NCBI GenBank assembly: GCA_019637875.1
Contig: JAHBUW010000022.1
Location: 1-39,925 of the forward strand
Direction: 5' to 3'
Length of the DNA stretch: 39,925 nt
Origin: Pseudobdellovibrionaceae bacterium
GTDB lineage: Bacteria > Bdellovibrionota > Bdellovibrionia > Bdellovibrionales > Bdellovibrionaceae
Below, in pieces: positions 1 through 39,925 of the stretch. The notes beneath the pieces were generated by a model. The model had not been told where the DNA came from. It was given only the letters and a program-made list of their open reading frames with translations, and made no database searches. A program made the translations under genes and the position numbers. Each line of letters starts with the position of its first letter. Within the stretch, counting starts at the first letter, position 1.

Positions 1-2
1 GT

Positions 3-1931
3 GACGCTTCGGAAACGCTGTACCGCTTGACCCGCGAAAAAGAAAACACCGCACGCCAGGTCCAGACGCACCTGGACCGTCTGGTGAACGATCACCAGAT
101 GCAGAACTACCTGCAAGACAAATACGTCACCACGCGCGAGGGGCGCTGGGTCCTTCCCGTGCGCAGCGGCTCGCAGCATTCGGTGAAGGGCGTGATCCAC
201 GGTTCCTCGCATACCAAGCAGACCGTGTTCATGGAGCCCGAAGTCGTCATCCCTTTGAACAACCGCCTGCGCCAGGTCGAAGTCGAAATCGAAGACGAGA
301 TCGAGCGCCTGCTCGAGCAGCTCTCGCACTACTTGGCGGGCCAGTCGGAAAGTTTCGCCTCGTCGAAACAAGTGCTGCTGGATGCGGACATCGGCCTGGC
401 CAAAGCCCAATGGAGCGCGCTGATCCGCGCCCAGTCCTTCGAATTCACCGACGACGAGATCACGCTGAACGAAGTGAAACATCCCATGCTGATCGCCAAC
501 GGCAAAGAGCCCGTGGCGAACAGCGTGCGCCTGACACCGGAAAAATCGATCCTGCTTTTGAGCGGACCGAACGCGGGCGGTAAAACGGTGCTTCTGAAAT
601 CCATCGGCCTGGCCGCGCAGATGGCGCGCGCGGGGCTGCCGATCGCGGCGGGTGAAGGATCGAAGCTTCCGTTCTTCGACCGCGTCCATATCGGCATCGG
701 TGACGCGCAAAACGTGGGTGAAGAGCTGTCCACCTTCGCCGCGCACTTGAAAATCCTGGACGCCGCCACCCGTTTGCAGGGCCGCCGCAATCTGATCCTG
801 GTCGACGAGATCTGCGGATCGACCGATCCCGAAGAGGGCTCGGCGCTTGCGCGCGCGTTCATCAAAACTTTTTCGAACAACGAAGTCTTTGCCGTCGTGA
901 CCTCCCACTTGGGACCGCTTAAATCCGGCTGGGACGATTCGGACCGCGTGCTGCAAGGCTCGCTCGAATACGACGCGAAGTCGGGACGCCCGACCTACAA
1001 CTTCATCCAGGGGATTCCCGGCGACTCGCTGGCGATCCAGACCGCGCGTCGCGTGGGCATCCCGGCCGACATCGTCGAGCGCGCGGTCGAGTTCCTGTCA
1101 CCGACGTCGAAGGCGCGGCTGAACGCCATGGACGAAATCGACCGCATGCGCGGCGATCTGCACACCTTGCAAGACATCCTAAAGAAAGAGCAGAACCGCG
1201 CGAAGTTCGAAAAAGAAAAGTACGAAAAAATGCGCGCCGAGCTCGAGAAGGAAAAAGAAAACCTGCTCGCCAAAGCCGTTCGCCAAGCCGAGAAGAAGAT
1301 CGAGGACATGATCGCGGCCGCGAAAGTCGAGCAGACCTTCAAACGTCACTCGGCCCTGCAAGAGATCAAACGTGAACTTCCCGAGATCGTAAAAAGTCGC
1401 CCCGGCCCGGGACAGTCCGCGACCGTGCAGGTCGCAACACCGGAAGAGTTCGGTAAACGCTACCCGCCCGGAACGAAGGTCTTCGTGCCCTCGCTGAATC
1501 AGGACGGCATCATCCAATCGCTGCCGAACGGGAAAGGCGAAATCCTGGTGCTGTCGAATTCGATCCAACTGCGCCTGCCGTGGACCGAGCTGCGGCCCCC
1601 GCAACACGCCGTGAACCCGACCGCGGAGCTCGTGCGACGCAGCTCAGGCCAGGTGACCGTCGCACTGTCCGACGCGGACCGCACGCTCGATCTGCGCGGC
1701 ATGACCGTCGAAGAAGCGATCAGCTCGCTCGAGATGGGACTGGATAACGCCGCGAACTCGCAGGAAGACCGCATCAAAGTCATCCACGGTCACGGCACCG
1801 AGGCTTTGAAAAAGGCGGTGCGGACTTACCTCTCGCGCAGCGTTTACGTAAAGAAATGGAAAGCCGGCTCGCCCGAGCAAGGTGGCGACGGCGTGACTTG
1901 GGCCGAACTGGGTGAAGGAGAACGTCCATGA
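3..1931 (+). CDS. mutS2: Endonuclease MutS2 (5' partial)
   Basis: This is the C-terminal 642 residues of MutS2; the reading frame is open from the window edge, so the true start lies upstream (the family is usually about 780 residues). A Walker A motif GPNAGGKT lies at 564-587 and a Walker B-like LILVDEICGSTDPEEG follows near 791-838. After the ATPase come a charged coiled-coil region (about 1120-1340), a KOW-like segment (about 1470-1600) and a C-terminal Smr domain with LDLRG at 1686-1700. MutS2 binds branched DNA or, in some bacteria, collided ribosomes; it is distinct from mismatch-repair MutS. The Smr motif reads HGHGTE, where HGxGTG is usual. The stop overlaps the next start by four bases (ATGA), so translation is probably coupled. 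Confidence 0.95.
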   Translation, partial: DASETLYRLTREKENTARQVQTHLDRLVNDHQMQNYLQDKYVTTREGRWVLPVRSGSQHSVKGVIHGSSHTKQTVFMEPEVVIPLNNRLRQVEVEIEDEIERLLEQLSHYLAGQSESFASSKQVLLDADIGLAKAQWSALIRAQSFEFTDDEITLNEVKHPMLIANGKEPVANSVRLTPEKSILLLSGPNAGGKTVLLKSIGLAAQMARAGLPIAAGEGSKLPFFDRVHIGIGDAQNVGEELSTFAAHLKILDAATRLQGRRNLILVDEICGSTDPEEGSALARAFIKTFSNNEVFAVVTSHLGPLKSGWDDSDRVLQGSLEYDAKSGRPTYNFIQGIPGDSLAIQTARRVGIPADIVERAVEFLSPTSKARLNAMDEIDRMRGDLHTLQDILKKEQNRAKFEKEKYEKMRAELEKEKENLLAKAVRQAEKKIEDMIAAAKVEQTFKRHSALQEIKRELPEIVKSRPGPGQSATVQVATPEEFGKRYPPGTKVFVPSLNQDGIIQSLPNGKGEILVLSNSIQLRLPWTELRPPQHAVNPTAELVRRSSGQVTVALSDADRTLDLRGMTVEEAISSLEMGLDNAANSQEDRIKVIHGHGTEALKKAVRTYLSRSVYVKKWKAGSPEQGGDGVTWAELGEGERP

Positions 1932-3595
1932 CCGAGGCCGAATTTTTCCAAGCGGGGCCGGAGCTGAAAAATACCTTCGAGGCCGACGCACTTTTGCGAC
2001 GGATCCTGGGCTTCCACACGGGCGGGGAATTTGGAAAATTCGCGCCGATCCTGCGCGATCTTGGGGAACGCGCGGCGACCGATATGCTCGCGGCCGCGCG
2101 GGTCGCCGAGACGTCTCCGCCGGTCCACGTCCCCTTCGATCCGTGGGGGAACCGCATCGACCGCATCGACGTCTCGGACGCCTGGAAAAAGATGGAACGT
2201 CTGGCCGCCGAGTACGGCGTCGTCGCCACCGGTTATGAGCGCCGTCAGGGCGAGTTCAGCCGGGTCTTCCAGATGGCGCTTCTATATCTTTACCATCCGT
2301 CGAGCGCGCTTTTCAGCTGTCCTTTGGCCATGACCGACGGCGCGGCGAAAGCCATCGAACTTTACGGCGATCATTTCGAAATGAAGGTCGCCTTCGATCA
2401 TCTGACCAGCCGCGATCCCGCGAAGTTCTGGACCTCGGGACAATGGATGACCGAGCGCACGGGCGGTTCCGACGTGGGTTTGAGCCAAACGATCGCGCGC
2501 GCCGGTTTGGACGGCGAGTACGCGCTCAGCGGAACGAAGTGGTTCACGTCGGCCACGACCTCGCAGATGGCGATGACGCTCGCGCGGATCACGCCCGCAA
2601 TCGATGCGAAGAATGAACTATCGCTCTTTTTCATGCGTACCCACGACGATCGCGGACGTCTGCGGAAAATTAAGATCCACCGCCTGAAAGACAAGCTGGG
2701 AACGAAGGCGCTGCCCACGGCGGAACTCGCGCTCGAAGGCACGCCCGCCCGCCTCGTCGGCGGCCCCGGCCAGGGCGTCAAAAAAATCGCGAGCCTTTTC
2801 AACGTCACCCGCATCTACAACGCCGTCTGCTCGGTGGGCTCGATGACCCGCGGGTTGCAACTGGCGGAGGACTACGCGAAAAAACGCGTCGCCTTCGGCG
2901 GAACCCTCGCCGCCAATCCCCTGCATATGGAGACCTTGGCGGAGCTCGCGACCGAAAAGGCCCTCGCGACGCTCTTGATTTTCAAAACCGCGACCCTGTG
3001 GGGTCGCGAAGAGATGAAGCTCGCGAACGCCGAAGAATCCACGCTGCTCCGACTGCTGACGACGCTCGCGAAATTGTCCACCGGGAAGAGCGCCGTGCGC
3101 GTCGCCTCGGAAGTGTTGGAGAGTTTCGGCGGCGCGGGTTACGTCGAGGACACGGGACTGCCCGTGCTGTTACGCGATTCGCAGGTCTTCCCCATCTGGG
3201 AGGGCACCACGAACGTGCTGTCCATGGATATCCTGCGCGCCTTCAAAAAAGAAAACGCGGGAACCATTTTTCACAATGACGTCACCGCCCGCCTGAAAAA
3301 GATCGATCCTTCGGGCATGGACCCGGGCCTTTCAACCTTGCGCCACGATCTGGAGCGCGTCAGCCAATGGGTCGGTACGCAGTCGCCCGAAATCCTGGCC
3401 TGGAACGCGCGCAAACTCGCGCTGGCTTTGGCGCAGATCTACACGCGTTCGCTGGCTTTCGAGTTCGCGCTCGCCACCGGGCATCCCTTCGACCGTGAAG
3501 TCGCGCGCCGCGCGGATCGCCCCGTCGACTTTCACCCCCGCGAAAAGGCGGAAGAAGCGGGCCTGGCCGCCCTCTTCCGCGAGGAGACTCCTTGA
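1928..3595 (+). CDS. Acyl-CoA dehydrogenase, AidB/ACAD11-like
   Basis: The 555-residue product is a flavin-dependent acyl-CoA dehydrogenase, longer than the usual 380-residue housekeeping enzymes and closer in size to the AidB / ACDH-11 branch. The flavin-contact motif MTERTGGSDVG is at about residue 173, followed by LSGTKWFTSA. The C-terminal half has ESFGGAGYVED and then FPIWEGTTNV at about residue 420, which is typical of the family's active-site end. No signal peptide is visible, so it should be cytoplasmic. Its ATG overlaps the mutS2 stop, and its own stop overlaps the TTG start of the following peptidase gene. The substrate cannot be read from the sequence. AidB binds DNA, but no such property can be claimed here; long-chain acyl-CoA oxidation is equally possible. 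Confidence 0.9.
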   Translation: MTEAEFFQAGPELKNTFEADALLRRILGFHTGGEFGKFAPILRDLGERAATDMLAAARVAETSPPVHVPFDPWGNRIDRIDVSDAWKKMERLAAEYGVVATGYERRQGEFSRVFQMALLYLYHPSSALFSCPLAMTDGAAKAIELYGDHFEMKVAFDHLTSRDPAKFWTSGQWMTERTGGSDVGLSQTIARAGLDGEYALSGTKWFTSATTSQMAMTLARITPAIDAKNELSLFFMRTHDDRGRLRKIKIHRLKDKLGTKALPTAELALEGTPARLVGGPGQGVKKIASLFNVTRIYNAVCSVGSMTRGLQLAEDYAKKRVAFGGTLAANPLHMETLAELATEKALATLLIFKTATLWGREEMKLANAEESTLLRLLTTLAKLSTGKSAVRVASEVLESFGGAGYVEDTGLPVLLRDSQVFPIWEGTTNVLSMDILRAFKKENAGTIFHNDVTARLKKIDPSGMDPGLSTLRHDLERVSQWVGTQSPEILAWNARKLALALAQIYTRSLAFEFALATGHPFDREVARRADRPVDFHPREKAEEAGLAALFREETP

Positions 3596-4818
3596 AACTG
3601 TTTTGGACCCTGCTTTTGATCCCCGGACTGCTCTTCGCGCAAACGCCGTCGGTTTCGCCGTCACAGTCGCCGCAGTCCACCCCGACCCCGAAACCCACGG
3701 ACTTCCCGAAGGACTACTACGACTCGCGCGAACGCTTCCGCTCGGCTTGCCCCGTCTCTCCCGACGAGAATACGGTCTGCGAGATCTTCCCCGTCGATCC
3801 GCAAAACGACTTCAGCGTCGACAGCCTTTTCTGGCGCGCGGAAAATTCTAAAAAGATCCTCGTCCTGGTTTCCGGCGTTCACGGGATCGAGACCTACGCC
3901 GGCGCGGCCGTCCAACGCGATTTCGTCGAGGAAAACCTGTCGCGCTTTCTGGATCAAGGCATCAGCGTTTATCTGGTGCACGCGCTGAATCCTTACGGTT
4001 ACGCGAACAATTCCCGCGTCACCGCGAACAATGTGGATCTGAACCGCAACTTCCCCTCCAAGCAGGACGCCGACTGGAAACCCAACGCGGGCTTTCAGAA
4101 ATTGAAAGAGATCCTGGCCCCCGAAAACATCTCGGGCCCCGGTTGGTTCTCGTTCTTCGGATTCTCGTTCAAACTGCTGTGGCGAATCGCGACCTTTCAG
4201 TTCACCGTGGACGAAATGAATCAAGCGATCGCCGGCGGTCAACGCGAAGAAGCGCGGGGACTTTTCTACGGCGGCACGGCGCCGGAACCCCAAGTCGAAT
4301 GGCTCAAACGCCAGTTGGACGAAAAACTCCAAGGCTTTGAAGAGGCGCTTTTGATCGACATTCACACGGGCCTTGGCGAACGCGGTGTTTTGCACCTGAT
4401 GCCCAGTGACGAGCCCGCCCCCACCGGCGCGGATCTACGGGCGCGACTCTTCGGGACGGAATCCAATGAGGTCTACAAAATCACCACCGAAGCGACGAAG
4501 GGATTCTATTCGGTCGCGGGGGACTTCTTGGACTTCGCGGAAGAGCGCGGACCCGAGGGCCTGAAAACCGCCGCGATGACGATGGAGTTCGGCACCAAGG
4601 GGACCTCGATCCCCGCGCAGCTCGGCTCGCTGCACACGATGGCGAGCGAGAACGCGCGCCGGATTCTGCCGTGGACGCAAGAGCGCGACATCGCCGCGTC
4701 GCGAGCGGATTTCATGGAACTCTTCGCGCCGCAAGATCTCGAATGGCGGGACGGAATTCGCAATAAAGGCCGGGCGTTTTTCCAACAGGTCCTGACCCGC
4801 TGGAGCGCGCAGCCATGA
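3592..4818 (+). CDS. Secreted M14-like zinc peptidase (DUF2817 family)
   Basis: The 408-residue product starts with a signal peptide (MKLFWTLLLIPGLLFAQ) and a proline/serine-rich linker. The core fits the DUF2817 family related to M14 carboxypeptidases. HGIE gives the zinc ligands H97 and E100, then NPYGYANNSR (133-142) and VDLNRNF (148-154) follow, IHTGLG gives the third ligand H258, and MEFGTKG supplies the likely catalytic E332. It probably acts in the periplasm or outside the cell on a C-terminal peptide or amide bond; the substrate is unknown. The start is TTG inside the TTGA that ends the dehydrogenase gene, and the stop overlaps the next ATG. This places it inside the four-gene operon. 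Confidence 0.88.
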   Translation: MKLFWTLLLIPGLLFAQTPSVSPSQSPQSTPTPKPTDFPKDYYDSRERFRSACPVSPDENTVCEIFPVDPQNDFSVDSLFWRAENSKKILVLVSGVHGIETYAGAAVQRDFVEENLSRFLDQGISVYLVHALNPYGYANNSRVTANNVDLNRNFPSKQDADWKPNAGFQKLKEILAPENISGPGWFSFFGFSFKLLWRIATFQFTVDEMNQAIAGGQREEARGLFYGGTAPEPQVEWLKRQLDEKLQGFEEALLIDIHTGLGERGVLHLMPSDEPAPTGADLRARLFGTESNEVYKITTEATKGFYSVAGDFLDFAEERGPEGLKTAAMTMEFGTKGTSIPAQLGSLHTMASENARRILPWTQERDIAASRADFMELFAPQDLEWRDGIRNKGRAFFQQVLTRWSAQP

Positions 4819-5765
4819 CGCCCGCGCACGCCCGTCTGAATCGGATCGTCCTGGCGCTGTACTTGGCCGGCGGTTTTCTGTGGCTATTTCCGGGCGTGAA
4901 GCTCGAGCTGTTACGCTACGGCGAACTGACCGATGGACGATATTTTCTGGGGTACTTTCCGAACGTCATCCCGCTCTTGCCGATTCACTGGGGCATTCAG
5001 TCGGTCACCTTGGCCGGTGCGCTCTACGCGCTCCTGCTCCCATGGCGGCGTTTACTTTCCGTCGTCCCTTGGTTGATCGCCTATACGCTGCTCGCGTTGA
5101 TCGACGTCCGGGTTTTGATTCTGACTCCGGGCGCGATCAGTTTGATCGCGCTGCTCGTCGGTTACGGAATCTTCGGCGTGATGGACGAGATCCGCCCGCG
5201 CCCGCGGTTTCCCTTCACGCTCCCCCGCTGGGCTTGGGGATTCTGGGTGCTGTTCCTGATCTTGAGCGTTTTTCTCTTCGATCCGATGCTCACGGTGACG
5301 GTCGCGGTGCTCTTCAACCCCGCCTGGGTGAAACCGCGCGGACAGAAAGCCGACCTCACGGTTTTCTTCGACGGACACTGCGGACTTTGCAACCGCACGG
5401 TGGATTTCCTGATTCGCGAAGACGCCGAATCGCGCCGCCTGCGTTTTGCGACCTTACAGGGACCCACCGCGGACCTGTGGCGCATGAACGGTCGCTTGCC
5501 CGCAACCAAAACGACGGCCGCGGACGATCTTGAAAGTTTGCTGGTGGTTTGGGGCGAACGAACGCTCGACCGTTCGGACGCGGCGCTGGCGATCGGCGAG
5601 CATCTGGGGGGCCTGTGGCGAGTCTTCGCGATCCTTGCCCGCGCGGTTCCGCGTCCCCTGCGGGACGGCGTGTACCGGCTGGTGGCGCGGCATCGCTACC
5701 GCTTCTTCGGCCGCCGCGAGACCTGTCGCCTGCCGACCAAAGAAGAGCGAAGTCTTTTTATCTAG
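4815..5765 (+). CDS. Membrane protein with C-terminal DCC (DUF393) thiol domain
   Basis: This 316-residue protein has about 170 N-terminal residues rich in hydrophobic segments (about 11-29, 51-76, 82-103, 105-122, 140-168). A C-terminal DCC domain follows, with FFDGHCGLC holding the redox-type pair C189/C192, and then RFATLQ. DCC proteins are predicted thiol-disulfide oxidoreductases. Many are stand-alone proteins of about 130 residues, so the fused membrane part is notable. Because the hydrophobic part has no recognised family, the side of the membrane on which the CxxC lies cannot be fixed. The ATG overlaps the preceding stop (ATGA). The stop overlaps the stop of the convergent protease gene within a shared CTAG, so no terminator separates the two. 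Confidence 0.85.
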   Translation: MTPAHARLNRIVLALYLAGGFLWLFPGVKLELLRYGELTDGRYFLGYFPNVIPLLPIHWGIQSVTLAGALYALLLPWRRLLSVVPWLIAYTLLALIDVRVLILTPGAISLIALLVGYGIFGVMDEIRPRPRFPFTLPRWAWGFWVLFLILSVFLFDPMLTVTVAVLFNPAWVKPRGQKADLTVFFDGHCGLCNRTVDFLIREDAESRRLRFATLQGPTADLWRMNGRLPATKTTAADDLESLLVVWGERTLDRSDAALAIGEHLGGLWRVFAILARAVPRPLRDGVYRLVARHRYRFFGRRETCRLPTKEERSLFI

Positions 5766-7132
5766 AGGGATTCTTGTTTCAACCGACGTGACGGCGCTTG
5801 CGCCGCCGCGGGCCGCTGCTGCACGTAGTCCGTGCGCAAATAAGGCATGCGGTGCGCGCCCAAACGTTTCACCATCATGGGGACACGTTTCACGCCATTC
5901 GTTGTCCCGGCCAGATCACGCTTCAACACCTGCGACACCGGACCCTGGTAAGCTTGGGTCACGGCCGTCGACGGCTGCGTCGTCAGCGTGGTCCCCGTGC
6001 CGGTGGTGGTCACCGTCGTCGTCGCGGTGTTCGCGGCGAGCTGCTGCTGGTACTGAAGCTCGGCGTATTTGCGGTCGGTTTCGTTGCGGTCTTGGATGAT
6101 TTTGTAAACCAAGAAAGCCGCGGCGATCCCCGCGCCCACGAGCGCGATGGTCGGCAGATTGTCTTTGAAGCTCGAACCCGTATCGGTGCGCGCGCTGGTC
6201 GGCGTGACGTTCGCCGGCGCGACGGCGGGGACCGTGGTATCGACCGGCGTGGGATTATTCACCGCCGCCACGGGCGTATCGCGGACCGGAGTTTCCGCCA
6301 CGCGCGCCGGCGGCTCTTCCGAAGCCGTGCGCGGCACGCGGTCCTCGGACTTCCCGTTATTCGGAGTATCCGCCACGACGCGATTCGGCTCGCCGGTCAG
6401 GTTGAAGGCGACTTGGTTCGTGTGTTTTTTGATGTCGGCGACGACTTCACGCAAAGAGGACATGACGCCCGTCTTGGGGTTCGTCTCGTCCGCGCCCCAG
6501 ATCAGGCCGACGGCGTTCCCGTTTTTGTCGTAAAGCACGCTTCCGGAATTTCCCGAGATCACGGTGGCCCCGATGGTTTCGTAGCCGGTACCGCCGTTGG
6601 GCAGGCTTACCGGAGCGCCCATCTTGCCTTTGGCGTGACGTTGCTTGCCGGGGTTCTGCAGATCGTGGGTGACGAGGGTGATGTCCTCGCCGGTTTTCAG
6701 TTCACGGTCGGCGATACGTACGGGTGGGACTTTCGCGCCGATCTCGGGGCAATTGAAAACGGCGTAATCGAGCTTCGCGCTGCGCGCGACCGGCTGGGGT
6801 TTGCAATTCGTGATTTCGATCTTTCCGCCCTGACGGTAGAACACGAGTTTCACGCCGCCGCGATCGACGCAGTGGTTGTTGGTGACGATGTGGTTTCCGT
6901 CGACCACCCAGGCATTGCAACCGCTGGCGCCCATGTGGAAAACGCCGCTCGACTCGCCGACGGCGCCGATGCGCGGGCCTTCGACCGGGGTCTGACGTTG
7001 TTCGCCGGTATCGGGGATCGTCGCCCCGTCCAACGGGGTCGCGGTATCGACCGCCGCGAACGCGGAAGAGAACGACAAAATTCCCGAAATGAGACAGATC
7101 CCGAACGACAGCGACAGACGAGCTGATTTCAT
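5762..7132 (-). CDS. Membrane-tethered trypsin-like serine protease
   Basis: The start was set at the ATG at 7132 because it begins a clear signal peptide (MKSARLSLSF...SSAFAA); the frame stays open about 83 codons further upstream without a plausible start. The 456-residue product has a chymotrypsin/trypsin-like fold with the triad H87 (TNNHCV), D122 (LDYAVF) and S196 (SGNSGS). After the protease domain comes a proline/threonine/valine-rich linker (about 250-325) and one membrane segment (about 327-344, LPTIALVGAGIAAAFLVY). A charged, then threonine-rich and basic tail ends the protein. The protease should face the periplasm, with the tail in the cytoplasm if the membrane segment is real. 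Regulation and substrate are unknown. Its stop overlaps the convergent gene in CTAG. Confidence 0.88.
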   Translation of the reverse strand: MKSARLSLSFGICLISGILSFSSAFAAVDTATPLDGATIPDTGEQRQTPVEGPRIGAVGESSGVFHMGASGCNAWVVDGNHIVTNNHCVDRGGVKLVFYRQGGKIEITNCKPQPVARSAKLDYAVFNCPEIGAKVPPVRIADRELKTGEDITLVTHDLQNPGKQRHAKGKMGAPVSLPNGGTGYETIGATVISGNSGSVLYDKNGNAVGLIWGADETNPKTGVMSSLREVVADIKKHTNQVAFNLTGEPNRVVADTPNNGKSEDRVPRTASEEPPARVAETPVRDTPVAAVNNPTPVDTTVPAVAPANVTPTSARTDTGSSFKDNLPTIALVGAGIAAAFLVYKIIQDRNETDRKYAELQYQQQLAANTATTTVTTTGTGTTLTTQPSTAVTQAYQGPVSQVLKRDLAGTTNGVKRVPMMVKRLGAHRMPYLRTDYVQQRPAAAQAPSRRLKQESL

Positions 7133-7241
7133 ACCTGAAGGAAGAGCAAAGCTCACGCCGGAACGTGGGCCAACGGTGCGATTCCCAGGGCTTTTTGTGG
7201 ACGGACCGTCAGCGCGGAACGCGCAGCCGTCTAAAGCCTGG

Positions 7242-8393
7242 TCAGGGGCGCGTCTGCTCGCGGAACTGACGACGGGCCTCTTGATCGTACCTGTCGGCGA
7301 ACTCCCGCAGCGCCGTTTGGAAAGCGGCGGAGTCCTTCTCGGCGAAAGCGCGGTAGGGCTCGGCCGGAGTCTGGGCGCCATGACGGCGCCCCAGGTAGTT
7401 CGCGAAGTATTCCATTTCTGCGAGCAGCATGCGGCGACCCTCGCGGTCCTGTGCGGACGGCAGGTCCGTGCGGAAGTGTTTCTTCACACGGGGACGAAAC
7501 CAAAAATTGCGGCCCCCGCTTTTGATGATACCGTATTCGGGGCGCCGCTCGCCCCAGTAGGCCTCCATCAATTCCGGTAAACGTTCCGCGGCGTCTTTTT
7601 GCGGCGACCAAAAACTCAGGGCCGGTTCGCCGAGTTCTTTCGCTTCGAAGATCCGAACGCCGCCATCGTTTCGCAGCAACGTCCACACGCGCAAGAAGCC
7701 CTGACTGCCCCCATCCACGCGACGTCGCGAAGCCGAACTCATCACGTCGGACTCAAACAAACGGCCCAGTACGCCCGCCGTTTCCTCAATCAAGGCGCGC
7801 TCGGCGGGGGTTGATTCCTCAAGCTTCGTCAACCCTAGACGTTCGAAGTTCAGCGCCTCGCCGTCCGTGTTTTTCTCTAAGAACTCGCGGTCGCGTTTCG
7901 CGATCTTTTTGTCGGTCAAACGGATGACGTCGGCGATCCGCGAAGGTTTATCGTCCTTCTTTCCGCGCAGGCCACGGGTATAGGCCTTCAAAAGCGGCCC
8001 CACGTCCACTTGCGCATCGATCGCTTTCACCGTGACCAAAAACCGCGCGACGTCGAACGCGAAAGGTCCGCGACCTCCGTCATCCAGATCCATGAAATCC
8101 ACTTTCAGATGTTTGTCGCTTCGGCGCGCGGCCATGTTTTGGTAATGAAAGTCACCCGTGATCAAACCTTCGGTCAGAATCGCTGCGTTCTCGGTCGGAA
8201 CCTCTTTGGCGGTCTGGCGCGCGAAGGCCCAGAAGTGACGCGGGTTCGTCCGCAGGGACATGAAATAGTCGACCGCGGGCTTCCAACGCAGGCCCGCTTC
8301 GGGATGATGAACCTGCCGGCAAAGGTATCCCGCATGCGCGGGCACGAACGAACACAACGTCAGTAAAAGAAAAAGTCCGCCCGTGAAGTTCAA
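7242..8393 (-). CDS. Secreted DUF2252 family protein
   Basis: The 383-residue protein matches the DUF2252 family, which has a kinase-like fold. ITGDFHYQN gives D81, H83 and N86, followed by VDFMDLDDGGRGPFAFD with the acidic residues expected of a phosphate/metal site. The TTG at 8393 is the chosen start because it begins a signal peptide (NFTGGLFLLLTLCSFVPAHA); no strong ribosome-binding site precedes it. Many DUF2252 proteins lack a signal peptide, so export is unusual and speaks against a normal ATP-dependent kinase reaction unless the signal is misread. It lies between the protease gene and a strong terminator, in tandem with the protease (109-base gap). Function is unknown. Confidence 0.8.
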   Translation of the reverse strand: MNFTGGLFLLLTLCSFVPAHAGYLCRQVHHPEAGLRWKPAVDYFMSLRTNPRHFWAFARQTAKEVPTENAAILTEGLITGDFHYQNMAARRSDKHLKVDFMDLDDGGRGPFAFDVARFLVTVKAIDAQVDVGPLLKAYTRGLRGKKDDKPSRIADVIRLTDKKIAKRDREFLEKNTDGEALNFERLGLTKLEESTPAERALIEETAGVLGRLFESDVMSSASRRRVDGGSQGFLRVWTLLRNDGGVRIFEAKELGEPALSFWSPQKDAAERLPELMEAYWGERRPEYGIIKSGGRNFWFRPRVKKHFRTDLPSAQDREGRRMLLAEMEYFANYLGRRHGAQTPAEPYRAFAEKDSAAFQTALREFADRYDQEARRQFREQTRP

Positions 8394-8475
8394 AGGACTT
8401 TGATTCTACCAAATTCCGCCGCGCCCCTCGAATGTCATGACCCCGCACGGTCATTTTTTCAGAGGGAAAAACGCA

Positions 8476-8505
8476 AAAACCCGAAGGGAGGGCCCTTCGG
8501 GTTTT
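8476..8505 (-). terminator. Intrinsic terminator, bidirectional
   Basis: A perfect 13-base inverted repeat, aaaacccgaaggg and cccttcgggtttt, surrounds a 4-base loop. On the minus strand it is followed by further T-rich sequence (tttttgcgttttt when read onward). It lies 23 bases after the stop of the 690-residue secreted protein and ends that transcript before the DUF2252 gene. Confidence 0.9.
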
Positions 8506-8527
8506 AGAGGTCCGGAAACCTTAAGGT

Positions 8528-10600
8528 TTACTGCAAGGACTGCAGGAAACGGTCGGACGCCAGGAAGCCGTCCAGATTCATCAGCGGGGCGCGCGAGTAA
8601 CCGAGGTTGATCGGTGCGCTGTCGGGCTGATCGATGTACGCGCTCGACAAGAGCATGTCGATGGTGATCGGCTGCGTGCTGCGGATCACCAGGCGTTCGT
8701 TCTGGGTGACCTTCCCTTGGTAGTTCCGCATCTGAGTTTGAGCGTTGTACCATTCGTTGCCACGATCGGTGTCACGGCACGAAGCGAGTTCTTCTCCGCT
8801 CGCACCCCAGCGCTTCTCGGCGCAGTGGTAGGGATCGAAGCTCATCTTGTTCAGGCGCAGCAGAACATCCGAGAACCGCAGCGTCTGACGGCGACCGTCG
8901 GATTTGGTATAGGTGATCTGGCATTTGTTATCCATCTCACGCAGTTCGCGACGAAGGGTGTCGCGGTAAGCGACGTTGTTGCCGCCCCGGAAACGAACGC
9001 CGGTGCCTTTGGCTTTCACAAGCGCCCACTGATTGGTTGCGGCGCGCGCGATATCGTTCACCGAGGCACGCATACGACCGTCGCGTCCGGGAGACGACTG
9101 CTGCTCCCAAGTCTGCTCATCCGTGCTGAAGATATTCACGGGAAGCGCCGAGGGGTGCGGCAGACGCGGAGTTCCCGCATTGATCGCAACATCCACGTCC
9201 TTCACGCGCTGTTGCATCTCGGTGCAGAGAGAATCCATCAGACGTACGACGGCTTCGTCCGCCTCGATCCAGACGCCCTGTCCACGCAGGTTCTGGCCCA
9301 AGTAATCGAAGAAACCGGTACTGTTAAAGGCGGATTTCCAAGCCACGGGACTCACCGAAGTGTCCGGAGTCACCATCGAATTGATACCGAAGTACTGCTC
9401 CAGGGAATACTTGCCCGAAGCGATGAGCTCTTCGTTCGACTCGGGAACGACGCGGGCACCGAAAATTTCACCGTCGTAATTCCGTTGTCCGCCCACCGCA
9501 CGCATATTGCGGAAGCGGTAGAAGCCCAAGCCGTGCTCGGGACGCGAGCGATCGAGCGTTGACGGTTTGATGATCTTATACGTCAACGACCCGTCGGGGT
9601 GCGCGTCGATGAAATGAATCGTTCCGTTACGATCCACGTCGAACACCAGACCGATATGACCGGTCGAGTGAATGATCGTGCCGACCTTAATCCCGTCTTT
9701 ATTCATCTTCACGGGATAAGTATCGAGCGTGACGCGCGAGGGGTTCATCGGGCCGACGCGGAAGGTCCGGGTCGAAACGACGTCGAAGATCGACTCGAGG
9801 TACTGCTCGATGTGGCGGCCTTGTCCGGCTTTCGCGGGGATATTGTTCCCACCGCGCGAAGTCGCGACGTTACCGTAGGGCGAGTTGTCCAAACGTCCGT
9901 TCTGCAGCGACTCGGCCAGATCGTCTTCGCGGTTCGCTTCCGAAGCGACGGGCGCTTTCAAAAGTTCCAGGCCCGCGACGATACCGAAGGGCAGTTCCAG
10001 TTTTTGCGCGACGTAGGCGCGTGCGAAGTAAGGGAAATCCGCGCAGTCCGAATACATGATCAAACCCGGAGCGTCGGTGTGGATGAACATATTCGCCGTT
10101 TGGCTCTTCATGCAGCCTTTGACGGTCGAGCACTTGCCGGCTTTCACGGCCTCGCCCATTTGTTGGACGAACATGCCGAAGACGTTTTCATCTTCTTCGG
10201 TCCACTCGGTGCGCGAAACGCGGATGCGCTGACCCGAAGCCGGCTGGCTACGGAACTCACCGATGATCGCTTGCTCTTTTTCTTTCGCGGTCATGCCTTC
10301 GGTGTTCAACCGGGGCTGTTCACGTTGCGCGGGAGTGATATCGAGGGGCTGACCACGTTGGCTCGCCCAAGGATCGACTTGGCGCTGTTGCTGCTGCTGA
10401 CGACGCTCCATTTGTTCGCGGCGCTGACGCTGTTCCCAAGTTTCGGGTTGATAGCGACGTTCGCGACGGGGCTCTTCACGGCGACCGAAGATGCCGAAGA
10501 TATCCAAATTGAGCTGCGCGTTCGCGCGGATCGATGTGAAAGTGGTTGCCGCGGCCAAGACTCCCAGAGTCAGGTGACGCAGGCTCGAATTGTTCTTCAT
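8528..10600 (-). CDS. Large secreted protein with possible Cys-His hydrolase core
   Basis: The 690-residue product has a signal peptide ending near RANAQ (residue 29). An Arg/Gln/Glu-rich low-complexity segment (about 40-100) follows, then a globular body. MYSDCADFPYFARAY places C186 at the head of a helix, and STGHIGLVFDV with HFIDAHPDG places H315 and D332 on strands. This order resembles papain-like / NlpC-P60-like Cys-His-Asp enzymes, but no family could be named with certainty. Residues 340-690 are unrecognised, with several cysteines. The ATG has a strong GGAGGA site four bases upstream (rc of 10605-10610). A terminator follows the gene. Opposite it, on the plus strand, lies another putative Cys-His-Asp protein, so the two may share the intergenic promoter region. 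Confidence 0.8.
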   Translation of the reverse strand: MKNNSSLRHLTLGVLAAATTFTSIRANAQLNLDIFGIFGRREEPRRERRYQPETWEQRQRREQMERRQQQQQRQVDPWASQRGQPLDITPAQREQPRLNTEGMTAKEKEQAIIGEFRSQPASGQRIRVSRTEWTEEDENVFGMFVQQMGEAVKAGKCSTVKGCMKSQTANMFIHTDAPGLIMYSDCADFPYFARAYVAQKLELPFGIVAGLELLKAPVASEANREDDLAESLQNGRLDNSPYGNVATSRGGNNIPAKAGQGRHIEQYLESIFDVVSTRTFRVGPMNPSRVTLDTYPVKMNKDGIKVGTIIHSTGHIGLVFDVDRNGTIHFIDAHPDGSLTYKIIKPSTLDRSRPEHGLGFYRFRNMRAVGGQRNYDGEIFGARVVPESNEELIASGKYSLEQYFGINSMVTPDTSVSPVAWKSAFNSTGFFDYLGQNLRGQGVWIEADEAVVRLMDSLCTEMQQRVKDVDVAINAGTPRLPHPSALPVNIFSTDEQTWEQQSSPGRDGRMRASVNDIARAATNQWALVKAKGTGVRFRGGNNVAYRDTLRRELREMDNKCQITYTKSDGRRQTLRFSDVLLRLNKMSFDPYHCAEKRWGASGEELASCRDTDRGNEWYNAQTQMRNYQGKVTQNERLVIRSTQPITIDMLLSSAYIDQPDSAPINLGYSRAPLMNLDGFLASDRFLQSLQ

Positions 10601-10673
10601 TCGGTCCTCCTAAATTTTTGCTTCCGCGGCCTGTTTTGCGAGGCCCATGCCCCTCCTTCCCCGGATTTTCAAA

Positions 10674-10710
10674 AATGATGTAACTATATAAAATTACTTC
10701 ATATTCCAAC
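10674..10710. promoter_or_regulatory. AT-rich island between divergent secreted-protein genes
   Basis: In otherwise GC-rich DNA this stretch (atgatgtaactatataaaattacttcatattcc) is strongly AT-rich. It sits between the divergent starts at 10600 and 10838. A TATAGT-like -10 (rc of 10683-10688) with TTGGAA (rc of 10704-10709) could serve the minus-strand gene, but the spacer is only 15 bases. Treat it as a probable promoter region rather than a mapped promoter. Confidence 0.35.
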
Positions 10711-10837
10711 CCCCTCACCGGAGCTTAAGGACCTCCATTGTGGGCGACGTGGCGGCTAACCTTTGGGCGAAAAGGACGCTTCCGGTCACCTCCTTTTCTT
10801 CAGGGTTTTGGCCACGCGATTGCACTTTCATCCTTAT

Positions 10838-11920
10838 ATGACGTCCTCTTCACGCTGCTTGATCCATGCGCTGCTTCTGATGACCTTTTCCGTCGCCCTG
10901 TCGGCGCACGCGACAACCGTTAAGCTCCCGCCGCCCGTTGAGGACTACGTCGAAAAGCGTCTGCGGGATTGCATGATCTATGAAGACAAGGCCCTCGAGG
11001 TGTGCGAGGTGGAGCTGCGCCGACGCTACAAGAAGGTCCCTTACCTGAGCGGCGCGCAGTTTCTTCAACGTATGGCCGCGAACAAAAACTATCTCAAAAG
11101 CCTCAGCGTCGTCAGCGAAGCCCAACTCGAAGAAATTACGCAGACTTTACGCGCGCTGCCCATCGACTACTTTGAAGAGATCGATGGCTGTATGGGCCGG
11201 GCCGAAACGATGTCATACGTCCTGGCGAAAAAGCAAATTTTCGTCGGCAACGTTTTCGCGCGCGGCATGATCCGGGTCGAATCCCGGCACCTGCCGGTCA
11301 CGCCCGCCACCATCCAGTGGGGATTCCACGTCGCGCCCTTCATCATGGTGAAAAACGCGAACGGCAAGATCTATCCCTACTCTTTGGATTTGACGCTTTT
11401 GAATGGCACGCCCCGTCCCCTCAATGAGTGGCTCGCAAAACTGGAAGCCGCCGGCGGCTCCCTGCTCGAGCTGCATGCGCTCAAATCATTCGAATCCTCG
11501 CCAACCGAACCGGGCGAAGACGTCGTCCGCTCATGGAAGGACCGCGAAGTCAGTCTGATCGAGGCGCGCCTGCGGGAGCCTCCGTACCGCACGATCCACC
11601 GTGGATCGCCCTTACGTTTGGACTTGGCCGAAAGCTTCCTGAAAACTCTCGAGGCGACGCCGCTGTTGATCAGCAATCCTTACGAACGTCAGTACGAAGA
11701 TCCTGAAGCCACGTCCTTCGCGAAATCCTTCGGCGACGCCAAGCTTTCCGAAATCCGTGAGCGCATCCGCACGGAGCTCCGCTGCGAACAGAATCAAAGT
11801 ACCGAATGTGCGGTCTACTACCGCGACGAAGCCGATCACGGCTTCTGCCGGCTCCAGATATCCCTTCCCCGCACCGAAGAAGGTCCGCTTCGCGTCGCCT
11901 GTTTTCCATTTGATCGCTGA
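10838..11920 (+). CDS. Secreted protein-glutaminase-like protein
   Basis: The ATG at 10838 was chosen because it begins a signal peptide (MTSSSRCLIHALLLMTFSVALSAHA); the frame is open 25 codons further up, but that extension is hydrophilic and unlikely. Of the 360 residues, the middle matches the pattern of protein-glutaminase / glutamine-deamidase domains. IDGCMGRA gives C118, QWGFHVAPFIMV gives H164, and YSLDLTL gives D184, a papain-like Cys-His-Asp triad. Such enzymes deamidate glutamine side chains on proteins. The C-terminal 150 residues are unrecognised and contain a further group of cysteines. The gene is divergent from the 690-residue protein and stands upstream of a secreted metallopeptidase-like gene with a 120-base gap. 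Enzymatic activity is inferred from motifs only. Confidence 0.7.
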   Translation: MTSSSRCLIHALLLMTFSVALSAHATTVKLPPPVEDYVEKRLRDCMIYEDKALEVCEVELRRRYKKVPYLSGAQFLQRMAANKNYLKSLSVVSEAQLEEITQTLRALPIDYFEEIDGCMGRAETMSYVLAKKQIFVGNVFARGMIRVESRHLPVTPATIQWGFHVAPFIMVKNANGKIYPYSLDLTLLNGTPRPLNEWLAKLEAAGGSLLELHALKSFESSPTEPGEDVVRSWKDREVSLIEARLREPPYRTIHRGSPLRLDLAESFLKTLEATPLLISNPYERQYEDPEATSFAKSFGDAKLSEIRERIRTELRCEQNQSTECAVYYRDEADHGFCRLQISLPRTEEGPLRVACFPFDR

Positions 11921-12040
11921 CGCTGGCCGTCCCGGGGCGCTCAAGTTTGGCCTTTCCAGGAAATGAACGGCAATCTATTCCTTCCACGGCTTGGCCCGAA
12001 ATTTGGAGAAGGCGCCTGTCACCACTGGAAGGAGTCGACC

Positions 12041-12709
12041 ATGACATTGAGTCGTTGGAAATCCGTCGCGTTGATCGGCGGACTGTTATTGAGTGCCCCC
12101 TCGGTTTTCGCTCTTGCCGTCAAGCATGACAGCGTCGCCGCAAAGGGTTGTTTGAATATCGTCAGCCTGAGTCAGGCCGAAAGCGCGCTCGCGCGTTTCA
12201 ACCTGACGACCGAAAATGCGAAGGAGTCTGAAATTCGCGCGTTGGGTACGGGACTGATGTGGATCGAGGATCTCAACGGCGATCGCCCTCTCGCGATGGC
12301 GAAGGGTCCGGGCTCACGCCCCTATCCGTTCATCTTCAAAAACAATGGTAAGAACTCGCGCCAAACCGGATCGGGAATCGAAATCGCCCGTCAAGGGGCG
12401 AAGCAATTCGGTTCGAACGTCGCGCAACTCGTGCATGAGCTGGGTCACTTGGTCGGTAATCAAGGCGCCTACGCCATGTACCGTCAGCAGGTCGGCTCTG
12501 CTCCTTGCGTTGTCTCGGGATACTCGGATGACAAATTCAATGAGCAGTTCGCGGAAGTTTTCGCGGCCTTCGTGACCAAACCCGAACTCATCGCGGAAAG
12601 CAAATCGGCGGCATGCAAGAAGGCCTTCAAGTTCTTCTCGCAGACCCTCTTCGCCACCGGCGAACGCGCCCGTCAGTGCAAAAACAATGATGGGATTCTC
12701 GATCAGTAG
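12041..12709 (+). CDS. Small secreted HExxH metallopeptidase-like protein
   Basis: The start at 12041 has an AAGGAG site (12029-12034) and begins a signal peptide (MTLSRWKSVALIGGLLLSAPSVFA); an in-frame ATG at 11963 lacks both. The 222-residue product contains VHELGHLVG with H132, E133 and H136, the classic zinc-peptidase motif. NEQFAEVFAAF follows some 35 residues later, where E168 or E172 could be the third ligand, as in gluzincins. Four or five cysteines suggest disulfides in the mature exported protein. No closer family was recognised and the substrate is unknown. A bidirectional terminator lies directly downstream. Confidence 0.78.
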   Translation: MTLSRWKSVALIGGLLLSAPSVFALAVKHDSVAAKGCLNIVSLSQAESALARFNLTTENAKESEIRALGTGLMWIEDLNGDRPLAMAKGPGSRPYPFIFKNNGKNSRQTGSGIEIARQGAKQFGSNVAQLVHELGHLVGNQGAYAMYRQQVGSAPCVVSGYSDDKFNEQFAEVFAAFVTKPELIAESKSAACKKAFKFFSQTLFATGERARQCKNNDGILDQ

Positions 12710-12741
12710 GATCGGAAAGATCCCACAGACCGTAAAATAAA

Positions 12742-12770
12742 AAAAGCCGCGGTTCATGGCCGCGGCTTTT
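12742..12770. terminator. Bidirectional intrinsic terminator
   Basis: The arms aaaagccgcgg and ccgcggctttt form a perfect 11-base stem with a 7-base loop, flanked by A-runs on the left and T-runs on the right. It lies between the convergent metallopeptidase-like gene (stop at 12709) and the 91-residue protein gene (stop at 12792) and can end both transcripts. Confidence 0.9.
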
Positions 12771-12791
12771 TCGTTCATCTCGAATCAAAGT

Positions 12792-13067
12792 CTAACGTTT
12801 CAGTGCGGGGGCCGATTCACTCTCGGCGGTCGTTTTCATGGGGGCCCCGCAAGTGCCTTGCGCTTCGAGCGCCAGTCGCGAAACCGAAACTTCCGCCCAG
12901 GACTGTTTCTCGGGAACCACGCAGGTCGCGGATTTCGCCGGGGCGGGAGGCGTCGTCAGATCCGCGCTGACCGTCGGGAGCGGACGATTCTCATAACCGG
13001 TGGTCGCGGATTCCGCGAAGGCGAAACTGGACGCCAGGACCGCCAAAGCCAAAACGAGAGTTTTCAT
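12792..13067 (-). CDS. Small secreted protein, unrecognised
   Basis: The start at 13067 is supported by a GGAGG site (rc of 13073-13077) and by the signal peptide MKTLVLALAVLASSFAFAES; the frame runs open further upstream but through GC-rich non-signal sequence and across a terminator. The 91-residue precursor gives a mature protein of about 71 residues. It has a proline/alanine-rich N-terminal part and two cysteines about 28 residues apart that could form one disulfide. No family was recognised. Terminators flank it on both sides, so it is probably a single-gene transcript. Confidence 0.6.
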   Translation of the reverse strand: MKTLVLALAVLASSFAFAESATTGYENRPLPTVSADLTTPPAPAKSATCVVPEKQSWAEVSVSRLALEAQGTCGAPMKTTAESESAPALKR

Positions 13068-13149
13068 GGGAACCTCCGGGGTCCAATCTACCCGGGTCCC
13101 GCCACGCGCACAAGGGGTTGGGCTCGTCTTACACGGTCCCCTCAACGAA

Positions 13150-13176
13150 AAAACCCGGGCGCGGGGCCCGGGTTTT
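13150..13176 (-). terminator. Intrinsic terminator of the motor-like operon
   Basis: The arms aaaacccggg and cccgggtttt enclose a 7-base loop (cgcgggg). Read on the minus strand, the hairpin is followed by six T residues. It lies five bases after the stop of the FliG-like gene and closes the four-gene operon. Confidence 0.88.
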
Positions 13177-13180
13177 CGTT

Positions 13181-14710
13181 TTAAGCGGCATTGGATTCGC
13201 TGATCGTACCGGGCTCTTGGGGCCACTGCTTTTCCAGGATCGGGACTGCGGCGTCCGTCAAAGTTTTCAGGAAAGGCGAGCCACGACGGGGACGAGCTTT
13301 CGTCAGGTATTCACCGAAGAGCGCACGCCGCTTCTCGGGCATCTGATTTTGCAAACGCTCCAGGACGGCCGCCGGACCGACCCAGCAATCCGCCAGCGAC
13401 TGCGCCGAGACCGAATTCATGATCTTCACGCAATCTTCCGCCGGCAGAAGCGCCAACCACACAAGCGAAGGCAGTTTCCGCGCCACCTCGGCCGACACAA
13501 GATAAGGCTGCTCGAAGAGCAACATTTCGTCGTCTTCCGAAAGGGACGAAATCTGCAGCTGCATCGGGAGCGCCCGGGCCGCCGACTTCACCGTCGGAAT
13601 CTGCACGGCCGAACCGCGCGCGCCGCCGCGATTGAAGTCGATACGATCGCGTAACGAGACGTTCACCGACTCTTTACGCATGGACGAGATCCCCCACCAG
13701 ACCAATTTGTTGGTGGAAAGAACGCGCATCAAATCGTCGTTCGAAATATTTTCGAGCGGCGTCGGATATAGATAGAACGGATCGTTGTGGTAACGCTCTT
13801 CACCCGCTTGGGTCAGCGAGAAGTGCTCAACGTAGGCCCCCAACTCAGGCCAAGACTGCAAAAGCTCCGTCTTTTTGGAGGGGGAAATCTGCGCCCAGAT
13901 CCAGTTCGCGTAAGCGTCCTTTTCGCACCAGTAGCAGTCCGAAAGGATCGCTTTAAGCGAAACCACGCCCATATCGTCCATCGTCGGTCCACCCGCGATC
14001 GCGCCGGTCCCCGCACTGCCCCCACCACGCGTCGTTTCGCGACTCGCCGCCGCCAGTTCGGGCAACATCGAAGGCGCATTACCTCCGCCCGTGTCGATTT
14101 TGATTTCACCGATTTTGGTCGCCAGTCCCTTGAACGCGCGCATCAGCATCGCGATCATCATCACACTCACGACGAGGATCACCGAACCCACGCTTCCCGC
14201 CAAGATATAAACCAGGCGGTAAAGATGTTCGGAGTACTCCATCGAAATTTTTTGCAAACTATCGGCCTGAATATTGGCGGACTCTTTGCGTTTCTTCAGA
14301 ATTGCGGAAGTCGCGTCGTCGATTTTCGAGATCGTAACTTGGCCCTTCTTGGTATAGGGTTTGACCGCGGATTCGATGATGCGCGAGACCTCATCCGGAA
14401 AATTTTCTACCGAGGAATAGATTTGTACACGTACGGAATCGACATCCGAGTCTTCTACGCGGCCCGCCTGCTCGACGGTGAAAAATCCGAAAACCTCCAT
14501 CCCCGTTACGGGCAGATTGGTATTCACACGACGCGGAGTCACGTTCACGATGACCATCGCTTCCGGATCCACCGGTTGCACGATGCTCTTGATCTTAATC
14601 GTCAAGTTCGTCTCGAGCTCCATGACGGTGCTCAGGGGCGCCGCCAAGGCGATCTGGGTGCTGAGGAACAGCGCCGCCATCATTATGGGTTTCCATCGGA
14701 CGCGGATCAC
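13181..14710 (-). CDS. Inner-membrane protein with periplasmic domain and FliG-like cytoplasmic region
   Basis: The 509-residue protein begins with a signal or first membrane helix (about 7-24), then an alpha/beta periplasmic segment (about 25-160) and a strong membrane helix (about 163-190). A glycine-rich linker (205-245) follows, with a helical region to the end. In that region LENISNDDLMRVLSTNKLVWWGISS and LVWLALLPAEDCVKIMNSVS resemble the helical FliG middle/C domains that contact MotA; the match is by eye and weak. The layout (two membrane helices, periplasmic domain, FliG-like cytoplasmic tail) recalls a small FliF-FliG fusion. The start is GTG within GTGA overlapping the motB stop, with a GGGAGGA site inside motB. 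A terminator follows directly. It is probably the cytoplasmic rotor or coupling partner of the MotAB pair, which is inference. Confidence 0.55.
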   Translation of the reverse strand: MIRVRWKPIMMAALFLSTQIALAAPLSTVMELETNLTIKIKSIVQPVDPEAMVIVNVTPRRVNTNLPVTGMEVFGFFTVEQAGRVEDSDVDSVRVQIYSSVENFPDEVSRIIESAVKPYTKKGQVTISKIDDATSAILKKRKESANIQADSLQKISMEYSEHLYRLVYILAGSVGSVILVVSVMMIAMLMRAFKGLATKIGEIKIDTGGGNAPSMLPELAAASRETTRGGGSAGTGAIAGGPTMDDMGVVSLKAILSDCYWCEKDAYANWIWAQISPSKKTELLQSWPELGAYVEHFSLTQAGEERYHNDPFYLYPTPLENISNDDLMRVLSTNKLVWWGISSMRKESVNVSLRDRIDFNRGGARGSAVQIPTVKSAARALPMQLQISSLSEDDEMLLFEQPYLVSAEVARKLPSLVWLALLPAEDCVKIMNSVSAQSLADCWVGPAAVLERLQNQMPEKRRALFGEYLTKARPRRGSPFLKTLTDAAVPILEKQWPQEPGTISESNAA

Positions 14711-15411
14711 GGATCCTCCCTTTTCAGACTCACCACGATCGTCAGGCTACGGGTATTACGCGAAAATTCCGCGCCCCCCTGAGCCGACAAAGTCGCCGGC
14801 TTGATGCCCATTTCAATCGCCCGTTGCAATGCGCGCGAAGCGCGCAGGGAACTCAAATCAAAGTTATTGGCGAGCGTACGTCCCCGGCTCGCCCGCAATT
14901 GTTTTTCATCGGTGTGACCCACGAAAGCGACGTCCACGCCGGCCTGGTAGGGCTTCAGGCGATCGATGACTTCATCGAGGCTTTTCATCATGTCACCCGT
15001 GAGCATGTACTTTCCGGGACCGTAGATGTTCTCCGGGAAATGCAGGATGAGCTTGCGCCCTTCCACGCGGGTCTCGGTCTCGAAACCCGGAAGTTTCATC
15101 ACGAATTTCTGCAGGCCTTCGAGGCCTTCCGCCGCTTGGCCGACCTTATCGCCCACGCGGACCTGTTCCACGACGTTACCGCCCGCCTTCTCGCGGTCAC
15201 CCGCGGCGGCTTTTTTTCCGGACAGAAGATCGATCAAATCGTCCTTTTCGGACTTGTTATCAATCGAGAAGAACACGACGAAGAAAGCCAGCAGGACCAT
15301 CAACATGTCCGCGTACGAGACCGCCCAGGATTCCTCGGCGTGAATCCCGGAGTCACCGCTCGTCCTCCGCTCGACGCGGAGTTTTCTGGGCTTTTTACGC
15401 AGCTCGCTCAT
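14707..15411 (-). CDS. motB: MotB-like stator protein with OmpA-like peptidoglycan-binding domain
   Basis: The 234-residue product starts with a basic cytoplasmic tail. One membrane helix follows, WAVSYADMLMVLLAFFVVFFS, in which D35 sits where MotB carries its proton-carrying aspartate. A plug/linker follows, then an OmpA-like domain with VAFVGHTDE and NNFDLSSLRA, the residues that hold diaminopimelate. The usual NRRVEI end of that domain is changed to NTRSLTI, so one basic residue is missing. The start overlaps the MotA gene by 17 bases and has a GAGGAG site within it. MotB would fix the stator to the cell wall. Because it stands in an operon with no flagellar genes, it may power a non-flagellar device. 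Confidence 0.88.
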   Translation of the reverse strand: MSELRKKPRKLRVERRTSGDSGIHAEESWAVSYADMLMVLLAFFVVFFSIDNKSEKDDLIDLLSGKKAAAGDREKAGGNVVEQVRVGDKVGQAAEGLEGLQKFVMKLPGFETETRVEGRKLILHFPENIYGPGKYMLTGDMMKSLDEVIDRLKPYQAGVDVAFVGHTDEKQLRASRGRTLANNFDLSSLRASRALQRAIEMGIKPATLSAQGGAEFSRNTRSLTIVVSLKREDP

Positions 15412-16096
15412 TCAGCTCCTCGCGAATCAAAATGACCGGTTCACCCTGATTGATCAAAAGCAAAACTTCATAGATGTTTTCCAGAACGCGCACGTGACGG
15501 ACGTGACGGACGTGCAGCCGATCCGCTAAAGGCGCGAGCAGTCCGTTGGCCACGATCAACCCGAAGAACGTCGCGGTCATGGCGGCCGAGAGGGAGGAAC
15601 CGATCTTGTCGCGGTTCTGATCGAGGGCCGAGAACAGGCTGATCATACCCATGACCGTACCGGTCATCCCCAGAACCGGCGGATATTTCGCCAAGTTCTT
15701 CAGGGCGTGAATCGCGTCGTTTTGCTTCGATTCGAGTTCACGGCGCTTCTGCGAAAGCAGCACGATGAAAAGATCAGGATCGATACCCTGTCCCCACAGC
15801 TCGTGCGCGTATTCGATCATCGGATGCGTGTGACCCGCGACCTCTTTCGAGCGGTCTTCGGCCAGCTTGACCAACTGCTCCTGAAAATCTTTGACGCTTT
15901 CGTCGCCTTTGACGGCGTCAACGAAGGTGTGCCAAAGCGACTTCATGATTCCCAACGGCGTCGAGAAAATCGCGATGGTGAAGGTTCCCCCGATCACGAG
16001 GATCATGGAGTGCATGTTGATATAGTCTTTCGTCGAACCTTCGAGCGAAGCGATGATCACACCGAGCGTCAGTAAAAAGCCGATTCCTAAGCTCAT
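15395..16096 (-). CDS. motA: MotA-like proton-channel stator protein
   Basis: The 233-residue product is a clear MotA/PomA-family protein with four membrane helices: HSMILVIGGTFTIA near the N terminus and PPVLGMTGTVMGMISLFSAL followed by AMTATFFGLIVAN near the C terminus. The cytoplasmic loop (about 50-145) is of normal MotA length. The two functional prolines at the membrane ends are present (PPVLG, APLAD). It forms a proton path with MotB. After the last helix the protein has HVRHVRHVR, encoded by a 9-base tandem repeat at 15493-15514. The ATG overlaps the stop of the TPR gene by four bases, with a GAAGGA site. Confidence 0.92.
   Translation of the reverse strand: MSLGIGFLLTLGVIIASLEGSTKDYINMHSMILVIGGTFTIAIFSTPLGIMKSLWHTFVDAVKGDESVKDFQEQLVKLAEDRSKEVAGHTHPMIEYAHELWGQGIDPDLFIVLLSQKRRELESKQNDAIHALKNLAKYPPVLGMTGTVMGMISLFSALDQNRDKIGSSLSAAMTATFFGLIVANGLLAPLADRLHVRHVRHVRVLENIYEVLLLINQGEPVILIREELNERAA
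15493..15514 (-). repeat. 9-base tandem repeat inside motA (HVR x3)
   Basis: The unit cgtgacgga is repeated about two and a half times with period 9 and keeps the frame. It encodes HVRHVRHV just after the last membrane helix of the MotA-like protein, where other MotA proteins have a mixed charged segment. Confidence 0.8.
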
Positions 16097-16698
16097 TGTC
16101 CTTCTCCGCCCAACGATTTGATGAACTTACGACCTTCTTCAAAGTCCGGGTGCGCTTTCAAGCCAATGCTGGCCGCCGTGCGCGCGTCGGACTTACGCCC
16201 TTGTAGGAAGTAGACCGAGGCCTTGATGAATTCGAGAAATGCGACCTTGGGGTATTTCGATTGCAGCTGCTGCACGCGCGTCATCGCGTTGTCGTAACGT
16301 TTCATGCGCAGCTCGGTACGCACGTCCTCGATACCTTGAACGATCTCGGAAACGTACATGCTGATTTCACCTTGCACCAAGTGCGCGGTCGCGTCCTTGA
16401 TCGTGGGCGGATTCAACTTCAACTCACTAAGACCGTCTTTGATCGGCACGATCATCATGGGAATATGGCCGTCCAACTGAACGATCTTCGGCTCATTCAA
16501 AGTCACTTCGATCGATTCCTGAGCTTTCAGGGGCGTCTTCGTTTGCGAGACGGGATCGAACACTTCACCCACGGCCGGAACTTGCAGCTTCACCTGGAAT
16601 GTCGAACTCAAAAAGGCCTGTGCGGGAGTCTGCGTGAAAAGCGCAGCGCCCACCATCATCCAAATTAAGGATCGCAAAGAAGAATGCGTTTTCGACAT
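16093..16698 (-). CDS. Secreted TPR-like protein, first gene of the MotAB operon
   Basis: The 201-residue product has a signal peptide ending at AQA (about residue 28). A beta-rich middle (about 30-105) follows, and then helical repeats from about 110 to the end. RYDNAMTRVQQLQSKYPK and FLQGRKSDARTAASIGLKAHPDFEEG read as TPR motifs. The ATG at 16698 has a GGAGG site seven bases upstream (rc of 16706-16710). The gene overlaps motA (ATGA), so it is very likely part of the same machine, probably a periplasmic scaffold next to the MotB cell-wall anchor. TPR proteins have similar scaffolding roles in Tol-Pal-type systems; its exact family was not recognised. Confidence 0.75.
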   Translation of the reverse strand: MSKTHSSLRSLIWMMVGAALFTQTPAQAFLSSTFQVKLQVPAVGEVFDPVSQTKTPLKAQESIEVTLNEPKIVQLDGHIPMMIVPIKDGLSELKLNPPTIKDATAHLVQGEISMYVSEIVQGIEDVRTELRMKRYDNAMTRVQQLQSKYPKVAFLEFIKASVYFLQGRKSDARTAASIGLKAHPDFEEGRKFIKSLGGEGQ

Positions 16699-16852
16699 AG
16701 TGATGCCTCCGTAAATCTTTTCGGCAGTTAAGACCGTCGGCTAAGTCTAGTTGTGGAATTATTGCCCTGAAAATTCATGCATTTACGAGTTAACCCCAAG
16801 ACCTTCGACGCGCGCGTAAGCGATCCCGTCGCGACCAATGGCGAGTCAAAAG

Positions 16853-16888
16853 CACGACGGACGTCGCGATGTCGCGACGTCCGTCGTG
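16853..16888 (-). terminator. 17-bp perfect hairpin after the DsbA-like gene
   Basis: cacgacggacgtcgcga and its exact reverse complement are separated by only two bases. Read on the minus strand the hairpin follows the stop at 16911 and is itself followed by cttttgac, so it can act as a terminator with a short T-run. The very tight loop and long GC-rich stem are unusual for this window. Confidence 0.65.
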
Positions 16889-16910
16889 TCCAGTTTTAAC
16901 TTAAGTCTAT

Positions 16911-18419
16911 TCAGCCTTGAAAGAAGGCCTTCAGGCGACGAATGAAAGCGGACAACCAAGTGGCGCCGCTGTCCTGAATCTTTTGATCGAGAACTTTTTC
17001 GACGTCATTGGCGCGCACGACGCCTTCGATCATCTGCCCCTCGATCCACAGCGTGGGATTCGCGAGGATGCCCACGCCGCGAGCGTAAGCCAAATGCTGG
17101 TTCACGAGTTCGCGGCTGCGGCCCTCGAGTAGACACTTCTTGAACTCGTCCACGTCGAGCTTGTTCGCCCCCACCCATTCGTAAAAGCGGTTTTCATCGA
17201 CCTGTCCGCGAAGTTCCGCCAACTGATTCAGGAAGTCGATGGACTTGCCGCGCTTTTGCCCGTCCACGCACAACGAAGCCTCGCTGAACAAGCGCGCGAT
17301 GCCGTCGCCCGTATTGAAGTTGTGGATGACGTTGAGCTTCAGGTAGCCATCGTGCTCTTTCATGATATTTTTGAGCAACTTCAAGGTCTCTGGGCAATCC
17401 GGGCAGGTCGAACCGGTGAACGCCACCACCGAAACCGGAGCGTCCCCGTAACCGAGCACCGGCTGCCACTCCCCGCTCAATTTCAAATTCGCGTGGGGAG
17501 GTTTCACCGAAGTCTTGATGGGACCGTCGACCAGATGATCGGCGACGTACTGCTCGATCGCGCGCTGTTCTTTACGCCCTTTCATCGATGCCTGCAGATT
17601 CAATCGGGCCGCGTCGTCAAAGTCGTTCAGACTCGAACCGATGGACTTCAGGTAGGTTTCCATCTCGGCCGTCGTGGAATCGAAATTTTTCCCGGCGAGA
17701 ATTTTCTGATTCACGAAGTCCTGCAGGTTCGAACCCTGCTTTTCGGCCTCGGCGTTCACCAAGATCCGCGCAAGCTGCTGCTGCATTTGCGACATCGTTT
17801 CAAGGTAACGACGTTGCTCGATCGACTGCATCAGTCCGTGCTGCATTTCGACATCGTCGCGAGTCACGCGTACGCCGCGACCCTCGGCCAAAAGATTCGC
17901 ATCCTCGGTCGTCGCGTATTCGATCCCCAATCCCGCGACCGGCTGACGATCGAAACGGATCAGAATGTCTTTCAACGGCGTTTCACTCTCGGGAAGGAAA
18001 ATCTTTACGACCGCTCCGCTCGCCCGCGGCGCAGCGGGCGCCGCCGGACGGGTCCGTCCGTGGCGAACTTCGACTTTTTCGGTCTCAACCTTCGCCGCCG
18101 CCGGGGCCTCTTCCACCACTGACGCGCTGGCACCGCGGTTCAATTGCCACTTCTCGACGACTTTCAGATACGCCTGCCCGATCAGAAAATCGTTCGTCAG
18201 GCGATCAAGATCCTTGATGACTTGGGACTTATCCAGAATTTGCGCCTTGGTCACTTTGATGCCGTTCACTTCCGCAAGCAGCGCCGGGTCGCCCAAATCC
18301 GCAGATACGAAGCGTATCGGCGCGTCTTCCAAAGCGAAGCCGGTCTTTTTACCGCCGGTGCAGCCCGCGATCAAAGCCATTGAAGTCACGGACAAAGCAA
18401 AACGCATTGAGTGGCGCAT
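16911..18419 (-). CDS. Lipoprotein with C-terminal DsbA-like thioredoxin fold (CPDC)
   Basis: The 502-residue protein has a lipoprotein signal (ALIAGC, C20). A helical N-terminal part (about 40-300) follows, broken by an Ala/Pro/Glu-rich linker (about 96-135) and resembling a chaperone of the SurA/parvulin N-domain type. The C-terminal domain (about 315-490) is thioredoxin-like: VVAFTGSTCPDCPETL holds the active pair C339/C342, and ILANPTLWIEGQ supplies the cis-proline P455, as in DsbA/DsbC. It should act in the periplasm as a disulfide oxidase or isomerase. It lies 106 bases downstream of the giant cysteine-rich repeat gene on the same strand, with no strong terminator between, so co-transcription is plausible. 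A purine-rich site (aaggggga) precedes the ATG. Confidence 0.8.
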   Translation of the reverse strand: MRHSMRFALSVTSMALIAGCTGGKKTGFALEDAPIRFVSADLGDPALLAEVNGIKVTKAQILDKSQVIKDLDRLTNDFLIGQAYLKVVEKWQLNRGASASVVEEAPAAAKVETEKVEVRHGRTRPAAPAAPRASGAVVKIFLPESETPLKDILIRFDRQPVAGLGIEYATTEDANLLAEGRGVRVTRDDVEMQHGLMQSIEQRRYLETMSQMQQQLARILVNAEAEKQGSNLQDFVNQKILAGKNFDSTTAEMETYLKSIGSSLNDFDDAARLNLQASMKGRKEQRAIEQYVADHLVDGPIKTSVKPPHANLKLSGEWQPVLGYGDAPVSVVAFTGSTCPDCPETLKLLKNIMKEHDGYLKLNVIHNFNTGDGIARLFSEASLCVDGQKRGKSIDFLNQLAELRGQVDENRFYEWVGANKLDVDEFKKCLLEGRSRELVNQHLAYARGVGILANPTLWIEGQMIEGVVRANDVEKVLDQKIQDSGATWLSAFIRRLKAFFQG

Positions 18420-18480
18420 GGGTGGTTCCCCCTTGGAAAAGCAGTCTTTCCATTTTGCGCCGGGACGGAAAACGAATCAA

Positions 18481-18500
18481 CCCGCGGCCTAGGCCACGGG
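18481..18500 (-). other. Palindrome between giant gene and DsbA-like gene
   Basis: cccgcggcct and aggccacggg form a self-complementary 20-mer with one mismatch, which becomes a G-U wobble in the minus-strand RNA. It lies 26 bases after the giant gene's stop. No proper T-run follows, so it is at most a weak terminator; it might only slow transcription or protect a 3' end. Confidence 0.35.
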
Positions 18501-18525
18501 GCGAAACGGAAGATGGAACTCGACC

Positions 18526-21500
18526 TTAGAAGGGAGCGGGCAAGGCTTGCGGGATCCACGCGCGCTCGAAGTCACCAAACGCGTTGTACCAGTTATTTCC
18601 CCAGCAGCGGATCTCTTGTGCGTCCGTGCGGGCGCAAGCGCGGTAGCGACCCATTTCGATGTCGGTAAAACTGTAGGTCGAGTCGATCTGGACCGGGACG
18701 TCGGCATTGACCGCAAGCTCACCCGCGATCCCGTCGACCCATCCTCCCCAGCACATCAGCTCGCCCGTCGCGCGGATACCACAACTGTTGACCTCGCTGA
18801 CCGAAACTTTCGTGTAAGCGCTCGTATCCGAAGTCAAAGTCGGCGTCGATTGGCTGCTCGACGCATTGTTACCGATCTGGCCCGTCGTCCCCAGTCCCCA
18901 GCAGACAACGCGGCCGCCGGTCGCGCGGATCGCGCACGCGTGATTCGTGGCCACCGCAACGTCAAGGTAGCTTGTGCCGGACGTGATGACCAACGGCGTG
19001 TTGCGGTTCGTTCCGCTGCCGTCACCAAGCTGATCATTGTTATTACGTCCCCAGCACTTCAGCGCGCCGCCGGTGGTGATTCCGCACGTCGACTGGTATC
19101 CGACTTCGATTTTCGAGTAGGTCGTACCGCTATCGACCGTGACCGGCGCCGTGCGGGCCGTATTCGAGGCGTCTCCAACCTGGCCGTAGTCGTTACGTCC
19201 CCAGCAGCGGAGGGTTCCGCCAGTGGTGATCGCGCAGGTCGTGCGGTCGCCGATGGAAACCGACGTGAAATTGTTCGTGCCGTCGACGGCGGTCAGGCTG
19301 CTGGCCGCGAGATTCACCCCGTTCCAGCTTCCATGACCCGCACAGTACAGCTTCCCGTTCGTGCGGATCGCGCAGATATGGTAACGGCCCGTGGCGACCT
19401 GCATATAGTCGTTCGCGGCGTCGACCCAGATGTTCCCGGTCATGTCGGGCATCGAGCTGATCCCGAACATTCCCGCGGTATCCGAGCTCGAGTTCCCCGT
19501 ACAACGGATCTTGTTCGTCGCGGTGATATTACACGTCGCACGTTCCCCGTAGCCTGAGTCCACGCTGTTGAACTTGCGCAGACCATCGAAAGGCGTCGGC
19601 TTGTATTTCCGGGTCACGGGTTTACCGTCGCCGGAGGTCGGCATGTACTTCTCCCAACCGCCCGACAGCACCATGTTGCTGTTCGGGGTGGCGTCGGCTT
19701 TGATCGTCGCCCACGTTTGCGTATAAGCCGTATTCACGTCCGAGAACTTACGCGAGCCCTGCACCGACGAGAAGACGGTGACGTTGTCGGCGGTCCCGAT
19801 GTCATCCATCAACATCCCGTAGTTTCCCTGGCCCGTACAGCGCAGGTCATTGTTGTCGGTGATCCCGCAAGTCGTTTCGCGGCCCGCACTCACCATGATG
19901 TAGTTCACACCGCCGTCCACCTGTTGCGGTGAAGTTTGGTTGGTGCCGTTCCCGGTTCCGAGTCGTCCCGAGCCGCCGGCTCCCCAGCATCTGACTTTGG
20001 ACGCGCTCGTCACGCCGCAAGTGTGCGTATCGCCCGCTGAAACCATCGTGTAGACCTGCGATTCGACAAGATTCATCGCCGTATTCGGATTCGTGGTGCC
20101 ACCGCCCTGGCCCGAGCCGTTCGATCCCCAGCAGTAGACGTAGTTGTTCGAGGTCCGGATCGCGCAACCGTGGGTCGCGCCGGTCGTCAGCGAGCGGTAT
20201 TTGTTCGCGTCGATTTTCCGCGGCCGGTTCACGGTCGAAGTCGCGTCCGTACGCGCTTGACGGTTATTTGAACGTCCCCAGCAATAGAGATCGTCGCTCG
20301 CGTCGATCGCGCAAGTGAATTCCGACCCGGCCGAGATTTCCTTCACGCCCGGTCCGAAAGCGGTGACGCCGTCGAATTGGGTTCCGATCGTTTGCGGTGT
20401 ATTGAACGTCGCCGTGACGCCGTTCCCGAGCTGGCTGTAGTTATTGTAACCCCAGCACTTCAGAGTTCCCGAAGCGTCCGTTCCGCCGTCCGTGATCGCG
20501 CAGGCGTGGTTACCGCCGGTAGAAACTTTGCGGTAGTCATTCGTCGAGTCGATGACCACGTAGGTCTCTTGATCCGTATTCGTCCCGTTACCGACCTGAC
20601 CGACGGCTCCGCGTCCCATACAACGCAGTTTTTTGTCGGCGCCGATGTAACATGCGGACAGGTAACCCGAACCTTGGCCTTGCGGCAACGATACGGGGGG
20701 ACCCGAGACGCCGTCGTTGTCACGGATCAAAACGCGGTGATAGATCTTGCCCGCCGCGTGGACGTATTCGTAGTCGGCGTCGTAAGCCGCGATATCCAAG
20801 TAGGTGTCGGTTTCGTCCGTGGCGTTTTCGAGGGCTTGGAACGTCAAGTTCGCGGTCGTTTGTCCCGCGGGGATCAAGACGGTTCCGGCGGCCGCGACTC
20901 CCGATGTGTGCACGCCGTCCGCGGCGGTACCGACCGCGCGGTAGATCAAGTTGACGTCGTAGACCTTGGGCGCGCCCATTTTAACTTCGACGGTCACGGT
21001 CGAGCCCTCATTCACCGCCTGGAAGAAGCTCGTGAACTCGATGTTCGTGTCGGTCACGTCATAGACGTAGAACGGGAAGGTGTTGATCGGCGTCAAAGCC
21101 ACGCAGCTCGTCTTGTTGCCGAGCGCGTCTTCCGCGGTCGCGGTGAAGCCGTACTTCCCAGGAGCCGGAATTTGCGGCAGCACGATGTCCACCGACGTCC
21201 CCGTTTGACCCGTAAAGGTCGCGTACAGATTCGGGTTGGTACAAGTCGCGTCGGTGTAGATCTTGATAATGTCGTTGTTGAAAATCCCGACGACGCGGAT
21301 CGTGGGCGTCCGATTCCAGTGCACGAAACGTCCCGGGATCAGGTTCGCGATGCTCGTCAAAGTCGGCGGAGTCGTATCACGCGTGTACGTCGCGGTCGCG
21401 GTCGAGCACGCCGAAACCGTTCCCACGGAGTTCGTGCGGTTCGCGTAGTAAACGTAGTTTCCGTCCGAAGAAACCGCCGCGGTCAGCGTGATTTCGGTCT

Positions 21501-24500
21501 GACCCGTCGCCACCGTACCCGACGAGACCTGGCTTGAACAAAGGCCGTCGGTGAACAAACGGACGACGTCGTTCTGCGCGACGCCTTCGACTTTGATTTG
21601 CACCGAGTTGCTCGTCGCGGGCGAAGAAACCGGCAACATCCGGGTCAAAGGAGTCGGCGCGCTGGGGGCGATCCCCGTCCCGGTCACGTTCTTCGCCACC
21701 GATTGGTTGTTCGCGGCATCGAAATAATTGATCGTCGCCGTCGCGGGTTGAGTGCCCGTCGCCGTCGGCGAGAAGCGAACGATGAATGTACAAGTCGCGC
21801 CCGCATTCAAAGTCGTCAAACAAGTGCCGCCGCCGGGGAAAGCTCCGCCCGGATACGAATAAGGTGCCACGATGGTCGCACCGCTCATGGACGTCGCCGC
21901 GACACCACCGCTATTCGTGATCGTGAAAGTTTGATCCGAAGTCGCGCCGGTGACCAAATTGCCGAAATTGTGCGTTCCCGCGGGCGTGATCGCGAGTGAA
22001 GCCGGTCCTACGCCCGTTCCAGTCAAATTCCGCGAAGACTGCGTCGAAATCAATCCATCGTTGTACGTCACGTCGATCGTCGCGTTCTGCACGCCCGTCA
22101 CCGTCGGCGAGAACACCATCACGACCGTACACGACAGACCTACACCCAACGAGGTCAAACAGTTTCCGCCGGTGCCGGGGAACGTTCCACCTTTGAAAGT
22201 GTACGGCGCCGAGATGCCCGAGCCACCAATCGACGTCGCCGCGACTCCACCCGAGTTCGTGACCGTCAAGGTCCGCTCGTAAGAAGCACCGGTCGCCACG
22301 TTTCCGAAGTCCAATGTGGGATCGTTCGAAAGTGTCAGTTGCGCTGCGGTCGAACCGACGCCCGTCATATTCTGCGTCGCGCTCTGCGCATTTGCGCCGT
22401 CGTGGTAGTTGATGGTCATCGCGCCCGAATGCGTACCGGTCGCCGAAGGCGTGTAGTTGACGATGATCGTACACGTCGCCGACGGATTCAAACTTCCGCC
22501 GCTCGTACACGAACCGCCCGTTCCGGGGAACGATCCGCCCTTGTAAGCGTAGTGCGTGGGCAATGCCGCGCCGGTGATGTTCGTCGCCGCCACGGCACCG
22601 TTGTTCGTCATGGTGAACGTATGCTCGGTCACGCTCGTGGTCACGCGCGTTCCGTAGTCGTACGGATTGCCGCCGTCGAGGGCGAGCGCCGCCGGATTCA
22701 CCGCGATACCGGTCAAGTTGACCGAGGTGTTCAGGTTCGAGATCGTATTCGAGTAGTTCACCTGGATCGTCGAGTTGTGGGTCCCGTTCGACGACGGCGT
22801 ATAAGTGACGACGATATCGCACGATTGCGAGCCGTTAAGCGTCGTGCCGCAGTTTCCGCCCGCGCCGGGGAACGCTCCGCCTTTATAGGAGTAAGGGGCG
22901 ATCATCACGGCCCCCGCCACGCTGACCGCCTGCGCGCCCCCCGTGTTGGTCAGCGTGAAGGTCACCTCGTTCACCGAGCCGCGCGCGACCGTGTTGAAAT
23001 TGTAAGTCGGTCCCAGATTCAGGACCAGCGTCGCGGGCGAAGCCCCGATCCCTTGCACGGGACGGGTCACGCTCGTCGTCGCGAGGCCGGTATTGTAGTT
23101 CATCGTCACGTTGCCCGAGAACGAATTCACCGCCGTCGGCGCGAACGCGATGACGACCGTACAGTTCGCGCCGGGCGCAAGCGTCGCCGAACAGTTTCCG
23201 CCCGTACCGGGAGCCGATCCGTCTTTGAAGCCAAACGGTGCCGCCAGGCCCGTGACGTTCATCCCCGTCGCGGTCACGCCACCGGTGTTCGCGATGGTGA
23301 ACGAACGATCTTTCGTGGCGCCATTGGCGACCGTGCCGTAGTCGTAAGTTCCGGTTTCCGAAATCGTCAGCATCGCGGGATCCGCCGAAGAACCCTCGAT
23401 CGCGCGGACCGAGTTCGTTCCGGCCACCCCGTTGTGATAGTTGATGCTCATGTTGTTCGCGTACGAATTGGTAACCGTCGGCTGGAAGCGCACGACAACC
23501 GTACACGATGCGCCCGCCCCCAAGGACGTACTGCAATCCCCGCCCGTGCCGGGATAAGTTCCGCCCTTGAAGCTGAACGGCGCGGCCAAGCCCGAGCCAC
23601 CCAGTGAATCGGCGGGGACCCCGCCCGTATTCGAAATGGTGAAGCTGCGCTCCGCGACGCCACCATTCGCGACCGAACCGAAGTTATAAGACGGCGGATC
23701 GCTGATCACGATCTGCGCCGGCGCCGCACCGAAACCGGTCAACGTACGCTGCGCGGTCTGGTTGACCGCACCGTCGAAGTAGTTGATCTGGATTGTGTCC
23801 GACTGCGAACCCGTGCCCGTGGGCGCGAAGGTCACGACGATCGTACACGAAGCCGAAACCGCGAGCGAAGTGTTACACGTTCCGCCCGATCCGGGATAAG
23901 CGTTGCCACCCTTAAAGGTGTAAGGCGCATCCAGACCCGTGCCGCCCGCGATGTTCGCGGTGAAATCACCCGAGTTCGTCACGGTCAAAGTCATGTCCGC
24001 CGAAGCGCCCGTCGCGAGCGTGCCGAAGTCATACGAGGCATTCGTGATCGCGAGCGTCGCCGGTGTCAGGGCCGTACCCTGCATCGGACGCGTGACCGAA
24101 GCCGCGGCCAGACCGTCGTTGAAGTTCATCACAAAGTCTTGGTTGTGGGTCGCGACGTTGGTCGGCGAATACACGATCACGACCGTGCAGCTCGCTCCCG
24201 GCGCGATCGACGTATTACACGATCCGCCCGTGCCGGGATAAGCCCCGCCTTTGAAACCGAACGGCGCGCTGAGCGACGTCGGCGCCACCGCGGTCGCGGT
24301 CACGCCACCGGTATTCGTCACGGTGAAGGTATTTTCCGCCGATCCGCCACGCGCGAGCGTCGGGAAGATGTAAGTGCCGGCCCCCGAGATCGTGAGCGTC
24401 GCCGGAGGCGCGCCCGTTCCCTGCAAACCTTTCGCGAGCGTCTGCACGGTCGCGCCGTCGTTGTAACCGATCTCGGCCGAATCGCCATCGGTTGTGCTGG

Positions 24501-27500
24501 TGGTCGGATTGAACTGCACGACGATCGTACACGAGGCCGCAGGGTTGATCGTCGTTCCGCAAGTTCCGCCCGTTCCGGGATATCCCGAGACGCCTTTGAA
24601 CTTGAACGGCGCGGCCAAGCCCCCGCCCGTCACGGCCGTCGCGGCAACCCCGCCCCCGTTCGTGATCGTGAAGGTCGTTTCAGCCGATCCGGTCAAGGCC
24701 ACGGGGCCGAAGTCGTAAGTGCCCGAACCCGACATCGTGAGCGACGCCGGCGGTGCGCCCGTTCCTTGAACGTTACGGCTGACGGTCTGTCCGCTGACGC
24801 CGTTATTGAAAGTGATATCCAAAGTCCCGCTCAAAAGTCCCGTCGCCACGGGCGAGTAGGTCATGACGACCGTACACGAGCCGCTGGCCGCGAGCGTGCC
24901 GCCGGTACAAGTTCCGCCCGTACCGGGGAAGCCCCCGCCTTTGAACGTGAACGGTGCCGAGATCCCTCCGCCCGAAAGCGAGGTCGCGGTCAATCCACCC
25001 GTGTTGGTCAAAGTCACGCTCATGTCTTTCGCACCACCGGTCGCGACGGTGCCGAAATCGAGCGGGTTCGCGCCCGAGATCGCGATGTTCGCCGGGGCCA
25101 CGCCCGTCCCTTGCACGTTGCGAGTCGAAAGCACGACGCTCACGCCGTTGTTGTAAGACATTTCAATCGCGTCGGATTGCAGACCCGTACCGGTCGGCGT
25201 GTACGTCACGACGATCGTGCACGAAGCCGAAGCGGCGATGGGCGTCGCGCAGTTCCCCCCGGTGCCGGGGAATGTTCCGCCTTTGAACGCGAACGGCGGC
25301 GCCAAGCCCACTTCGGTCACGCTCGAAGCATCATAACCACCGGTGTTCTGCAAAGTGAAGGTCTGGTCCGCCGAAGCGCCGACCGCGATCGTTCCGAAGT
25401 CGACGGGATTCGAGCCCGAAATCGTCAACACGGCGGGCGCCGACGAAACTCCCGTCAACCCGCGCTGCACGGTCAAGTTCTGCACGCCATCGTTGTACGC
25501 CATCTCGAGCGTGGAATTGTGCGTTCCGGTCACCGTGGGCGAGAACGTCACGACGACCGTACACGTCTGTCCGCCGGGCAGCGTGAGTCCGCACGTCCCG
25601 CCCGAACCGGGATAGAGGTTTCCTTTGAAACTATAAGGCGCCGAGAACGCCGTCGGCGCGAGGGCCGAAGCCGTGAATGCGCCCGAGTTCGTGATCGTGA
25701 AGGTCTTGTCGGTCACGCTACCGTTCGCCTTCGCGCCGAAGCTGAACGTGCCGGTCTCGGAAATCGCGAGGACCGCGGGCGCCGACGAAGAACCGATCAC
25801 GTCACGCGTGACTTGTTTCGCCTCGACCCCATTGTGGTAAGCGACTTCAATAGTATCCGCCATTGCCGCCGTCGAAAGCGGCGCGTAGGTGACGACAAAT
25901 GTACAGGTCGCGCCAGCCGCGAGCGTTCCGCCGCTACAAGTTCCACCCGTTCCGGGGAAGCCGCCGCCCTTGAACGTCACGGGCGCGGCAAGTCCACCAC
26001 CCGCGATACCGGTCGCGGTCAAACCACCGGTGTTGGTGATCGTGAACGACTTGTCGTTCACGCTACCGTTCGCGACGGCACCGAAGTCCCAGGTCGCCGC
26101 AGGCGTGATGGTCAAAAGAGCGGGCGCGACGCCGACGCCCGTCACCGTACGGGTCGATGTCACGACCGACACCCCGTTATTGTATTGCATCTGCAATGTG
26201 CCGTTTTGCGTGCCCGTCGCGGTCGGCGTGTAGGTCACGACGATCGAGCACGAAGCCGTCGCGGACAAGACCGTACCGCAGTTCCCGCCGGTGCCGGGAT
26301 AAGTCCCACCCTTGTAATAGAACGGTGCCGCCAGGGCGATCTCGGCCATCGTGGAGGCGTCGTAGCCTCCGGTATTCGTGATCGTGAAACTGTGATCGGC
26401 GATGGCGCCCACCGCGACGGTGCCGAAGTCATAAGGATTGGAATCCGAAATCGTCAGCACCGCCGGCGGCGAAGACGTTCCGGTCATGTTGCGCACCACG
26501 CTCTGGGCCGTCACGCCGTCATTATAGGAAATATCCAAGGCCGCATTGTGCGTTCCGGTGACCGTCGGCGAATAGCTCAAGACGATGGTACAAGTGCCGG
26601 ACGGCGCGAGCGTGATACCGCAAGTTCCGCCCGAACCGGGATAGACCGAACCTTTAAAGTTATAATGAGTCGCGAAGGCCGCCGTCGAAATCGCACTGGC
26701 CGCGAACGCGCCCGTATTTGTGATCGTGAAGGTCGCATCGGTCACGCTGCCGTTCGCTTTCGGACCGAAGTTGTACGTGCCCGCACCCGAAATGGTCAAA
26801 ACCGCCGGCGCCGAAGACGATCCGGTGAAGGCCAACGCCGAGGTTTGACCGCTGACGCCGTTGTTGTAATTGACGTTCAAGGTGCTCGACATCGAGCCCG
26901 TCACCGTCGGCGCATAGGTCACGACGACGTTACAAGAAGCTCCCGCCGCCAGCGAAGTACTACAGTTCCCACCCGTGCCGGGGAAGGTTCCGTCTTTGAA
27001 GGTGATCGGTGCCGACAGACCCACGCCCGTCAGCGACGCCGCCGCCAGACCGCCCGTGTTCGTCAGCACGACGATCTTGTCGTTCACGCTGCCGTTCGCC
27101 ACCGCACCGAAGTCGAAGCTTGCCGAAGGATTCAACACGATCAAGGCCGGCGCCACGCCGGTCCCTTGGACGTCACGTGAAACCGACTGCGTGCTGACCC
27201 CGTTGTTGTACTGATAGACGATCGAGTCCGTCGCCAGACCCGTGCCGACCGGCGAGAACAGCATCACGACCGTACAGTTCGTCGAAGCCGCGATCGTGGT
27301 CGCGCAAGTTCCGCCCGTTCCGGGGAACGCGCCGCCTTTATAACCGAAAGGTGCCGCCAGGCCGGTCTCGTTGACCGCGGTCGCATCGTACGATCCCGTA
27401 TTCGCCAGCGTGAAGGTCAGCTCCGAAGTCGCGCCGGTGGCGCGCGTACCGAAGTCGACCGGATTGGTTCCCGAAATCGTCAACACCGCCGGCGGTGTCG

Positions 27501-30500
27501 ACGTCCCGGTGAGGGGACGCGCGACGTTCACGGTCGTCACGCCGTTATTGTAACCGACGTCCAGATTTGCGTTCCAAGTCCCGCTCGTCGCGGGCGCGAA
27601 GGTCAAAACAACCGTACACGACGCCGCGGGCGCCAAAGTGATATCGCAAGTTCCGCCCGAACCGGGGAAACTGCCGCCTTTGAAACCGTAAGAGGTCGCG
27701 AAAGCCGCGACCGAGATCGCGCTCGCGTTGAACTGACCGTTGTTCGTCACGGTGAAGGTCGCGTCGGTGACGCTGCCGTTCGCCTTCGGTCCGAAGTTGT
27801 AGGTGCCCGCGCCCGAAATCGCGAGCAAAGCCGGAGCCGTCGAAGAACCGCGGACTTCGCGGCTGACGGACTGCGAGCTCACGGTGTTGTGGTAAGTGAT
27901 GTCGATGTCGTCCGAAACGGGACCGCTGACGGTCGGCGCGTAGCTGACGACCGCGGTACAGGTCGCGCCCGGGGCGAGTGAAGTGCCGCAAGTTCCCGTC
28001 GTGCCGGGGAAAGTTCCGCCTTCGAAACTGAACGGAAGCGCGAGGCCCCCGCCGCCCAACGATGCCGCCGCGACCCCACCGATGTTGGTGAGCGTGAAAG
28101 AGCGAAGGTTGACGCTGCCGTTCGCGACCGCGCCGAAGTTGTAGAAAGGCGCTTCCGAAATGGTGATGTTCGCGGGCGTTGTACCGGTTCCGGTCACGGT
28201 CCGCGACGAGGTCGCCGAACCCGCACCATCGTTGTAAAGAACCTGCAGGGTCGAGTTGTTTACGCCCGTGCCCGAAGGCGTGAAGGTGACGACAACCGTA
28301 CACGACGCGCCGACCGCGAGTGAAGCCGCGCAGTTTCCGCCCGTTCCCGGGTACGCGCCGCCTTTGAAGTTAAACGGCGCCGACAGTCCCGCGCCGCTCA
28401 TCGAAGATGAAGCATAGCTGCCATTATTCGTGACCGTGAAGCTCACTTCCGACGAGTTGCCGATCGCGATCGTGCCGAACGCCACGGGGTTCACGCCCGA
28501 AATATCGAGCAGCGCCGGCGCCACCGCAGTTCCTTGCACGGGGCGCACCGAGTTCTGGCTCACGAGGCCGTCGAAGTAGTCGATCTGCAGATTTGAATTA
28601 TGGGTCGCGATATTGGTCGGCGAATAGGTCACGACGACCGTACAGTTACCCGCGACGGGAATCGACGTTCCGCAGTTCCCGCCGGTGCCAGGATAACTTC
28701 CGCCTTTGAAGCCGAAAGGGGCCGCGAGTCCCGCACCGGCCACGACCGTCGCCTCGACGCCGCCCGTGTTCGAAACGGTGAACGACTGATCGCGCAAACC
28801 ACCATTCGCGACGGTGCCGTAGTTGAACGTGCCCGAACCGGAAATCGCCAGCACCGCCGGGGGTGCCCCGGTTCCTTGGACTCCCAAGTCCAAGGCCTGC
28901 ACGGCCGCTCCGTCATTGTAGGAAAGATTGATCGTATCGGAAGCAGGGCCGTCGACGGTCGGCAGGAAGCTGACGACGATCGTACAGGTCGCGGCCGGCG
29001 CGAGTGTCGTCACGCAGGTTCCGCCCGTACCGGGGAAGGTGCCAGCTACGCCCTTGAACTTGAACGGCAACGCGAGTCCCGTTCCGTCCAGCGCGGTCGC
29101 GGTCAATCCACCGGTATTGGTGATCGTGAAGACGCGATCTTTGAAGCCGGTCGTCGCGACGGGACCGAAATCGTAAGTCGGAAGATTCGTGATGGTCAGC
29201 GCCGCCGGGGGTTGTCCCGTTCCGCGCAGATCACGCGTCACTTGGTGCGCGACGAGTCCGTTATTGTAATCGATTTCGATGGTGTCATTCACGGTGCCGT
29301 TCGCGCCGGGCGCGAAGGTCACGACGATCGTACACGATGCGCCGGCCGCGAGCGTGCCGCCAGTACAAGTTCCACCCGTTCCCGGGAAAGTTCCGTTTTT
29401 GAAAGTGAACGGTGCCGCGAGGCCCCCACCCGTCACCGACGTCGCGGGAACGCCCCCGGTGTTCGTCAGCGTGATGGATTTATCGGTTTGCGAACCCGTC
29501 GCGCGATCCCCGAAGTCGTACAACGGACCATCGGTCATCGAAATCAGGGCGACGTTCGCGCCAACCCCTTGCACGCCCACGGTCGAGGACAAGTTCCCCG
29601 AGCCGCTGAAGTAGTTCACCGACATCGTCGCGCTTTGCGCGCCGGTTGCGATCGGGGCCCAAGTCACCACGATCGTGCAAGATGCACCGGGGTTCAGCGA
29701 CGTCGTACAAGTTCCGCCCGTTCCGGGGAAGACGTTCGCGCCTTTGAACGTGAACGGTGCCGACAAGCCCGAACCGCCAATGGAAGTCGAAACGAAAGAA
29801 CCGGTGTTCGTGACCGTGAAGGTATGATCGCGGCTCGCGCCGATCGCGATCGTCCCGTAATCGTAAGAAGGCGTATCGGTCAGTGACAGCAGACCCGGCG
29901 CCACGCTTTCACCCGTGAGCGGGCGAGTCGTGCTCTGCGCAGTCAGACCGTCGTTATAGTTCATCGTCAGATTCGCGTTGTGAACCGCGATGGTCGTGGG
30001 CGCGTAAACGACGACCACCGAACAGGTCAGCGTCGCGCCCAGAGTCGCCGCGCAAGTTCCGCCGGTGCCGGGGTAAGTCCCGCCTTTAAACGAATACGGA
30101 GCCGAGAAGGCCGCACCGCCCATGGCCGTCGCGGTCACCCCGCCGGTGTTGGTGATCGTGAAACTGCGTTCTGCGGACGAATTGTTCGCGAGGACGCCGA
30201 AGTTATAAGTACCGGCTTCCGAGATCGTCAGCGTCGCCGGCGGCGCGCCCGTTCCCTGCATCGCGCGGGTCGAGCTTACCACGTTCACGCCGTTGTCGTA
30301 ACCGACGTCGAGGGCCGCGTTGAATGCGCCCAATCCCGAGGGTGCAAACGTCAGCGCGATTTGACAGCTGCTGCTCACGCCCAGCGAAGTTCCGCAGTTC
30401 CCGCCCGAGCCCGGATACGATCCGCCCTTGAAACTGAAAGGTGCGCTCACGCCCGTGACGTTGATGGAATTCGCGACGAAACCGCCCGAATTGGTGACGG

Positions 30501-33500
30501 TCAAGATCAAATCCGCCGAACCCGTCACCGGAACCGCGCCAAAATTCAAGCCCGATCCATGCGACAGTGTCAGCTGCGCAGGCGACGTACCGGTTCCGAC
30601 CATGTCACGTGTCGTCCCCTGCGTCGCGACCCCATCATGATAAGAGAACTCGAAAGTATCCGAGAAACTTCCCGCGGCGGCCGGCGCGAACTGCGCGACC
30701 ACGGTACACGTCGAAGCCGCCGGAATGGAGCCCGAACAAGTCCCACCCGCACCCGGGAACGAGCCACCCTTGAAGCTAAACGGGGCATCCAGCCCGCTAC
30801 CGGCGATGGAAGAAGCCGGAACCCCACCGGAGTTCGTCAATACGAAGGTGTGCTCCGCCACCGAACCCGCCGCGCGCGTTCCGAAATCGAACGAGGTCGC
30901 GTGCGAGATCGTCACGCTGGCCGGAGCCGCGCCCGTTCCGTTCAAGCCTTGATTCAACGATGTCGTGGTGACGCCGTTCTGGTAGCCCATCGCGAGCGTC
31001 ACGCTGTGTGCGCCCGTGGTCGTCGGAGCGTAAGTGACGATGACCGTACACGCACCCGCCGGCGCCAAATTCGCACCGCAATCCCCGCCCGTGCCGGGGT
31101 AAGATCCACCTTTGAACGCGAAGGGAGGTGTCAGCCCCGAAGGCGTGAGCGCGCTCGCCGCCACGCCACCGGTATTGGTGATCGTGAAACTCTGGTCGAG
31201 CGTCGATCCCGTCGCGCGCGTACCGTAGTTGTAAGAGGGCGAATTCGTGATCGTGAGGTTCGCGGCGGTCGCACCGGTTCCGGTCATGCCGACGCTCTTA
31301 TTTTGTGCCTGCGCACCGTCATCGTAAGCGAAAGACATCGTCGCATTTTGCACGCCGGTCACGGTCGGAGTGAACGTCACGACGACCGTACACGAAGCAC
31401 CGCCGTTTAAGGTAGCGTTGCAGGTTCCGCCCGAGCCGGGGTAGACCCCGCCCTTGTAAGCGTAAGGTGCGCTCAACGCACTTTGCGTCAGCGACGTCGC
31501 CTGGAAACTTCCCGTATTCGTCAGCGTGAACGCATGTTCGCCCACGGCGCCGATGGCGACGGTATTGAAGTTGTAAGTCGGAGTGTTGCTGATATTGATG
31601 TTCGCCGGCGAAACCGCAGTTCCCTGCACCGAACGCGACTCACTCACCGAGCTGACGCCGTTGTGATAGTTAACGTCGATCGCATCGGAGTGGTTGCCCA
31701 CCGCCGACGGAGCGTAAACGACGATCACCGTACAGCTGCCGCCCGCCGCGAGCGACGTCGTACAGGTTCCGGCCGTACCGGGATAGCCGCCACCTTTGAA
31801 TGTGAACGGCGCATCCAGGCCCGACCCACCCAAGGAAGCCGCAGGAACCCCGCCCGAGTTCGTCAACGTGAAGATACGTTCTTTCGTGCCGCCGATCGCG
31901 AGCGTTCCGTAATCGTAGAAGGGCGCATCGGTAATCCCGATCAAGGCGGGCGCCGCACCGATCCCTTGCACATCGCGGGTCGAAGTCTGCCCGGACGCTC
32001 CGTTATTATAAGAGATCTCGATGGTGTCGTTCTGCGCGCCCGTACCGGTCGGCGCGAAACGCACGATGATCGTACACGAAGCGCCGATATTCAGTGTCGT
32101 CAAACATGAACCGCCGGTGCCGGGATAAGTGCCACCCTTGAACGTGTACGGAGCGTCCAACCCCGCGCCGGCGATGGAGGTCGCCGCGAAGTTTCCGTTA
32201 TTGGTGACGGTCACCGACCGCTCGATGAAACCGCCGGTCGCGACCGTACCGAAATCGACGTGCGGTGAATCGCTCAGATCCAGGATCGCGGGCGTGACGC
32301 CCGTTCCGGTCACGTTCCGCGACGACACCGCCGCGATCAGACCGTTGTGATAATTCATTTCGATGGTCGAGTTATGGACCGCCACCGTGGTGGGGTTGTA
32401 GTTCACGACGATCGTACACGACTGCGTCGCGGGCAACGAAGTCGAACAAGTTCCGCCGGTCCCCGGATAAACACCGTCTTTGTAAGTGAACGGCGCCGAA
32501 ATTCCTGCACCCGACATCGCCGTCGCGGTGACGCCGCCACCGTTAGTCACCGTAAAGGATTTGTCGCGCGATCCGCCCTGCGCCACGTTACCGAAGTTAT
32601 AAGTCGGACCGTCGGTGATCGTCAGCTGCGCCGGCGGCGCCGCGGTCCCTTGCAGGGGACGTAAACCGGTACGCGCCTGCGCGCCGTCGAAGTAAGCGAT
32701 TTCGATTTCGTCGTTATAAGAGCCGTTGACGGTGGGATTGAACGTCACAACGATCGAGCAGGTCGCGGCCGCATTGATCGTGGTTCCGCACGTCCCGCCG
32801 GTGCCGGGATAAGGTCCGCCTTTGAAGCTAAACGGCGCGGCCAGGCCCGATCCCGCGACCGCGGTGGCCGCGAGAGACCCCGAGTTCGTGATCGTCAAAA
32901 CTTGGTCGATCGAAGCCGTCGCCGGATAAATCCCGAAATCGAAAGTCGCGCCGTGGGAAACGGTCAGCAAAGCCGGCGCCACGGCCGTCCCGACGAGATT
33001 GCGCGACGACGACATTGTCGTCACGCCATCGTTATACGAAATCTGCACGGCACCCGAATCCGAACCGGGAGCGCTCGGGTTATAGGAAACGACAACCGTA
33101 CAAGTCGAACCGGCATTCAAGTTCGTATTACAAGTTCCGCCCGTGCCCGGATAGCCGCCACCTTTGAAGCCGAACGGCGCGGTCAGTCCGCCTCCCGACA
33201 TCGCGGTCGCGGGCACACCGCCCGAGTTGGTGAGCGTCAAGGTCTTGTCCGCAGTTCCGCCCGCAGCCAGAATGCCGAAGTCGTGTTGAGGTCCGTCACT
33301 GATACCGATGGAAGCGGGCGCCGCACCGACGCCGCGAATCTCGCGGGTCGCGTTCACCGAGGACACGCCGTTGTCGTAAGCGAGGTCAAGCGTGATGATC
33401 TGCGAGCCCGTCGCGGTCGGTACGTACTCCACGACCAGCGTACAACTTCCCGCCGCCGCGATTTGCACGAGGCAAGTTCCGCCGGTGCCGGGATAACTTC

Positions 33501-36500
33501 CGCCTTTGAAACGATACGGCAGGCTGACGCCCGACGAAATCACGGTCGTCGCGGGAACGCCGCCTGAGTTACTCACGGTCAAGCTCACTTCACTAACCGA
33601 ACCGGTCGCCTTTGTGCCGAAGTCGTAGAACGGGCCGTTCGAGATCGCGAGACTTGCGGGCAAAGCCCCTTGTCCCTGCAGCGCACGGCTGGAAGTCTGG
33701 CTCAAGGCACCGTCGAAGAAACCGATCTGGGCCGTGGCGTTGTGCGCCCCCGTCGTCGACGGCGCATAGCTGACGACCATCGTACAGGTCGCCCCGGCCG
33801 CCAGCGAAGTCCCGCAGTTCCCGCCGGTCCCCGGGAAGGGTCCGCCTTTATACGAGTACGGCGTGGTCAAACCCGAACCGGTAAGGCTCGTGACCAAATA
33901 TCCGCCCGTGTTCGTCAGGGTGAACGAGTGGTCTTTCGTCGCCCCCACCGCCACGATACCGTAGTTGAAAGTCGGACCATCGGTGATCGAGATCGCTCCC
34001 GGCGGAACCGCCGTACCGGCAAGGGCCCGCAGAGTCGTCCGCGCGACCACGCCATCATTGTAATTCACTTCGAGGTCGTCGGTCGGCGTGCCCGGTGCCG
34101 TCGGTGCGAAAGTCACAACGATCGTGCAAGACGCTGATGCCGCGAGGTTCGCGCTACAGTTCCCGCCCGTTCCGGGGAAGAGTCCGCCCTTGAAGCTGAA
34201 CGGCGCCGCAAGGCCCGTCCCCACGATCGCCGATGCGGGAACTCCGCCCGAGTTCGTGAGCGTGAAGGTGTGGTCGGCGGTGGCGCCCACGGGCAAGGTT
34301 CCGTAATCCAAAGTCGGTCCATGGCTCAGCGACAGCGACGCCGGAGCCGCGCCCGTACCGGTCACGCCGCGGGTCGAAGTCTGACCGCTCACGCCGTTGT
34401 TGTAAGTCACTTGGATCGTGCCCGACTGACTGCCCGTTGCCGTCGGAGCGTAGGTTACGATGAACGTACACGACGCGCCGACGTTCAAAGTCGCCGCGCA
34501 AGTTCCGCCGCCGGGGAAAGAGCCACCCTTGAAAGTGAAGGGCGCCGAAAGGCCCGCTCCGCCGAGCGAAGAAGCCGTGAAGCCGCCGCTATTGGTGACG
34601 GTGAAGGTCCGGTCGAGGCTTCCGCCCGTGGGCACGGTCCCGTAATCGTAAGTCGGACCCGCGTCCACGACCAAAAGGGCCGGCGGGACCGCAGTTCCCG
34701 TCAGCGCACGGGTGCTCGAAACGGCGACGAGTCCGTTATTGTAGTTCAGAGTGAGGTTTTCGTTGAAAGTCGCGACCGTACCCGGCGCGAACTCGATCAC
34801 GAGCGTACACGTTCCCGAAGCCGGAAGATCCGTCGCGCAGGTTCCGCCCGTGCCGGGATAGCCGCCGCCCTTCCACAGAAACGGCATATTGAGTGCGGCG
34901 CCCGCCATCGCGGTCGTCGGCACGCCGCCCGTGTTCGTAACGGTCAACGTCGCTTCGCGAGTCGCGCCTTGGGGCCAGCTGCCGAAATCGTAAGTCGGCG
35001 CGCCGCTGATCGAAAGCGAACCCGCCGGTGCGCCGACCCCTTGCAGATCGCGATTCGCCTGCACCGAGCCGACTCCGTTGTGGTAAGCCACTTGAACCGA
35101 GCTGGCGAAAGGACCGTTCGCGGTGGGCGCGAAAGTCACGACGACCGTACAGTTCCCGCCGGCGGTCAAAGTCGCCGCGCAAGTTCCGCCCGTGCCGGGA
35201 TAGGTGCCGCCCTTGAAAGAAAAAGGCGCCGTCAGTCCCAAACCGCTCATCGCGGTCGCGGACAATGAACCCGAGTTCGTGACGGTGAACGTGCGCTCGG
35301 CCGTACCGGTCGCGGGGATCGTGCCGAAATTGTAAAGCGGACCATCGCTGAGCGCGAGTTGCGCGGGCGCGACGGCGTTACCAACGACGTTCCGCGTGGT
35401 TCCTTGAGTCGCCGCGCCATTGAAGTAACCGATCTCGATATCGTCGGAATAAGGCGCGACCGCGGTCGGCGCGAATGTCACGACAAGCGAACACGAAGCA
35501 CCGGCCGCCAAAGTCAGTCCGCAGTTACCGCCGGTGCCGGGGAAGGCTCCGCCCTTGAATGCGAAAGGCGCCGCGAGGCCCCCGCCGCTGATGGCGCTAG
35601 CCCCCACACCGCCGCCATTCGACAGCGTGAAGATTTTCTCGCGCACCGCACCCATCGCGACGTCGCCAAAATCGTAAGCGGGGCCTTCATCCAAAGAAAG
35701 GGACGCCGGCGCGGCGCCCGTTCCCGAAAGCGTGCGCGTCGCCAACTGCGAACCCGCACCGTTGAAGTAGGAAATTTCGATATCGTCGGTTTGCAGTCCC
35801 GTGACACCCGGATTGTAGGTGAGCACGATCGAACAGCTCGAGCCCGCATTCAGCGAAGTCGAACAAGTTCCGCCCACGCCGGGGAAGGCTCCACCCTTGA
35901 ACGCGAACGGTGCCGCCAATCCATCACCCAGAACGGTCGTCGCGATGAACTGGCCGCCGTTCGTGACCGTCAGGGTCGCTTCCGCGATTCCGCCGACCGC
36001 GATCGTACCGAACGAATAGAACGGCGAACTCGAGATCGCGAGATTTGCGGGATTCACTCCGGTTCCGGTCACGGCGCGGTTCGTGGTCGCGTTCGTGACG
36101 GTGTTATAATAACTCAACAGCATGCTGCCGTTGAACGTCCCCGCCGACGACGGCGAGAACTGCAAGACCACCGTACACGACGCCGAAGCCGCAAGCGTCG
36201 CCGCGCACGTTCCGCCCGTTCCGGGATAGGTTCCACCCAAGAAAGTGAAGGGCGCCGAAAGACCCGCACCCGTCATTGCCGAAGCGGGAACGCCCCCGGT
36301 GTTCGTGACCGTCAACGTCGATGTCGAAGAAGCACCGTAAGGCAAAGCACCGAAATCGAAAGTCGGTCCATTTGAGACCGCCAGTGTTGCGGGCGTGGTG
36401 CCGACCCCTTGAACGTCACGCACCGCCTGTTGCGAAGTCGCACCGTTGAAATAAGAGAGTTCAACCGTATCCGAAAGAGTTGCGAGCGTCGTCGGCGCAA

Positions 36501-38976
36501 AAACGACGACCACCGAACAGTTCACACCACCCGCAAGTTGCGTACCGCAAGTTCCACCGGTGCCGGGATAAGTTCCACCCTTGAACGTGAAAGGTGCGGC
36601 CAAACCCGCACCCGCCATCGTGGTGGCCATATAGTCGCCCGTATTCGTGACGAGCAATGTGGTTTCCGCATGTCCGCCCGTCGCGACGGGACCGAAATCG
36701 TATGAAGGCGCGTTCGAGAACACGAGCGTCGCCGGGGTCACGCCCGTCGCGGTCAGATCGCGATGCGATGTTTGCGTGGTGTTCCCATCGTTAAAGGAAA
36801 GGTCGACGGTGTCCGTGGAAACACTCGCACTGAGTGCGGCGTAGCTGACCACGATCGTGCAGTTCGCGCCGCCCGCCAAGCTGGCACCGCAAGTTCCGCC
36901 GGTCCCGGGGTACGATCCGCCTTTGAAGCTAAAGGGCGAAGCGAGTCCCGAGCCGGCGACCGACGCCGCAGCGTAGCCTCCGCTGTTTGAGACCGTGAAA
37001 ACATGATCCGTGACCGAGCCGATGGGCTTCGATCCAAAATCATAGGTCGGGCCGTCGCTGATAGAAAGATTGGCGGGCGTGACCGCCACCCCTTTGAGCG
37101 AACGGAGCGCATGCACGGCCGCCACACCGTTACTGAAAGTCAGGTCCAAGTCCTCGGCATGACTCCCGGTTGACAGCGGTGCGTAAGTCACCACGATCGT
37201 GCAAGCCGCTGCGGGCATCAGCGACGTCGCGCAAGTTCCGGCCGTCCCCGGGTAAGTTCCACCTTTATAGCTGAAAGGCGCCGGCAAGGCCGCGGCCGAA
37301 ATGGCGGTGGCCTCGGTGCCGCCCGTGTTCGTCACCGTCACGGTCAGATCCGTTGAACTGCCGACCGGACGCGTACCGAAATTCACATCCGGGGTCGGCG
37401 CAATCGCGAGCACCGCCGGCGGGACCGCAATCCCTTGCAATGCGCGCGTCGCTTGCGCCGCCGCGACGCCATTGGAATAGTTGATCTCGATGGTGTCGCT
37501 CGAGGGGCCAGCCGCCGTCGGGATATAAGTCACGACGATATCGCAAGAAGAGCCTGGCGAAAGCGCGCCGCCGCAGTTTCCGCCCGTGCCGGGATAAGCT
37601 CCGCCTTTAAATGCGTAGGGCGCCGCCAAACCGCCGCCCGTCACGAAGCTCGCGTTGTACTGACCACTGTTCGTGACCGTAAAGGTTTGCTCGGACGAGT
37701 TTCCGATGACGAGGGTTCCGAAGTTATGCGTCGGTCCGTGACTGATCGCGAGCAAAGCCGGCGTCACCGCGGTTCCTTGAACCATGCGCTGTGCCTGCTG
37801 GGAACTTAATCCATCGAAGTAATCGATGTTCATGCTCCCGGTTTGCGTCCCGGTGGCGGTGGGCGCGTAGCGCACGACAACCGTACATGTTCCGTTGCCC
37901 CCGGGGATCGCGGCGCCGCAAGTGCCACCCGTTCCCGGGTATGCGCCACCTTTGAACGTGAACGGCGAAGAAAGGCCCGAGCCCGAAACCGTGCGGGCGG
38001 CAACGCCACCCGAGTTGGTGATGGTGAAGGTCTTCTCGAGCGCGGCACCGACGGGCAACGTTCCGAAATCGTAACCGACCGGTCCATCGCTGACCGCGAG
38101 CGAAGCCGGCGTCGCGCCCGTACCTTCCACCGGACGGTCGCTTTGCGAATTCGCATCACCATTGAAGTAAGTGAGCTCGATGATGTCGTTCGCGGGGCCC
38201 GTGGTGGGCGGATTGAAAGTCACGACGATCGTACACGAAGCATGCGAATCGAGATCTGCGGTACAAGTTCCGCCCGTTCCGGGGAAGGCTCCGCCCTTAA
38301 AGTCGAACGGTGCCGCAAGCCCAGCACCGGCGATACTGGATGCGGCGTAGCCTCCGGCGTTCGTCACGGTCAAAACTTTTTCTGCGGTGGCGGTCGCGAC
38401 CACGGGACCGAAATTGAAAATGGGTCCATCACTGATCGCGAGGTTCGCGGGTGAAGCCCCTTCACCGAAAACGCTGATGACCGCGCTTTGTTTTTCGTCA
38501 CCGGTGACTTCACCGTACTTCACCGTAACGTTGAATTCGTGACGCGCTTCCGTGGCGGGAAGGTAGCTAACGGTGATTTGACAGTCCTTGCCCGAAAGCA
38601 AACCACCGGTCATCAACGTACACGTTTCGCTCGTGACGCTCATGGAAGTGATCGCGCCCGATCCTTCGATCTTCGTGATGAAAAGCGTTTTTCCCGATTG
38701 GTTTTTAACGTCGAACGTTTTGGTCAGCGGTGTGGTCGCCGTGAGCAGCACTTTGCCGAAGTCCCAGGTGTTCGGATCGAAATCCAAAGAGTACGTGGGA
38801 GTTTGTCCGTTACCTTCGTTGATGGGGCCGATGAGTTTGTCGACAGAGTCAGAACCCGCGGAACAAGCGGACAGAAAAAGCGCGAGCGCGGACGTCGCAA
38901 CGATATGCAACGACGTCTTCCATCCCGTCGGAATGACCTGCCTCAAAAAAGAAGGCAAATTCGTAAGTAAGCTCAC
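18526..38976 (-). CDS. Giant surface lipoprotein: 50 ASH/HYDIN-like repeats, Calx-beta, 14 RCC1 units
   Basis: This 6816-residue protein has a signal peptide with lipobox LSAC (C38), one divergent beta-sandwich domain (about 61-185) and 49 regular repeats of about 114 residues (186 to about 5770). Two Ig-like segments (about 5773-5975), a Calx-beta-like domain (about 5976-6089) and 14 RCC1-like units (about 6107-6816) follow. Each regular repeat reads as FG...TNxG, then a glycine-rich PGTGGTC, C-T-IVV and a final GTG-xPA, as in ASPM/SPD-2/Hydin (choice-of-anchor D) domains. It should be anchored by lipid in the outer membrane and reach far from the cell as an adhesin or contact fibre; that role is inferred. 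The start is GTG without a clear ribosome-binding site, so the exact N terminus is uncertain. The frame is unbroken over 20 kb. Confidence 0.93.
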   Translation of the reverse strand: MSLLTNLPSFLRQVIPTGWKTSLHIVATSALALFLSACSAGSDSVDKLIGPINEGNGQTPTYSLDFDPNTWDFGKVLLTATTPLTKTFDVKNQSGKTLFITKIEGSGAITSMSVTSETCTLMTGGLLSGKDCQITVSYLPATEARHEFNVTVKYGEVTGDEKQSAVISVFGEGASPANLAISDGPIFNFGPVVATATAEKVLTVTNAGGYAASSIAGAGLAAPFDFKGGAFPGTGGTCTADLDSHASCTIVVTFNPPTTGPANDIIELTYFNGDANSQSDRPVEGTGATPASLAVSDGPVGYDFGTLPVGAALEKTFTITNSGGVAARTVSGSGLSSPFTFKGGAYPGTGGTCGAAIPGGNGTCTVVVRYAPTATGTQTGSMNIDYFDGLSSQQAQRMVQGTAVTPALLAISHGPTHNFGTLVIGNSSEQTFTVTNSGQYNASFVTGGGLAAPYAFKGGAYPGTGGNCGGALSPGSSCDIVVTYIPTAAGPSSDTIEINYSNGVAAAQATRALQGIAVPPAVLAIAPTPDVNFGTRPVGSSTDLTVTVTNTGGTEATAISAAALPAPFSYKGGTYPGTAGTCATSLMPAAACTIVVTYAPLSTGSHAEDLDLTFSNGVAAVHALRSLKGVAVTPANLSISDGPTYDFGSKPIGSVTDHVFTVSNSGGYAAASVAGSGLASPFSFKGGSYPGTGGTCGASLAGGANCTIVVSYAALSASVSTDTVDLSFNDGNTTQTSHRDLTATGVTPATLVFSNAPSYDFGPVATGGHAETTLLVTNTGDYMATTMAGAGLAAPFTFKGGTYPGTGGTCGTQLAGGVNCSVVVVFAPTTLATLSDTVELSYFNGATSQQAVRDVQGVGTTPATLAVSNGPTFDFGALPYGASSTSTLTVTNTGGVPASAMTGAGLSAPFTFLGGTYPGTGGTCAATLAASASCTVVLQFSPSSAGTFNGSMLLSYYNTVTNATTNRAVTGTGVNPANLAISSSPFYSFGTIAVGGIAEATLTVTNGGQFIATTVLGDGLAAPFAFKGGAFPGVGGTCSTSLNAGSSCSIVLTYNPGVTGLQTDDIEISYFNGAGSQLATRTLSGTGAAPASLSLDEGPAYDFGDVAMGAVREKIFTLSNGGGVGASAISGGGLAAPFAFKGGAFPGTGGNCGLTLAAGASCSLVVTFAPTAVAPYSDDIEIGYFNGAATQGTTRNVVGNAVAPAQLALSDGPLYNFGTIPATGTAERTFTVTNSGSLSATAMSGLGLTAPFSFKGGTYPGTGGTCAATLTAGGNCTVVVTFAPTANGPFASSVQVAYHNGVGSVQANRDLQGVGAPAGSLSISGAPTYDFGSWPQGATREATLTVTNTGGVPTTAMAGAALNMPFLWKGGGYPGTGGTCATDLPASGTCTLVIEFAPGTVATFNENLTLNYNNGLVAVSSTRALTGTAVPPALLVVDAGPTYDYGTVPTGGSLDRTFTVTNSGGFTASSLGGAGLSAPFTFKGGSFPGGGTCAATLNVGASCTFIVTYAPTATGSQSGTIQVTYNNGVSGQTSTRGVTGTGAAPASLSLSHGPTLDYGTLPVGATADHTFTLTNSGGVPASAIVGTGLAAPFSFKGGLFPGTGGNCSANLAASASCTIVVTFAPTAPGTPTDDLEVNYNDGVVARTTLRALAGTAVPPGAISITDGPTFNYGIVAVGATKDHSFTLTNTGGYLVTSLTGSGLTTPYSYKGGPFPGTGGNCGTSLAAGATCTMVVSYAPSTTGAHNATAQIGFFDGALSQTSSRALQGQGALPASLAISNGPFYDFGTKATGSVSEVSLTVSNSGGVPATTVISSGVSLPYRFKGGSYPGTGGTCLVQIAAAGSCTLVVEYVPTATGSQIITLDLAYDNGVSSVNATREIRGVGAAPASIGISDGPQHDFGILAAGGTADKTLTLTNSGGVPATAMSGGGLTAPFGFKGGGYPGTGGTCNTNLNAGSTCTVVVSYNPSAPGSDSGAVQISYNDGVTTMSSSRNLVGTAVAPALLTVSHGATFDFGIYPATASIDQVLTITNSGSLAATAVAGSGLAAPFSFKGGPYPGTGGTCGTTINAAATCSIVVTFNPTVNGSYNDEIEIAYFDGAQARTGLRPLQGTAAPPAQLTITDGPTYNFGNVAQGGSRDKSFTVTNGGGVTATAMSGAGISAPFTYKDGVYPGTGGTCSTSLPATQSCTIVVNYNPTTVAVHNSTIEMNYHNGLIAAVSSRNVTGTGVTPAILDLSDSPHVDFGTVATGGFIERSVTVTNNGNFAATSIAGAGLDAPYTFKGGTYPGTGGSCLTTLNIGASCTIIVRFAPTGTGAQNDTIEISYNNGASGQTSTRDVQGIGAAPALIGITDAPFYDYGTLAIGGTKERIFTLTNSGGVPAASLGGSGLDAPFTFKGGGYPGTAGTCTTSLAAGGSCTVIVVYAPSAVGNHSDAIDVNYHNGVSSVSESRSVQGTAVSPANINISNTPTYNFNTVAIGAVGEHAFTLTNTGSFQATSLTQSALSAPYAYKGGVYPGSGGTCNATLNGGASCTVVVTFTPTVTGVQNATMSFAYDDGAQAQNKSVGMTGTGATAANLTITNSPSYNYGTRATGSTLDQSFTITNTGGVAASALTPSGLTPPFAFKGGSYPGTGGDCGANLAPAGACTVIVTYAPTTTGAHSVTLAMGYQNGVTTTSLNQGLNGTGAAPASVTISHATSFDFGTRAAGSVAEHTFVLTNSGGVPASSIAGSGLDAPFSFKGGSFPGAGGTCSGSIPAASTCTVVAQFAPAAAGSFSDTFEFSYHDGVATQGTTRDMVGTGTSPAQLTLSHGSGLNFGAVPVTGSADLILTVTNSGGFVANSINVTGVSAPFSFKGGSYPGSGGNCGTSLGVSSSCQIALTFAPSGLGAFNAALDVGYDNGVNVVSSTRAMQGTGAPPATLTISEAGTYNFGVLANNSSAERSFTITNTGGVTATAMGGAAFSAPYSFKGGTYPGTGGTCAATLGATLTCSVVVVYAPTTIAVHNANLTMNYNDGLTAQSTTRPLTGESVAPGLLSLTDTPSYDYGTIAIGASRDHTFTVTNTGSFVSTSIGGSGLSAPFTFKGANVFPGTGGTCTTSLNPGASCTIVVTWAPIATGAQSATMSVNYFSGSGNLSSTVGVQGVGANVALISMTDGPLYDFGDRATGSQTDKSITLTNTGGVPATSVTGGGLAAPFTFKNGTFPGTGGTCTGGTLAAGASCTIVVTFAPGANGTVNDTIEIDYNNGLVAHQVTRDLRGTGQPPAALTITNLPTYDFGPVATTGFKDRVFTITNTGGLTATALDGTGLALPFKFKGVAGTFPGTGGTCVTTLAPAATCTIVVSFLPTVDGPASDTINLSYNDGAAVQALDLGVQGTGAPPAVLAISGSGTFNYGTVANGGLRDQSFTVSNTGGVEATVVAGAGLAAPFGFKGGSYPGTGGNCGTSIPVAGNCTVVVTYSPTNIATHNSNLQIDYFDGLVSQNSVRPVQGTAVAPALLDISGVNPVAFGTIAIGNSSEVSFTVTNNGSYASSSMSGAGLSAPFNFKGGAYPGTGGNCAASLAVGASCTVVVTFTPSGTGVNNSTLQVLYNDGAGSATSSRTVTGTGTTPANITISEAPFYNFGAVANGSVNLRSFTLTNIGGVAAASLGGGGLALPFSFEGGTFPGTTGTCGTSLAPGATCTAVVSYAPTVSGPVSDDIDITYHNTVSSQSVSREVRGSSTAPALLAISGAGTYNFGPKANGSVTDATFTVTNNGQFNASAISVAAFATSYGFKGGSFPGSGGTCDITLAPAASCTVVLTFAPATSGTWNANLDVGYNNGVTTVNVARPLTGTSTPPAVLTISGTNPVDFGTRATGATSELTFTLANTGSYDATAVNETGLAAPFGYKGGAFPGTGGTCATTIAASTNCTVVMLFSPVGTGLATDSIVYQYNNGVSTQSVSRDVQGTGVAPALIVLNPSASFDFGAVANGSVNDKIVVLTNTGGLAAASLTGVGLSAPITFKDGTFPGTGGNCSTSLAAGASCNVVVTYAPTVTGSMSSTLNVNYNNGVSGQTSALAFTGSSSAPAVLTISGAGTYNFGPKANGSVTDATFTITNTGAFAASAISTAAFATHYNFKGSVYPGSGGTCGITLAPSGTCTIVLSYSPTVTGTHNAALDISYNDGVTAQSVVRNMTGTSSPPAVLTISDSNPYDFGTVAVGAIADHSFTITNTGGYDASTMAEIALAAPFYYKGGTYPGTGGNCGTVLSATASCSIVVTYTPTATGTQNGTLQMQYNNGVSVVTSTRTVTGVGVAPALLTITPAATWDFGAVANGSVNDKSFTITNTGGLTATGIAGGGLAAPVTFKGGGFPGTGGTCSGGTLAAGATCTFVVTYAPLSTAAMADTIEVAYHNGVEAKQVTRDVIGSSSAPAVLAISETGTFSFGAKANGSVTDKTFTITNSGAFTASALAPTAFSAPYSFKGNLYPGSGGTCGLTLPGGQTCTVVVTFSPTVTGTHNSTLEMAYNDGVQNLTVQRGLTGVSSAPAVLTISGSNPVDFGTIAVGASADQTFTLQNTGGYDASSVTEVGLAPPFAFKGGTFPGTGGNCATPIAASASCTIVVTYTPTGTGLQSDAIEMSYNNGVSVVLSTRNVQGTGVAPANIAISGANPLDFGTVATGGAKDMSVTLTNTGGLTATSLSGGGISAPFTFKGGGFPGTGGTCTGGTLAASGSCTVVMTYSPVATGLLSGTLDITFNNGVSGQTVSRNVQGTGAPPASLTMSGSGTYDFGPVALTGSAETTFTITNGGGVAATAVTGGGLAAPFKFKGVSGYPGTGGTCGTTINPAASCTIVVQFNPTTSTTDGDSAEIGYNDGATVQTLAKGLQGTGAPPATLTISGAGTYIFPTLARGGSAENTFTVTNTGGVTATAVAPTSLSAPFGFKGGAYPGTGGSCNTSIAPGASCTVVIVYSPTNVATHNQDFVMNFNDGLAAASVTRPMQGTALTPATLAITNASYDFGTLATGASADMTLTVTNSGDFTANIAGGTGLDAPYTFKGGNAYPGSGGTCNTSLAVSASCTIVVTFAPTGTGSQSDTIQINYFDGAVNQTAQRTLTGFGAAPAQIVISDPPSYNFGSVANGGVAERSFTISNTGGVPADSLGGSGLAAPFSFKGGTYPGTGGDCSTSLGAGASCTVVVRFQPTVTNSYANNMSINYHNGVAGTNSVRAIEGSSADPAMLTISETGTYDYGTVANGATKDRSFTIANTGGVTATGMNVTGLAAPFGFKDGSAPGTGGNCSATLAPGANCTVVIAFAPTAVNSFSGNVTMNYNTGLATTSVTRPVQGIGASPATLVLNLGPTYNFNTVARGSVNEVTFTLTNTGGAQAVSVAGAVMIAPYSYKGGAFPGAGGNCGTTLNGSQSCDIVVTYTPSSNGTHNSTIQVNYSNTISNLNTSVNLTGIAVNPAALALDGGNPYDYGTRVTTSVTEHTFTMTNNGAVAATNITGAALPTHYAYKGGSFPGTGGSCTSGGSLNPSATCTIIVNYTPSATGTHSGAMTINYHDGANAQSATQNMTGVGSTAAQLTLSNDPTLDFGNVATGASYERTLTVTNSGGVAATSIGGSGISAPYTFKGGTFPGTGGNCLTSLGVGLSCTVVMVFSPTVTGVQNATIDVTYNDGLISTQSSRNLTGTGVGPASLAITPAGTHNFGNLVTGATSDQTFTITNSGGVAATSMSGATIVAPYSYPGGAFPGGGTCLTTLNAGATCTFIVRFSPTATGTQPATATINYFDAANNQSVAKNVTGTGIAPSAPTPLTRMLPVSSPATSNSVQIKVEGVAQNDVVRLFTDGLCSSQVSSGTVATGQTEITLTAAVSSDGNYVYYANRTNSVGTVSACSTATATYTRDTTPPTLTSIANLIPGRFVHWNRTPTIRVVGIFNNDIIKIYTDATCTNPNLYATFTGQTGTSVDIVLPQIPAPGKYGFTATAEDALGNKTSCVALTPINTFPFYVYDVTDTNIEFTSFFQAVNEGSTVTVEVKMGAPKVYDVNLIYRAVGTAADGVHTSGVAAAGTVLIPAGQTTANLTFQALENATDETDTYLDIAAYDADYEYVHAAGKIYHRVLIRDNDGVSGPPVSLPQGQGSGYLSACYIGADKKLRCMGRGAVGQVGNGTNTDQETYVVIDSTNDYRKVSTGGNHACAITDGGTDASGTLKCWGYNNYSQLGNGVTATFNTPQTIGTQFDGVTAFGPGVKEISAGSEFTCAIDASDDLYCWGRSNNRQARTDATSTVNRPRKIDANKYRSLTTGATHGCAIRTSNNYVYCWGSNGSGQGGGTTNPNTAMNLVESQVYTMVSAGDTHTCGVTSASKVRCWGAGGSGRLGTGNGTNQTSPQQVDGGVNYIMVSAGRETTCGITDNNDLRCTGQGNYGMLMDDIGTADNVTVFSSVQGSRKFSDVNTAYTQTWATIKADATPNSNMVLSGGWEKYMPTSGDGKPVTRKYKPTPFDGLRKFNSVDSGYGERATCNITATNKIRCTGNSSSDTAGMFGISSMPDMTGNIWVDAANDYMQVATGRYHICAIRTNGKLYCAGHGSWNGVNLAASSLTAVDGTNNFTSVSIGDRTTCAITTGGTLRCWGRNDYGQVGDASNTARTAPVTVDSGTTYSKIEVGYQSTCGITTGGALKCWGRNNNDQLGDGSGTNRNTPLVITSGTSYLDVAVATNHACAIRATGGRVVCWGLGTTGQIGNNASSSQSTPTLTSDTSAYTKVSVSEVNSCGIRATGELMCWGGWVDGIAGELAVNADVPVQIDSTYSFTDIEMGRYRACARTDAQEIRCWGNNWYNAFGDFERAWIPQALPAPF
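18529..20658 (-). repeat. 14 RCC1-like units (two possible 7-bladed propellers)
   Basis: About 51-residue units, each with a pattern like HACAIT, then LKCWG, then GQLGNG, fill the C terminus (residues about 6107-6816). Fourteen units can be counted, of which the seventh is degenerate and lacks both cysteines. Known RCC1 proteins form 7-bladed propellers, so the count fits two. Most units keep two cysteines (one in HxCAI, one in CWG), suggesting a disulfide in each blade of an exported domain. Confidence 0.85.
20710..21661 (-). other. Ig-like and Calx-beta-like segment of the giant protein
   Basis: Between the repeat array and the RCC1 units lie two related Ig-like segments (residues about 5773-5975). 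They share the pattern VxLFTDGLC / IKIYTDATC and end in AEDALGN-type strands. A Calx-beta-like domain follows (about 5976-6089), with NEGSTVTVEVKM, LIPAGQTTANLTF and ending RDNDG. Calx-beta domains often bind calcium; the acidic loops here fit, but binding is not shown. Confidence 0.7.
21662..38421 (-). repeat. 49 tandem ASH/HYDIN-like repeats, period about 342 bases
   Basis: Forty-nine in-frame repeats of 113-116 residues are read in order from residue 186. All carry exactly two cysteines with nine residues between, except repeats 2, 27, 37 and 40 (ten) and 47 (eleven). Repeats 12 and 49 lack one residue in the PGTGG turn. Repeats 26, 28, 41 and 43 have one or two extra residues just before it. 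Protein similarity is high while the DNA has drifted mainly at third codon positions, so the array is old and kept by selection. Confidence 0.95.
25066..28146 (-). repeat. Three-domain higher-order unit repeated three times (repeats 31-39)
   Basis: Repeats 31/34/37 share FGAVANGSVN, 32/35/38 share F-AKANGSVTD or FGPKANGSVTDATFT with SGAG or SETG before it, and 33/36/39 share SG-NPVDFGT with SYDA/GYDAS. Each trio is 1026-1029 bases long and the block is 3081 bases. This shows duplication of three-domain segments rather than of single repeats. Confidence 0.85.
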
Positions 38977-39211
38977 TTACATTACTTTACGGTGTTGCCC
39001 GGGGCATTCTTGAGTCCCCTCTGGCCTTTTTCACGACTAAGAACTCGTCAAGTTTTGTCATCACCTGCTTTAGTCTTGCCGAGTGTCACCGCCGATCTGA
39101 CAGTGGTTAACCTTCACTCTGAATTTGTCATCGTATCAGGTTGAATCGACTTAGGACGGGATTCATTCGATAGCTCTGCCCTCGAGCAAGGTTAGTCTCT
39201 ACGATGTCTAC
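38977..39211. other. Divergent intergenic region upstream of the giant gene
   Basis: This 235-base region separates the giant lipoprotein gene and the barrel gene and must hold both promoters. No convincing -35/-10 pair was found. The 9-mer tttgtcatc occurs twice (39054-39062 and 39124-39132), 70 bases apart, and a short inverted pair tgtca/tgaca lies near 39085-39105. Either could be a regulator site, but this is weak evidence. Confidence 0.4.
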
Positions 39212-39868
39212 ATGCGATTTCGTCTCACATTGGTTTGCGGTCTTACGCTTTTTTGCGGTGCCTTCGCTTTCGCGCAGGATGAAAACGTCGCGCCCCCCGT
39301 TCCCGAAACGACCGCGCAGTCGGCGGGCGAACGCCCGCAAATCCGCGCCCAGATTAGGAAAAAACCGCGGAACTCGAGCTTCCTTTTTGGTTCGGAACTC
39401 ACCCAAACTTCCGGCACCACGGGCTCGCTGGCCGGAATCGGCCCGCGCGTCGGATTCGAGTACGCGATCTCCGAAAAGCTGAGCCTCTCGACCAACATCA
39501 CTTTCGCTTTGCAAGCCACCGGCAAACCGGGCGCCTACTTCTACTCCGGATTCACCGGAGCCGTTCGCTACGCGCTGTCGGGATCGAACCTGATGGACCG
39601 TACGGAAATCACGGATGGGCAAACGACGTTTGTCGAGTATTCGCGGCTGAAGCGGGAGCGCCTACAACTCGTCGCCGGAATCGAGCAGCTTTTCCTCAAC
39701 GGCTCGAATAACATCTTCCCCGCGATCGGTTTCACCGCCCAAGGCGTCTACTCTTTCCAGATGCTCGACAATGACTGGGAATTCGATGGACGGATGTCAC
39801 AGCTGCTCGCGGGCGATCGATCGTTCATGTTGATCGGCTTGGGACTCTCGATGAGTTTCAGCTTCTAA
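39212..39868 (+). CDS. Small outer-membrane beta-barrel protein
   Basis: The 218-residue product has a signal peptide (MRFRLTLVCGLTLFCGAFAFAQ). A short Pro/Gln/Arg-rich stretch follows, and then alternating hydrophobic/polar strands ending in LSMSFSF. The C-terminal phenylalanine and preceding alternating aromatic pattern fit the BAM recognition signal of outer-membrane barrels. The size suggests an eight-stranded barrel. It is divergent from the giant lipoprotein and may be regulated with it; whether it acts as a porin, an anchor or a structural protein is unknown. No clear ribosome-binding site precedes the ATG, yet it is the only start that keeps the signal peptide. Confidence 0.75.
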   Translation: MRFRLTLVCGLTLFCGAFAFAQDENVAPPVPETTAQSAGERPQIRAQIRKKPRNSSFLFGSELTQTSGTTGSLAGIGPRVGFEYAISEKLSLSTNITFALQATGKPGAYFYSGFTGAVRYALSGSNLMDRTEITDGQTTFVEYSRLKRERLQLVAGIEQLFLNGSNNIFPAIGFTAQGVYSFQMLDNDWEFDGRMSQLLAGDRSFMLIGLGLSMSFSF

Positions 39869-39925
39869 CCCCATTTCATGATGGTGCCGCAAATTGCCGG
39901 AATCGGGCCCCCGCGCGCGCGTGAG

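What the first reader, a model, noticed from the sequence alone, without database searches (positions are those of the whole stretch)
13181..16698. Four-gene overlapping operon: TPR, MotA, MotB, FliG-like membrane protein
MotA and MotB with intact proton-pathway residues (D35 in MotB) are locked by 4- and 17-base overlaps to a secreted TPR protein and a membrane protein with a FliG-like tail. No flagellar, chemotaxis or Tol gene is nearby. This looks like a complete, self-contained proton-driven motor: stator, wall anchor, periplasmic scaffold and cytoplasmic partner. It may drive gliding, envelope transport or the surface stalk.
Basis: partly seen in the sequence, partly recalled or inferred. 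Interest (0 to 1): 0.75.

Follow-up and report, generated by a model that had tools for sequence, protein, structure and literature searches.

The report
Flagellar-type motor wired to giant adhesin
Next to a giant sticky surface protein, this Bdellovibrio relative carries a compact operon that combines flagellum-type "stator" proteins with a membrane protein built like the flagellar rotor, so it may be a non-flagellar rotary motor that moves surface adhesins, a candidate for the unidentified gliding engine of these predatory bacteria.

Summary
In detail: four overlapping genes on the minus strand (16698-13181) encode a secreted TPR protein, MotA, MotB with D35, and a 509-aa membrane protein. 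The 509-aa protein is a sister family of FliF-FliG fusion proteins. Its periplasmic domain has the FliF/SctJ ring-building fold, and its cytoplasmic end has the FliG fold; in a separate prediction of that end, the first 14 structural matches are all FliG. The MotA forms its own clade outside the flagellar MotA clade, and all strong carriers also have flagella. The module is larger than reported. It is linked to a giant surface lipoprotein (window 18526-38976, 6816 aa, Ig stalk plus RCC1 tip) and a roughly 200-aa outer-membrane-barrel-like protein (39212-39868). Both recur at other cassette loci and are absent from 15 control loci. A second branch lies in B. bacteriovorus HD100, around what appears to be motA2-motB2. 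I infer an ion-driven rotor-stator motor acting on surface adhesins, possibly for gliding, whose motor in Bdellovibrio is stated to be unidentified (PMC13104615). The homology is firm. The mechanism and output are inferred.

The parts
16093..16698 (-). TPR protein, 201 aa, with signal peptide; relatives in other loci are lipoproteins, and in branch II PEGA-TPR lipoproteins
   Evidence: ORF; weak TPR hits; conserved first gene of the cassette
15395..16096 (-). MotA-type stator subunit, 233 aa
   Evidence: MotA_ExbB E 2.9e-17; family profile best matches flagellar MotA/PomA structures; own clade next to the flagellar MotA clade
14707..15411 (-). MotB-type stator subunit, 234 aa, ion-site D35 and OmpA-like wall-binding domain (GHTD, N183, R190)
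   Evidence: MotB_plug and OmpA; profile matches flagellar MotB structures; residue conservation
13181..14710 (-). FliF-FliG-like rotor protein, 509 aa: signal peptide, periplasmic ring-building-motif fold (about residues 23-130), TM helix (about 165-190), cytoplasmic FliG-like region (about 245-498)
   Evidence: AlphaFold2 models and structure searches; profile chain to FliF and FliG through the branch II family
16853..16888 (-). terminator-like hairpin (16 pairs) upstream of the TPR gene
13151..13169 (-). terminator-like hairpin directly after the rotor gene
16911..18419 (-). DsbA-like (Thioredoxin_4) lipoprotein, 502 aa; a relative stands between giant and TPR in L026
   Evidence: relative in L026 by phmmer E 2.4e-129; same position and size, homology not tested, in L082
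18526..38976 (-). giant surface lipoprotein, 6816 aa: lipobox, about 48 Ig-like (HYDIN/ASH) repeats of 114 aa, RCC1-propeller tip
   Evidence: Pfam; repeat count; giants next to 23 of 33 branch I and 7 of 14 branch II loci, 0 of 15 control loci
39212..39868 (+). outer-membrane beta-barrel-like protein, 218 aa, divergent from the giant gene
   Evidence: relatives follow the rotor gene in most loci; all 28 strong genome hits lie on contigs that carry the rotor gene

Best explanation
The operon encodes the core of a non-flagellar rotary motor. MotA5-MotB2 stators anchored to the cell wall conduct ions past MotB D35. Their cytoplasmic face engages the FliG-like domain of the 509-aa protein. That protein probably forms a ring through its FliF/SctJ-like periplasmic domain, so torque made in the cytoplasm is carried through the inner membrane into the periplasm. 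The periplasmic TPR protein and the outer-membrane barrel pass the motion to a giant surface lipoprotein that works as a long adhesin (Ig stalk, RCC1 tip). The likeliest outcome is movement of surface adhesins, as in gliding or in walking and pulling on a surface or prey cell. Shown: gene order, homology and fold of stator and rotor parts, and linkage to giant and barrel. Inferred: ring formation, MotA-rotor contact, coupling to the giant, and the cellular output.
For: Rotor identity: the C-terminal region alone folds at pLDDT 90, and the first 14 rows of the structural re-alignment are all FliG (Z 8.4-5.3; unrelated proteins at 3.1 or less), including FliG bound to MotAB, 8ucs_H, Z 8.3. The N-terminal domain best matches EscJ (Z 10.2) and FliF (Z 9.9). 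Profile chain: 509-family vs 580-family N-terminal 95.7% (E 8.5e-9) and C-terminal 94.6-97.8%; 580-family vs FliG 98.2% (E 5e-14) and vs FliF 74.7% (E 2.6e-5); the 580-family profile hits FliG at E 2e-27 and FliF at 2.6e-5 among PDB sequences. Stator: full-length match to flagellar MotA and MotB with the key residues kept, but a clade of its own (99/92) outside the flagellar clade (98/98). Dedicated pairing: four genes together in 26 loci. Output: giant lipoprotein and barrel recur at the loci and not in 236 kb of control loci; strong barrel homologs only where the rotor gene is; giants with different tips share a motif after the lipobox Cys (13 of 21 vs 2 of 49 other lipobox ORFs).
Against: No functional data. 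Direct profile comparison of the 509-family with FliG is not significant (4-5.5%), so FliG homology rests on fold and on the chain through the 580-family. Foldseek E-values are individually weak (best 0.015-0.08), and the N-terminal fold is also matched by ribosomal protein S3 domains (Z about 9.5). E. coli MotA R90 and E98 have no counterpart in the shorter loop, so contact with the rotor would have to use other charges. In two f14 genomes the rotor gene has no MotAB beside it. A 200-aa barrel is too small to export the giant. Some branch II loci, including the HD100 one, have no giant adjacent.
Confidence: 0.55

Rival explanations
1. Auxiliary flagellar module: the MotAB pair is an alternative stator of the polar flagellum, and the 509-aa protein is an accessory ring that helps it engage or regulates it.
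For: In HD100 three motAB pairs are reported to contribute to motility of the single flagellum (Morehouse 2011, title as cited in PMC11323537 and PMC10225642), and one of them (motA2-motB2, assigned here by position) lies in a branch II cassette. All 32 genomes tested, among them every strong cassette carrier, have FliM, against 318 of 368 in the phylum.
Against: The cassette has its own membrane-anchored rotor with a FliF-like domain, and its MotA lies outside the flagellar clade and lacks the R90/E98 loop. Linkage is to giant adhesins and a barrel, not flagellar genes. The co-occurrence with flagella is weak among near-complete genomes (hypergeometric p 0.10; 0.009 for all; neither corrected for kinship).
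Confidence: 0.15
2. Energised envelope transport: MotAB drives the 509-aa protein to push or pull periplasmic partners, TolQR/ExbBD-like, to deliver the giant lipoprotein to the cell surface or keep the envelope together.
For: Physical linkage to a lipoprotein, a DsbA-like lipoprotein, a periplasmic TPR protein and an outer-membrane barrel; MotA and TolQ/ExbB belong to one superfamily.
Against: The MotA is far from TolQ/ExbB (100/100, branch 3.4) and next to flagellar MotA. TolQR and ExbBD systems have no FliG- or FliF-like part. The MotB has a wall-binding OmpA domain with intact residues, which fixes a stator rather than moving it.
Confidence: 0.2
3. Mechanosensor or ion-gated signalling device that senses surface contact through the giant adhesin, without doing mechanical work.
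For: Flagellar stators are known to report load, and stator mutations change c-di-GMP in Bdellovibrio (PMC11323537).
Against: No signalling gene recurs among the cassette neighbours.
Confidence: 0.08

Closest known systems
Bacterial flagellar motor core (MotAB stator, FliF MS-ring, FliG)
   Same: Stator of MotA/MotB type with the ion-site Asp and wall-binding domain; rotor protein with FliF ring-building fold, TM helix and FliG-like torque region
   Different: FliF and FliG parts in one polypeptide; no FliM/FliN, export gate, rod, hook or filament in the locus; MotA in a separate clade with a shortened loop; linked to giant lipoprotein and barrel
Bacteroidota gliding machinery (GldLM motor, SprB adhesin)
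   Same: Ion-driven envelope motor plus a giant surface adhesin of similar size (SprB about 6,500 aa according to PMC13104615; here 6,816 aa)
   Different: GldL/GldM are described there as not homologous to MotAB; no T9SS gene seen here; the giant here is a lipoprotein
AglRQS/Glt gliding machinery of Myxococcota (AglS/AglQ relatives also in B. bacteriovorus)
   Same: Ion-driven MotA/TolQ-superfamily motor proposed for gliding
   Different: TolQ/ExbB-like relatives fall far from the cassette MotA in the tree (the Agl proteins themselves were not placed); no FliG/FliF-like rotor known there
SctJ (EscJ/PrgK) ring proteins of type III secretion
   Same: Same ring-building fold in the periplasmic domain (VIA Z 10.2 with EscJ)
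   Different: No export apparatus in the cassette loci; FliG-like cytoplasmic domain is absent from SctJ

Membership tests
Flagellar MotA/MotB stators (FIT clade) | MotB ion-binding Asp, MotA P173/P222 equivalents, wall-binding residues | tested here: met
   D35 in 29 of 29, P140, P189, T176, GHTD, N183, R190
Flagellar MotA/MotB stators (FIT clade) | MotA inside the flagellar MotA clade | tested here: not met
   Cassette MotA forms its own clade 99/92; flagellar MotA clade 98/98 excludes it (deep order open, only E. coli plus Bdellovibrionota references)
Flagellar MotA/MotB stators (FIT clade) | Torque-interface charges R90 and E98 of MotA | tested here: not met
   Aligned to gaps in all 29; other charges may replace them
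FliG | FliG middle/C-terminal fold | tested here: met
   Top 14 structural rows are FliG; branch II members hit FliG_C and FliG_M in Pfam
FliG | Significant direct sequence match of the 509-aa protein itself | tested here: not met
   No Pfam hit for the window protein; profile vs FliG 4-5.5%; one homolog passes the FliG_C cut-off (G061)
FliF / SctJ ring-building proteins | Ring-building alpha-beta-beta-alpha-beta fold followed by a TM helix | tested here: met
   Predicted secondary structure; best matches EscJ and FliF, although S3 KH domains score close; 580-family N-terminal vs FliF 74.7%
FliF / SctJ ring-building proteins | Assembly into a ring | not testable with these tools
   no multimer prediction available
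Flagellum | FliM/FliN, export gate, rod, hook or flagellin encoded with it | tested here: not met
   None in the window nor among recurring neighbours; the genome's FliG, FliM and FlhA lie on another contig
TolQR/ExbBD | TolQ/ExbB-type A subunit | tested here: not met
   Tree; best family matches are MotA/PomA
Gliding machinery | Needed for gliding | not testable with these tools
   needs mutants

The most novel reading that the evidence does not exclude
This is a stand-alone rotary machine: a flagellar-type stator and a fused FliF-FliG rotor without flagellum, export gate or filament. It drives a SprB-sized surface adhesin through the outer membrane and is the gliding/prey-handling motor (or one of them) of Bdellovibrionota. 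Its MotA lineage branches next to the flagellar stators and could record an early, non-flagellar use of the same motor.
Probability: 0.3. Interest if true: 0.95.

Novelty: new variant of a known kind. Interest (0 to 1): 0.82.

Why it matters
FliG and FliF are regarded as parts of flagella (FliF with its T3SS relative). A compact MotAB plus fused FliF-FliG unit outside the flagellum would be a minimal rotor-stator motor that can be studied without the rest of the organelle, and it bears on how the flagellar motor arose. [quoted passage not shown] This locus names concrete candidates for all three, and its branch II relative lies in the genetically tractable strain HD100.

Tried and rejected
Rejected: that the four-gene order is local coincidence (26 loci); that the MotA is a mislabelled TolQ/ExbB; that FliG-likeness is only a short chance resemblance. 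Tandem repeat scan of the giant gene found none at DNA level, although about 48 repeats are evident in protein. The barrel co-occurrence test is partly circular, because its profile was built from cassette neighbours; only the absence of strong hits in genomes without the rotor gene is independent. The post-lipobox motif was defined by eye on the same set; the one out-of-sample support is L029's 929-aa neighbour of MotB, which was not in the BLAST-linked giant family but carries CSDGSGVDKLF.
Full report
Observation. The unit sits between two terminator-like hairpins. The window lies in a 3.98-Mb genome (G000:C22) of the order that holds Bdellovibrio. The genus handle g7 contains a single-contig genome of 3,782,950 bp, which I recognise from memory as the length of B. 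bacteriovorus HD100. The window's genome has 11 MotA/TolQ/ExbB genes, one true FliG and three further FliG_C-like proteins, FliM and FlhA, so it is flagellated in the usual way.

The 509-aa protein alone has no recognisable relative in Pfam, NCBIfam or PDB sequences. Profile searches found relatives in 32 of 368 Bdellovibrionota genomes, 29 of them strong, and with organism names in Bdellovibrionales, Bdellovibrionaceae and Bacteriovoracia MAGs. In 22 loci (window included) the order is TPR-MotA-MotB-509 on one strand. In four loci MotA-MotB stands divergently from TPR-509, so TPR and 509 keep together even then. Exceptions are contig edges, one locus without a detected TPR gene (L085), and three f14 loci without adjacent MotAB.

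A second branch was found by searching FliG_C in relatives: proteins of 536-602 aa in HD100 and others, again with MotA, MotB and a TPR lipoprotein. In HD100 the gene order on the minus strand is MotA, MotB, PEGA-TPR lipoprotein, barrel, TPR, 577-aa protein. By position (2.919 Mb) its stator genes should be motA2-motB2 (Bd3021-Bd3020); this assignment is inference from gene numbering. Two intermediate proteins (574 aa, L100 and L101) link the branches.

Fold. The 580-family is a FliF-FliG fusion by sequence: FliG 2e-27 and FliF 2.6e-5 in PDB sequences, FliG_C in 12 of 14 members, hhalign to FliG 98.2% and to the FliF C-half 64-75%. The 509-family matches the 580-family over both halves (95.7% N-terminal, 94.6-97.8% C-terminal). 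AlphaFold2 of the window protein (pLDDT 72, pTM 0.37) shows an alpha-beta-beta-alpha-beta periplasmic domain with an insert carrying LPVTG, consensus LPGT. Its best structural neighbours are EscJ and FliF, with the caution that KH-like S3 domains score nearly as high. The cytoplasmic part alone (pLDDT 90) matches FliG in the first 14 rows, then MgtE (a known FliG-like fold), with unrelated folds at Z 3.1 or less. Foldseek E-values by themselves are weak, so the case rests on the agreement of fold, profile chain and gene context.

Stator. The MotA and MotB families match flagellar MotA/PomA and MotB/PomB structures over their length. Ion-path and wall-binding residues are kept. E. coli R90 and E98 are missing. 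In a maximum-likelihood tree the window MotA falls in a clade of all branch I cassette MotA (99/92). Flagellar MotA of E. coli type and the second Bdellovibrio type form another clade (98/98), and TolQ/ExbB lies far away. The order of the deep branches is open, and the reference sampling is narrow.

Neighbourhood. Clustering all neighbours shows two more recurring parts. A roughly 200-aa outer-membrane-barrel-like protein directly follows the rotor gene in most branch I loci; in the window it stands at 39212-39868, divergent from the giant gene. Giant lipoproteins flank 23 of 33 branch I and 7 of 14 branch II loci. None of either occurs in 15 control loci (236 kb). The barrel profile gives 28 strong hits in 25 genomes, all on contigs with the rotor gene. 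The giants have an N-terminal lipobox, long Ig-like, fn3 or PKD stalks and exchangeable tips: RCC1, laminin-G/ConA-like, NHL or FG-GAP. Most share a motif shortly after the lipobox cysteine, C-x(3-8)-[VILAF]-[DF]-x-[LAVI]-[FILAV], in 13 of 21 giants vs 2 of 49 other lipobox ORFs; one of those two is itself a 929-aa neighbour of MotB in L029. This could be a docking signal; that is speculation. The window giant has about 48 repeats of 114 aa and an RCC1 tip.

Mechanism. The parts form a chain from ion flow to the cell surface: wall-anchored MotAB, FliG-like torque domain, TM helix, ring-forming periplasmic domain, TPR protein, barrel, giant adhesin. I put 0.95 on the homology of the rotor and stator parts, about 0.75 on MotA acting on the FliG-like domain, about 0.5 on the giant being what is moved, and about 0.3 on gliding. 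A flagellar accessory role is the main flagellar rival because HD100 motAB2, in the sister branch, is reported to contribute to swimming (title of Morehouse 2011 as cited in PMC11323537 and PMC10225642; the paper itself could not be read). AglS (Bd0838) mutants are attachment-defective in HD100 (PMC6561027), so an Agl-type motor also exists there and the cassette would not be the only candidate for gliding.

Distribution. Flagella are present in all strong carriers but also in 318 of 368 genomes, so this says little (p 0.009 for all genomes, 0.10 for near-complete ones, uncorrected).

Novelty. No paper in the held library that my searches reached describes FliF/FliG-like proteins with MotAB outside the flagellum. 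The recent classification of MotAB relatives (PMC12505986) divides them into flagellar and generic types; cassette MotA, with a shortened loop and a FliG-like partner, does not fit either group cleanly. I file it as a new variant of a known kind, the flagellar-type rotary motor, with a real chance that it proves to be a machine of its own kind.

Noticed in passing
L103:7691-8392 (G000:C5), L104:8053-8553 (G000:C10), L102:8051-8368 (G000:C8): Three small proteins with FliG_C-like stretches (105-233 aa, no membrane segment evident) outside flagellar and Mot loci; matches of about 230-280 aa recur in nearly all relatives. Function unknown.
   Followed up: partly
L113 (G000:C17, contig end): Another MotA (cut by the contig end) with a 441-aa MotB-like protein, on a long branch in the MotA tree and not assignable to flagellar or cassette types.
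   Followed up: partly
window 10763-11920 (+): Secreted protein with a glutaminase/glutamine deamidase domain (PF18626, E 1.8e-14).
   Followed up: no
window 11963-12709 (+): Secreted 248-aa protein without Pfam match that carries an HELGH motif, possibly a zinc metallopeptidase.
   Followed up: no
L144:9421-16191 (HD100-like genome, 2913420-2920190): Putative motA2-motB2 of B. bacteriovorus sit in a cluster with PEGA-TPR lipoprotein, two barrel-like proteins, a TPR protein and a 577-aa FliF-FliG fusion, so 'MotAB2' may not be primarily a flagellar stator.
   Followed up: yes
giant lipoproteins of cassette loci, e.g. window 38976 downwards, L027, L028, L031: Shared short motif after the lipobox cysteine (such as CSAGSDSVDKLIG, CSSSGDSIDKLFG, CSDGEKVDELF) in proteins with otherwise different repeats and tips; a possible docking signal.
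   Followed up: partly

Follow-up and report, generated by a model that had tools for sequence, protein, structure and literature searches.

Conserved linkage of a 6,816-residue lipoprotein gene to genes for a flagellar-type stator and a FliF-FliG-like fusion supports a model in which the giant lipoprotein serves as an extracellular arm for a PMF-driven machine that spans the envelope and is assembled from components of the flagellar motor; we put the probability of this reading at roughly 55%. The genes lie on a 39,925-nt stretch (the window, contig C22) of the draft genome of a Pseudobdellovibrionaceae bacterium (4.0 Mb, 30 contigs). A motor-driven surface arm with a lipid-anchored, propeller-tipped fiber appears not to have been described: the literature searched, with subscription papers and preprints outside its coverage, yielded no account of such a motor-fiber cluster and, in agreement with a sequence-only reading of the window that preceded this analysis, none of a lipoprotein with an ASH stalk and an RCC1 tip.

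The coding sequence occupies 18526..38976 on the minus strand, as do all features below unless marked (+). The sequence-only reading had given a single unbroken frame here without its strand; 20.4 kb are indeed open, with 6,816 codons, no internal stop and one terminal stop. The GTG at 38976 is an assumed start codon, and the true start may lie anywhere within codons 1–24. The product has a mass of 676 kDa and a pI of 4.9, with Gly, Thr, Ala, and Ser being abundant.

Behind a hydrophobic stretch, the protein carries the lipobox recognized earlier (ALALFLSA-C38, with the L-S-A-C motif at 38863..38874), which ends at the lipidated Cys38 and is followed by Ser; homologues in other clusters likewise possess a lipobox. 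In E. coli, Ser after the lipid-modified Cys directs a lipoprotein to the outer membrane (+2 rule), and from its +2 residue the giant lipoprotein is expected to be sorted there. A V-D-K-L-I-G motif (38827..38844) that is common to the lipoproteins of homologous clusters is a candidate docking tag. Residues 65–153 (38518..38784) exceed the cutoffs of both the DUF1573 (PF07610, 31.5 bits) and the HYDIN-type (PF22544, 25.6 bits) Pfam models for a beta-sandwich. Residues 173–5768 (21673..38460) comprise 49 choice-of-anchor-D (ASH/HYDIN-type) units with a period of ~114 residues and a unit spacing of 113–117. The NCBIfam model choice_anch_D (NF012200) matches every one of these units, 41 of them above its curated cutoff, and a genome-wide search found its matches confined to the giant gene; PF22544 scores 156–180 bits per 1,000 residues on the array. 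The 50 beta-sandwich domains counted by eye are thus recovered as one DUF1573-like domain plus 49 choice-of-anchor-D units. With ~4 nm per domain, the general value used in the earlier reading, a fiber reach of ~200 nm is plausible.

The segment between the array and the tip had been read as Ig-like and Calx-beta-like domains. The Ig-like part (residues 5780–5970, 21067..21639; Cys pairs 5813/5857 and 5912/5958) has a weak match to Big_13 in its favor (E 0.0011, below the cutoff), but its predicted structure mostly has a pLDDT <50. The Calx-beta-looking part (residues 5971–6095, 20692..21066), read by eye and conserved in the homologue from genome G090, has no Pfam match even at E 10 and is modeled with low confidence, leaving this domain unconfirmed. 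The count of 14 RCC1 units, in contrast, is upheld by 13 clear motifs plus a degenerate one and by the Pfam RLD model (320 bits). In the structure predicted for residues 5780–6816, the propeller blocks have pLDDT values of 85–97, and the part N-terminal of the propellers is poor. Comparison with solved RCC1 propellers by VIA-align matched residues ~6054–6434 (19675..20817) to RPGR (4jhn; Z 41.1, rmsd 2.1) and residues ~6467–6812 (18541..19578) to UVR8 (8gqe; Z 45.7, rmsd 1.9). Since RPGR and UVR8 align to separate residue ranges, the model contains two distinct seven-bladed propellers, in line with the double propeller tip proposed earlier. The predicted product is thus a long, lipid-anchored multidomain protein with two RCC1 propellers at its end, and it is plausible that it is surface-exposed and contacts prey or surfaces.

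The 49 units have exactly two cysteines apiece, separated by 10 residues in 44 units, by 11 in four, and by 12 in one. Further Cys pairs are located in the RCC1 blades (13 pairs), at Cys119/132, and in the Ig-like region (two pairs), so that the total of 131 cysteines equals one lipidated residue plus 2 × 65, and each of the 130 others has a possible partner. From this regularity we infer 65 disulfides; such a pattern is the imprint expected from selection on a secreted, disulfide-bonded protein. The gene that follows encodes a thioredoxin-fold (DsbA-like) lipoprotein with a CPDC motif (16911..18419; Pfam Thioredoxin_4, 46 bits), the N-terminal part of which reads like a SurA-type chaperone domain. 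The CPDC motif is kept in two related loci (L169 and L170), and close homologues of this CxxC lipoprotein were found only in these clusters with RCC1 fibers, a restriction that fits a role in forming the fiber disulfides. Four loci with Cys-rich RCC1 lipoproteins (L044, L052, L056, and L063), however, have no CxxC lipoprotein nearby.

The sequence-only interpretation is thus supported in part; it overlooked that the protein is not isolated and adjoins a conserved motor cluster. The giant gene heads this cluster and is followed on the same strand by genes for the CxxC lipoprotein, a TPR-like secreted protein (16093..16698), a MotA-type stator subunit (15395..16096), a MotB-type stator subunit (14707..15411), and the 509-residue FliF-FliG-like fusion p509 (13181..14710); the last four genes overlap by a few bases. 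The TPR-like protein matches Pfam TPR_14 below the cutoff (0.0034), is conserved, and is a lipoprotein in some relatives. Upstream of and divergent from the giant gene lies p200 (39212..39868 (+)), the ~200-residue product of which has a signal peptide and a C-terminal Phe; these features and its size predict a small outer-membrane beta-barrel, and tblastn detects homologues in other clusters (7e-37 to 1e-8).

MotA is recognized by Pfam MotA_ExbB (63 bits). In a tree of the cluster MotAs and the MotA/TolQ/ExbB proteins of three genomes, which splits into 23 versus 19 rows, all cluster MotAs fall into the flagellar-type clade (99/100), apart from the sampled TolQ/ExbB-type relatives, and on the flagellar-type side they cluster as a separate group (16 rows, 81/93). 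Rows L140 and L143 of this tree are mis-extracted and sit on long branches, and the Agl rows are unlabeled. The topology agrees with the division into FIT and GIT stators (PMC12505986). MotB combines a plug (MotB_plug, 41.5 bits), a transmembrane Asp read in the sequence (SYADML), and an OmpA-like peptidoglycan-binding end, for which the OmpA match of 26.8 bits is slightly below the cutoff of 27.2.

p509 comprises a signal peptide, ~110 periplasmic residues, one transmembrane segment, and ~300 cytoplasmic residues, and its assignment comes from profile comparisons. Pfam models do not recognize p509 directly, a profile search of the PDB placed FliG entries at the top with an E value no better than 0.4, and an AlphaFold model built from five sequences was unusable (pLDDT 35). 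Compared with FliG_C, the C-terminal end of p509 scores 25.8 (60 column shuffles: mean 10.9, maximum 16.2); the N-terminal part of the family scores 27.1 against FliF (40 shuffles: maximum 18.7). A sister family, p570 (L044, L052, L056, L063, and L110–L114), has no match in the PDB profile search and scores 49.2 against FliF 240–464, including the LPG motif and the transmembrane segment (25 shuffles: maximum 20.6), 68.5 against FliG (probability 95%; shuffle maximum 19.8), and 108 against p509 (probability 98%; shuffle maximum 17.9). FliG_C exceeds the Pfam cutoff in fusion-family members of genomes G005, G006, and G037. On the strength of the alignments to both FliF and FliG, we refer to the family as FliF-FliG-like fusions, with FliF represented solely by its C-terminal part; the p509 copy in the window is a divergent member, and the sequence profiles suggest that it functions as a rotor. 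The flagellar FliF and FliG of this genome are encoded elsewhere, on contig C1. Short proteins with weak FliG_C matches (frames of 123–235 residues at G000:C5:48292, C8:169592, and C10:170690) are also encoded outside the flagellar locus, and most relatives possess them likewise. Near another short FliG_C-like protein (~166–200 residues), the same genome encodes a 1,145-residue large lipoprotein (L118:1032-4469 (+)), located outside the control stretches described below. Locus L115 was dropped as a FliG_C-type locus, as its match is weak and the product looks like an MgtE-type protein.

Relatives of p509 are found in nine of 60 related genomes, and a profile of the family detects members in 16 of the 141 genomes of the order, corresponding to 14 of 66 genera. 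Genes for the TPR-like protein, MotA, MotB, p509, and p200 co-occur across loci, with order and strand sometimes rearranged; named loci with sister clusters belong to Bdellovibrionota, Oligoflexia, and Bacteriovoracaceae, which suggests Bdellovibrionota for the present organism too. Viral contigs contain no relative. Among the 14 loci in which the contig reaches far enough for an assessment (L081, L167, and G091 being left out), a large lipoprotein of 929 to at least 3,790 residues adjoins the motor genes in 13 (the window, L083–L089, L166, L168, L169, L170, and L172); the sole exception, L171, has the motor genes and no big lipoprotein nearby. As a control, twenty 20-kb stretches taken from this genome and related ones were put through the same test; they contained five frames of at least 900 residues and no lipoprotein of that size.

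The fiber is not unique: homologues with an ASH stalk and/or RCC1 tip are encoded in unchanged gene order in two further families. In family f10 (L169), the gene order is that of the window, and 43% identity to the tip extends over 988 residues, which include the Ig-like and Calx-like parts. In family f4 (L170/L173), the contig ends within the fiber frame, which has at least 3,790 residues, at least 22 ASH units by motif, and an RCC1 tip; the fiber gene is followed by those for the CxxC lipoprotein, the TPR-like protein, MotA, MotB, p509, and p200. Elsewhere the lipoprotein slot is occupied by other stalks and tips, read from sequence as NHL-like propellers (L083–L086, L166), LamG-like tips (L172, L087, L168), or GLUG-like tips (L088). 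The segment after the lipidated Cys contains a shared motif (CSAGSDSVDKLIG in the window, CSSSGDSIDKLFG in L086, and CGSSSGQIDDLFG in L085). The corresponding pattern is found in nine of the 54 putative lipoproteins of these loci, all nine being cluster lipoproteins; as it was drawn from those same nine proteins, it describes them and is no independent test.

In our model, MotA and MotB would form a stator held at the peptidoglycan, and ion flow would turn or push the FliF-FliG-like fusion as a minimal inner-membrane rotor. The TPR-like protein and the p200 barrel would relay force to the outer membrane, where the lipid-anchored fiber, docked via the short conserved motif beside its lipidated Cys, would be moved or tensioned by the motor. 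The 50-domain stalk would provide reach; the predicted disulfides, one per stalk domain (65 in total) and formed with the assistance of the CxxC lipoprotein, would provide stiffness; and the two propellers would serve as an adhesive tip that binds prey or surfaces. Such an arm could provide grip during gliding or prey contact, comparable to SprB with GldLM in Flavobacterium, and the machine is a candidate for the gliding or prey-contact machinery of Bdellovibrionota, the phylum of the bacteria-eating Bdellovibrio. Some observations weigh against a motor-driven arm: no outer-membrane export route was identified for the 676 kDa lipoprotein, p200 with its ~200 residues is too small to be one, and L171 has the motor genes but lacks a big lipoprotein.

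The need of a 6,816-residue lipoprotein for an energized exit raises the alternative that the motor serves to drive lipoprotein export or positioning across the outer membrane, as GldLM does for type IX secretion, and that the fiber is then a static adhesin. The motif after the Cys is common to otherwise different cargoes, as a sorting signal would be, and the exchangeable tips and the presence of two or three lipoproteins in some clusters also agree with export. Yet the conserved genes include neither a translocon-sized barrel nor a secretion ATPase, and the FliG-like torque domain suggests mechanical work; we consider an export or positioning motor unlikely.

The motor genes could also be accessory flagellar parts, with MotA/MotB as an alternative stator, the fusion as a switch component, and the lipoprotein as an unrelated operon passenger. 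The position of MotA among flagellar-type stators and the presence of flagellar FliF and FliG in the genome are compatible with this, as is the treatment of the three MotAB pairs of B. bacteriovorus as flagellar (PMC11323537). Against it, a large lipoprotein repeatedly accompanies the motor genes, at 13 of 14 loci that vary in stalk, tip, and gene order; moreover, the cluster MotAs form a separate clade, and p509 is no spare FliG because it has its own FliF-like part. An accessory flagellar function is distinctly unlikely.

Default orientation of lipoproteins toward the periplasm, the use of ASH/HYDIN domains as scaffolds in eukaryotic cilia, and the lack of an identified export factor would suit a periplasmic scaffold or track stretched out along the cell body, similar to GldJ in Bacteroidota, with no surface arm. 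However, modules typical of ligand binding (RCC1 and NHL propellers, LamG-like domains) make up the tips at the homologous position, and it is hard to see how a track would use a pair of propellers at its end; this arrangement is very unlikely.

That the giant frame is an assembly artefact or a gene in decay is hardly credible: the array is repetitive and, in a 30-contig draft, a distance of 949 bases separates the 5′ end of the gene from the window's end, but 20.4 kb contain no stop, exact repeats of at least 35 nt are absent from the gene, exactly two cysteines are kept in all 49 units, and other families possess homologues of like layout. Nucleotide identity between the repeat units averages 0.65 with a maximum of 0.745, which, together with the absence of exact repeats, makes a short-read collapse of repeats unlikely. 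A TRF scan did not detect the array because the units are too diverged; a higher-order periodicity of three units is faint. GC content by codon position is 0.53/0.59/0.75.

Among known systems, SprB moved by a PMF motor would be the closest working analogue of the motor-driven arm proposed here. SprB of Flavobacterium has ~6,500 residues and forms a ~150 nm filament (PMC13104615). The SprB/GldLM system of Flavobacterium johnsoniae thus shares a giant adhesin of nearly equal size and a proton-driven 5:2-type envelope motor, whereas the present cluster has a lipobox, flagellar-type MotA/MotB, a FliF-FliG-like fusion, and ASH and RCC1 domains. Agl-Glt of Myxococcus xanthus (AglRQS, GltA-K, CglB), relatives of which exist in Bdellovibrio (PMC3169522), likewise combines a PMF motor of the MotA/TolQ superfamily with TPR-like and barrel proteins and an outer-membrane lipoprotein adhesin. 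It differs from our cluster, which has a flagellar-type MotA, a MotB that ends in a peptidoglycan-binding domain, a FliF-FliG-like fusion, and, as candidate adhesin, not the VWA protein CglB but a giant stalk tipped with propellers. The flagellar motor itself (MotAB, FliF MS ring, FliG switch) has a homologous stator family and homologous rotor domains, but here one protein unites the FliF-like and FliG-like parts and contains just one FliF-like domain; no flagellar export, rod, hook, or filament genes were found beside the clusters read, which instead encode an envelope lipoprotein and a barrel. Surface proteins with choice-of-anchor-D (NF012200) or RCC1 repeats belong to common unit families, and RCC1-tipped proteins are widespread; they differ from the giant lipoprotein in its 49 units, double propeller, and linkage to a motor cluster. 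Long or adhesive prey-contact surface proteins of B. bacteriovorus include the mosaic adhesive trimer fibers. Its MIDAS adhesins (Bd0875) are prey-contact surface proteins as well (PMC11003981). Both occur in the same phylum and share the prey-contact role proposed for the fiber but have other folds and no motor genes.

With 11% of the genomes of the order, the p509 system is not a general gliding machine unless the p570 version serves likewise. Near-full-length p570 relatives are present in ~77 of the 291 phylum genomes sampled (hand count, E 1e-43 or better); in most other genomes the FliG-like part of the profile also matches frames of ~340–380 residues (E 1e-8 to 1e-16), the size of flagellar FliG. 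The p570 version is found in genus g7, represented mostly by complete genomes of 3–4 Mb. In one of these, L110 (G006:C1:3093000-3112900) encodes MotA/MotB and a 577-residue FliF-FliG-like protein, with no large lipoprotein within the 20 kb read. The p570-linked MotA of G006 maps to 3.11 of 3.99 Mb and, by map position, presumably corresponds to motAB2 of B. bacteriovorus HD100 (bd3021/bd3020); the three flagellar-type MotAs of G006 sit at positions that fit motAB1, motAB2, and motAB3 and may correspond to them. Against the motor-driven arm, all MotAB pairs of B. bacteriovorus reportedly support the flagellum.

A 2026 review lists the gliding motor, adhesins, and force transmission of Bdellovibrio as unidentified (PMC13104615), and the present gene cluster provides concrete candidates for all three. 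As a tentative proposal, a flagellum-less rotary machine, in which MotAB and a one-piece FliF-FliG-like rotor drive lipid-anchored giant fibers with exchangeable propeller or lectin-like tips at the cell surface, would together with its p570 sister be the missing gliding and prey-gripping motor of Bdellovibrionota. If this holds true, a flagellar stator and rotor are reusable as a small module that drives an outer-membrane fiber, with bearing on flagellar motor evolution and on the passage of force across the Gram-negative envelope. That tips are exchangeable points to a platform in which binding specificity evolves and the motor stays constant.

Several additional genes were observed in the course of the analysis. 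Tandem pairs of RCC1-tipped lipoproteins (~1,110–1,220 residues) in Oligoflexia and Bdellovibrionales MAGs (L044, L056, L063) adjoin genes for TPR-like protein, MotA, MotB, p570, and p200. In L111 (1805-19900), a p570-type gene is followed by three co-directional giant lipoprotein genes (1,555, 1,779, and at least 2,130 residues). Frames with 25–38 RCC1 motifs, far above the need of a single propeller, occur in marine archaeal and Tepidamorphus MAGs (L037, L039, L049). The window itself also encodes a secreted 690-residue protein without any Pfam match (8528-10600) and, at 10763-11920 (+), a secreted protein with a Gln_deamidase_2 (protein glutaminase-like) domain that may be an effector or enzyme.
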